Below are positions 1 to 64,000 of a DNA stretch of 64,000 nucleotides, in pieces. The stretch lies in assembly GCF_000189635.1 (NCBI RefSeq), contig NW_002476287.1, positions 1 through 64,000 on the forward strand. Reading direction: 5' to 3'. This DNA comes from Tetrahymena thermophila SB210 (taxonomy: Eukaryota > Ciliophora > Oligohymenophorea > Hymenostomatida > Tetrahymenidae). Every line of letters begins with the position of its first letter. Position 1 is the first letter of the stretch. The position numbers and the translations under genes were made by a program. Below the pieces are notes generated by a model, which did not search any database, had not been told where the DNA came from, and worked only from the letters and a program-made list of their open reading frames with translations.

Positions 1-1800
1 TAATCTCACGAATTTGACACTTAACCTTTAGTAAAAACAGTTTATTTGTTTTGGATTGTGATATTTTTAATTTTAAAAACTAATTAAAAACAATAAAGCT
101 CTTTATTCTTTATTCTTTTTCTTTTTATTGTGCTTGCTTTTTTTTGTTCTTTCTTTGTTAATTAAGCTCATCATTTTATTTTTAAATTTTGCTTTTATTA
201 TTAATTAATTAATCTTATCATTTCATATTTTTTCTTCATTTTTTCCTTCTAATAAACTATTTAATGATATATTTTTTCTTCAATATTTAAAAAGTGAAAA
301 TAAAATTGGTGCAATGGGTGCATCAGGCTTAGGTTCTGCTTTAGCAAATTGCATTAATCTCACGAATTTGACACTTGACCTTGGGTAAAAATAGTTTATT
401 TGATTTGGATTGTGATATTTTTAATTGTAAAAACTAATTAAAAACAATAAAGCTCTTTTTTCTTTTTTTTTTATTGTGCTTGCTTTTTTTTGTTCTTTCT
501 TTGTTAATTAAGCTCATCATTTTATTTTAAAATTTTGCTTTTATTATTAATTAATTAATCTTATCATTTCATATTTTTTCTTCATTTTTTCCTTCTAATT
601 AACTATTTAATGATATATTTTTTCTTCAATATTTAAAAAGTTGGAATGAAATTGGTGCAATGGGTGCATCAGGCTTAGGTTCTGCTTTAGCAAATTGCAT
701 TAATCTCAAGAATTTGACACTTGACCTTCGGTAAAAATAGTTTATTTGATTTGGATTGTGATATTTTTAATTGTAAAAACTAATTAAAAACAATAAAGCT
801 CTTTATTCTTTATTCTTTTTCTTTTTATTGTGCTTGCTTTTTTTTGTTCTTTCTTTGTTAATTAAGCTCATCATTTTATTTTAAAATTTTGCTTTTATTA
901 TTAATTAATTAATCTTATCATTTCATATTTTTTCTTCATTTTTTCCTTCTAATTAACTATTTAATGATATATTTTTTCTTCAATATTTAAAAAGTGAAAA
1001 TAAAATTGGTGATGAAGGTGCATCAGGCTTAGGTTCTACTTTAGCAAATTGCATTAATCTCACGAATTTGACACTTAACCTTTAGTAAAAACAGTTTATT
1101 TGTTTTGGATTGTGATATTTTTAATTTTAAAAACTAATTAAAAACAATAAAGCTCTTTATTCTTTATTCTTTTTCTTTTTATTGTGCTTGCTTTTTTTTT
1201 GTTCTTTCTTTATTAATTAAGCTCATCATTTTATTTTTAAATTTTGCTTTTATTATTAATTAATTAATTAATCTTATCATTTCATATTTTTTCTTCATTT
1301 TTTCCTTCTAATAAACTATTTAATGATATATTTTTTCTTCAATATTTAATAAGTGAAAATAAAATTGGTGCAATGGGTGCATCAGGCTTAGGTTCTGCTT
1401 TAGCAAATTGCATTAATCTCACGAATTTGACACTTGACCTTGGGTAAAAATAGTTTATTTGATTTGGATTGTGATATTTTTAATTGTAAAAACTAATTAA
1501 AAACAATAAAGCTCTTTATTCTTTATTCTTTTTCTTTTTATTGTGCTTGCTTTTTTTTGTTCTTTCTTTGTTAATTAAGCTCATCATTTTATTTTAAAAT
1601 TTTGCTTTTATTATTAATTAATTAATCTTATCATTTCATATTTTTTCTTCATTTTTTCCTTCTAATTAACTATTTAATGATATATTTTTTCTTCAATATT
1701 TAAAAAGTTGGAATGAAATTGGTGCAATGGGTGCATCAGGCTTAGGTTCTGCTTTAGCAAATTGCATTAATCTCTAGAATTTGACACTTAAACTTGGGTA
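1..1800 (+). repeat. Tandem exon+intron units with a 1054-bp higher-order period
   Basis: Units of about 346-359 bp (one LRR exon plus its intron) follow head to tail. Position 1 onward matches position 1055 onward almost base for base for about 700 bp, so a three-unit block was duplicated as a whole. Introns are nearly as similar as exons, which points to recent duplication or gene conversion. Confidence 0.85.
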
Positions 1801-2124
1801 AATAGAGTTTAATTATTTAGGATTGTGATATTTTAAATAAAAAAAATGAATTTTAAATAAAAAAGTTCTTTGAATTTATTTGATAGCTTTTATTTATTTT
1901 ATTTTTTTTATCTTTTTTATTGAACTAATATTATTTTATTTATTAATTTAAAGAATAATTTTTAATTTAAAACTTTATTCTATTGTGATATTTATTAATA
2001 ATTTACATAAATTTATTATAAAAGTAACAACTCAATAGATGAATCATAAATATTAAAAGTAATAAACAAGTGTCGTAAATCAAAAAGATTAGTTGTCTTT
2101 CTAATGATAAACAACAACTGGTGA
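1..2124 (+). CDS. LRR gene A, 3' part (serial 90-nt LRR exons)
   Basis: 3' end of a gene cut by the window edge. LRR exons: 1-30 (partial), 295-384, 641-730, 995-1084, 1354-1443 and 1708-1797, each exactly 90 nt. They are separated by AT-rich introns (GTAAAAA...TTTAAAAAG) in phase 2. Each exon encodes one 30-residue ribonuclease-inhibitor-type LRR with the core GASGLGSALANCINL and NLTLDL. The last exon, 2025-2124, reads in frame from the same phase and ends ...KSKRLVVFLMINNNW with a TGA stop. That KSKRLVVF tail is shared with the other four LRR genes in the window. TAA and TAG inside exons are read as Gln. RNI-type LRRs form a curved protein-binding scaffold; the partner is unknown. No frameshift is seen in the visible exons. 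The 5' end and any extra domain lie outside the window. Confidence 0.8.
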
Positions 2125-3053
2125 AAAAAGGATGAATAAGTTTAAAATGTTTGAATAATATTATATATTTTATTATATAATATTTTGAAAAAAATTTAAA
2201 CCTAAAATATAAATATAAATAGATTTTATTATTGATTTTATATTTTTAAATATCATTCATATTTTTGTAAGTAAATAAATTATTTATAAAAAATTAAATT
2301 TCCTTAAGCAAACTCTCTTGTTTCTCCAAAAACGATCAAACAATTTGAAACTTTTAGTGTCATATTACATCTTATTAAATTATATAAATGCCAAACTTTA
2401 TATGCCAGTTATATTTTAATCTTAAATATTATCCATCAATCATATTTTTATCCTTTTTTTTATTTATCTTGTAGATGAAATGATTTAAATAAAACCTCAG
2501 GGAGAAATCAAGTTTTACTTTTTATTTTAACTTTTTTGTTTTTTATGTTTATTTTTATTTTTTTTTCTCAAATTTTTAATTTATCTTATTATCATTTTTT
2601 TCATTTTATATTTTTTAAATCATAAAATAATTGTTTTTTAAATTATCATTTATTGATTAAATAATACAAATTTGATTTTTATTCAATAATATTTAGAGTA
2701 AATTAATCAATTTAAAAGTCGTTAATCTTGAATTTAGCTTTTATAAGCTTATTTCATATCAAGAATTTATGTAATTTTTTTTTAATGTGGTATTATAAAT
2801 TTTAAAATGCTTATCTTATTTTATATAAAAAAATAAAAAATCATAAAAATAAATTTTTAACTTATGTGATTATATAAAAATTAATAGCTTCTACATGTAT
2901 AAATAAATACATAAATATCTCTTTAAGATATACGTAAAAGTTAATTTTTTAGTAAAAAGGATAATTAATTATATTTATTAGCTTTCAAATTTTCTTTTTA
3001 TTCTTAATTTAGAACTTGACTTTAAATTGTTTAAGATTTTTAATTACTTTTTT
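2125..3053. other. Intergenic, with 3' flank duplicated from the LRR locus
   Basis: No gene seen. The first part, to about 2390, is homologous to the 3' flank of LRR gene B (about 21105-21430), including the shared piece TCTCCAAAAACGATCAAA. Homology stops near 2390 (gene B continues differently after 21430), marking an old duplication edge. The rest is plain AT-rich sequence. Confidence 0.6.
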
Positions 3054-4805
3054 TCAAGAAAATTTCAAACTAACAACCTTTTTCATTTTTCTTATTGTTT
3101 ATAATTATAGCTTATTTAAGAGTGAGCTTTCAATATAATATCTTCGATCCTCGTTTGTGAAATTAAATGTGATTGAAGTTATATTAGAGTTTATAAATTA
3201 ACTCATTAGAATTACACTTAATTCAAAACCATAATTATCATTCACTAAAATATTTAGACAGTAAATTAATTATTGTTTGTTGAGATATTTGCCTATATTT
3301 GCATATGATTCCCTTACATTTTCATTAGAAATTCCACAATATAATTGTATTGTTAGTTGCTATAAGTTAGTTTATTTTATAATATCTAAATCTTTAAAAA
3401 ACTCTTACTCATTTCCGTTATTATTTTCAAGATTAAAATTTAATTTAAGTTTTTTCAAGTTTGGCATACTTAAAAGTTTTTAAGTTTTTAAATGGTAATC
3501 GCCATTTTATTCTAAATGAGAAATATAGATCTCTAGTTCTTATAAAGATTTACTTTTTATAATTTAATCAATGAAGGAAGATGTGTCGATTTCGTCATAT
3601 AAAATTAGGTGTTTTAAACTTACAATATTTTCTAATTAAGAAAGTTAATAAGATAATGCTTCATTTACTTACTTTTCTAATTTACAGCCCATAATTTCAA
3701 TTTTTAATTATTTGAGTGATTTTGATTATTTCAAACATTAAATAATAGCATAAAACTATTCAGAGCTTACTTTTTGACGATCAAAACTCAAAATTAGTTA
3801 TTAAACATATTAATTATCTTAAAAGAAGTTAAAAAAGCTATTATATTGGCTAGCTTAAATTGTGCAGCTAATTAAAGCTATTTTAATTTTTTATGTATCT
3901 TATCCTTTAAAAAATAAAGAAAGAGATGAAGCATCAAAATCATTTAAAGAGATTCGATCCAAGCAAAAATATATTTCATTGAATTTATTAATATAATAAA
4001 AAGAGTTTCCTTCTTAACTAAATTTAATTGTTTTCAATGAATTATTGCAACTTAAATGTTTAAACAATGATAAAGATTCTTTTATTACAGAATTATTTTA
4101 AGGTATCTCAAATTCTAAATCTTAGATTTTTGAAAAGCCTTCAAAGGCACTGAATAAATATTTGATTTGTTCAGAAGACTAATTCGAATCATAAGAATAG
4201 AGTTTAAATGATTCTAATTCTTTCTTATTTTAGATAAATAAAGATAAAGATTGAATTTCGCTTTCATCAAGCAAGATGTTTGTAATATTTAAGATCATAA
4301 TTTTCAAATTTTCTTCGTATTTAAATACTCCATCATACACTTTACTTTTATCTTAGAATGAAAATTTGAAATTTTTAAGTGATTTAGAGTGTTTTATGTG
4401 TTTAAATACAGTTAAACTTCTTTCTTAGTTGCTGCAATATGTTGCTTTAATGCTAAGATTTTAAATTCTAGAGTGATTGCCAAGAGAACTTAGCAAATAA
4501 TTTAATTCTAAAGCTGATAAATCTTATTTACTAGACTCAAAACTAAAGGATTCTAATTTGTTTAAGCTTTAAATCACTTGAGAAAGAGATTATATTGTAT
4601 TTTCATTTAAAGATTATTAGATTAAATTTATAGTAAGATGGTTTAAATCTGCGAATTTTGACAAATTTGACATAAACTAGTTAATTCCATTTTCTTAAAC
4701 AAAAGTTGCCTTTTTAAAGTTTATTTCTAATTTGCTAACTTTTTCATTTACATTGATTAAGAGAGACTAAAAATCCTTTATTTTATTTGTTATAGTTAAG
4801 ATCAT
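3054..4805 (-). CDS. Divergent leucine-rich-repeat-like protein (583 aa)
   Basis: One uninterrupted frame of 584 codons from ATG at 4805 to TGA at 3054-3056, read with TAA/TAG as Gln. The protein has spaced L-x-x-L-x-I/L blocks (for example NHLTINL, RIQNLSIKA, LQELEIYI, NLKKLKLNF) separated by polar stretches. This is the look of irregular, degenerate LRRs common in ciliate proteins. No signal peptide, membrane segment or kinase motif was seen. Unlike the array genes in this window it has no introns and no regular 30-residue unit, so it is not part of that family in any obvious way. It is divergent from the copine gene, with about 1.1 kb between the starts. The function is unknown; the LRR assignment rests on pattern only. 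Confidence 0.8.
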
Positions 4806-5926
4806 TTTTTTTTTTTCAATTAATTTATTAATTAGAAATTGTTTAATTACAAAATAATTATTATTTTTTTAAAGTTTGTTTCTCCCATTTCTCACTTTAT
4901 AAATATTTGTAAATCGAACTTTGATATATTTTTATACTAAATTCTTTTAAATTCAATGTTATTAATATTTCTTTTAATCATATTGATAAATTCTTGTAAA
5001 TTATCATATTGAGAAATTTTATGGGTAAATCCTTTTAAATTCATATTGATAAATTCTAATAAATAATACCATACAAATAAATAGATGCTAATTGAGAAAT
5101 TAAAAAAAATAACTCTTTTAAAGACAAATTTATAATTATTAATAAATAAATAAGAAACAATTATTTCACTTTAATTTTATTTTTAGTTAAATGTCTTTCT
5201 AAAATCAAGAGATATATATATATTTAGATAATAACATTATTTTTAGAAAATTCTTTATTTTTTTAAAAATGGGAAAAAAAATAAAATATATCATTTGATA
5301 ATTTCTTATTCTGTTTTAAGATATGTATTTATATTTATATTTTTTAAAAATTCTAATAATTTTAAAATATATCAACTTTTTCGATTTTATAAAAGCTGAT
5401 CCTTAACTTTTTAATCTTACTTTGATTTTTAAGAGAATCTTTGCAATTAAAACTGTGATAAAATATGTGTGGATTTATGTAATAAATTTTTTGTCTATTT
5501 TGATTGATTAACTATTGACTTTTTTCTGCTCGCTGATTAGTAAATTTTAAAAGTGTAATAGAAAATATAGTATAGAATTTTTTTTATGATTGCTAATTTT
5601 ACTATTTAGTAATAACGAGAAAATTATAATTATATATTTATTTATAAATATAATTTTTAAGATTGCAATTACAAATTTTATATCTTTGGTTGATCGATCA
5701 ATATTTTAGGTAATAGTGTAATTATAGCTAGCTGCTATTTGTTGAATATATTTTTTCTTAAAAAATCAAAATTTAATTACTGTCTGTGATGCTTACATTT
5801 GTAAATAGTAGGTAAAAATTTGGATATATTACTAAAGAATTGTATAGATATTATTTCTTTTGGAAAAAGCAAATATTAAGTTTTATATAAATTGAAAGAA
5901 GCTTTATAAAACAAAAACGTTAAAAA
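4806..5926. other. Intergenic between divergent genes
   Basis: About 1.1 kb, very AT-rich, separating the starts of the LRR-like gene (-) and copine (+), so it should hold both promoters. It contains a loose internal repeat around 4960-5060 (ATATTGATAAATTCT variants) but no clear regulatory motif. Confidence 0.4.
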
Positions 5927-7822
<1,896 letters not shown>

Positions 7823-9199
7823 TAAACTAACTAAAAAGTGTAATAAATATATAAAAGTTAAGAAACACCTTAGTCAATCTAGCAAATACTTTACAAATAA
7901 AAATATACTAACTAATTAATATATAAAATCACAATTTTGTAAATTAAAAATGAATTTTATTTATTATATTAATCAATTTTATAAATCCTATATAAAGTAT
8001 GTAAATATATTTTTTATTTTACTTACAAATAAATACATTTTTTTGTTTTTTTCCTTCCATTTTTCATTATTTATATATAATTAATTTTTATGGCCTCCTC
8101 AACATTTCTTAATTATTCAACTTTAAGAGAAAAAAAGGCAATAGAATAAAATTTGTAAATTTTTTCTATGGTTTCTAATGTGGAGAGTGAGCTTTTTCTT
8201 TTTAGATTATTTTATAATTATTTACATGTTTGATGATATAAATAGAAAAATTAATTAAAACGGTATTGTATTGTTAAATTTAATTTAGCTAATATTTTAT
8301 TTTACAATAATAAATATTTTTTTTAATAAAATTAATTTAAAAATATTTTTGTTTGTCTAAAAATCTTTTATTTAAAATGTAAATCTTTGTTACTATTTTT
8401 AATTATTTCCATTTGTTTGATGATATAAATAGAAAAATTAATTAATATGACATTTTATAAAAATTAAGCTAATATTTATTCAATTTAAATAATAATGAAT
8501 GAATGAATATAATTGACACATAAATATATAAGCTAACGCTAAATTTAATTTAATTTTTATTTATTTATATATATATAATATCTATTATAGATAATATAAT
8601 TAGTTAATTAATTAATTTTTGAATCATATTATAGACTGCAAGACTTAGCGGACTTATTATAATATGATAATAATTAATTTTTTTATGAAAAAATAAATTT
8701 AATTAAGCTAATATTCTTTCAAATTTTATAATAACTCCTTTTTTTTGAGAAAAATAAACGAAAAAATATTTTTATTTATTATGTAAATCTTTTCTTTGTT
8801 AATATTTAACTTATCTCAAAAATGTTGATTTTAAATTAACAATGTAAATTATTATTTATATCTTTATTTGAATTACTATTTTTATTTTAATTGTTTATAT
8901 TTAAATTTCATCAAAAATTAATAAATAATTTTATAAATTTCAATATTTTAAACAAACTTTTTCTCATAAAAATAAATAATATTTGATAAGAGTATAAAAT
9001 AAAATATCAATTTATAGAATAAAGTTTATAATAGGTTATTGAATGAAATTATAATAATTACACGTATATTTATTTGTAAATATAAAGAATATATCTTATT
9101 ATTTTAATTTAAGATATTTATTAAAACCTAATAAATTCGTAACTCAAAAAATTTACAATTGAACAACAATCATATTAATAAAAGCAAAAGATTTTTAAA
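7823..9199. other. Intergenic, AT-rich
   Basis: No gene recognised. It contains a near-repeat of GTTTGATGATATAAATAGAAAAATTAATTAA (about 8228 and 8414) and the hairpin listed separately at 8623-8668. The 3' part should carry the COG4 promoter. Confidence 0.4.
8623..8668. repeat. 11-bp perfect inverted repeat with 24-nt loop
   Basis: ATCATATTATA and TATAATATGAT are perfect reverse complements flanking a loop (GACTGCAAGACTTAGCGGAC...) that is GC-richer than its surroundings. It could fold as an RNA or cruciform hairpin. No known RNA family recognised. Confidence 0.4.
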
Positions 9200-11889
9200 A
9201 TGTTGGAAGAATTAGAAAAGCATATTCAAAAGGAGAAGTAACAATATAAAAATAAAAAATAGGCAATCGAAAGCAAGTTGAGTTAGATGCCTATTTCTTT
9301 AGAAAGCGAGAATAAAAACTCAAATCTCACTAGGGGATTATAAGAATCATAAATTGCATTTAAAGAGTTGTAAATGCACTCAAAAACGATTGAATAGTCT
9401 GTTTAAGAAATACAAAATATTTCACAAAGCGCGTTAATGAATTTTGAAACTTTAAAGTATAGGAAAATGAATATAGAATAAATAATAAATACTATGACAG
9501 CCTTTCAAGAGCTGAGAAGAATTCTACCTCTTTTAGATAAATGTGCAGAAACAAAAAATATAGATGAAGCAAACCGCCACATGAAAAATTATAAAACGTT
9601 TTAGCAGAATTTAATATGCGAGTTTAACAAAGTAAAAATAAATCAAGATTATTTTTTATTTTTAAATTTTGGTTTGAAATTCATTTTATTTTATTTTTGC
9701 AATTCTGTTTTTTGTTTTCTAAAAAATTTCCATAAATAGAAAGATTTTGAGTATAAAGAAGAAGTGTTTAAAAAATTAGTGGATATGGCTAAAAATGAAT
9801 TTGAAGAAGCACTTAAAAAAAATGATACTGTGAGATTGCACAAATGCACAGAGCTTTCAGAGTATTTAGGATTTTCTGAGAACTCCTTGGATAGAGTTAT
9901 TTCAGTATATTAAATGGAGTTAAAAGAGCAATTATAAAAAATAGAGAATGAGTTATTTGCCAAAGTTCCAACAAATTACAAGAGCAATTAAGATTTTAAA
10001 GATTACAACTTCCCATTTTCTCAGCATTATATTAATATTCTTCAAAAGTTAGCACAAGCTATTGGAACATATAAAGATAACATTTATGCTTTTTACAAGC
10101 TAGAAGGTATTTTTACTATCCTAAAAAAGCTTGTGAACGAAACAGCTGAAAGCTACATCAACAGTCTCTATAAAAAGTTATACAACTACTACGAAATAGA
10201 TAAAATAAATCCTGAATATATCCATAATGCTTCTAAGCAAGTAATTATTATTCAATTTATCTGAAAATAAAATAATAATTTTAATATATCAAAAGGATGT
10301 TGATAGAGTGGATTTCTTTTGTGAAGAAGTTTCAAATATTTCCAATTAAAATGAGCATTTTAATTAGCACATTATATAAATTGTTAATGAATTGATAGAA
10401 AAGGAACCTTTGAAGCAAGAACATAAGGCTAAGTAAATGAACTTAGTCAAATAAAATGTAGTTTAAATGCAAACCAATAACAAAATGCTCGAAGTGATGG
10501 GACACTTCTTGAAATATTAAAAAAGTTATACTAAAAATTAAATTAATTAAATTATCAAAGACTCTCCTGCTTTTATCAGACTATGGAATTTTGATAAAGT
10601 TTTCTTCTTTAATTTTATAGAATCTGAAGAAAGTTTATTCAATATTTAAAAATTGCATGAATATTTAGATGAAATCTTCTTTATAATTAAAAATTGTGCT
10701 CTTAGAGCTCTTGAATCTCTAAACAAGTCAACAGCTTGTGCTATTCTCAATTTTATTTCATAATAAGTTATTCACGAAGACGTTTATTACATTAATGAAA
10801 AATTAATCTCAAAGTGGTTAAAGAGAGAAAACTTTAACACTTAAGCTATCTCATTTAATAACAGATATATTGTGCATAATACCTTTGTGACTGTGCTTTT
10901 TAATAATATTTAAATGGTAAACTCAATAACATTTAATAAATTTATTTATTAGAGATTGATTTATCAACATAAAATTAACTAATATCAATGTTAAAAATTA
11001 TTGTTAATATTGTTAAACTTAAAATTTTTTATTTTAAATTGATTTTTTAGATTAATTGCTTTTCATAAAAAATAGTTGAAAACCTACATTTAGAAACTCA
11101 GCTAGCAACTTTTGTAATCAGTTTAGGAGCTGTTTCCAGATGAAGATAATGGTATGCTAATTGCTTCTATAGAAGAAATTAATGATATAAATGATTTGCG
11201 TTTTTCTGAGTTTATGAAATAAAAGATGAAAATCTTAGTTGATTAATTGAAATTAACTATAAAATCTTAGTTAGAAGATTTAAAAAATATTAATTTTACT
11301 ATGAATGAGTCATAGTAATAGGAATATGAAAAGGGAAGTACTTACTCTACTGATTTAAAAATGAAATTTAGTTAATACTTAAATCAATGGAAGAATCAGT
11401 TCACTAAGGAAAATTATGAGCTTTTTATGACAGAATTTTGTTAAATGTTAGCCGAGAATTTCGAGAGAGTCATTACTGATAATAAAAAATACCACTTGAT
11501 GGGCGCTTTTCTTTTGGATAAAGAAATAAGAAGTAAAAAAAGATTGATTTTGTTTGTTTTTATTTTTGGAGTGAGCAATTTATTATTTTTTTAAATAAAA
11601 GAAATTGATTAAATTTTTGGGTTAAAAAGAAAATAATTTTATTTAAAAGCGATATTTTTTTAATTTAATTTTTTTTAATTTTCTTAAAACAAAAATAGAT
11701 ATTGTAAATTTCTTATAGAACGTCACTCTTGCTAATGTAAAGCCTTGCTTCTAGAGACTATAAATTATTTGTGAAATTCTCAAACTAGAGAATAATTAGG
11801 AGCTATAAGAGTTTTGCACTCTTGGAACAGGTGATTTTAGTAGAGACGATATAAGAAAAATAATAAGATTAAGAACAGATTTTAAGTGA
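9200..11889 (+). CDS. COG4: Conserved oligomeric Golgi complex subunit 4 (COG4)
   Basis: Part of lobe A of the COG tether, which holds retrograde vesicles at Golgi membranes. My exon model: 9200-9631, 9740-10240, 10296-11002, 11051-11532 and 11699-11889, giving 770 aa, close to the usual COG4 length. The N-terminal coiled coil (about residues 1-140) is followed by a helical body matching COG4 segments: LAQAIGTYKDNIYAFYKLEGIFTILKKLV, HNTFVTVLFNNIQM, GAFLLDKEIR. The end, LGTGDFSRDDIRKIIRLRTDF, corresponds to the conserved C-terminus of COG4. The third intron is uncertain: a donor at 10917 looks best by sequence but breaks the frame, while a donor at 11003 keeps frame and adds about 29 residues. 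A base error there is possible. Start chosen as the first ATG of the coiled-coil frame. Confidence 0.85.
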
Positions 11890-12861
11890 ATAAAAAATAA
11901 ACATTTATTAATTAATAATATTTATTTATACATTTTTTTGTGTGGTAGATTAAATGTTTTTACATTTTTTACCTACAAATGAATTCGATTGAATTTCATC
12001 TAAATAATCTTTCTAATTTAATACAAATAAATGTAATTATTAATTACTATTGATAGATTTTTTAATATTTTCCATTCAATCTTATTAAATTATTGATTCA
12101 CTAAATAATATTGAAATATTTATTTGGTTTATTTTTGGGCTGAAAAAGATTTGTTATATATTTTTTTTCTATTTGATGGTTAGAAGTTCATTTATTTATT
12201 TTTTAGTTTTAGATAGAAAGAAAGATAGATAGATTGAATGTAAATTTCAAGGATATTTATTTTTAAATTAAATGGATCAAATATTTAAAATTAATACTTC
12301 ATTACTTTAATAAGATGTAAGTAATATTTATATTTTAATTCAATCTATTCTTAGCTATTTCATTCAATTTATAAATAGAGTTTTATACATTAATTTATTT
12401 AGGATGTTTTATTTAAATTACTTGAATCTGATTGTTTTTCTTATTTTTTTCTACTTTTATTATTTCTCTAGAAATCATATTCTTTCTTTGTTCATATATT
12501 TATTTGTAAATTTCAATTCTCCTTTACTAAAATCATATAATTATTCATTTATTCAGTCATACATACATTCACTTTAATTACTTTATTTAATTAAAAATTG
12601 ACCTATTTTTTGTTATGCCTTATTCAACCCTCTGTAAAGTCTTTATAGGTTGTACTAATTAATTAATCTTTGGTTTTTTGTGAGCTGAATAATTAATAAT
12701 TATATTTTAAGTCATATTACATCCATAAAGTTAATAAAAAGTAAACAAATAAAACAAGCTGCTCAAATATCTATTTATTTATCCATTTTGTGATTTTTAA
12801 AGAGAAAGATTGACGAAATCATTTTATAGTTTTTTTCCAAGCTGCAGCATTTTTGTGGAAG
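11890..12861. other. Intergenic, AT-rich
   Basis: About 1 kb between two same-strand genes. Pyrimidine-rich runs and short AATTAATT blocks; no gene, RNA or clear motif seen. Confidence 0.4.
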
Positions 12862-14874
12862 ATGATTAACCTCGACTCAAAATACTAAAGAGATAAGTAA
12901 TTTGAAATGTCAGAGTAATACGAAAGGAAAAAATAGGAAATTGATGTTCATAAAACCATATTTTCAGCACTCAATCAAATGAAATAAAATGTGAATAAAA
13001 ATTAACATTTATAGGAAAGCCTAAGAAAATATTTGCTTTCTCCAAACAACAAGATTAAAATTCATAAATTCGAAATCGAACAAATTTATTCTAAAGACAA
13101 CACAAAATCTTAGCTCAAACATGCGATTCCAACGACTTCGTTGAATGCACATCGTCGCTAGATTAAAAATACCTTCAAAGCACATGATATTAAAACAGAT
13201 TATGACTTTAGCGAAGAATAGCCATTCAACATCTAATCTTTAACTCATAGTTAGAATTTTACATAAGTGAATACAATTTAATAAAATAAAAATGTTAAAC
13301 ACAACCTTGAAAACTTTCACTCTCTTAAATATAGCTAATCTCCTACCTAAATACCATCTCATCCTAGTAGTGCTAATACAAATAAACGGTAGAGTAACTT
13401 CTTCCTTACAAGTCCTTCTCTCGCTGCAGGTAGAATATCTTTTAACTCCCTCAAATTAAAAGCTAAAGACAAAGCAAAAACTCAGGTTTCTTGTATGTCA
13501 GAAACTTAAACAGGCTCTCCTTAAAATACATCTAGACTTTAGACGACCTAGTTTAATACAAACTCATAGTAAGTGATATCAATAAATCAAGATAGACTTA
13601 ATTTGGATTCAAGTAAAGCAAGTCCTTAGATATAACCATAAAATAAAGCATAAAACACCACCAATTCATTTAACTTAAGATTAATCTAAGGAAACGTATA
13701 AAACACTCAAACTTCTTCTTACTGTTTAAACACAAACCATAACAATTAAATAACATCTGAATAAGAAAACTTTTCTCTACTTTCAACGAAAAATATCCAG
13801 CTTTCATCGAGTAATTTAATTAATACTAATTAAAATCTAAACTATCCAACCAAATAATTCAAATCTATTCCAGCTTCTCCTAAAAGTAAGCAAATTTCTT
13901 AACTTCCACAATAGAATAGACACAGTGAAAATAATTAAAAACAAGCAGTTAGAGCATCTTCAGCCTAACATAAAACACTAGAAACTCTACAGATAGATGA
14001 AGATTAAAATAATTTGTATAGATTCTCATATGAAATGAATGAATAGGAAATTGAAGAAGATAATAAAACTCCACTGCTATCTGTCCCTAACATTCAAGAT
14101 GCTATTAATGAAGAAAACTAAGACTTCCAAAAGAATTAAGAGGAAGAAGAATTGTTTGTAGCATAACCCCAACAATTTTATTATATTGATAATAACGAAA
14201 TGTAGAGTGTAAAAGAATTCATGTATAGATTAAACAACTATATGCAGTATAAAAGATTTGAGTAGTACAGATAAGAGAAAAAATAAAAAAAGAAATAAAT
14301 TGAAGATGTACAGAACTTGCTTCTCTTCAATTCTGAAAAAGCTGCCAGAGAAGTAGCAAAGGCAAATGTTAGAAAATATATAATAAAGCACAAAATTGAA
14401 ATAACAGACTAGGAAATAGATGATTGGGTAGAAAGAATTAAAGTTTTACCATTGGAGAAAAATCAAAGACTTACTTTCAGAGAGTGTAGCAGATAAATAA
14501 TATCCTTCTAGCTTATGGGAACAGATGAAGAAAAGAAGTTCTTCAAAGTATGGAGAGAAATTGACAAAGGCTTAAACAAAATCAGCAACCCTATTAAGTT
14601 TGCTTAGTAATATTAAATATACCAAAACCACAAAAAAAGACTCTTCTACAACAAAAATATCACTAATAATCAAATTTCTATGGCAATAATTAACTCACTT
14701 CCTTCTTAGTACTTAATACACAAACCTCCTCCTTCTTTCTTTTAATAAAATTCTTAGTCTATGAATAGAATTAGCTCTTAAAGGAGTATAGCTCATAAAG
14801 ATTTAAGTCTTTATTAAATCTAACATTAGAAGGAATTTAAAGTTGTAGAATCTCTAGAAAGTGAGGAATTTTGA
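12862..14874 (+). CDS. Q/S/N-rich protein of unknown function (670 aa)
   Basis: A single open frame of 671 codons starting MINLDSKYQRDKQFEMSEQY. The first roughly 400 residues are low complexity and rich in Gln, Ser, Asn and Thr, probably disordered, with Ser/Pro pairs (SPQN, ASPK, TSPS) that could be kinase sites. The last third is more ordered: an acidic stretch (EEDNK, NQEEEELF), then a basic, helix-prone region YMQYKRFEQYRQEKKQKKKQ. A conserved-looking core follows: KAAREVAKANVRKYIIKHKI, DDWVERIKVLPLEKN and TFRECSRQIISFQLMGTDEE. That core reads like a folded helical domain but I could not match it to a family. No membrane segments or introns. Cytoplasmic or cytoskeletal location is possible but not shown. 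Confidence 0.75.
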
Positions 14875-15200
14875 AAATTAATTTTCAAGAAAATAATAAT
14901 CTTTAATTGTATAAAATAAATAACTTTATATTACAAAATGTTAAAATAGGTTTATTAATTAATTAATTATCCTTACTTATTAAAAATAATTTAATCAAAT
15001 AAAAAAACAAAGAATAAATTTATTTCTTTTTTCATACAGTTTTTATTTTATAAAAAATATGTATGATATATATGGTATGAAATATACACCATTTTAACTT
15101 TTAAATTCTTATGAATTCTGAAATTAATTTTAGTATTTTCAAAAAAATTAAGTGCGCTTTGGCGTTAAAAACTAATGCCTGCGCACATGTGAGCTTGCCA
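14875..15200. other. Intergenic before the LRR cluster
   Basis: AT-rich, no gene. It contains the GC-rich hairpin described at 15152-15186. The LRR-locus upstream module begins just after. Confidence 0.4.
15152..15186. repeat. GC-rich stem-loop in AT-rich DNA
   Basis: GTGCGC (15152-15157) pairs with GCGCAC (15181-15186). Inside it GGCGTTA pairs with TAATGCC (one G-T pair) around an AAAAC loop. That gives about 13 base pairs with a small internal bulge, in a stretch otherwise about 85% A+T. It is followed by GAGCTTGCCACGTG. Present only upstream of gene B, not upstream of C or D. Could be an RNA structure or the edge of an insertion. Confidence 0.45.
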
Positions 15201-15214
15201 CGTGAATTACCGTA

Positions 15215-16010
15215 TTTTTTTATTGCATCTTCAATATCAACTGTATGAATAACAAATAATTGCTGGATGATCAATTTAATTATAAATATTCTTATAATTG
15301 ATTACATAGCTAAAATAGAAAAATCTACTGATGAAGATTATTTTTATAAAATTTAAGAACATTAATTAATTACTTGAATTTTTCAAATATGACTAGCTGG
15401 TCATCTCTAATTCTACGATATTTTTAAGTATATGTTTTAAGTACAAATATTAAAATTAAATCATTATGTTAAATCAATTTTTCTGTGATACCTCTTCATA
15501 AAACCAAATTTATATATGAATATTTGATAATTAATTTATATTTTATTTGTTCTTTTTATCTATTTATAATTAATTAAATTTCATAAATTGATATTCAATA
15601 TTTTTGAGTAAAAATAAATGATATTAAAGATTAAAGAATATAAAAAATTAGAAGAAGTAATTATTAATTTTTTTTTTAATATAATTTAAATTTATATTTA
15701 TTAATAAAAAAAGTTTATAAACTCTTCACTTTTATCTCATTAGGTTCTCCTTATTAATCTCTAGTATATTTTATTAATTAATATTAATTTTTTTATTTAT
15801 TAATATTTTTTATATATTTAACATTCAATTTATTTAAATAAATTATTTTTGTTATAGAAATTATCATCATTACTTATTTATTTTTATTAAAACAAACATT
15901 ATTTAGCTATCTTAACTTAATTTTCATTTTCATTTTTAATTATTTATTCATTTTTTATTATTTGATATTTTTTCTTTATTTTTTGCTATTAAAACTTACA
16001 CTTAATAAAA
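15215..16010 (+). repeat. Upstream module of LRR gene B (copy 1 of 4)
   Basis: Closely similar sequence lies at about 21520-22150 and 27880-28625, and reverse-complemented at about 54430-54975. Each time it sits immediately 5' of an LRR exon array. Landmarks are TCTCTAATTC...ATATTTTTAAG, TTATCTCATTAGGTTCTCC and ATTTAGCTATCTTAACTTAATTTTC. It runs into a truncated LRR intron (CTTAATAAAAGTAGTTTATTTG). The piece TTAGGTTCTCC...AATCTCT resembles a shrunken LRR exon. No convincing first exon or ATG could be picked out in it. Confidence 0.65.
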
Positions 16011-16240
16011 GTAGTTTATTTGTTTTAGATTGTAATATTTTTAATAACAAAAGTTCATTTAAAACACTAAAGCTCTTTTAATTTATTTTTCTTTTTCTTT
16101 TTATTGTGATTTCATATTTTTTTTTTCATTCTTTGTTAATTTTACTAATTATTAATTAAACACATTATTTCATATTTTTCTTCATTTTTTCCTTCTAATT
16201 AATTATTTAATGATATATTTATTCTTCAATATTTAAAAAG

Positions 16241-19200
16241 TGGCAATTAAATTGGTGATACATACATACATACATACTCGCACATGGTTACATGCACTCG
16301 GGATAGGGGCCCTATATATAATTACTTATACATTATTATTATACGTATACCAATTTATTTATATATAATTGTGGGTAATATACTAGAAGGGAAGGGTCAC
16401 CTACACCCTAATGGCATTTCTACTAATCTTCCATGATTTGACTACGCATTATGCTCGCTTCCCATTTGTATTCCAGATCTTCTGTTCAGAATGGGGCCTC
16501 CTCTTTACCTCCTATCAGATTTGGCCCTTCCCTCCTACCAAGGAGACCGCTGGTAACATTCACATTTTTACATGGAATTTTTCGAAATAAAGGGGGCGGT
16601 ATAGGATTCGAACCCCCGATATCACTGCTAAGACCCTCCGACTCGCCCACTCGAGTCGCTTAGCCCTTCTAAATTGGTGATGAAGGAGCATCAGGCTTAG
16701 GTTCTGCTTTAGCAAATTGCATTAATCTCTCAAATTTGAAACTTAAACTTGGGTAAAAACAGTTTATTTGTTTTGGATTGTGATATATTTTTAATTATAA
16801 AAACTAATTAAAAACAATAAAGCTCCTTTTTCTTTTTCTTTTTCTTTTTCTTTTTATTGTTCTTGTTTTTATTTTCTTTCTATGTTAATTTAACTCATCA
16901 TTTTATTTTTAAATTTTGCTTTTATTATTAATTAATCTTATTATTTCATATTAATTCTTCATTTTTTCCTTCTAATTAACTATTTAATGATATATTTTTT
17001 CTTCAATATTTAAAAAGCAACAATTAAATTGGTGATGAAGGTGTATCAGGCTTAGGTTCTGCTTTAGCAAATTGCATTAATCTCTCAAATTTAACACTTT
17101 AACTTGAGTAAAAACAGTTTATTTGTTTTGGATTGTGATATTTTTAATTATAAAAACTAATTATAAGGAATAAAGCTCTTTTTTGTTTTTCTTTTTATTG
17201 TGCTTGCTTTTTTTTGTACTTTCTTTGTTTATTTAATTCATCATTTTATTCTCAGCTATTTCTTTTATTTTCAATTAATTAATCTTATCATTTCATATTT
17301 TTCTTGATTTTTCCCTTCTAATTAACTATTTAATGAAATATTTTTTCTTCAATATTTAAAAAGAGGCAATTAAATTGGTTCATTGGGTGCATCAGGCTTA
17401 GGTTCTGCTTTAGCAAATTGCATTAATCTCTCAAATTTGACACTTGACCTTGAGTAAAAACAGTTTATTTGTTTTGGATTGTGATATTTTTAATTATAAA
17501 AACTAATTAAAAACAATAAAGCTCCTTTTTCTTTTTCTTTTTATTGTTTTTTCTTTGTTAATTTAATTCATCATTTTATTTTCAACTTTTGCTTTTATTA
17601 TTAATTAATTAATCTTATTTTTCATATTATTTTCTTAATTTTTTCCTTCTAATTAACTATTTAATAATATATTTTTTCTTCAATATTTAAAAAGTGGAAA
17701 TGAAATTGGTGCAATGGGTGTATCAGGTTTAGGTTCTGCATTAGCAAATTGCATTAATCTCTCAAATTTAACACTTTACCTTAAGTAAAAACTGTTTATT
17801 TGTTTTGGATTGTGATATTTTTAATTATAAAAACTAATTAAAAGCAATAAAGCTCTTTTTTGTTTTTCTTTTTATCGTGGTTGCTTTTTTTTGGTTATTT
17901 CTTTGTTAATATAACTCATAATTTTATTTTTTCAATTAATTAATCTTATTATTTCATATTTTTTCTATAATTTTTCCTTCAAATTAACTATTTAATGATA
18001 TTTTTTCTTCAATATTTAAAAAGTTGTAATGAAATTGGTGCAATTGGTGCATCAGGCTTTGGTTCTGCTTTAGCAAATTGCATTAATCTCTCAAATTTGA
18101 AGCTTAAACTTATGTAAAAACAGTTTATTTATTTTGGATTGTGATATTTTTAATTATAAAAACTAATTAAAAGCAATAAAGCTCTTTTTTCTTTTTCTTT
18201 TTATTGTTCTTGCTTTTATGCTCTTTCTTTTTTAATTTAACTCATCATTTTATTTTAAATTTTTGCTTTTATTATTAATTAATTAATCTTATTATTTCAT
18301 ATTTTTTCTTCAATTTTTCCTTCTAATTAACTATTTAATGATATATTTTTTCTTCAATATTTAAAAAGTGGCAATTTAATTGGTGCAATGGGTGCAACAG
18401 GCTTATGTTCTGCTTTAACAAGTTGCATTAATCTCTCAAATTTAACACTTGACCTTTTGTAAAAATAGTTTATTTGTTTTGGATTGTGATATTTTTAATT
18501 ATAAAAACTAATTAAAAACAATAAAGCTCTTTTTCATTTTATCGTTCTTGCTTTTCTTGTTCTTTCTTTGTTAATTTAATTAATCATTTTATTTTCAACT
18601 TTTGCTTTTATTATTAATTTAATAATCTTATTATTTAATATTTTTTCTTCATTTTTTCCTTCTAATTAACTATTTAATGATATTTTTTTATTCAATATAT
18701 AAAAAGCAACAATTAAATTGGTGATGAAGGTGCATCAGGTTTAGGTTCTGCTTTAGCAAATTGTATTAATCTCTCAAATTTGGAACTTTGGCTTGGGTAA
18801 AAACAGTTTATTTGTTTTAGATTGTGATATTTTTAATTATAAAAACTAATTAAAAACAATAAAGCTCCTTTTTCTTTTTATCGTTCTTGTTTTTCTTGTT
18901 CCTTCTTGTTAATTTAATTCATCATTTTATTTTCAACTTTTGCTTTTATTATTAATTAATTAATCTTATTATTTAATTTTTTTTTTTTTTCATTTTTTCC
19001 TTCAAATTAACTATTTAATGATATATTTTTTATTCAATATTTAATAAGTAACAATTAAATTGGTGATAAAGGTGCATCAGGCTTAAGTTCTGCTTTAGCA
19101 AATTGCACTAATCTCTCAATTTTGACACTTAGCCTTAGGTAAAAATAGTTTATTTGTTTTGGATTGTGATATTTTTAATTATAAAAACTTATTATAAACA

Positions 19201-21104
19201 ATAAAGCTCCTTTTTCCTTTTATTTTTCTTGCTTTTTTTCTTCTTTTTCTGTTTATTTAACTCATCATTTTATTTTTAATTTTTTCTTTTATTATTAATT
19301 AATTAATCTTATTATTTCATATTTTTTTTTCATTTTTTCCTTCTAATTAACTATTTAATAAAATATTTTTTCTTAAATATTTAAAAAGTATCAATTAAAT
19401 TGGTGATGAATGTGCATCAGGCCTAGGCTCTGCTTTAGCAAATTGCATTAATCTCTCAAATTTGACACTTTACCTTGAGTAAAAATAGTTTATTTGTTTT
19501 GGATTGTGATATTTTTAAATATTAAAACTAATTAATAACAATAAAGTTTTTTTTTTTAAACGTTCATGCTTTTCTTGTTCTTTCTTTGTTAATTTAATCC
19601 ATCATTTTATTTTCTATTTTTGCTTTTATTGTTAATTAATTAATCTTATTATTTCATATTATTTCTTCATTTTTTCTTTCTAATTAACTATTTAATGATA
19701 TATTCATTCTTCAATATTTAAAAAGTTACAATTAAATTGGTGCAATGGGTGCATCAGACTTAGGTTCTGCTTTAGCAAATTGCATTAATATCTCAAATTT
19801 GACACTTTACCTTGGGTTACCACAGCTTAATTATTTTGGATCGTAATATTTTTAATTATAAAAACTAATTGAGCTTGCTTTTTTTTTGTCTTTTTCTTTG
19901 TTAATTTAACTCATAATTTTATTTTCAATTTTTGCTTTTATTATTAATTATTATTTCATATTATTTCTTCATTTTTTCCTTCTAATTAACTATTTAAGGA
20001 TATATTTTTTCTTCAATATTTAAAAAGTGGCAATTAAATTGGTGATGAAGGTGTATCTGGCTTAGGTTCTGCTTTAGCAAATTGCACTAATCTCTCAATT
20101 TTGACACTTAGCCTTTTGTAAAAATAGTTTATTTGTTTTGGATTGTGATATTTTTAATTATAAAAACTAATTAAAAGCAATAAAGCTCTTTTTTGTTTTA
20201 CTTTTTAATGTGATTGCTTTTTTTTTGTTCTTTCTTTGTTAATTTAACTCATCATTTTATTTTTAATTTTTACTTTTATTATTAATTAATTAAATTATTT
20301 CATTTTTTCCTTCTAATTAACTATTTAATGATATATTTTCAATATTTAAAAAGTGACAATTAAATTGGTGATGAAGGTGCATCAGGTCTAGGCTCTGCTT
20401 TAGCGAAATGCATTAATCTCTTAAATTTGACACTTTACCTTGAGTAAAAACAGTTTATTTGTTTTGAATTGTGATATTTTTAATTATAAAAACTAATTAA
20501 AAGCAATAAAGCTCTTTTTTGTTTCTCTTTATTGTGGTTGCTTTTTTTGTTCTTTCTTTGTTAATATAACTCATAATTTTATTCTCAACTATTACTTTTA
20601 TTTTCAATTAATTAATCTTATTATTTCATATTATTTCTTCATTTTTTCCTTCTAACTAACTATTTAATGATATATTTTTTCTTCAATATTTAAAAAGAGG
20701 CAATTAAATTGGTGAGGAAGGTGCATCAGGCTTAGGTTCTGCTTTAGCAAATTGCATTAATCTCACAAATTTGACAGTTTCCCTTGAGTAAAAACAGTTT
20801 ATTTGTTTTGGATTGTGATTTTTTAACTATAAAAATGAATATAAAACAAAAAAGGTCTATAAAATTATTTGATAGCTTTTATTTGATTTATTTTTTTATC
20901 TTTTTTATTCCACAAATTTATTTTATTTATTAATTTAAGAAATAATTTTTAATTTAAAAGTTTATTCATTTTGATATTTATTTAAAATTTAAACTAAAAA
21001 ATTATAAAATTTTTAGCTCAATGAATGAATCATAAGAATTGAAAATAATAAGTAAGTATCTTAAATCAAAAAGATTAGTTGTCTTTGAGATATAATTCTT
21101 ATGA
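16241..21104 (+). CDS. LRR gene B (13 LRR exons plus conserved last exon; start not found)
   Basis: LRR exons: 16241-16259 joined logically to 16682-16752 (split by an insertion), then 17018-17107, 17364-17453, 17695-17784, 18024-18113, 18369-18458, 18707-18796, 19049-19138, 19389-19478, 19726-19815, 20028-20117, 20354-20443 and 20698-20787. Every intact exon is exactly 90 nt with phase-2 borders. Each encodes one RNI-type LRR, for example N-Q-I-G-D-E-G-A-S-G-L-G-S-A-L-A-N-C then NLSNLTLDL. The last exon, 21017-21104, gives SMNESQELKIISKYLKSKRLVVFEIQFL and TGA. I read no in-frame TGA in the intact exons. The first exon seen is broken by a SINE, but skipping it would keep frame. A start codon or N-terminal domain was not identified upstream, so it may be a 5'-truncated gene or have a distant first exon. 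Confidence 0.7.
16260..16681 (-). mobile_element. GC-rich tRNA-derived SINE in LRR exon, with 11-bp target duplication
   Basis: About 411 bp inserted after nucleotide 19 of an LRR exon. AAATTGGTGAT flanks it on both sides (16249-16259 and 16671-16681). On the minus strand it starts at 16670 with a tRNA-like head: an A-box-like GACTCGAGTGG and a perfect B-box GGTTCGAATCC, inside a strong fold (CGACTCG/CGAGTCG, GCTAAG/CTTAGC). A unique body follows, then a 3' end, GAGTGCATGTAACCATGTGCGAG, and a (TATG)n tail. Much of it is near 50% G+C against roughly 20% around it, so it did not arise from local DNA. The head recalls a class-II tRNA (Ser/Leu type) but does not fold as a proper tRNA. The 3' end is shared with five other insertions in the window. 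Confidence 0.85.
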
Positions 21105-21520
21105 TATACAAGTGGCGAAAAAAGGATGAATAAATATTAAATGTTTCAATAATGTTTTATATTTTATTTTTCAATATTTTGAAAAAGTTTATTTAACCAA
21201 AAATATAAATAGATACATAGATAGATATTTAAATTTTATTATTGATTTTTTATTTATAAATGTTGTTCATATTTTTGGTGGTTAATAAATTATTTGTAAA
21301 AAATAAAAAATTTAAAAATTAAATTTACTTCAATATATTAATTCCTCTTAAGCAAGCCCTACGGTTTCTCCAAAAACGATCAAATAATTTGAAACTTTTA
21401 GTGTTAGATTATATCTTATTAAATTATATACCGTAGATTACCATATAAGTCATATAAGTCGCAAAAAAAAAGTTTGCAGAATTTTGATTTTTTATTAATT
21501 AATTTATTACTATAATTTTT
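21105..21520. other. 3' flank of LRR gene B
   Basis: AT-rich sequence homologous to the flanks of genes A, C and D. It includes TCTCCAAAAACGATCAAATAATTTG (about 21365), shared with gene A's flank. It ends near 21430-21480 with TACCGTAGATTACC and a duplicated CATATAAGT. Confidence 0.5.
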
Positions 21521-22150
21521 TCAAATTTAACTAAATATTCATCTCTAATTCCTACTATATTTTTAAGTTAATGTTTTAAATAAAAATATTAACATGAAGT
21601 AATTAATTTTAAATTAATATTTCTGTGATATCTTTTCATAAAACCAAATAAATTAATATTTGATAATTAATTATTATATTTTATTTGTTCTTTTTATCCA
21701 TTTATAATTAATTAAAATCCATAATTTGCTATTCAATATTTATTTTTGAAAAAAAAAAAAATGATATAATTGATTAAAAAATATTACAATTTAAAAGAAG
21801 TAATTATTTATTTTTTTATTAATATCATGTAAAGTTATATTTATTAATATAAAAAGTTAACAAACTCTTCAATTTTATCTTATTAGGTTCTCCATATTTA
21901 TCTGAGGTATATTTTATTAATTAATATTATTATTGTTATTTATTAATATTTTTAAATATTTAACTTTCAATTTATTTAAATAAATTATTTTTATTATAGA
22001 AATTATCATCCATGATTAATTTTGATTTATATTGAAACAAATATTATTTAGCTATCTTAACTTAATTTTCATTTCAATTTTTAATTATTTAATAATCATT
22101 TATTATTTGATATTTTTTCTTCATTATTTGCTATTATAACTTGTGCTTAA
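21520..22150 (+). repeat. Upstream module of LRR gene C (copy 2 of 4)
   Basis: Homologous to 15215-16010 but starting later within the module. Same order of landmarks, ending in the truncated intron CTTAATAAAAACAGTTTATTTG. Confidence 0.6.
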
Positions 22151-22397
22151 TAAAAACAGTTTATTTGTTTTGGATTGTAATATTTTAATAATAAAAGTTA
22201 ATTTAAAACATTAAAGCTCTTTTTTTTTTTATTTTTCTTGCTTTTATTGTTCTTTCTTTGTTAATTTAACTCATCATTTTATTTTCAACTTCTGCTTTTA
22301 TTATTAATTAATAAATCTTATTATTTCATATTTTTTCTTAATTTTTTCCTTTTAATTAACTATTTAATGATATATTTTTTCTTCAATATTTAAAAAG

Positions 22398-25300
22398 TGA
22401 GAAATAAATTGGTGATGAAGGTGCATCAGGCTTAGGCTCTTGTTTAGCAAAGTGCATTAATCTCTCAAATTTGACACTAGAACTTAAGTAAAAACATTTT
22501 ATTTGTTTTGGATTGTGATATTTTTAATTATAAAAACTAATTAAAAACAATAAAGCTCCTTTTTCTATTTATTGTTCTTTCTTTATTAATTTAACTCATT
22601 ATTATATTTTCAATTTTTGCTTTTATTATTAATTAATCTGATTATTTCATATTTTTTCTTAATTTTTTCCTTCTAATTAACTATTTAATGAATGATATAT
22701 TTTTTCTTCAATATTTAAAAAGTTAGAATTAAATTGGTTATGAAGGTGTATCAGGCTTAGGTTCTGCTCTAGCAAATTGCATTAATCTCTCAAATTTGAC
22801 ACTTAATCTTTGGTAAAAATAGTTTATTTATTTTGGATTGTGATAATTTTAATTATAAAAACTAATTAAAAACAATAAAGCTCCTTTTTCTTTTTCTTTT
22901 TATTGTTCTTGCTTTTTTTGTTCTTTCTTTATTAATTTAACCCATCATTTTATTTTCAATTTTTGCTTTTATTATTAATTAATTGATCTTATTATGATAT
23001 ATTTTTTCTTCAATATTTAAAAAGTGGAAATCAAATTGGTGCAATGGGTGCATCAGGCTTAGGTTCTGCTTTAGCAAATTGCATTAATCTCTCAAATTTA
23101 ACACTTGATCTTAGGTAAAAATAGCTTATTTGTTTTGGATTGTGATATTTTTAATTATAAAAACTAATTAAAAACAATAAAGCTCCTTTTCTTTTTCTTT
23201 TTCTTTTTATTGTTTTTGATTTTTTTGTTCTTTTTTGTTAATTTAACTCATCATTATATTTTCAAATTTTGCTTTTATTATTAACTAATTAATCTGATTA
23301 TTTCATATTTTTTCTTCATTTTTTTGTTCTAATTAACTATTTAATAATATATTTTTTGTTTTATATTTAAAAAGTTACAATAAAATTGGTGCGATGGGTG
23401 CATCAGGCTTAGGTTCTGTTTTAGCAAATTGCATTAATCTCTCGAATTTGACACTTAACCTTTAGTAAAAACAGTTTATTTGTTTTGGATTGTGATATTT
23501 TTAATTATAAAAACAATAAAATTCTTTTTTATTTTTCTTTTTATTGTGCTTGCTTTTTTTTGTTATTTCTTTGTTAATTTAACTTATCATTTTATTTTCA
23601 GTTTTTATTAATTAATCTTATTTATTATTTCATATTTTTTCTTCATTTTTTTCGTTCTAATTAGCTATTTAATGATATATTTTTTATTTTATATTTAAAA
23701 AGTGGAAATGAAATTGGTGCAGAATAGAATAGAAATACTCGCACATATAAACATGCACTCAGAATACAACTTAAATATAAAATTAAATTAAATTATATTA
23801 TATTATTTATATATATATATATTTTTTTTTTATCGTTATTTGTGTTTATTTATTATTGTTAAAGTTTTTGGAAAGTTTTTTTTTTTGAAATTGGTGCATT
23901 GGGTGCATCAGGCTTATGTTCTGCTTTAGCAAATTGCATTAATCTCTCAAATTTAACACTTGATCTTAGGTAAAAATAGCTTATTTGTTTTGGATTGTGA
24001 TATTTTTAATTATAAAAACTAATTAAAAACAATAAAGCTCCTTTTTCTTTTTCTTTTTATTGTTCTTGCTTTTTTTGTTCTTTTTTGTTAATTTAACTCA
24101 TCATTATATATTCAACTTTTGCTTTTATTATTAATTAATTAATCTTATTATTTCATATTTTTTCTTCATTTTTTTGTTCTAATTAACTATTTAATGATAT
24201 ATTTTTTGTTTTATATTTAAAAAGCTACAATGAAATTGGTGCGATGGGTGCATCAGCCTTAGGTTCTACTTTTGCAAATTATATTAATCTCTCAAATTTA
24301 ACACTTGACCTTAGGTAAAATTAGTTTATTTGTTTTGAATTGTGATATTTTTAATTATAAAAACTAATTAAAAACAATAAAGCTCCTTTTCTATTTTTTG
24401 TTCTTTCTTTGTTAATTAAACTCATCATTTATTTTCAAATTTTGCTTTTATTATTAATTAATTAATCTGATTATTTCATATTTTTTCTTCATTTTTTTGT
24501 TCTAATTAACTATTTAATGATATTTTTTTTTGTTTAATATTTAAAAAGTTACAATAAAATTGGTGCAATGGGTGCATAAGGATTAGGTTCTACTTTAGCA
24601 AATTGCATTAATCTTTCAAATTTAACACTTGACCTTAGGTAAAATTAGTTTATTTGTTTTGGATTGTGATATTTTTAATTATAAAAACTAATTAAAAACA
24701 ATAAAGCTCCTTTTTCTTTTTATTGTGCTTGCTTTTTTTTTGTTCTTTCTTTTTTTATTTAACTTATCATTTTATTCTCAGCTATTAGTTTTATTTTCAA
24801 TTAATTAATCTTATTATTTCATATTTTATTTGATTTTTCCCTTCTAATTAACTATTTAATGAAATATTTTTTCTTCAATATTTAAAAAGAGGCAATTAAA
24901 TTGGTGCAATGGGTACATCAGGCTTAGGTTCTGCTTTAGCAAATTGCATTAATCTCTCAAATTTAACACTTGAACTTAGGTAAAATATTTTATTTGTTTT
25001 GGATTGTGATATTTTTAATTATAAAAACTAATTAAAAACAATAAAGCTCCTTTTTCTTTTTTTTTTTTATTGTTCTTGTTTTTTTTTTGCTCTTTCTTTG
25101 TTAATTTAATTCATAATTTAATTTTCAAATTTTGCTTTTATTATTTATTAATCTTATTATTTCAATCATATTTTTTCTTCATTTTTTTCTTGTAATTAAC
25201 TATTTAATGATATATTATTTGTTCAATGTTTAAAAAGTGGAATTTAAATTGGTGATGGAATGGAATGGAATTTACTCGCACATGAAACATGCACTCAGAA

Positions 25301-27708
25301 AACATCTTAAAAATAATTTTTTTATTTATTCATTTATTTATATATTTTTTTTATATTATTTTTATTTTATTTTTTTTATATTTATTTTTATAAATATTTT
25401 TTTTATATTTATTTTACTTTTTTTTCAATATTTAAAAAGTAAAATTTAAATTGGTCCAATGGGTGCATCAGGCTTAGGTTCTGCTTTAGCAAATTGTATT
25501 AATCTCTCGAATATAACACTTTAACTTTAGTAAAAATAGTTTATTAGTTTTGGATTGTGATATTTTTAATTTATAAAACTAATTAAAAACAATAAAGTTC
25601 TGTTTTCTTTTTATTGTTCTTGCTTTTTTTGTTCTTTCTTTGTTAATTTAACTCATCATTTTATTTTAAAATTTTGCTTTTATTATTAATTAATTAATCT
25701 TATTATTTCATATTTTTTCTTAATTTTTTCCTTCTAATTAACTATTTAATGATATATTTTTTCTTCAATATTTAAAAAGTGGAAATAATATTGGTGATAG
25801 AATAGAATAGAAATACTCGCACATATAAATATGCACTCAGAATACATCTTAATTATAATATTTTAAATTATTTATATTAATATTTTTTTTGTTTTTTATT
25901 GTTTTTTATTTTTATTTATTCATTTATTTATATTTGTGTTTAAACACATTCATTTTCTTTTTTTTTTAATAGACAATATATTTTTAAAAAGACTCTGTCA
26001 AAAAAATTAAAAAATTTGTTAAAAATTAAATCGTAGATTTAAAATTTAAGTGTAACGCGCAGCGAATTTAAAAATAAAAGTGTGTTATTCGTGAAGCCTG
26101 AGATAATTCCAACAATACCGTTGGTCTAGATTATCTTACTTAGTATCTAGATTCTTCTAAAATTATTGATTTATAGGGGTGGAGCTTCAGGAGCAGCAGC
26201 AGCAGCAGCGGCATTTACGATTTTCTCTAAGTCTTTTTTATAAAAAATTGTGTCTAGTAAAATAAAATATTGGTGATGATGGTGCATCAGGTTTAGGCTC
26301 TGCTTTAGCAAATTGCATTAATCTCTCAAATTTAACACTTGAGCTTCGGTAAAAATAGTTTATTTGTTTTGGATTGTGATATTTTTAATTATAAAAACTA
26401 ATTAAAGACAATAAAGTTCTTTTTTCTTTTTATTTTTATTGTGCTTGCTTTTTTTTTATTCTATCTTTGTTAATTTAACTCATCATTTTATTTTCAAATT
26501 TTAGTTTTATTATTAATTAATTAATCTTATTATTTCATATTTTTTCTTCATTTTTTCCTTCTTATTAACTATTTAATGATATATTATTTGTTCAATATTT
26601 AAAAAGTGCATGTTAAATTGGTGATGAAGGTGCATCAGGCTTAGGTTCTGCTTTAGTAAATTGTATTAATCTCTCAAATTTGACACTTGATCTTAGGTAA
26701 AAATAGTTTATTTGTTTTGGATTGTGATATTTTTAATTATAAAAACTAATTAAAAACAAAAAAGTTCTTTTTTTTTTTATTTTTATTGCGCTTGCTTTTT
26801 TTTTATTCTTTCTTTGTTTATTTAACTCATCATTTTATTTTCAAATTTTACTTTTATTATTAATTAATTAATCTTATTATTTCATATTTTTTCTTCATTT
26901 TTTTGTTCTAATTAACTATTTAATGATATATTTTTTGTTTTATATTTAAAAAGCTACAATGAAATTGGTGCGATGGGTGCATCAGCCTTAGGTTCTGCTT
27001 TAGTAAATTACATTAATCTCTCAAATTTGACACTTAATCTTGGGTAAAAATAGTTTATTTGTTTTGGATTGTGATATTTTTAATTATAAAAACTAATTAA
27101 AAACAATAAAGCTCTATTTTCTTTTTCTTTTTATTATACTTGCTTTTTTTTGTTCTTTCTTTATTTATTGAACTCATCATTTTATTTTCAATTTTTGCTT
27201 TTATTATTAATTAATCTTATTATTTCATATTTTTTCTTCATTTTTTCTTTCTAATTAACTATTTAATGATATTTTTTTTGTTCAATATTTAAAAAGTGGA
27301 AATAAAATTGGTGAAATGGGTACATCAGGCTTAATTTCTGCTTTATCAAATTGCATTAATCTCTCAAATTTAAGACTTGGCATTAGGTAAAAAGAATTTA
27401 TTTGTTTTGGTTTGTGATATTTTTAATTATAAAAATGAATATAAAGCAAAAAAGCTCTTTGAACTTTTTTGATAGCTTTAATTTGATTTATTTTTTTATC
27501 TTTTTGATTACACAAATGTATTTTATTTATTAATTTACGAAATCACTTTTAATTTAAAAGTTTATTCTATTTTGATATTTATTTAAAATTTACACTAATT
27601 TATAATAAAAGTTTTAGATCAATGAATGTATCATAAAAATTCAAAGTAATAAGGAAGTGTATTAAATCAAAAAGATTGGTTGTCTTTAAAATGATGAATT
27701 ACTTGTGA
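22398..27708 (+). CDS. LRR gene C (about 14 LRR exons, three hit by insertions)
   Basis: LRR exons: 22398-22487, 22723-22812, 23025-23114, 23375-23464, 23703-23721 + 23899-23969 (split), 24225-24314, 24549-24638, 24890-24979, 25238-25256 (truncated), 25440-25529, 25780-25798 + 26278-26348 (split), 26607-26696, 26954-27043 and 27297-27386. Last exon 27618-27708 ends KCIKSKRLVVFKMMNYL, TGA. Intact exons are all 90 nt in phase 2. The split exons add up to exactly 90 nt when the insertion and one target-site copy are removed. Each exon gives one RNI-type LRR. Some copies carry private changes (for example GASALGSTFANYINL at 24225), so the repeats are diverging. No start found; the gene may be a pseudogene or may skip the damaged exons. 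Confidence 0.65.
23722..23898 (-). mobile_element. Short retroposon in LRR exon, 13-bp target duplication
   Basis: A 164-bp insert after nucleotide 19 of the exon. TGAAATTGGTGCA occurs at 23709-23721 and 23886-23898. The end next to the exon start is (GAATA)n then AATACTCGCACAT...CATGCACTCAGAATAC. Read on the minus strand, this is a 3' end followed by an ATTCT-repeat tail. The body is AT-rich, and TTTTTTT at its other border would be poly(A) at the 5' side or a truncation. Confidence 0.75.
25257..25425 (-). mobile_element. Retroposon copy with rearranged far end
   Basis: Begins after nucleotide 19 of exon 25238 with (GGAAT)n, TTTACTCGCACATGAAACATGCACTCAG, the shared 3' end. The far border is unclear: about 25415-25439 already resembles the intron end before the next exon (TTCAATATTTAAAAAG). 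The rest of the hit exon is missing, which suggests unequal recombination after insertion. No clean target duplication. Confidence 0.6.
25799..26265 (-). mobile_element. 467-bp retroposon in LRR exon, 12-bp target duplication, with a coding-like body
   Basis: AATATTGGTGAT, a variant seen only in this exon, flanks the insert at 25787-25798 and 26266-26277. The exon-proximal end is (AGAAT)n AAATACTCGCACATATAAATATGCACTCAG, as in its relatives. The 5' half (minus strand, about 26215 down to 26000) is less AT-rich. It stays open for about 65 codons with TAA/TAG read as Gln: an Ala run from GCT repeats, PEAPPL, NNFRRI, NGIVGIISGF, NSLRVTLKF. It could be a captured gene piece or part of a longer element. 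Confidence 0.75.
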
Positions 27709-28625
27709 AAAAAGGATGAATAAATATTTTATATTTGAAAAATATTATATATTTTTATATAATATTTTGAAAAAATTTATTTAACCTAAAATATAAATAG
27801 ATAGATAGACTTTAAATTTATAAATATGTTTATATTTTTAGAAGTAATGATAATATCTATTTAATAATATTGTGTATTTTTTCATTGCATCTTCAATATC
27901 AACTGTATGTATAACAAATAATTTTTAGATGATCAATTTAATTATAAATATTCATATAATTAATTACATAGCTTAAAAGAAAAATCTACTGATGAAGATT
28001 ATTTTTATAAAATTTAAGAACATTAATTAATTAATTACCAGTATTTTTCAAATATGACTAACTAGTCATCTCTAATTCCTACTATATTTTTAAGCATATG
28101 TTTTAAATACAAATATTAAGATTAAATAATTAATCTTAAATTAATTTTTCTGTGATATCTCTTCATAAAACCAAATCTTTATAATTAATTAAATTCCATA
28201 ATTGCTATTCAATATTTTTTGAGTAAATATAAATGATATAATAGAATAAATATTACAATAGATTAGAAGAAGTAATTATTTATTTTTTTATTAATATAAT
28301 TTAAATTTAAATATATTAATAAAAAAAGTTTATAAACTCTTCACTTTTATCTCATTAGGTTCTGCTTATTAATCTCTAGTATATTTTATTAATTAATATT
28401 ATTTTTTTTATTTATTAATATTTTTTATATTTTTAACATTCAATTTATTTAAATAAATTATTTTTCTTAGAGAAATTATCATCACTACTTATTTATTTTT
28501 ATTAAAACAAACATTATTTAGCTATCTTAACTTAATTTTCATTTTCATTTTTAATTATTTATTCATTTTTTATTATTTGATATTTTTTCTTTATTTTTAG
28601 CTATTAAAACTTACACTTAATAAAA
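27709..28625 (+). repeat. 3' flank of gene C and upstream module of gene D (copy 3 of 4)
   Basis: To about 27850 it matches the 3' flanks of the other LRR genes (GTGAAAAAAGGATGAATAAAT). From about 27880 it is very like 15215-16010 (TTGCATCTTCAATATCAACTG, then TCATCTCTAATTCC, then TTATCTCATTAGG) up to CTTAATAAAAGTAG at 28620. The B-C and C-D junctions have the same order, so the loci form a tandem gene array. Confidence 0.65.
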
Positions 28626-28837
28626 GTAGTTTATTTCTTTTGGATTGTAATATTTTTAATAACAAATGTTCATTTAAAACACTAAAGCTCTTTTAATTTA
28701 TTTTCCTTTTTCTTTTTTTTTTTTCATTATTTGTTAATTTTACTAATTATTAATTAAACATATTATTTAATATTTTTCTTCATTTTTTCCTTCTAATTAA
28801 CTATTTAATGATATATTTTTTTTCAATATTTAAAAAG

Positions 28838-31800
28838 CGACAAATAAATTGGTGATGAAGGTGTATCAGGTTTATGCTCTGCTTTAGCAAATTGCATTAA
28901 TCTCTCAAATTTGAAACTTTAGCTTGAGTAAAAACAGTTTATTTGTTTTGGATTGTGATCTAATTAAAAATAATAAAGCTCTTTTTTCATTTTCTTTTTA
29001 TTGTTCTTGCTTTTTTGTTCTTTCTTTGTTAATTGAACTCATCATTTTATTTTCAATTTTTGCTTTTATTTTAATTAATTAATCTTATTATTTCATACTT
29101 TTACTTCATTTTTTCCTTCTAATTAACTATTTAATAATATATTTTTTCTTTAATATATAAAAAGTTACAATTAAATTGGTGCAATTGGTGCATTAAGCTT
29201 AGGCTCTGCTTTAGCAAATTGCATTAATTTCTCAAATTTGACACTTGATCTTCGGTAAAAACTGTTTATTTGTTTTGGATTGTGATATTTTTAATTATAA
29301 AAACTAATTAAAAACAATAAGGCTCCTTTTTCTTTTTCTTTTTATTGTTCTTGTTTTTATGTTTTATATTTGTTAATTTAATTCATCGTTTTATTTTCAA
29401 AATTTGCCTTTATTATTAATTAATTAATCTTATTATTTCATTTTTTCCTTCAAATTTACTATTTAATGATATATTTTTTCTTAAATATTTAAAAAGTATG
29501 AATGAAATTGGAGATGAAGGTGTATTAGGCTTAGGTTCTGCTTTAGCAAATTGCATTAATCTCTCAAATTTGACATTTGATCTTCGGTAAAAATAGTTTA
29601 TTTGTTTTGGATTGTGATATTTTTTATTATAAAAACTAATTAAAAATAATAAAACACTTTTTTCTTTTTATTGTTCTTGCTTTTTTTTTGTTCTTTCTTT
29701 GTTAATTAATCTTATTTTTCATATTATTTCTTCATTTTTTCCTTCTATTTAACTATTTAATAATATATTTTTTCTTCAATATTTAAAAAGTTACAATTAA
29801 ATTGGTTCAAAAGGTGCATCAGGCTTATGTTCTGCTTTAGCAAATTGCATTAATCTCTCAAATTTGACACTTGATCTTCGGTAAAAACAGTTTATTTGTT
29901 TCGGATTGTGATATTTTTAATTATAAAAACTAATTAAAAAAAATATAGATCCTATTTCTTTTTATTGTTCTTGCTTTTTTTGTTCTTTCTTTATTAATTT
30001 AATTCATCATTATATTTTCAATTTTTGATTTTATTATTAATTGATTAATCTTATTTTTCTTATTATTTCTTCATTTTTTCTTTCTAATTAACTATTTAAT
30101 GGTATATTTTTTCTTCAATATTTAAAAAGTTACAATTAAATTGGTGATGAAGGTGTATAAGGCTTAGGTTCTGCTTTAGCAAATTGCATTAATCTCTCAA
30201 ATTTGACACTTTACCTTAGGTAAAAACAGTTTATTTGTATTGGGTTGTGACATTTTTTATTATAAAAATTAATTAAAAACAATAAAGCTTCTTTTTCTTT
30301 TTCTTTTTCTTGCTTTTTTTGTTCTTTCTTTGTTAAATTGACTCATCATTTTATTTTCAACTCTTGCTTTTATGTTTAATTAATCTTATTATATCATATT
30401 ACTTCTTAATTTTTTCCTTTTTTCTAATTAACTATTTAATGATATATTTTTTCTTTAATATTTAAAAAGTGATAATTAAATTGGTGCAATGGGTGCATCA
30501 GACTTAGGTTCTGCTTTAGCAAACTGTATTAATCTCTTAAATTTGATACTTGACCTTATGTAAAAACAGTTTATTTGTTTTGGATTGTGATATTTTTAAT
30601 TATAAAAACTAATTAAAAACAATAAAGTTCCTTTTTCTTTTTGTTTTTATTGTTCTTTCTTTGTTAATTGAACTCATAATTTTATTTTCAATTTTTGCTT
30701 TTATTATTAATTAATTAATCTTATTTTTTCATATTATTATTTCATTTTTTCCTTCTAATTTACTATTTAATGATATATTTTTTCTTCAATATTTAAAAAG
30801 TTCCAATCAAATTGGTGCAATGGGTGCATCAAGATTAGGTTCTGCTTTAGCGAATTGCATTAGTCTCTCAAATTTGACACTTTACCTTAGGTAAAAACAG
30901 TTTATTTATTATGGATTGTGATATTTTTAATTATAAAAACTAATTAAAACAATAAAGTTCCTTTTTCTTTTTATTGTTCTTGCTTTTTTTGTTCTTTCTT
31001 TATTAATTTTCCTCATCATTTTATTTTTAATTTTTGTTTTATTATTAATTAATAAATCTTATTATTTTATATTTTTTCTTCATTTTTTCCTTCAAATTAA
31101 CTATTTAATGATATATTTTTGCTTCAATATTTAAAAAGTTACAATTAAATTGGTGATTGAATTGAATTGAAATACTCGCACATAGATATGCACTCAGAAT
31201 ACATCTTATTTTAAATATATTTGTAATAGTTTACATTATTATTTTTGTTTTTTTTCTTTTTAGTGTTTATAATGTATATAAACACATTCATTTTTATAAT
31301 TATTAAAGAAAAGCCTATTAGTGAGGTGGTTTGACCTCTCACTAATAAGGCAAAATGTGTTCAGGTTCGAGACCTGATTTTGGCAAAATTTATTTTGCCA
31401 TTCATTTTAAAATTAAATAAATTTCATTCAAAAAATGAATGAAAAAATAAAAGGCAAACCTCATTCAAATTTGAATGAGAATGATAATATATGCCTTTTC
31501 ATTCAAAAAATGAATGACAGAATATTACAATAATTTTCATTCAAATTTGAATGAAAATAAAAAAATGGTTCTGCCATTCAAAAATGAATGAAAATAAAAA
31601 ATTTGCTATAAAAATATTTTATTTGTTTTGGATTGTGATATTTTTAATAATAAAAACTAATTAAAAACAATAAAGCTCCTTTTTCTTTTTATCGTTTTTT
31701 CTTTTTTAATTTAATTCATCATTTTATTTTCAATTTTTAATTTTATTATTAATTAATTAATCTTATTATATCATTTTTTTTCTTCATTTTTTCCTTCTAA

Positions 31801-32340
31801 TTAACTATTTAATGATATATTTTTTCTACAATATTTAAAAAGTAAAAATTAAATTGGTGCAATAGGTGAATCAGGCTTAGGTTCTGCTTTAACAAATTGT
31901 ATTAATCTCTCAAATTTGACACTTTACCTTGGGTAAAAACAGTTTATTTGTTTTTGACTGTGATATTTTTAATTATAAAAACTAATTAAAATCAATAAAG
32001 TTCTTTTTTCTTTTTATTATCCTTGCTTTTTTTTTTGTTCTTTTTTTGTTAATTTATCCCAACATTGAATTCTCAACTTTTATTTTCAATTAATTAATCT
32101 TATTATTTCATATTTTTTCTTCAATATTTAAAAAGTAACAATTAAATTGGTGCAATGGGTGCATCAGACTTAGGTTCTGCTTTAGCAAATTGCATTAATA
32201 TCTCAAATTTGACACTTTACCTTGGGTAAAAACAGTTTATTTGTTTTGAATTGTGATATTTTTAATTATAAAAACTAATTAAAAACAATAAAGTTCTTTT
32301 TTCTTTTTCTTTTTATTATGCTTGCTTGCTTCTTTTTTTT

Positions 32341-32400
<60 letters not shown>

Positions 32401-34423
32401 TGTTAATTGAACTCATCATTTTATTTACAACTTTTGCTTTTATTATTAATTAAGTAATTTTATTATTACATATTATTTCTTCATTTTTTCCTTCAAATTA
32501 ACTATTTAATGATATATTTTTTCTCCAATATTTAAAAAGTGATAATTAAATTGGTGATGAAGGTACATCAGGCTTAGGTTCTGCTTTAGCAAATTGCATT
32601 AATCTCTCAAATTTGACTCTTGATCTTTGGTAAAAATAGTTTATTTTTTTTGATTGTGGTATTTTTAATTATAAAAACTAATTAAAAATAATAAAGCTGC
32701 TTTTTTTTTCTATTTATCGTTCTTGCTTTTTTTGTTCTTTCTTTGTTAATTTAACACATCATTTTATTTTAAATTTTTCCTTTTATTATTAATAAATTAA
32801 TCTTATTATTTCATTTTTTCATTCTAATTAACTATTTAATGATATATTTTTTCTACGTTATTAAAAAAGTGGCAATTTAATTGGTGCAATGGGTGCATCA
32901 GCCTTAGGTTCTGCATTAGCAAATTGCATTAATATCTCAAATTTGACACTTTATCTTGAGTAAAAACAGTTTATTTGTTTTAGATTGTGATATTTTTAAT
33001 TATAAAAACTAGGGTTGGGAATCGATTAAAATTTTTTAGGTCGAGTTATTTTTTAATTTTTTAGGTTCTGCTTTAGCAAATTGCATTAATCTCTCAAATT
33101 TGACACTTAACCTTAGGTAAAAACAGTTTATTTGTTTTGGATTGTGGTATTTTTAATTATAAAAACTAATTAAAGACAATAAAGCTCTTTTTTCTTTTTC
33201 TTCTTATTGTGCTCGCTTTTTTTGTCTTTTTCTTTGTTAATTTAACTCATCATTTTATTTTCAACTTTTGCTTTTATTATTAATTAATTAATCTTATTTT
33301 TTCATATTATTTCTTCATTTTTTCCTTCAAATTAACCATTTAATGATATATTTTTTCTTCAATATTTAAAAAGCGGTAATTAAATTGGTGATGAAGGTAC
33401 ATCAGGCTTAGGTTCTGCTATAGCAAATTGCATTAATCTCTCAATTTTGACACTTAACTTTAGGTAAAAATAGTTTATTTATTTTGAATTGTGATATTTT
33501 TAATTATAAAAACTAATTAAAAACATTAAAGCTCCTTTTTCTTTTTATTGTTCTTGCTTTTTTTGTTCTTTTAACTCATCATTTTATTTTTAATTTTTTC
33601 TTTTATTACTAATTAATTAATCTTATTATTTCATTTTTTCCTTCTAATTAACAATTTAATGATATATTTTTTTTCAATATTTAAAAAGTGGCAATTAAAT
33701 TGGTGCAATGGGTGCATCAGGCTTAGGTTCAGCTTTAGCAAATTGCATTAATCTCTCAAATTTGACACTTTATCTTGAGTAAAAACAGTTTATTTGTTTT
33801 GGATTGTGATATTTTTAATTATAAAAACTAATTAAAAGCAATAAAACTCTTTTTTGTTTTTCTTTTTATTGTGCTTGCTTTTTTTTTTGTTCTTTCTTTG
33901 TTAATTTAACTCATCATTTTATTTTTCAATTAATTAATCTTATTATTTCATATTTTTTCTTCATTTCTTCCTTCTAATTAATTATTTAATGATATATTTT
34001 TCTTCGATATTTAAAAAGTAACAATTAAATTGATTATGAAGGTGCATCAGGCCTAGGCTCTGCTTTAGCAAATTGCATTAATCTCTCAAATTTGGAAGTT
34101 TGGCTTGAGTAAAAACAGTTTATTTGTTTTGGATTGTGATTTTTTAAATATAAAAATGAATATAAAACAAAAAAGCTCAATAAATTTATTTGATAGCTTT
34201 TACTTTATTTATTTTTTATCTTTTTTATTCCACAAATTTATTTTATTTATTAATTTAAGAAATAATTTTTAATATAAAAGTTTATTCATTTTATATTTAT
34301 TTAAAATTTAAACTAATCTATTATAAAATTTTTAGCTCAATCAATGATGCATAAGAATTGAAAATAATAAACAAGTATCTTAAATCAAAAAGATTAGTTG
34401 TCTTTGAGATATAATACTTATGA
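28838..34423 (+). CDS. LRR gene D (about 16 LRR exons, two damaged)
   Basis: LRR exons: 28838-28927, 29165-29254, 29497-29586, 29791-29880, 30130-30219, 30470-30559, 30801-30890, 31139-31157 (truncated by an insertion), 31843-31932, 32136-32225, 32540-32629, 32870-32959, about 33061-33117 (5' end lost), 33374-33463, 33689-33778 and 34019-34108. Last exon 34336-34423 ends NKYLKSKRLVVFEIQYL, TGA. Intact exons are 90 nt, phase 2, one RNI-type LRR each. The 33061 exon has lost its start. The intron before it contains a short foreign-looking patch (GGGTTGGGAATCGATT) and no acceptor that keeps frame, so this unit must be skipped if the gene is functional. No start exon found. Confidence 0.65.
31158..31604 (-). 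mobile_element. Retroposon copy carrying structured insert; exon remainder deleted
   Basis: Starts after nucleotide 19 of exon 31139 with (TGAAT)n, then AAATACTCGCACATAGATATGCACTCAGAATAC, the shared 3' end. Further on it carries a block of hairpins (see 31316-31600). It then joins directly to LRR intron sequence at about 31605 (ATATTTTATTTGTTTTGGATTG), so the last 71 nt of the exon are gone. The far border has no target duplication. Confidence 0.6.
31316..31600. repeat. Hairpin block: tRNA-like T-arm plus five palindromes
   Basis: TTAGTGAG...CTCACTAA forms a long stem (31320-31348). Next comes TCAGG TTCGAGA CCTGA, a perfect T-arm-like hairpin with a B-box-like GGTTCGAGACC. Then five palindromes alternate between CATTCAAAAAATGAATG and CATTCAAATTTGAATG types, spread over about 31415-31590. 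The tRNA-like signals are on the plus strand, opposite to the retroposon tail, so this may be a nested insertion. It does not fold as a full cloverleaf. Confidence 0.55.
32341..32401 (+). repeat. (TTTC)15 microsatellite in an LRR intron
   Basis: About 61 bp of unbroken TCTT/TTTC repeats replace the usual pyrimidine tract in this intron of gene D. Other copies have only 2-4 repeats, so this is a local slippage expansion. Confidence 0.9.
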
Positions 34424-35540
34424 TAAACAAGTGGCGAAAAAAGGATGAATAAATATTAAATGTTTGAATAATGTTTTATATTTTATTTTTCAATATTTAG
34501 AAAAAGTTTATTTAACCAAAAATATAAATAGATACACAGATAGATATTTAAATTTTATTATTGATTTTTTATTTATAAATATTGTTCATATTTTTGGAAG
34601 TAAATAAATTATTTATAAAAATAAAAAAATTTAAAAATTAAATTTACATAACAAAATCATGAAAATATATTTTATATTTTATATAATTGCCCTCCTTTTT
34701 TAAATCTTAAAATATTCCATTGTGCCCTCATTTTACAAATTAAATTTGATTCATTAATACATATAAAAAAATTAAAAAATATTTTTTATATTTACTTTTA
34801 AAACCTAATGGCTACGTGCTGTTTAGCAGCAATAGCTATTTTTTAAAATAGCAAAGTGCTATATACAATTATTTGATATTATAAATTTTCATATAAAGCA
34901 TACTTAAAGACAGACTTTTCTAAAATTAATGATTTTATTTGCAATATAACAAATAATTAAATTTATTATTCTACTTTAAATTATTATTTGATGAGTTCTA
35001 TTATACAAGACGAGATCATTTCTATTTGATTAATATCTTAGCTAAATAGAAAGGCAGATAATATATTTAATTTGAAACCTCAAAAATTATCTCTATAATA
35101 ATAGATAAAAAAATAAATAAATAAATAATCTCTTTCTTATTAACTAAAATAGAAATGTATTTAAAATGGTTTTTTTTATCATACTTTTAACATCAATAAT
35201 TATTTGGTTATTTAAGATTGTTTTTTGTTTAGGAAAATAATCTCTTAATTTAGTCCATATGTTAAATAAATAAATAATTTATAATATAATTAATGGTTAT
35301 TAGAAAATAATAAAAGTCATATATCCTAATTAATTGTTAGCTGTGATTTAATTGTATTTTTTTATTATTTCATTTGGAAGGAATTGAAAATATAGTTTTA
35401 TTAACAACATTATTTATGAGGACATTAAGTAATTTAATCATTACCACTTATTTATATTTTACTAATTTTAAGAATATAAAAAGTAATAAATACTTATTTA
35501 TTAAATTAATTAATTAATTGATCTATCGCTTTAATTGATT
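34424..35540. other. 3' flank of gene D and intergenic
   Basis: To about 34640 it matches the other LRR 3' flanks. At 34685-34870 there is a patch with several GC-richer pieces and short hairpins (GCTGTTTAGCAGC, ATAGCTATTTTTTAAAATAGC), unlike its surroundings. The rest is plain AT-rich DNA leading to the next gene. No gene recognised. Confidence 0.4.
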
Positions 35541-36902
35541 ATGATAAATCAGCAGATTCTTCAAGAAATACCTATTTCAAATATTGAAGTTGCTGAAATT
35601 CCTCTCAAGTAATTTAGCTAAAGAAAAATATTTAGTCAAGATGCGCCCAAGAAGAAAAATAATAAGTATTAAATAGTTCTTTCCAGACATCAAAAAAAGG
35701 ATTAAAGTTTATTTACTGAGCCTTCCAAAGTGAAGAGTGTCAGATTTAAGGAGGAGATTGAAATTATAGATGGAGATATTTTATATAATCATGAGCAAAC
35801 AACAGCTTAGCTTGTATAAAGAGAAGAAGAAAAAGCTCCTGTTCCATCAATCCTGTTTCCTGTCAATAAAATCAGCTTTCCTATAAGTATGGATTAAGTT
35901 AGATAATAAATTGATAGTGATCTTCTTTTATCATTCTAAAAATAAACTAAAAATATACAAACTCCTCCTGAAATCCCAAAAAGATTTTAAAGTGTCAGCA
36001 GACAAGAAAGAGATAAAAAAGCTAATCGCTTAAATAATGCGTTTGATCCTTGGAACGTCAATTATACATTTGCACCCGTATCAAATAGGTCTTCTTCTTC
36101 ATAAACTTCTTCAGCATAGCATAATCTGAAAAGCCAAAACAATTCTTATCAATATATATAGGAATATAGTGAATAGTATTCTTATAGAAGCTTTTATAAA
36201 GTAAGCACAAATTCCTCTAATAATAACATAAATTCATCTCTAACTAGACCTAAAACGAATCAGAAATCACCAAATGATAATTTAAACAATCATTATCCTA
36301 TTTCAAACACAACACCAATAGAATAATTAGTTGTCTAATCTACTAAAAATTCATATAAAACAAACTTCTCATTTACAGAAACTGCTAGCAATTATAAAAA
36401 TTTTGCTCCTTCGATTTCAAATACTCCAACTAAGATTTATAATTAAAACCGCTTAGAGTATGTAGAATAAGACAATACTGATAATCTGCCTTAAATATAT
36501 AGAGTGGCTTTCAATTCAAAAGCAACAACCCCAATAAATAGTAATAATTGTTCTACAAAAGCATCATCATAAATGACTAACAACTCTATAATAATTCATA
36601 AAGACGAAGATTAGCAGCAACTTGGAGAAATGCTTAATCAGCTTAAAAATCATATTATCCTCAAAAAATAATAAAATTAAATTAAAACCAAAAGTAAGTC
36701 CCCAAGGAGACTTAAAAGACTATCAATTGATATAAGTAGCTAGCAGGTAAAAGACAATAATAAAACATAATAAAAATTTTAAACCACAGCATATAAATAA
36801 AGCAATGAATAGAAACCAAATAAAATGATACCTGATCAAATAAAAAATTCACTTTTTAAAAAAATTGCAGAATAAAGATTATAAAAATAAAATGAAGAAT
36901 GA
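35541..36902 (+). CDS. Q/N/S-rich protein of unknown function (453 aa)
   Basis: A single frame of 454 codons, starting MINQQILQEIPISNIEVAEI and ending KKIAEQRLQKQNEE, TGA. Mostly low complexity (Asn, Ser, Gln, Thr), probably disordered. Short features: KSVRFKEEIEII at about residue 66, which fits the K/R-x-V-x-F docking pattern for protein phosphatase 1; a basic stretch KTKSKSPRRLKRLSIDI near 390; and repeated Thr/Pro pairs (TTPINS, NTTPIE). No domain, membrane segment or signal recognised. The open frame is long and its codon pattern is gene-like. Function unknown; the PP1 motif is short and could be chance. Confidence 0.7.
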
Positions 36903-37459
36903 ACAAAAATATTTTATTTATTTATATTTAAAAATAAAAATTGTTAATAAACAATATGATTAAAATAAATTTATTTATTTATTTATTTATTGATGAATTG
37001 ATTTTAAAAGTAAAAATGATTCATCATCCATTTTAAAATTTAAATTTTATAGAGTTATAATTTATAAATATTTTTTAGTTATTTTTAATTATGTTAAATA
37101 AAAATAAATATCTTATAAAATTGATATAATTTATAATTAATTAAATTTATTAGGAAGGTAGGGATCGAAAAAATAATCTATTTTTACTTTAAAAATATTG
37201 AAAATAAAATTTTAATATTTTTAAATTAATAAAAATATATGTAAAAAAGTAAATCAATTTCTAATAAAATAAAATAATTTAAAGAAAAATATTATTTTGC
37301 TAAATTGTTAAATTTGTTTGTTGAATTAATATTGTCAATTAATTAAAAAAATGAATTTTTATTTATAAATTAAATCAAATAATAAATATAAATAATAGGA
37401 AAAGTACGAGTAAAATAGGATAATAATATAATAAATTTAATGATTAAAAATTAAATATA
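36903..37459. other. Intergenic between convergent genes
   Basis: Very AT-rich, with TTTATTTATTTATT and similar simple runs. No gene or terminator motif seen; it would hold the 3' ends of both neighbours. Confidence 0.4.
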
Positions 37460-38819
37460 TCAACTTGATATTGTATTTTTTTCATCTAATTTTTATGATT
37501 CAAATTATTAAAGAGTTTCTTTATTATTGTCTGTCCACCAGTCGTTTGAATTTAACAAATCTTTGCTCATTTCAATAATTTTATAAAAGTTATCCTTTGC
37601 AGCATCTTATTCACTGATTATTTTTTCAGCTCTTTTTGATAATTAATATTTAATTTACTTTTTAGAATTCAAAATATTTTACCTCATTTTGGCATTCTAC
37701 AATAAACTTAAGAATTTAACTTCTTCTGAGGATAAGTCAGGATGCCATATATCAACTATTAAAACTATTCTGGTTTCATCACCATCATGCCAAGCCTAAG
37801 CATTATTATTTTAAATACAATATTTTATTAAAAATAAATTTACTTCATGCTCAAAAGAATCATCAAAGACATAGCATTTTCCTTCTTCTTAATTTAATGT
37901 TATGTCTCCAGCTCTGAGTCTACTGTTTTTAACACCAAGGATGGGCATATGGAATCTAAGCTTTTTATTAGTAGGTCCATGGTGCTTCATAATATGAGTG
38001 CCTGGTGTGACTGCTGAAAAGAATGCGTGATGATAATGTCTAGGGAATATATTTTCAATTATTTCTATAGTTTTTGGTACTTTTTTACAATTTTCTTCAA
38101 ATTTAATATTGTGTAAAAATAGATAAAAGACATTCCAATCTCCAGAATCATTTGATTTTCTTCCTACTCCATCTTTTGCTTTTATATCTGAAGTCCAAGA
38201 TGGTCCTCTGTAAGGTTAGAATCCTTTTTGATTTCTCAAAGAAAGTAATTCCTACTTGATAACTTCGTAATTGTCTTAAATTTTTTATATCCAAGGCAAG
38301 TTCTAAGAATCCCAGAAAGGATAGGCTCTGAGCCCAGGTATTACTTCAGGGCATCCTCTTTATTATGCTGGGCAGTCAGCTGGTTTATTTACTCCATTTA
38401 ATTTATTCATGAGCCATTCTCTAATTCTAGCAACTGATGGCTTTCCTACAGCTATGTTTTAAATAAAAAAGTTCTAAGATTCTTAAATAACAAAATTTTC
38501 AATTCTTTACCAACATTTTCTCTTAAAAATTTGGCAACTGCGAACTTCTAAAAGTCAGTTAGATAATAATCATTGTAAAAGTCTTCTAGCCTTTTATTTA
38601 TTTATTTTAAGTATTTTTAAAAATTTTAAATGGCGCATATCATTAATATCACTTTTGATTGACCAATTTATCCTTTTCTGAAACCTCTTATTTGCTGCTA
38701 TCCTCTTCATCATCGCTTTGATGCTTATCTTAATCAGCATTTTCAACTATTTTCTAACCAGAGTTTATTTCTTCAACCTAGTTTAGCTAGTTCTACTATT
38801 CTTTAACAATCTCTTCCAT
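37460..38819 (-). CDS. Aspartyl/asparaginyl beta-hydroxylase family protein
   Basis: Fe(II)/2-oxoglutarate dioxygenase of the ASPH family, which hydroxylates Asp/Asn side chains. Exons on the minus strand: 38819-38653, 38590-38511, 38451-37844 and 37795-37460, giving 396 aa in frame throughout. The N-terminus is acidic and low complexity. The catalytic half has the family blocks: YHHAFFSAVTPGTHIMKHHGPTN (first metal His in H-x-x-H-x-G-P-T-N), LRFHMPILGV, CYVFDDSFEHE (second metal His), AWHDGDETRIVLIVDIWHP. The last intron (48 nt) lies between FEHE and AWHDG. Removing it restores the usual FEHE-x-WN/WH spacing, and keeping it would add 16 residues without a stop. No signal peptide or membrane segment seen, unlike animal ASPH, so it may act in the cytosol. 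Confidence 0.92.
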
Positions 38820-39189
38820 ATTTCTTAAATTTAATTATTAATTTTTTTAAAATTACGCGAATTAATTTTTGAAATTTAGAAAGGATCAGAAAATTTTAAG
38901 GTATAAAAAGTAAGTAATTTTTAAAAAAAAGAGTTCAAGCAATTTTTAAATCATTAATTAAATTGTAAAGATATTAAACAAAAAAAATATCTGATAAATA
39001 TTTACTTAAATTATCCAAAATAAACTAAAAAAAGATTCACCTATTAAAGAAGAACATTTCTAAAATGTTAAGAAATATAATTGAATTTAATTTATAAAAA
39101 AATATTTTTATTCAATTTAAATTTATTACAACAAAAAAATTATTTAATAATAACAAAGCAAAATTTTGACTCTTTTCATTTCTGTTTAT
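38820..39189. other. Intergenic between tandem minus-strand genes
   Basis: 370 bp, AT-rich, between the stop of the Schlafen-like gene and the start of the hydroxylase gene. It probably contains the hydroxylase promoter; no motif stands out. Confidence 0.4.
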
Positions 39190-41860
39190 TCAAACTTTAG
39201 AGAAATAATTAAAGCTGGTGTAAACCTTATTTGTTGATTCATCATATTCGAGCATTTTTTTAATTTGAAGAAAAACGGTAAAGCCAAAAATAAAATTTTG
39301 CATTTTAGGAAAGCAGACATATAATTTATGGTTGACATAATTCACTGTGTGTTCTACACCTAGGTAATCATAGAGGGTTTTTAATATTTCCTTAGCTTCT
39401 AATGGGTCATAGGTATTTTTGATTTCAAAATGATCATAATTAAAGCCTTATTAAGCCTTATTCTTAAACGAAAATAAAATTGTTATTGGTGTGATTAGAT
39501 TTTCGATTTTGTACCAACTTTTTTCTTTATCTATTTTCAAAATAGTGAAGTTGTAGAGATTACCTATATACTCCATATCAATATTGTTTTCCCTGAAAGT
39601 TTTAACGACAGCATCCTTGAAAGATATTCTGTGTTAGCCATCAATTTTATAAACGATAAATGTATTTTTTGAATTTAGTTAACTAAACAGGCTTACATAT
39701 TTTTTCATAATAGAGGTGTTTAAGAAATCTTAGAATGAAACATTTGTTTCTGAATCCAAAAATTACTTTAATATTTAGAATCTCCAAGCACTAAGTTAGC
39801 CAAATAAATGATTCTACAAAAATTATTCTTTGTTTTTCTATTTTAATTTAGATAATTGCTTATTGTTTTAATCAGCAAAATTCTAGACCTAAGGATAATT
39901 TTCATCTACTGAATTGTTCTTCTTATCAAAAATACTAAGACAGCCTTCTTAGTTGTTCTTCTGCTATTGCTAATAACTTTTTGCAAAATTGTTGGTTCTT
40001 TTGAGGATAAATTCAGAATTTTAATTATATCTATTTGAATGCTCATTTGATTTTGCCAGTCTCTCATTATCATAAAATTATTTTTTTTCTGCCAATTAGC
40101 AATCGTCACTGTACCTTTTTTTAGCTAATAAATTTTTATATTAATAATCGAATCAAATTACAAAAAAAAAATATTTTTCCTTTTAAAAATTAAAAATTTG
40201 ATTTTAATTTGATAAACAAAAAAAATAAAAACCTTCAAACTCAACTGTTTTTTTAATTGGACTTATATCATAATGCTTAACTAAGAGTTATAAATGTTAT
40301 CTATATTCCTAAGGACAAAAAGTATCATTAAACTCCAAATAATCATATAAGTTAGGCTCATCTGTTTCACTAGCTCTCATTTCTTTTAGTTTAGAAACCT
40401 ACTCGCTCTTAAGTTTCTGATTTAAATTAGTATTTCTTATGTTGTATTGTTTTTCTTAGTTTTTATACACATAAAATATTTCCTAAGCCTTTCTGGGATT
40501 TATTGTTATGGTGATAATATAATCACTTTTACAGACTTCTCTGTAAGCACACTTGAATTAGTTGACAACACTCAACAGTTTGATTTAATGGCTTGGCTTT
40601 GGATGAACTTCAAGGAATATTTTATTCAAATATCCTATTACATTCTAATCATATAATTCCTTAAGTGAGATAGGCACAACTAATTTTAATAAAGTAGAAA
40701 TAAATACTCTTTTTTTTATTTTTAAATCAGTTTACTTTTATGAGAGAGATTGTGGATTCCAAAAAACATTATTCCTCCTCTGCAGTTAGCCAGTGAGCAG
40801 ATTGAATTTTTTATCAAATCAGTGTACTTAAAAATATGACCATTGCTAAAAGAAAAAAAGCAGAATTTATCTTTCTCTTCATCTAAAAAATAAAACAAAT
40901 AAAGAATTACTTTGTAAATAAGAATTAAAAAAAATTACCTTCATTAAACTTAACTTGCTCTCTGAAAAAGAAGAATTATCTCTCACTTAGTTATTTTAAA
41001 GGCTCACAAAAATACTCTTAACTTTGCAAGAACATTTCTCTAAGTTGTGTGAGATTGTTTTGCTCTTTAAAAGTTAGGTAATCAAAGAAGCGAAGTTATT
41101 TGGTGTCCTCATTGATTTTAAGTTCTGATAATAGCTACGAATTTAAAGCTTAATCGATAATGGAAACAATTTCTTCAATGGAACTCTAAATCTATTCTTT
41201 ACTTTTTGGGTTGAAAAGCTTTTACAAATAGATTGTATATATTTCTTCAATAATTTTATCATAATAACTCATAAATACTTATCTTTGTTTAAAGTATTCT
41301 TCAAGCTCTTTCTCTTCGAAAAATTCGTGGCAAGACTTGCTGTTCATGATGAAGAAGTGTTTAGTTTTTAATGCTAACATATTTTTTATTTCCAAATAGA
41401 GCTCTTTTGGCAAAGGACTGCTTTCATTCAAATAATTTCTGATTCTTGTTTCTATAGTGACTCCTAATACTTCGAGCATTTTAAGCATCACATTAGCATA
41501 TTCTTCATCCGAAATGTCCTTAACTATGTTATCAAAATTTATGCTAACACTTTTTTTACCAGTTGTAGTTGAGAGCTTCTATTGTAAATTGATAGTTAAA
41601 CTTTCACCAACATCTTGTTATATTTCGTCTTCATTCATAAAATCAGTTTCAATTTAGATGTCAAAGAAGTAGGGCTGATGGAGATTAGTATACTTCAAAA
41701 GTTTTTATCTCAGCAAGCTTGGGTTAGAAGAAAACTGATCAACTAAGTATTTAAGAGAGTAAATGTTCGTCTTACAAAATAGGTTTCCAACAGGTTGCTT
41801 AATTTAGTTAAAATTTAAAAGGCCTAGTGTTATTTCTTGATCTTCTGCTTTTCTCTTCAT
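39190..41860 (-). CDS. Schlafen-like AlbA_2-domain protein (816 aa)
   Basis: Exons on the minus strand: 41860-40939, 40882-40736, 40679-40233 and 40124-39190. They sum to 817 codons and stay in frame. The N-terminal 300 residues are helical and unfamiliar. The next segment, FREQVKFNE...FSNGHIFKYTDLIKNSICSLANCRGGIMFFGIHN (about residues 295-355), matches the Schlafen AlbA_2 pattern: an E-x-K-like strand, a helix with A/S-L-A-N, then R-G-G-I-M-F-F-G-I. The following part (YLNKIFLEVHPKP, YIITITINPRK, IFYVYKNQEKQYNIRNTN) fits the rest of that domain. The C-terminal 300 residues are unassigned. AlbA_2 proteins bind nucleic acid, and some Schlafens cleave tRNA. Whether the catalytic acidic residues are kept here is not clear to me, so function is open. 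Confidence 0.75.
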
Positions 41861-42729
41861 CTTATACAAAAAAGGCTTATTGCTCTAAAATTAGATTAAC
41901 TTTTTAATTTATATAAAATCAATAAATTACAAAATCTTAATTTTTGATCAAAATTTTAAACCAATTACTGATATCTTCTAAGCTAATTTATTTTTTTAGC
42001 TTGAAAAAGATTTGCTTAGCGAGAAAATTTAAATTTTATTACAATCTTTGTTTAAGTTCTACCTAACTTAATAGCACTTAGCTCAAAAAAATTATTCAAA
42101 AAAATTAATTCCCTTTTAAAAATAAACACATATTTAATACATGAATATTTTTAATATAAAGTTTTTAAATAAATGATTTAAACAAATCAATACAAATTGC
42201 ATGAAAGCATTCAAAAAAATTCACATAATTTTAAAGATTGATTTTTAAAATAAAAATAGATTTTTTTAATTTGTTTTAAAAAACAATTTTTCTATCAATT
42301 TATTTTTAACAAAAAAGATTTTAAAATTTATTTTTAACAAAAAAGATTTTAAAATTTATTTTTATCAAAAAAGATTTAAAAATTTTATTTTCAAAACAAA
42401 AGAATTTGATTTATTAATTTTTTTAAAATAAATAAGAGTTTAATTTCTCAATAGAATAAAAATCAAGCTAAATTTTGTATTTAGCTAGTTAATTAAAATA
42501 AATAAGTCTTTAAGTGATTGGTTGGTTTGATAATGGGAAAAAATAGAAAAACATTAAGGATATAAAAATAAACGGTTTTAAAATTAGATTAAAATTAATT
42601 ATATGTGTTTATTTAACCTTGCTTATAATTTTAAGATATATTTTAATAAATTATTTTTATTTGAATATTTAAATACTGTTTGGATATCGATCGCATTCTC
42701 TTTAATTATTTACATTTTTAATTTACTCT
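41861..42729. other. Intergenic with a 3-copy tandem repeat
   Basis: AT-rich, no gene. At about 42298-42395 a 29-bp unit (AACAAAAAAGATTTTAAAATTTATTTTT) occurs three times with small changes. It probably includes the promoter of the Schlafen-like gene near its right-hand neighbour's 3' end. Confidence 0.45.
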
Positions 42730-44475
42730 TCAAAAAATATTACACTTGCAACAACTATTGTTTGAGGTTGTGCTTTAAATAGGTTTTGATATGCTATCTA
42801 TTTCTTAATATTGCTAAACATCACCCTTTGGGTTTGTATATAAACTCACATTTTATGCTTTTGAAGGACTTGCTTGTTAATCGAAGAATAGCTATGAGTC
42901 ATTATCTATTGTTTTAAAGCTTACCATACTGCTTTAATCTATATTTCCATTTTCCTCTGGTACAGGAGCTTACAAATTATTTATTGTCTATTTTAAGGTA
43001 TTTTAAGGTGGCCTATTTATTTTTCACATAAATTTTATTGCAAATACTTAGCTCTTTATATTTAATTTTCTTTACCAAAAGGTTGTTTTGTTAGGTAATG
43101 TGCCTCCGTACTTCTCTTCGAGCTAGTCAGCATCTATGTAATCAAGCATTATATGGAAATCTTTCTTTTTCAAGATATTAATTTTTGCAGAAGTCTCTGG
43201 GTGAATAAAATCTACAAATATATATTTTTTGAGTTAATTAATCAAAAAATGTATTTACTTTTTATCAATGACCAAGCTCCTGAAAAGAGGAATGACGGAT
43301 TTGTTATAAACATTTTTTCAAGTGTGGAAGTAAAGTTTTTTGCCATAATTTAAACAATTTTATTTATTGTCTAGAACATAAATAAATTATTATTAAAAAC
43401 AAACTGCATAAATTAAATTCAATTAAATTAAGTATTTACAGCTAATTCTAAATCAGTTACTCCTTTTTCATTCGTTTCCAATATTACAACCCAGCTCTCT
43501 ACATATCCCTTTACGAATTCTATTTTTGAAACTTTAGTGAGCAAGTTGCAAATCGCTGAAAGGTAGATTTCAACTGGAGTCTTTAAATTTAAGTTAAAAA
43601 ATAATCAGATATTTCTTTCTATTTTGCATATTTATATTTATATTTATTTACTTTTTTAGGATTTACTTTCCACATATTAAGTACTACTACTGGTCTAAAC
43701 TATTTGTCTCTCCCTAAATGATAGAATACTCCTTCTTGCTGTTAATACAAAGAAAATAGATGAATAATTAAATCTTCTTTCTAGTGATGTATTTATTAGT
43801 AAATTATTCATTCTCAAAGGCAATAACTATTATTGAGATAAAGAAAAATAAACTCTCTACCAATATTTCTAATGCTTGTTTATTCATCTTGTGCATAATG
43901 GGATTTCTCCTCCATTCCAAGTGCATTTTGAGAGATTCTATGGATTTCTTCAAATCAAAACCACCTGAATAACAATACTTCAATGTCTATGCATCATCCC
44001 AACTAATTTATGTTTAAAATTTTAATGCTCAACTTTAAATAATCTTCTTTTCTAACTAATTTTTATACACCAATCATTTGATTGTATAATTTATTAAAGT
44101 GGATTATTTACTCTTCGGGTAATTCGATATTTTCGTTTTCTATTTGTTCCTTTAACTATTTTTAGTGTCTCTTTTCGAATTCTGAATACTCAACTCCGTA
44201 GAATATTCTTCTGTAGTGGCTATTTCCGTCCGTGTGGTAGCAGTAATAATCTAATTAATACAAAATCGTTAACATTTCTAATAGCTCACTCAGTCAAAAC
44301 AAAAGGATATAATCAAATTAATATGTAAATAATCCTGTAAAATAATGCCCGATGAATCAGCTTTTATGTAATTTTTATTACCAGAATGCTTTACATTATA
44401 AACTTCTTCAGGCTGCTTTAAATAAGACAAGTCTTCTTCCTCAATAAACTCCCAAACAATCTCCTTTTTGGCCAT
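42730..44475 (-). CDS. Sec14-like CRAL-TRIO lipid-transfer protein with C-terminal CaaX-like box
   Basis: Phospholipid-transfer family. Exons (minus): 44475-44382, 44277-44034, 44002-43861, 43738-43652, 43580-43440, 43370-43259, 43211-43076 and 43012-42730; 412 aa, all phases agree. CRAL-TRIO_N: DDAQTLKYCYSGGFDLKKSIESLKMHLEWRR. Lipid domain: EGVFYHLGRDKQFRPVVVLN, ILETNEKGVTDLELA, TINKIVQIMAKNFTSTLEKMFITNPSFLFSGAW, HPETSAKINIL, then the hallmark LEEKYGGTLPNKTTFWPP. The tail is polar and ends NSCCKCNIF, TGA. The last four residues, CNIF, fit a CaaX prenylation box, with two extra Cys nearby. The second intron would be only 31 nt and is the least sure border. The signature motifs make the family call firm; prenylation is inferred. 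Confidence 0.9.
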
Positions 44476-45781
44476 CTCTTATTATATTTGTATATATCTA
44501 TCTATCTATCTACGCTAAAAAGCTTTGGTATGTTTTATTTAACAATCTTTGAAGGAATTTTCAAAAGTAATTTAATATGTAATAATTAAATAAAAATTTA
44601 TTTATCAAAAAGTTATAGCATTTGATTCTTGCTATTATCTAAATATATATTAACTCTTTATTAATTAATGTATGTATTCAGCTTTTAAAATTTTTCAAAT
44701 AAGCAAAAAAAAACATTATTTTTTACTTTTTCATAGATTCCTTTATTCTTTCTAACAATTAATAAAGACCTCATCGCATGAATAGTAAAATTTACTTAAC
44801 AATTGTGTTAATTATCACTTATAGCCAGTATTAAAATTTTCAGTTTTCTTGTTTGTTTAACGATTTTAAAAAATAAATTTGGCATGCATTCATAAATAAA
44901 TAAATAATATTTTAAAATATCAATATGACCCTTTAAAAATATTATTAGTATTTTTGATATTTAAAAGCACTTCATGATTTACCTTAAAAATATTTTTGTT
45001 AGAAAAGTTTAATTTTTATTGTGGTTGGTAATTTCTTCATTTTAAATTCAATAATTAGTTATCAACTTAAATTATAAAAAAATATTATTTATTGAATGAA
45101 AAAAATATTTTAAATTTATATTTTTATTTTATTATTAAAAATTTTTAAATAAAAAAATAATTTGAATTGAAATAATTTTATTTATTCTCAAATAAAAATA
45201 TTTGTTTATTTTTGGAAAAAATGAATTACGAAATTAAGATATATATATATCTGTTTAAAAACCATCCATATATTTTCAATGCCAAATATCTTGCTGGTTT
45301 CTAAATACCAATAAATTCAATTTGTAAATTAAAGGAAACCATTAAATTTTTGATCATTAATTTATTGCATACATATGCTGATCAAATTGATTTTAGGACC
45401 ATAAGATTTTTTACAAAGTTATAATAAATATGTTTATGGATAAATTGAGTCAGTCAAACTTTTTTTTTGTATCTAATTTTTTGATGATCTTAGACAAATT
45501 ATTAGTTAATTAGAACGATTCAGGCGCACACATTCATGCAGATCACAAATAAATAAATAGATAGATAGATGACTTGAATCTCTATTAATGAATGAATTAA
45601 TCTATCTATTAAAATAGTAATAAAAAATAGATAGAATGAACATTTATAATTTAAATAATTCATATCAAATCAACAATTTGGTTGTAAATTAATATAAGTT
45701 AAAGGTACATAAGAAGAATTTCTTAACTAAACCAAAAATACAAGCAAATCAAATCTATTTACAAGTAAATATATATCAAAA
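44476..45781. other. Intergenic between divergent genes
   Basis: About 1.3 kb, AT-rich, with short runs of TATC/GATA (44490-44512, 45555-45571) and ATATATATATAT near 45240. It should hold promoters for the Sec14-like (-) and FAM221-like (+) genes. No gene seen. Confidence 0.4.
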
Positions 45782-46837
45782 ATGGCTGAAAGATTAGTTA
45801 TAAATTCAGACGCAGCTAAGCACGTTTAGGCATATTTAGAATATCAATAACTCGTAGGTGATTACCATAATAATGGTCAACTTATGTCAGAAAAAGAATT
45901 CGAAGAATTCAAAAAGAATTATCGCGAGAAAGCTAAGAATAGAATTTACTGCAGTTGGCGTAATGAAAGAGGTTAGGATTGTAAAATGGTCGGTCCTGCC
46001 ACTAAATGCTTCTGCGATCACAGATTCAAAGATCATGAGTACTTAGATCCAAAGGACAAAACAAAAGTTCACTGCAAAGTACCAAAATGCAATTGCAAAT
46101 GCTATTATTACATTCCTGCATATGGTTCTTATGATTTTAAATGTCTTTGCAAACACTCATACAGAGATCACGATAATATCAAGAAAATCTGTAACAATAA
46201 ATGTGGTTGTTCAGGTAACTATTTATTATTAATAATTCATTCAAAAAATCTTCAAAACTCTGTGTTTAACTTCTTTTCTATACAATTATATTTTAGGATT
46301 CTCCAGTACTTGGAGTTGTTCATGCGGATCTAAATTTGCTGGACACACTACAGTAATGGAAACCAGAGAAGATAGAATTCGTTTAGGAAAACCTGTTGAT
46401 GATATGGATCGTCTCACTGACGAATTGAATGTACCTGTCAATATGGGAGGTTTAACAAGCTTCTAAGTAAATTTTTATTTTTGATATAATTGCATTAAAA
46501 TGGAAAAAAAAAAATTGAATCAAAAACATTTTATTTAATTAAAATTCAGCAATTAGTAACTGGTGGCGATAGATATGAATAAATGATTGACAAAATGGGA
46601 TAAAATGCAATTACTGGGCCTCCTTAACAAGGAATGTTAACTGGTCCTCCTGGTCATTAAAGAACTGGAAGCAATAAATTAATGTTAGGAAATGGATAAT
46701 AATAATAACAAGGAAATAATCAAATGTAACTTTATGGAAATTAATAGTAAGAAGTTAGTGCGCTTTCTCTTTTCAATACTCCTCATCAATTCGCAAGAGC
46801 AAAAACTATGCCAGTAAGACCAGCTATAAAGCGTTGA
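45782..46837 (+). CDS. FAM221-like cysteine-rich protein (296 aa)
   Basis: Exons 45782-46214, 46297-46466 and 46550-46837, with phases consistent and 297 codons in total. The middle of the protein is a dense Cys/His region typical of the FAM221 family: YCSWRNERGQDCK, GPATKCFCDHRFKDHEYL, KVHCKVPKCNCKCYYYIPAYGSYDFKCLCKHSYRDHD, CNNKCGCSG, WSCSCGSKFAGHTTVMET. The repeated C-x-C-x-H-x-x-x-H spacing suggests metal binding. After FAGHTTVMETREDR there is a shorter conserved stretch ending LNVPVNMGGLTSF, then a Gln/Gly/Pro-rich tail (GPPQQG, GNGQQQQQGNNQ) likely to be disordered. The molecular role of FAM221 proteins is not established. The family assignment rests on the Cys/His pattern and the VPVNMGG-type block. 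Confidence 0.85.
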
Positions 46838-49209
46838 TAAAAAGAAGCACGAAAATAAAAAAATTATATAATACTTTAAAATATCTACCTATATATTGAA
46901 AACTTTATACATATATATTACATCTTGTAATTTTTAATTTTAAGTAAAATTATAATTATTTTATTCAATTATATAATTAATTTTAATTCTTCAATTTTTA
47001 AATAACCAGCCAAGACTACATTTTTTAAAAAACAATTTAATTAAAAATGTTTTTATATCTTTTAAATAATTTATGTAAAATATATATCAAATATCAAAAT
47101 CACAAAAAAAATTAAGTAAATTTTAAATATCAAATAGCAAATTTACAATACAAACTGCTTACTTGAACATTTATCAGCTAATATAAAATGAAAATTAATA
47201 TTTTTTTTAGTAATTAACAAATTTAATTGAAATTAACAAATTATCAAGAGTTTTGAGAATTGCTTTAAAAAGTATTGAATTCAAATACAACAAAAATTTA
47301 CTAGAATTTATATAACACTAATAGAAAAATGTTATATTGTTTAATGAATAACTAATTATATATGTATGCTTTAATAAAATTTAAAACATATTTTACTAAT
47401 TTAATTTTTATTTTAAAATAATAAAATTGTTTGGTTATATAATAAATATATAAATACATTTCATTTTTTTAGAGGAAATTAAAATAATTTATGAGTTATT
47501 AAAAAAAGTATTTTAAAATTAATAATAATAAAATTTATTCTTTAAATTTAACATTAAAAAAATAAATAAAAGCTTAAATTATTATTTTGAATATTTTTTT
47601 ATTATTAAAAATATTTATTGAATTTTATGAATTATTAAAATTATTTATAATATTAATAAATTTTTTTCAAAATTAATTAAAAAACAATTTATATTTTAAT
47701 CTATTTTATAACAAAATTATGGCATCTAAATCTAAAAATTATAAAATCTACAGTAAATATTTAATAAATAATATTTTTTATAAACTTTTCTACACTATTT
47801 TATCTAATAATCAATATAAATTATTAATTTAGTTTTAAAAAAATAAAAATATTATAATCTTATTAAGCAAAATAAATAACTAATAGCAAATTTAATTCTT
47901 TGTTTTTCTTTTAAGCTTAAAAAATAATAAAAACTACTTTATTACTAAATTTAAAGAATTTTAGAAGTTAGTAATTCTTCTTTATAAGTGTAAAAAGCAA
48001 ATATAAGTAAATTTTCTTGTTTTAAATTATAAATAGATATTTAAAAATGGTTGAAAATTAAGTAGATTTTATTTACTTTAAATTTAATCGTGGCCATAAT
48101 TATTTGAGAAGCTAAAATGATTATTTTTTGTTTAAAAAAATATATTTCTAAAAAAGTATTAAATTCTCAATTTATTTAACTAGTCAGAAAAATTTTTATA
48201 ATTATAGCATCTATTTCTGATCATTTAGATATTTTTATTTAATCCTAATTAATTCTAAGAAAAGTAAGAAATAAGAATTATTTATTACAAGTCAGAGGCT
48301 TAAAGGCTAAATTAGAAAATTAAATGTAGACAATTCCTCCTTCGATAAATATACATAATATTAGCAACATTTTGCTAGGTATATATAAAAAAATTAACAT
48401 AGCTTTAATTTAAATGTATTTACTTCTTAAATTGGGTACTTTAAGTGTGATAAATGTTTCTATTAATTAAATTAACCTTAAGCTTTAAAAAATTTTGATC
48501 GTATTTAATTAATTAATATCAGCTTTAAATTACATAAACTTTTACACATTAAATTTTTTCTTTCTTTAATAATTAAGTATTTCCTACTTAATTAATTACT
48601 ATTGAAATAAAATGTGTCATTTGATTTTTACTTAATTCAAAAAAATGAATTATCTATAAATTTAAAGAAAGTCTTTCTATTTACTTAATAAAAAACCATT
48701 TAAATGGGGCATTCTTTTAATTAAAAAGACAATTTGATCTTTTAATTAATTCTATTTTTTTATTTATTTTATCTACTATATTACTTCTTTATAACATGAT
48801 ACTTACTTACTTACTAATTATTGTATTTTAAAAGCTTAATAATAGACAAAAATATTTGAAACAACTAGGTAAAGAGTGTCTAACATATGAGGGTTTACAT
48901 TGAAAAATAAAAATTTATTTTTGGCTATCAGATTTATCAATTTTTATTTTATTTTTCTCAAAGAAAATTAGTAATAAGAATTTTTAGTTTGAATTCATCG
49001 GTAAAATAAATAAAAAGTATAAGCTTTTATCTTTCTCAATTAATTAACAAAATTATTATATTTAAATAAATGTAAATTGTTAATTTAAATACTTAAACCC
49101 AAATCCCCAAGTATAATAAATATGATATCAATTAATAACTCTAAATAAATATTTTAAAGCTAAGATTAAAATAAGTGTTAGATAAGTAAGTACTTAAAAA
49201 AAATATAAA
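46838..49209. other. Large intergenic region, mostly without signal
   Basis: About 2.4 kb of AT-rich sequence. One weak coding-like piece: at about 48232-48375 (+) the frame reads ITSQRLKGQIRKLNVDNSSFDKYTQYQQHFAR. It faintly resembles the coiled-coil segment of Get1/WRB proteins, but flanking exons with the expected membrane helices were not found. I do not call a gene. Nothing else recognised. Confidence 0.35.
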
Positions 49210-50319
49210 ATGTATCCCTAATAACCTTATCAGTAATACCCTTAACAACCTCAAGTGTATCCTCAACAGCCTCAAGGATATCCTCCACAATAGCCTTAGA
49301 TGTACCCCTAGTAGCCCCAAATGCATCCTTAGTAGTACCCTTAACAAGGACCTTACTAATAATATCCTTAACAACCTCAAATGCATCCCTAATAGCCCTA
49401 TCCCTAACAATAATATCCTTAGTAGCCATAAACATGCCATTAATAAAATAATAGCTGCTAACGTCCTAAATACAATAAATATCAGAACTAACCTCCTACA
49501 GAAGAATAGCTAAAAAGAGACCAAGAAATGCTTGAAAAAGGTTAAAACATGATGTCAAAAGGAGTGGATAGTATGAATGCAGCTATGGATAAATTTATGA
49601 ATTTTAATAGCAATGCTACTCAATAGTAAGTAGGAGGCATGCCTGGAGGTATGTAAGGAGGAATGTTCGGAATGGGTGGCATGTAAGGAGGAATGTTCGG
49701 AATGGGTGGCATGTAAGGAGGAATGTTTGGAATGGGTGGCATGTAAGGTGGAATGTTTGCAAATAAGAACAACTAAAGTGAAGCTTCCAATAATAATAGT
49801 TTAAGCTAAAGCTCTTATAACTCAAAAAATCCTTACACTAACAGTTTACCAACTGCAACAAACAGAAGTGAAGTAAAAGGAAAAGATGATCACGAAAACT
49901 CAACATTTTTTGATCACCTGTAATAGTAGGGTGTTAAGAGTACTCCTGTTTATCCTCATTTGAATAGCATTAAGATTTATCACACTGATAACATGATAGT
50001 GGGTATTGAATGCACATACAAATTTAAGGGTGAGAATTCTATTGTAGGACCATTTGTTAGTAAAGGTACTTTTAATGGAGATGTATAAACAAAAGAATTT
50101 TAGTTGTAATACGGAGAAAGCATTTCTGAAATTTCAGGTAGATGTGGTGACTCTATTGACCGTTTGATGATTAAGACAGACAAAGGAAACTGTATTGAAG
50201 TTGGAGGAAATGGTGGCTCTCCTTTCTCAAATATAGTAAAATCTGTTTATAATCCTCTTATTGGATTTGGTGGATCTACTCGTGAATTCTTAGATTCACT
50301 ATACATTGTTTATCTTTGA
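49210..50319 (+). CDS. Jacalin-like lectin protein with YPQQP-repeat N-terminus (369 aa)
   Basis: A single frame of 370 codons. Residues 1-80 are Pro/Gln/Tyr repeats (YPQQP, QPQMHPQQ, QGYPPQQ), where most Gln are TAA/TAG/CAA codons. Next is a short helical part (EEQLKRDQEMLEKGQNMMSKGVDSMNAAMDKFM). After it come four copies of GGMQGGMFGM (about 140-185), a Ser/Asn linker, and a C-terminal jacalin-type beta-prism domain (about 240-369). That domain shows LNSIKIYHTDNMIVGIECTYKF, QLQYGESISEISGRCGDSIDRLMIKTDKG, GGNGGSPFS and LIGFGGSTREFLDSLYIVYL; the last is the usual end of the fold. Jacalin domains bind sugars. No signal peptide seen, so the protein may be cytosolic or leave by another route. 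Open frames on the opposite strand at 49141-49825 are shadows of the repeats. Confidence 0.88.
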
Positions 50320-51134
50320 TTTTTCAAAAAAGGATCATTAAATAATTTATTTAATTTTATTATTTAAGAATATTTTTATTTTACTCGTTTTGTTTTTTGG
50401 ATTTTCAAATTTAAATTTATCAATTCTAAAAACCAAAAATTTTTTCTAAATTTCAGCTTTCGTATTCAATTTAATATTTTGATAAAGTGAAAATATATAT
50501 ATTTTCCTTTAAATATTAAGTTTAAATTAAATTATTGTCATTATAGATTAAATAAATATTTTTATGTATTATTTTTTAAAAATTTAGATAAATGCAAAGC
50601 AACTTTATAATATTTTAATTAATATAGTTAAACTTGAATAATTAATGTCTACATTAAATTTGTTGACAAATTCTATAAATAAATAAATTAAAAAAATAGT
50701 TAAATACTTCAAAATTAGTTTTAAATATTATTATTATTATGTATTTATGTTTCTGGATTAATAATTTTATTTAATTATTTATTTAAATTTTAATCCTTTT
50801 TTCAGTAATAAGATCAGGTCGTTTTAGGTAGAATTTAAGAGCATACTTATTAATAGGTGTAGATATTTGCATCTTAACACAAATTTTAAATTAAAAAATT
50901 AAATAATTAAAATTTTTTATTTCAGAATTTTGTCAAAACTCTTGATTTTTGAGTACGAAAATTTTTCAAAAAAAAGACACGTTATATAAATGAATGCATG
51001 ATTTATATTATTTCAAATTTTACATTGTGAATTTACAGATTTTTAAAAACTCAAAAATAATGCTATTTTAAGCTTTATTTGATAAATAATTAAGATATAT
51101 TTTTTTTTCGCCTTTTGTAAATTAAATAGGCATT
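50320..51134. other. Intergenic between convergent genes
   Basis: AT-rich. From about 51000 it resembles the 3' flank of the LRR genes (inverted). No gene or clear signal otherwise. Confidence 0.4.
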
Positions 51135-54131
51135 TCACTGTATTTTAAAGATAACTAATCTTTTTGATTTAAGACACTTGCTTTTTACTTTCAATTTTTA
51201 TGATCCATTGATTTAATTATAACTTTTATTTTTCAATTAAAATAAAATACTAAAAAAAATTAAATAGAATAAAATTTTTTAAATAAAAATTATATTTTAA
51301 ATTAATAAAAAAAAACATTAACAGAATAAAAAAGAAAAAGAAAAAAACATATTGAAAAATTAAAAGAGCTATCTTTTTTAAATTTAATTTTATAAAATAT
51401 CGCAATCCAAAACAAATAAACAGTTTTTACGTAAGATCAAGTGTCAAATTTGAGAGATCAGTGCAATTTGATAAAGCAGAACTTAAATCTGATGCACCAA
51501 TCACACTAATTTAATTCCAACTTTTTAAATATTGAAGAAAAAATATATAATTAGTTATTTATTTAGAAGGAAAAAATAAAGAAAAAATATGAAATAAGAA
51601 ATGAATTAAATAATAATAAAAACAAATGTTGAAAATAAAAAAAATTAGTTAAATTAAGAAAGGTAAAAGAAAAAAAAACACAAATACTATCAAAATGAAA
51701 AGTAAATCAAATAAAAAACTAATAAACAAATTAAAAGAGTTATCTTTTTTTAAATTTAATTCTATAAAATATCACAATCTAAACAAATAAACTATTTTTA
51801 CCTAAGATCAAGTGTCAAATTTGAGAGATTAGTGCAATTTGCTAAAGCAGAACCTAAACCTGATGTACCTTAATCACCAATTTAATTCCAACTTTTTAAA
51901 TATTGAACAAAAAATAAATAATTAATTAGTTTTTTAAAAGGAAAAAATGAAGAAAAAATATGAGATAATAAGAAATGAATTAATATATAATAAAACCAAA
52001 TGTTGAAAATTAAAAAATGAGTTAAATTAAGAAAGATAGAAGAAAAAAACACACTAATACAATCAAAAAGAAAAAGAAAAGTAAATCAAATAAAAAGCTA
52101 ATAAACAAATTAAAAAAGTTGTCTTTTTTTCAATTCATTTTTAAAAGTAAAAATATCACAATCCTAAACAAATAAAAGGGTATTAAGTGTCAAATTTGAG
52201 AGATTAGTGCAATTTGCTAAAGCAGAACCTAAGTCTGATGTACCTTAATCATCAATTTCATTGTGACTTTTTGAATATTGAAGAAAAAATAAATAGTTAA
52301 TTAGTTATTTTGAAGGAAAAATTGAAGAAAAATTATTAAATAATAAGAGATGAATCAATAAATTATTAAAGTAAATGTTGAAAATAAAAAAAATGAATTA
52401 AATTAAGAAAGATAGAAGACAAGTACAAAAAAAAAACAAAAGAAAAGTAAAAAGAATAAAAAATAAGCAAATGAATTTGATGACTTAGATGACATTGATG
52501 ACTTTGACAACAGAAAATAAAAATGTGAATTTTAATTTAGTATGAAAAATAATAATAAAAATAAAATAAATTAAAATATATATAAACACACTAAAAAATT
52601 TAATTTTAAGTTGTATTCTGAGTGCATTTATATGTGCGAGTATTTCTATTCTATTCTGTACCAATTTAATTATTACTTTTTAATTATTGAAGAAATAATA
52701 TAGATTTATTAGTTATTTAGAAGGAAAAAATGAAGAAAAATACAAAATAATAAGAAATTAATTATATAAATAAATAAAAAAAGTAAATCTTGAAAATTAA
52801 CAAATTAGTTAAATAGATGAAGAAATAACACAAGTACAATCAAAAAGAAAAGAAAATTAAACCAAATTAAAAATTACTAAACAAATTAAAAGAGTTATCT
52901 CTCATTTCAAATCATTTTTAAAAGTATAAATATCACAATTCTAAACAAATATACTGGTTTTACCTAAGTTTTAGTGTCAAATTTGAGAGATTACTGAAAT
53001 TTGCTAAAGCAAAACCTAAGTCTGATGCACCAATTACACCAATTTAATTCCAACTTTTTAAATATTGAAGAAAAAATATATCATTAATTAATTAGTTATT
53101 TAAAAGGAAAAAATGAAGAAAAAAAAATGTGAAAAAATAAGTAATCAATTATTAAAATAAAAAAATCAGTTAAATTAAGAAAGATAGATGAAAAAAAAAG
53201 CACAAGTACAATCAAAAAGAAAAATAAAACTAAATAAAATTAAAGCTAATTAACAAATTAAACAATCCAAAACAAATAAACTGTTTTTACCTAAGATTAA
53301 GTGCCAAATTTGAGAAATTAGTGCAATTTGCTAAAGCAGAACTTAAGCCTGATACACCTTAATCACCAATTTAATTCTCACTTTTTAAATATTGAAGAAA
53401 TAATATATAATTAATTAATTAGTTATTTAGAAGGAAAAAATGAAGAAAAAATATTTATAATAAGAAATGAATTATATTATTAAATAATTTAAGCGGATGT
53501 AGAAAATAAAAAAATGAGTTAAATTAAGAAAGATAAAAGAGAAAAAAAAACACAAGTACAATTAAAAAGAAAAAGAATAGCAACTCAAATAAAAAGCTAA
53601 TCAACAAAGTAAAAGAATTATCTTGCTTTCAATTGATTTTTCAAAAGTAAAAATATCACAATCAATAACAAATAAACTGTTTTTACCAAAGATTAAGTGT
53701 TAAATTTGAGAGATTAGTGCAATTTGCTAAAGCAGAGCCTAAGTCTGATGCACCAATTGCACCAATTTAATTCCTACTTTTTAAATAAGGAAGAAAAAAT
53801 ATGAAATAGTAGGAAATGAATTAATAAATAATAAAAGCAAATATTGAAAATAAAAAAAATTAGTTAAATTAAGAAAGATAGATGAAAAAAAAAACAAAAC
53901 ATAAATAAATACAATCAAAAAGAAAAGCAAAAGTTAATCAAATAAAAAGCTAATAAATATACAAATTAAAAGGGTTTTCTTGTTTTCAATTCATTTTTAA
54001 AGTAAAAATATCGCAATCTAAAACAAATAAACTATTTTTACTTAATATCAAGGGTCAAATTTGAGAGATTAGTGCAATTTGCTAAAGCAGAACCTAAACC
54101 TGATGCATCTTAATCACCAATTTAATTCTCA
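51135..54131 (-). CDS. LRR gene E, inverted (8 LRR exons plus conserved last exon)
   Basis: On the minus strand, LRR exons: 54131-54042, 53776-53687, 53380-53291, 53053-52964, 52675-52657 (truncated by an insertion), one damaged exon about 52266-52184, then 51891-51802 and 51520-51431. Last exon 51222-51135 ends KCLKSKRLVIFKIQ, TGA, matching genes A-D. Intact exons are 90 nt and phase 2, for example WNQIGDQGTSGLGSALANC. The 52266 exon lacks a usable GT donor (GTAAAAA replaced by CCCTTTT), so it is probably skipped or dead. The upstream module (54430-54975) is shared with B-D. No start found. This gene shows more decay than A or B and may be a pseudogene. Confidence 0.6.
52470..52656 (-). mobile_element. 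Retroposon copy in inverted LRR gene E
   Basis: On the minus strand it follows nucleotide 19 of the exon at 52675-52657 with (GAATA)n, AAATACTCGCACATATAAATGCACTCAGAATAC, the same end as the copies in genes B-D. Relative to the host exon the orientation is also the same. The far border (about 52470) is not defined, and the remainder of the exon is missing. The body includes an acidic coding-like patch on the plus strand (EFDDLDDIDDFDN, about 52470-52510). Confidence 0.6.
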
Positions 54132-54429
54132 CTTTTTAAATATTGAAGAAAAATTATATAATTAATTAATTAGTTATTTAGAAGGAAAAAATGAAGAAAA
54201 AATATAAAATAATAAGAAATAAATTATAATAATAAAAACAAATATAGAAAATAAAAAAATCAGTTAAATTAACAAAGATAGAAGAAGAAAAAAACATAAG
54301 TACAATCAAAATAAAAAACAAAAATTAATCAAATAAAAAACTAATAAACAAATTAAAAGAGTTATCTTGCTTTCAATTAATTTTTAAAAAGTAAAAATAT
54401 CACAATCAAAAAAAAAAAAAACTATTTTA

Positions 54430-54975
54430 TCAAGTAAAAGTTTTAGAAGGTAAAAAATGAAAAAAAATATCAAATAATAAAAAATAGATAATTAATTTTA
54501 AAAATTTTAATTGAATATTAAGTTAAATTAATTAAAAAAACATTTGTCTAAATAAATTGAATAAATATTGGGATAATTTCATTTATAAAATTAAATAAAC
54601 TGAAAGTTAAATATATAAAAAATAGTAATAATAATAATAATAATAAATTAAATATACCTCAGATCAATATGAAGAACCAAATGAGATGAGAGTGAAGAGT
54701 TTATAAACTTTTTATATTAATAAAAATAAATTTAAAGTATATTGATAAAAACTAAATAATTACTTCTTCTAAGTTTTTGTAATATTTAATCTGTTATATC
54801 ATTTATTTTTTTAATAGCAATTTATGGAAATTAAATTAATTATAACTTGATAAAAAGAACAAATAAATTATATAAATTTATAAATTCATTTTTAGTAAGA
54901 GAAATCAAAAAAGTTAACATAATATTCATTATTAAATCTTAATATTTCTATTTAAAATGTTTTCTTAAAAATACA
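54430..54975 (-). repeat. Upstream module of LRR gene E (copy 4 of 4)
   Basis: Reverse complement of the module upstream of genes B-D. It contains the inverse of TTATCTCATT...GGTTCT (here GAACCAAATGAGATGAGAG near 54673) and of the AAACTCTTCACT piece. More diverged than the plus-strand copies, with an extra ATA/AAT triplet run at 54629-54647. Confidence 0.55.
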
Positions 54976-55437
54976 GAAATAAAGATTGGATAATGAGAAT
55001 GCGAACTCATTAGAAAAAAAAATAAATTTTTGACATATTTACACATATATATAAAAAAATTCTCAAACTTTAATTGAAATATGAATATTACGAAGAGTAA
55101 TATTTATGTTATATTGTCTTTTTATATACCTGAGTTTTTTATTTTTTAGAAATATTAAATGTAGCTTTCATTATTATACGTTTTTGTAAGAAGAATATTA
55201 AGATGCAGCTTACAAGATTTCTATAAAATGGTTTTAAAATTTAAAAAAATTTAATTAAATATACACTAACAACTTAATATGCTGAATCAATATTTATTGT
55301 TTTTTATTAATTAATTTAGTTGGTATATTTAATTTAACAATATGTAGATAAATGTAACAATAAAAAACTTAAAATATAATATTTAACTGATAAAATATTC
55401 TATTTGAATTAATATTTTAGATAAACAAACTTCTATT
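54976..55437. other. Intergenic, AT-rich
   Basis: No gene or motif recognised. It is the 3' side of the TPR gene and the 5' side of LRR gene E. Confidence 0.35.
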
Positions 55438-58400
55438 TCAAATTTAAGATTTAGCCTATTTTAGTAGCTCTATAGTTTCTTAATCTTCTTCATCAGTTAA
55501 TAAAGAAATTTTTAGGTACTTTATTTGTTTTTCTAACATTTAATTATCTTAATGAATCATTGCTATATTAAAATATGCATCTACATATTTTAGATCTATT
55601 TATATAGCCTTTTTGTAGGACAGTAAAGCCTTACGATCAAATCCTTTGTCTTCATAGGCCAAACCCAAATTATAAAATCCATAAAGATAATTTGGATCTA
55701 TTTCTGTACATTTTTAATAATAAGAAATTGATTCATTTAGCTATTTTTTATCTAAATAAATATTGCCTAACTTATTGTATGCATTAATAAATTTAGGGTT
55801 AATTTCAATAACTTTTTTGTAATTTTCTATAGCTTAATCAAGCATACCTTTTTCTTCATATATTAAACCTAGCTTATCATAGGCTTCAAAAAAGTTAGGG
55901 TCTATTTCAATTGCTTTATTTAAACACTTAATTGATTAATCCTTCATTTTTTTTGAATAGAAAGTGTACCCTTATTTATAAAAATCATAAGCACTTTAAG
56001 TGTTTTTTTCCATTTTTTACAAAAAGTTATCAACGTCAAATTCGTCTTTAATTATTCCAGTTTTTAAGAACAATTTCATCATTCTATCAAGTGTTTACTT
56101 ATCATTTGGGTTTATATCAAGGGCTTTTTAGTAGCATTCTAAAGCCTTATCATTTTAATTTTTGGTTTCATAAACAAGACCAGAATTATAGAGTGATAGC
56201 AAGTATTTAGGATTTATTTCTAGTGCTTTTTGATAATATTCAAGGGCTAGATCATCCTTTTTCTGATTATAATAGACGAGTCCGATATTATTATAAGCGA
56301 CTACTTGTTTTGTATCTATTTCAAGTATTTTTTAGAAGACTTCAAGAGCTTTGTCATACATGATTAACTTTAAGTAGACATTTCCTAATTTAACATAAGC
56401 ATTTACATGCTTAGAATCAAGTTCTATTGCTTTTGAAAAAAGAACTATTGCTTCATTAAGCATATTTTTGTCTTAGTAAGCTAATCCTAATCTATAATTA
56501 GTCTCAGAACAATCTTTATTCTTTTCAAGTATTTTTTAATGGAATTAAGCAGCTTCATTTATTTTTATTAAATCTAAATATATCACCATTAAATTGTAAA
56601 TTGATTCAAAACCTTTTGAGTTTATTTCAATTGCCTTTTCATAATTTTAAATTGCATCTTCAAACATTTCTTTTTGTTTGTAAATTAATCCAAGTTTATC
56701 ATATGCATCGTAGTAATTTGGATCTATTTCTATTGCTTTCTTCAAAAGTTCAATCGACTACTCAACTTTCTTAATAGTTAAGTATAAAAAGGCTTATTCT
56801 AAATGATCTTTTGCAGTAACAGGAACTTTTTGAAGCTTTTCTTCAAGATCTTTCTCACTTAATTTTAAATTTACGTTCTTTTCGTTAATTTTCTCGATCC
56901 TAGTGAGAGTTTTTTTATCAGTAGGATTTATAGCTAAAACTTTCTTATAGCATTCAAGGGCTTTGTCATTTTAATTTTTTTATTCATAAATTAGCCCTGA
57001 ATTATAAATAGATAATTCATATTTGGGATTGACTTCAAGAGCTTTGTTGTAATATTCAAGAGCTAGGTCATCCATATTCTAATTATAATGAACTAATCCT
57101 ATGTTATTATATGCTACTGCTTTTTTGGGGTCTATTTCTAATACTTTTTTGTAGCATTCAAGAGCTTTGTCGTACATTACTTTACCTAAATAAGAGTTAC
57201 CTAACTCAATATAAGCACTGGTTGATTATGGGTTAAGCTCAATAGCTTTTTAGTAGCAAGCTATTGCTTCATCAACCATCTTTTGATCTTAATAAACAGT
57301 TCCTAATTCTTACTATGTTTAAGCACAATCTGGGTTCATTTCATTTATCATTTTGTGATATTCTTTAGCTTCATCTATTTTTTTTTATTCTAAGTAAATT
57401 CTCATGATGCTGCTTATAGAATTGAAGCACTTTGGATTAATTTTAATAGCTTCTTTAAAATACTCTAATGCTTCTTCATACATTTTTTTTTGCTAATAAA
57501 CAAACCCTAATTTGTCATAGGCTTCAAAATAAAGTGGGTCTAATTCTACTGATTTTTTAAGACATTCTATAGACTTATCATCCTACATTTAAACATAATA
57601 TAGGAACCCTTACTTATAGTAGTCTTTCGCAGTTTAAGGATTATTCTCAATTGATTGTTAAATTTTTGAGTCGAAATTCTCATTTAATGAATTTATTTTT
57701 TGTATTCTTAAGAGTGATTTTTTCTCATTTGGATTTATTTATTGAACTTTATTGTAATACTTAAGTGCTTCTTCATTTTAGTTCTTCTGCTCATAAGCAA
57801 GTCCTGAATTATAGATCGAGAGCTCATAATTAGGATCTATTTCTAGAGCTTTTTTGTAATATTCAAGTGCTTAATCACTATTTTTTAAGTTATAGTAAAC
57901 CAGTCCTATGTTATTATAAGCTACTATTTCTTTAGGATTTATTTCTAATGCTCTTTTATAGCATTCAAGTGCTTAATCATTATCATGTTTATCTAAATAA
58001 ATATTGCCTAGTTCTATATGAGCATCAATGTATTAAGGGTCTATTTTAAGTATTTTTTAATAGCATTCAAAAGCTTCGTCAATCATATTCTAATCTTAAT
58101 AAACTTCTCCAAGCTCGTACAGAGTTTCAGTGCAATTCGGGTTCAAATCTACTATTTTTTAATGAAATTCTTTTGCTTCTTCAATTCTATTTTAATCAAA
58201 ATAGATGTTCATTATACTAGGAATGATATCAAAAAATTTTGGATTAATTTCGAGTGCTTTTAAATAGTTCTAAATTGCCTCATCAAACATACCTTTTTCA
58301 CCATAAATAAGACCTAATTTATCATAGGCTTCATAATAATTTGGATCTATTTCGATAGCCTTTTACAAGCATTAAATAGATTTTTCATCTTCCATTTAAG

Positions 58401-61400
58401 CATAGAAATCATATCCTTTAGAGTAATATTCCTTTGCACTTGAAAGAGTATTTTGGACTTCTTTTTTTGATGTTTCTTCAGGCTTTTCGCTATTTATATT
58501 TCCAATTTTTTCATTTATTTTTTCTACTCTCAAGAGGGATTTCTTTTCTGTTGGGTTTATTTTAAGAACCTTATTGTAATACTCAAGGGCTTTTTCATAT
58601 TGATTCTAGATTTCATACACAAGGCCAGTGTTGTAAATAGATTACTAAAATGTAGGATTTATTTCAAGAGCTTTGTTGTAGTATTCAAGTGCTTTCTCAT
58701 TCATTTTCTAATCATAATAAGCAAGTCCTATATTATTTAAAGCTACAACCTCTTTAGGATCTAATTCAATTACTTTGTTAAAATATTCAATTGCTTATTG
58801 GTATTCTTTTTTATCCAAATAGATACAGCCCAATTCAATGTGAGAATCAATATGTTTAGGATCTATTTAGATAACTTTTTTATAACAAGCAATAGCATCT
58901 TCATACTTTGATGAATCTTCTTAATAGGCTTCTCCAAGTTAATAAAATATTTCAGCATTATTAGGATTTTCTTCAAGCATTTTATTATGGAACTCTTTAG
59001 CTTCGCTGACCATTTTTCTATCTAAGTAAATTCTCATTATTTTTTTTATTGCATCAGTGAATTTTGGATTTAATTCAAAAGCCTTTTAGTAGTTTTCAAT
59101 TGACAAGTCAAACATTTTTTTTTCTTTAAAAATAAATGCTAATTTTTCGTAAGCTTCAAAATACTTGGGATCTATTTCTATCACCTTTTTAAGGCAATCA
59201 ATAGCTTTTTTATTATTTTGTTATGATTAATAAAATTGCCCTAATTCAAAGTAACTTTTTGCGCTTTCAGGGTTCTTGATAATTTCTTACAAATACTATT
59301 CTAGTTTTTCATTTTTGCTATCGATTTTTTACTCGATCTTTTCAATCTTTTCAAGTGATTTCTTATCAGCAGGGTTGATAGATATTACCTTTTTGTAACA
59401 TTCAAGTGCTTTTTCACTTTAACCTTTTTACTCATAAATGAGTCCGGAATTATATATTGATAATATATAGTTAGGATTTATTTCAAGAGCTTTTTTGAAG
59501 TACTCAAGTGCTTAGTCATCCTTTTTTTGAGCATAAAAAATAGCTCCAACTCCATTATATGCATCATACTTTTTTGGCTCTATTTCTATTGTCTTATAGA
59601 AGCATTCAAGAGCTTTATCTGTTAAATTTTTATGAAGGTACTTGTTACCTAATTCTAAATAAGCATCTGCATGTTGAGGATCTAATTAAATCACTTTTTA
59701 ATAGTAGTCGATAGCTTCATCAACCCTATTGGTATTTTAATATATAATTGCTAAATAGTAGTAAGCTTAAACATATTCTGGATTTAATTCTATAGCCTTT
59801 ATGTAGCATCCAATTACTTCCTCAATTAAATTCATCTTATCAACATTTTCTAAATTAGATATTTCTTCTAACTTCTCCATGCTAAAATCCTTAACTTTAT
59901 TATAGTTCTCTAAAGCCTCTTCATACATTTTTTTCTCTCCATAAACATTTCCTAATCTTATAAAGACTGTAAAGTATTTTGGAAAGATTTCTTCCACTTT
60001 TTTGTAAAATTCAATGGCTTCATCAAACATGTTTTTCATTTAATAAGCAACTCCGATATTATAGTTAGCCAAAAATGACTTTGGATCTATTTATATTACT
60101 CTTTTATAGATTTCAATAGCCTAGTCATGCATATTAGATTTATAATAAGCATAACCTAAATTGTTCAAAATTTTAAGACTATTTTCATTGACTTAAAGAG
60201 CACTTTAATAGCATTCTATTGCCTTATCATACATTTTTTATTAAGAATAAAGATAGCCCATGTTAGTGCTTGCATTTAAATACTATGGATTAATTTCTAA
60301 AACCTTTTTGTAACACTCAATAGCTTCATCAACCATTTTTTTAGAAGCATAAGAAATTCCGCAATTATAGTAAGCTAAATGATAATTTGGATCAATTTCA
60401 ATAGCCTTTTTATAGCATTCGATAGCTTAATCAAACATTTATTAATATTCGTAAGCAAGACCTAAATTATTAAGTGCCTTTATATATTATGGATTTATTT
60501 CCAATGTCTTTTTATAACACTTAATTGCTTCTTCATATATTTTCTTTGTCAAATACAATTCTCCTAAACTAAAGAAATCATATTCGCTGTTTGGGCTTAA
60601 TTAAACTATTTTTTTAAAACACTCAATTCCTTCATCTATCATTTCTCTTTCAACGCAAATATCACCTAGCCTAATTAAAGCCTTGAGAAATTTAGGATTT
60701 ATTTTAATTGCTTTTTTATAGCTCTCAATAGCCTCTTCTATCAAATTATCTTTTTCATAAGCAAGTCCAGAGTTGTAGTGAGCTTTATAGTAATCTGGAT
60801 TTAACTCAAGCGCCTTTTAGTAATATTAAATTGCTTCATTATTCATATCTAAACCGAAGTAAACTAGACCTAAGTTATTGTAAGCATCCACATATTTTGG
60901 ATCTAATTCTATAGCCTTTTTATAGCATAATAGCGAGTCGTTATACTTTCCTTAGTAGTAATATAATAAACCTAAGTTATATTAAGCATTAAAGTATTTG
61001 GGGTCTAATTCAATTGCTTTTTTATAATTTTTTATAGCCTCTTCATACTTTTTTCTATTTTAAAAAACAAATCCTAGTCTTTCATAGGCTTAAACAAAGT
61101 TTGGATCTATTTCAATAGCTTTTCTTAGCTATTTAATTGCTTCTTGATCTAATTACTTCAGAAAATAAATGTATGCTAAGCTTATGTAAACGCTTAAAAA
61201 ATTAGGATTCTTTTCTAATGCAATCTTGTATGAGATAAGAGCTGAATCAAACATACTTTATTTTTCATAAATAAATCCTAGTCTTTCATGGGCTTCTGCG
61301 GAGTTTGGATCTATTTCCAATGCTGTTTTGAGCATTCTTATTGCTTCTTCTGTCATTGAATCGCAAAAATAATTACGAGCTAAACTAATGTAAGCTTTTA

Positions 61401-61935
61401 TAAATTAAGGATCGATGGTAAGAATTTTTTTATACCACGCATAAGCTTCATCTATTTGCCCTTTGATTTCATATGTTAATGCTAATTCATGAAATGCTTC
61501 CATATTTTTTGGTTCTATTTCTATGATTTTTTTATAACACTCTGTTATCTAATCTAATTTATTTTATTTCTTATAAGCTTATGCTAACTTTTAATAAGCT
61601 TAAACAAAATTAGGATCTATTTCAATAGCCTATTTGAGGCTAATTATTGCTTCATCTATATTACTCTTCTTTAAATGGATATCAGCTTTGCTAGCATACG
61701 CTTTAAGATAGTTAGGATTTATAGAGAGTACCTTATTAAAGGACTCAAGAGAATCATCAACTAAATTTTTTAATTCAAAACAGCATCCTAAACTGTAATA
61801 CGCCTCTGCATTATTTGAGTCAATTTCTATCACCTTATTGAAGCATTCAATAGCTTCATCAATCATTTTTTTACCTTCGAATTCAAGCCCCTACTTATAA
61901 AGAGTCTCGATGTCGTTTATATTCGATGTGAACAT
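55438..61935 (-). CDS. Giant tetratricopeptide-repeat protein (2165 aa)
   Basis: One open frame of 2166 codons without introns, from ATG at 61935 (MFTSNINDIETLYKQG) to TGA at 55438. Almost the whole length is TPR, about 60 units of 34 residues. The canonical pattern is W/L-x-x-x-G-x-x-Y/F...A-x-x-x-Y-x-K-A-I-E-I-D/N-P, for example YKKAIEIDPNYHLAYYNCG. TPR solenoids bind peptides and act as scaffolds. No enzymatic domain, signal or membrane segment seen. From about 60 kb leftward, the protein contains larger repeats of about 273 residues (8 TPRs), each ending with a block like INPTDKKSLLRIEKINEK. These blocks lie near 59350, 58540, 57710, 56910 and 56080. Such proteins are common in ciliates, and the partner is unknown. 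The start is the first Met of the frame. Confidence 0.9.
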
Positions 61936-63690
61936 TTTAAAATATAGATTTCTTCCTAATACTTTTAATAAAATATACAAAAGAATTTGGTTTTCCTAAT
62001 TATTATTAAAACTAAAAGGAAAGGATTTATATTTTTAATTTTTGTGTCAGATTTCTATCTGATAATCAGAGTTATAGTGGCTAGTAACATTAAACATCAT
62101 ATTAAAGCAGAATTTTCAAAAGATATCTTTAAGAATACATAATTTCATTTGCTTTGATCAATTGATTTCAAATATGTGAAATTAATAACAATAAATTATC
62201 ACATATCAAAAATCTTTGTTTGATTTTTTTTGATGCTAATATTTTTATTTTTATGTTCTTCTTTGAAAATAAATATTGTAAAAAAGCTATTTAATTGTTA
62301 AATCATAGATATATAATAATATATTTTTCCTCATATTTTAAAGAATGAAGATCCATTAAAATATAATTAAACTTGCATATATAAGTTTAATGTTATTGAA
62401 ACAGCATGTTAAGGAAAAAAGGTATTTTATGAAAAATATGTGAATGGGTTAGAGTATTTAATGGAAGATAATAGAAAATTCAAAAAAAAATTAAAATAAA
62501 AGAAACTTTTTCTAAAAGTGAAAATAATGAAAAAAAAATAATTGAACCAAAGTAAGAGAAATAATTTCTATAAAAAAGCACTGAAAAACAATAAAAAATT
62601 TAAATACTATTATTTTAAACTCATAATTATAAGTTTTTCTCACTTCTAATAATTTTCTTAGTCATAATAATAAAATTAAGAAAATTCGAGAAAAATAAAT
62701 AAATAGAGTTAAAATAAAATTTTATGTAATTTAATAAACACAAATTCAATTTAAATATAAAAATAAACACATCCAAATCTTATTATAATCATTTTACTAT
62801 GATTGTATTCAATTTATTAAAGAAAATAATAAATTGGCATGAATAACCCATATATTCAAGAGAGAAGGTAAATAAATTCAACATTTATCTGATGTAAATG
62901 GGCTGCTCTAAGAATTTGATTTGGATTTATTTTTGTAAAATTATTTTATTTATTACAAACAAATTTATTTGATTCTCTTCATCTTAGTTATACCCTTAAT
63001 ATTTTTCATCCAATTTTTTTATAAATATTAGGGTAGGATTTATTATTTGACTTTAAATTTAGTAATTAGATATTTTATTGATTTTAGTTTAATTTAATTG
63101 ATTTATATTCAAATAAATATCAATAAATAGACCGACCTAAAGGTGATTTATATAAAAATTATAAAAAGTAAATTTTTAAATAAATAAATAATAAAATTGT
63201 AAGACTGGTTTAGTTTTAGAAATACATGTATTATTCTATTTATAATATTGATAAAATTTTTTATTCCTGTTTATTCAAAAACTTTTACAATATTATATGA
63301 AAAATAAAGCCACACCACAATTTTATCAGTCAATTAATAAATTTAGTGAAATAATAAAAAAAAATGTTTTATTTTAAACTAATTTTTCATTTTTTATTAA
63401 ATATTGTATAAAAATTGATAATAAATTATTTTCTTAATCAAATACGTAAAGAATAATAAACTAACTTCTTAATTTTGCGAAGTTTTCTTCTTAATATTTT
63501 CTACTAAATTACGTCAATTTTATTGAATCTATTTAATAATTAAATTTTTAATAAGATCAAAAAAAAAAGTAAAAATAAATTATTCTTTTTTTTATTTAAT
63601 TTTTTAATTCTTAAATATGATATTTAATAATTGAAATATTTTATCCAAACATAATATAATGAGTAAAAAATTATTATTTTTAATTACTCG
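61936..63690. other. Intergenic, AT-rich
   Basis: About 1.75 kb. It should carry the TPR gene promoter at its left end. No coding frame with recognisable content, RNA gene or repeat family seen. Confidence 0.4.
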
Positions 63691-64000
63691 AGATTAAGTT
63701 TCAAAATTTACAACTTTGAGCACTTTAATAAAGCAGAAACTAAATTTTATGCACCTTATGCTTCAATTTTACATAGACTATTCAAATATATTAAAAAAAA
63801 ATTTAATAAAAGAATGGTTTAAATGAGAGAAAAATTTTAATATTAATAATAATAATATCAAGATAATGATTATCATTGATTTTTGAGGATATAAGTGTTA
63901 AATAAAACTTTAGAAAAAATAATTAATAATTTTTAAATAAGATATTTACTCCAAATAAAGCGTTAAATTGGAGATATTAGCATATTTTTATAGAGCTTAA
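63690..64000 (-). pseudogene. Decayed LRR exons on the minus strand, at the window edge
   Basis: 63692-63770 resembles an inverted LRR exon with many changes (compare ATTAAGTTTCAAAATTTACAACTTTGAGCACTTTAATAAAGCAG with the intact TCAAGTGTCAAATTTGAGAGATTAGTGCAATTTGCTAAAGCAG). A second relic starts at about 63950 (GCGTTAAATTGGAGATATTAGCATATTTTTATAGAGC). Small insertions and substitutions break the frame. It probably continues as another LRR locus beyond the window. Confidence 0.5.

Follow-up and report, generated by a model that had tools for sequence, protein, structure and literature searches.

Insertions of LINE-type and SINE-like elements at a single position of LRR exons in Tetrahymena thermophila

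The window, by which we mean the whole 64,000-nucleotide stretch of T. thermophila DNA analysed here (contig NW_002476287.1, positions 1 to 64,000), carries LRR exons in several places. The main array or arrays lie on the + strand at 16241..34110 and are read in the ciliate code, in which TAA is Q (...NQIGDEGASGLGSALANCINLSNLTL...); exon-like matches there lie 340 bp apart in the median, and none falls in a stretch near 20.8-22.4 kb. A shorter array lies on the - strand near 51.4-54.2 kb, and there is a further group of LRR exon-like matches on the + strand at 0.3-1.8 kb. The exon scan of the window gave 46 matches on the + strand, right halves of interrupted exons included, and 8 on the - strand. 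Six insertions interrupt these exons, every one of them after exon nucleotide 19 (the count beginning at the 3' splice site), where the exon ends GGTGAT (four cases), GGTGCA (one) or GGTACA (one). An earlier note on this DNA had given these six positions and their orientation, and both hold when the letters are checked (by eye for 15900-26700, 31000-31900 and 51900-52900); the tail pattern of the elements occurs in six copies in the window and in none of 100 shuffles.

The first insertion is a full-length SINE-like element of 410 bp with its tail, lying antisense to the LRR exon (16260..16669, - strand). It consists of a microsatellite tail, (ACAT)n, at 16260-16275, the shared 3' end at 16276-16299, and a body that reaches to the 5' end CCCTTC at 16664-16669; a B-box-like GGTTCGAATCC was seen by eye on its - strand. 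The element is flanked by a 12-bp target duplication, TAAATTGGTGAT, whose left copy (16248..16259, + strand) is exon nt 8-19 and whose right copy (16670..16681, + strand) leads into the remaining exon. The other five insertions are of LINE type. Two on the - strand are likewise bounded by duplications: a REP-like remnant of 164 bp with a GAATA tail (23722..23885), between 13-bp copies of TGAAATTGGTGCA (23709-23721 / 23886-23898), and a remnant of 467 bp (25799..26265), between 12-bp copies of AATATTGGTGAT (25787-25798 / 26266-26277). The remaining three, whose far limits are approximate, are a - strand remnant with a GGAAT tail that runs into the next intron (25257..25430), a - strand insertion with a TGAAT tail and a tRNA-arm-like stretch (31158..31605), and a + strand remnant in the minus-strand array, where the exon ends GGTACA at 52657 (52260..52656). 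Right-hand duplications are present at three of the six, and measure 12, 13 and 12 bp; the lengths first given were 11, 13 and 12 bp, of which the last two stand and the first is corrected. At 25257, 31158 and 52656 (minus strand) the right half of the exon was not found, the next match being the following exon.

How general is this position? In the 101 Mb T. thermophila macronuclear assembly the shared element 3' end (ACTCGCACAT...ATGCACTC) has 166 matches, as against 0 for the reversed-pattern control. Flanks were read at 131 of these 166 places, giving 130 distinct sites when a site in two overlapping loci is counted once and an identical pair (C50) is merged, on a key of 80 nt on the upstream side and 60 nt on the downstream side. 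The junction is LRR exon nt 19|20 at 128 of the 130, in a single orientation, allowing for 1-2 bases of homology at the junction; 126 were called by an automatic exon score of at least 17, and two (L123 and the nested copy of L080) were added by eye. The two exceptions, L062 and L087, are not in LRR exons. One ~400-bp SINE-like element accounts for 37 sites and LINE-type remnants for 93. The use of one position of a multicopy target in one orientation is as expected of target-specific non-LTR retrotransposition by target-primed reverse transcription (TPRT). The flanks thus came out as the earlier note had predicted, and its target-specific retroelement family living on an expanding gene family is supported, with the amendment that two element classes, and not one family, share the site.

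The assembly holds ~4,192 target-like sites (at most 3 mismatches of 18; control 29), or ~2e-5 of stranded positions, against 128 of 130 insertions at exon nt 19|20. One might suppose that the elements insert generally into LRR-rich pericentromeric or subtelomeric chromatin, and that the shared position reflects selection rather than targeting. Co-enrichment of young LRR genes and the germline element Tt.REP in such regions is described in the main text of Xiong et al. 2019 (PMC6564038), but with a repeat unit of ~340 bp and two orientations the chance of this position is ~1/680, and only two of the 130 read sites lie elsewhere. We consider this very unlikely, the least probable of the explanations weighed here. 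The copies kept in the macronucleus could represent the insertions of the germline with a bias.

The register of the tails is also orderly. At 113 of 128 sites the tail repeat overlaps the target end by 1-4 homologous nt, and at 8 it begins exactly at nt 20, so that 121 of 128 have the precise junction with a 3' repeat tail that TPRT leaves; the tails of the other 7 are irregular. Exons ending in T (n=98) are followed by AGAA (52), ACAT (27), GGAA (8) or TGAA (3), that is, in 90 of 98 cases, and exons ending in A (n=22) by GAAT in 17. Of the 126 hit exons, 98 have T at nt 19; among 334 intact exons, drawn from the window and the fetched loci, 162 do (Fisher p 9e-9). The pattern that selects intact exons fixes some bases, nt 18-19 not among them, and demands likeness to a GAT-bearing consensus, and so works against the reported preference. 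These base-preference and register counts refer to 126 sites, with L062, L087, the L080 nested copy and L123 (score below 17) dropped. A hairpin, GUGCAU...AUGUGC, appears in the minimum-energy fold of five of six tail variants; with z from -0.96 to 0.17, none of the six folds clearly better than its shuffles do, and the search pattern itself fixes both arms, so we do not claim a conserved 3' hairpin.

Does the endonuclease read more than a short motif? It may recognise only something like AAATTGGTGAT, with LRR exons taking the insertions through holding most of its copies. That motif occurs 1,917 times in the genome versus 123 for its reversal, so LRR exons would dominate anyway, and the off-target site L062 ends TTAAATTAGAAAT, which is target-like at 10 of 13 positions. 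On the other hand, many hit exons deviate from the motif and keep the position, GGTGAT being the ending of only 67 of 126, and none of the 130 sites is an exact motif outside LRR sequence, though few would be expected. The search with the 11-mer motif does not separate motif-only from longer recognition. We give motif-only recognition slightly less than an even chance; it is a narrower version of targeting at the LRR exon, not its opposite.

Are the copies independent? Target duplications are present at 34 of 37 SINE sites and are mostly 12-13 bp long; those that end at the same exon end number 31 of 12-13 bp and one of 14. The 34 include L052, where the script matched the next exon and the duplication was found by eye, and the duplication at L063 was also identified by eye. 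Wherever duplications are found they copy the private variant of their exon, as had been claimed for those in the window, down to rare endings such as GGCTAT, GGTCAT, GGTTAT, GGTGGT, GGTGTA and TTCGGGAT. The element has 36 near-full genomic matches at 97-100%, the copy at 16260..16669 included, among the 40 of 59 candidates that were scored. In the 24 of 37 SINE copies with the required 300 bp on both sides, median identity is 99.2% for the body and 86% and 87% for the flanks, and the body exceeds both flanks in 262 of 276 pairs. These results bear on the proposal that the copies go back to a single ancestral insertion, or to a few, multiplied as LRR exons were duplicated and shuffled, the position being inherited. 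LRR arrays do grow by ectopic recombination according to Xiong et al. 2019 (PMC6564038, main text), the adjacent C50 pair shows no difference in the stretch compared, and in 11 of the 276 pairs one flank or both reach 95% identity. The body identities, the private variants, and the variety of tail classes, along with two element classes, at one exon position speak against it, and we hold it to be very unlikely. Segmental duplication as a general cause is rejected for the SINE, to whose copies the flank test applies; to that extent the separate insertions proposed earlier are upheld, and many independent insertions have occurred at one site. At L080 a SINE lies inside an apparent regenerated target behind a LINE remnant, the left and middle target copies differing at two bases.

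The ~400-bp element is short and multicopy, makes duplications, and has its 3' end in common with the LINE-type remnants, as is usual for a SINE. Neither Rfam (tRNA, E <= 5) nor ARAGORN gave a match to a tRNA head, and a tRNA origin is accordingly not confirmed. We considered whether an AG at its antisense 5' end repairs the splice acceptor. The distance recreates a 90-nt exon in 13 of 31 measurable copies and is in frame in 16 of 31; the former is found because a full-length 5' end and a 13-bp duplication give that distance, and we reject it as a sign of selection.

Duplications are scarcer at LINE-type sites. A right target copy joined to the exon was found at 13 of 91 tested, with 12-13 bp duplications at 11 sites; at 17 the right-side match is either the next exon or non-exon sequence, and at 61 there is no right target copy of at least 8 nt, the search being limited by the at most 460 nt read downstream in 30 of 94 LINE-type records. 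Right copies may have been lost by excision. No autonomous element bearing the shared tail was found in the macronuclear assembly. The single RVT_1 match in the genome is a LINE (C134; L039/L040); the 8 kb read there contain neither an exact tail nor an LRR exon, and it was set aside as the partner.

The insertions are best explained by a site-specific nick and TPRT, and we consider it highly likely that a LINE and a SINE-like partner with a common 3' end insert in this way at one LRR-exon position. An endonuclease would nick the coding strand between two codons, at exon nt 19 (AAATTGGTGAT^GAA), although at sites where the end of the target resembles the tail the cut could fall 1-2 nt earlier. 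The freed 3' end would prime reverse transcription on the microsatellite tail of the element, the last one or two target bases pairing with the tail and aiding priming, and a second-strand cut 12-13 bp upstream would yield the duplication of exon nt 7/8-19. Having the 3' end in common, the SINE would borrow the LINE machinery. LRR exons, in thousands of copies, would be a renewable and tolerant target. Each is a frame-preserving 90-nt module between phase-2 introns, and therefore a broken exon could be skipped.

What is the LINE? It is very probably Tt.REP, a germline non-LTR element of T. thermophila, whose 54-bp tail is reported by Xiong et al. 2019 (PMC6564038) in 169 macronuclear copies linked with LRR repeats. 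Species and gene family are the same, the LRR association agrees, and the tails are alike in copy number, 166 by our pattern here and 169 there. In the same source, as far as its main text and the legend of S30 go, Tt.REP has an ORF1 with a zinc finger and an ORF2 with reverse transcriptase and endonuclease, most of it is excluded from the macronucleus, LRR units adjoin most REP copies, and the young LRR family contributes most to the divergence of genomes between Tetrahymena species. The association of gene family and retroelement is therefore not new. Xiong et al. 2019 (PMC6564038) conclude that insertion favours LRR introns, whereas the sequence places the junction at a fixed position in the exon, shared with a SINE-like partner; targeting at an exact position is much sharper than the published link with LRR genes. 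That main text nowhere uses the terms SINE, target site, insertion site or tRNA, and we found no report of the exact position, the duplications or the SINE partner in the literature examined, to which the REP paper of Fillingham 2004 does not belong.

A bolder proposal is that REP and its SINE use the LRR exon as a dedicated niche, insertions being tolerated in a skippable in-frame 90-nt module, and that the site-specific nick, much like that of a homing endonuclease, drives expansion of the LRR family by unequal exchange and gene conversion. We think this rather unlikely as it stands. If true, a nick at the same position in thousands of exons would let parasite and gene family grow together. 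The main explanation given above already turns the published 'physical association' into a mechanism whose substrate is defined exactly, as 12-13 bp of a coding exon. It offers one endonuclease and a SINE reporter as testable handles, and a direct test of whether a retroelement nick helps to build a young gene family.

How do these elements compare with known systems? R1/R2 (rDNA), CRE/SLACS (spliced-leader RNA genes) and Utopia (U2 snRNA) are likewise target-specific non-LTR elements at one position of a multicopy gene, but their targets are RNA genes or other repeats, whereas here the target is an LRR coding exon and not rDNA. In LINE/SINE pairs of the UnaL2 type the SINE has the LINE 3' end and 3' tail repeats, and such pairs are generally not target-specific. 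The common 3' end is as here; in the LRR exons the two elements also share a target position. The RHS genes of Trypanosoma are not known to have an exon array able to skip damage. It is in that family that the nearest precedent lies, the LINE ingi and the SINE RIME (Bringaud 2002, as cited in PMC7563717), an autonomous and a short non-autonomous element with a single hot spot in common, which lies within the coding sequence of an expanded family of protein-coding genes, where their insertions create pseudogenes. The lineage is another, and there is one hot spot per gene rather than one per exon module. The likeness to R1/R2 drawn in the earlier note is apt as to the targeting of a multicopy gene, with the trypanosome RHS/ingi/RIME system the closer precedent, and the LRR exons add an example in which a retroelement specialises on an exon module that codes for protein.

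The six insertions of the window, at 16260, 23722, 25257, 25799 and 31158 (elements on the minus strand) and at 52656 (exon on the minus strand), lie where the earlier note placed them, every one immediately 3' of nucleotide 19 of a 90-nt leucine-rich-repeat (LRR) exon. Right-hand duplications had also been claimed at three of them; those of 13 and 12 bp stand, and the first is 12 bp, so that the 11 bp claimed was one short. The window is 19-27% GC and covers almost all of a 64,653-bp contig (C230) in a genome of 101 Mb and 445 contigs. An RT protein from elsewhere in this genome matches a T. thermophila SB210 macronuclear protein at 100% identity along 92% of the query. TAA reads as glutamine in the LRR exons, ciliate-like, and the median distance of 340 bp between exons in a scan of the window is close to the ~347-bp LRR unit (90 + ~257) given for T. 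thermophila by Xiong et al. 2019 (PMC6564038).

Is the same exon position used genome-wide? The search pattern ACTCGCACATN{0,20}ATGCACTC, which requires an exact 3' end and so leaves old, diverged copies outside the sample, gave 87 + 79 = 166 matches, and the reversed-pattern control gave 0. Flanks were examined at 131 of the 166 places, representing 130 distinct sites, of which 126 pass an automatic score for an LRR exon end (at least 17 of 24); L123 and a nested copy at L080 were added by eye. The genome-wide table of flanks that the earlier note had called for puts 128 of the 130 sites at the LRR exon position, all 128 in one orientation. The two exceptions are L062, whose flank, TTAAATTAGAAAT, resembles the target, and L087, whose flank ends CGGAGAT.

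Two classes of element have this 3' end and target position in common: a SINE-like element of ~400 bp that ends in an (ACAT)n tail (37 of 130 sites), and LINE-type remnants (93 of 130) with tails mostly of GAATA, some of GGAAT, TGAAT or TGAA. A 446-base SINE query has at least 42 genomic matches, at least 36 of them near full length at 97-100%, the window copy included; these counts are lower bounds, 40 of 59 candidates having been scored. Because the 3' end, the target position and 12-13-bp duplications (31 SINE sites, 11 LINE-type sites) are common to both classes, we infer a single endonuclease for the two. Against one shared endonuclease counts the absence of a right-hand target copy joined to exon in 78 of 91 LINE-type remnants, downstream sequence extending to at most 460 nt for 30 of the 94 LINE-type records; as an explanation, we propose that these copies may have been lost during macronuclear development. 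Within a 467-bp remnant, at 26100-26230 of the window (minus strand), lies a GCTGCTGCT-rich stretch that looks coding-like by eye (KIVNAAAAAAPEAPPL).

Could one inherited insertion lie behind the SINE copies? When 24 copies were compared with 300 bp on either side (276 pairs), median identity was 99.2% for the body and 86% and 87% for the flanks; the body was more alike than both flanks in 262 pairs, and at least one flank was 95% identical or more in 11. Rare exon endings are copied in the target duplications. Such endings, and diverged flanks around near-identical bodies, rule out a single inherited insertion, and the SINE copies, the class to which the flank test was applied, are therefore many recent insertions. 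The separate events argued earlier from duplications of private exon variants are borne out for this class. Two units with a SINE (C50:373602 and C50:375049), ~1.45 kb from each other, show no difference across the 140 nt compared, and probably represent a recent tandem duplication with the insertion carried along.

The tail repeat overlaps the end of the target by 1-4 nt of homology at 113 of 128 sites, most often by two bases (92 sites), begins exactly at nt 20 at 8, and is irregular yet adjacent at 7, so that in most single cases the homology places the cut at nt 19 or as much as 1-2 nt before it. Where the interrupted exon ends in T, the next four bases are AGAA, ACAT, GGAA or TGAA in 90 of 98 cases; where it ends in A, they are GAAT in 17 of 22, a register as expected if the last target base pairs with the tail. 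T stands at nt 19 in 98 of 126 hit exons versus 162 of 334 intact exons; the excess may come from cutting or from priming, and the next codon is probably a confounder. At L097 (C165:66149) the tail is made up of GAT repeats extending the target's own GAT, which suggests slippage on the primer end. At L080 a SINE lies inside an apparent regenerated target behind a LINE remnant, with two bases differing. Judged from the macronuclear genome data, a putative endonuclease would cut the site, the tail would be identical with that of Tt.REP, a germline non-LTR element, and the disrupted LRR exon would be skipped.

A LINE-like locus (L040, C134:179500-187500) has two open reading frames in the macronuclear genome, 2606-5521 and 5403-7025 (minus). 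ORF1 contains a CCCH-like stretch, seen by eye; ORF2, of 917-971 aa depending on the start chosen, matches Pfam RVT_1 (E 1.4e-29) and, slightly below the Pfam cut-off, Exo_endo_phos (E 4.2e-5). Its closest named relatives beyond the species are Paramecium bursaria proteins (33%), and the 8 kb searched holds neither the exact ACTCGCACAT tail nor an LRR exon. Inside the TGAAT-tailed insertion of the window, at 31300-31420, a tRNA T-arm-like stretch (TCAGGTTCGAGACCTGA) adjoins a long hairpin. At L012 a 212-bp version is flanked by 13-bp duplications, which may point to a second SINE family; Rfam gave no family above the gathering score in the window.

How do these sites fit the published picture? 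Xiong et al. 2019 (PMC6564038) give 169 macronuclear copies of the 54-bp Tt.REP tail and colocalisation with LRR units for 76% of Tt.REP, conclude that LRR introns are the favoured targets, and describe in the S31 legend remnants within one long intron. The intron reading may be reconcilable with an exon site: an exon broken by an insertion and then skipped would receive intron annotation. The main text of that paper, as available to us, does not contain 'SINE', 'target site', 'insertion site' or 'tRNA'; a whole-word search for 'leucine' and 'SINE' found neither in the accessible text of the germline genome paper (PMC5182062), and no report of the exon site was found among the titles and openings of abstracts listed. 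Since Xiong et al. credit the first glimpse of LRR targeting to Fillingham 2004, we leave priority for the exon site unclaimed.

The Tetrahymena elements are target-specific in the manner of R1/R2, CRE and Utopia, as these appear in a published target list (PMC4640811); CRE, for one, targets spliced-leader RNA genes (PMC4640811, PMC12278014). The Tetrahymena target, by contrast, is an exon that codes for protein. As a precedent, ingi/RIME in RHS genes, as described in PMC7563717, comes closest: there too a LINE and a SINE have a hot spot within a family of protein-coding genes.
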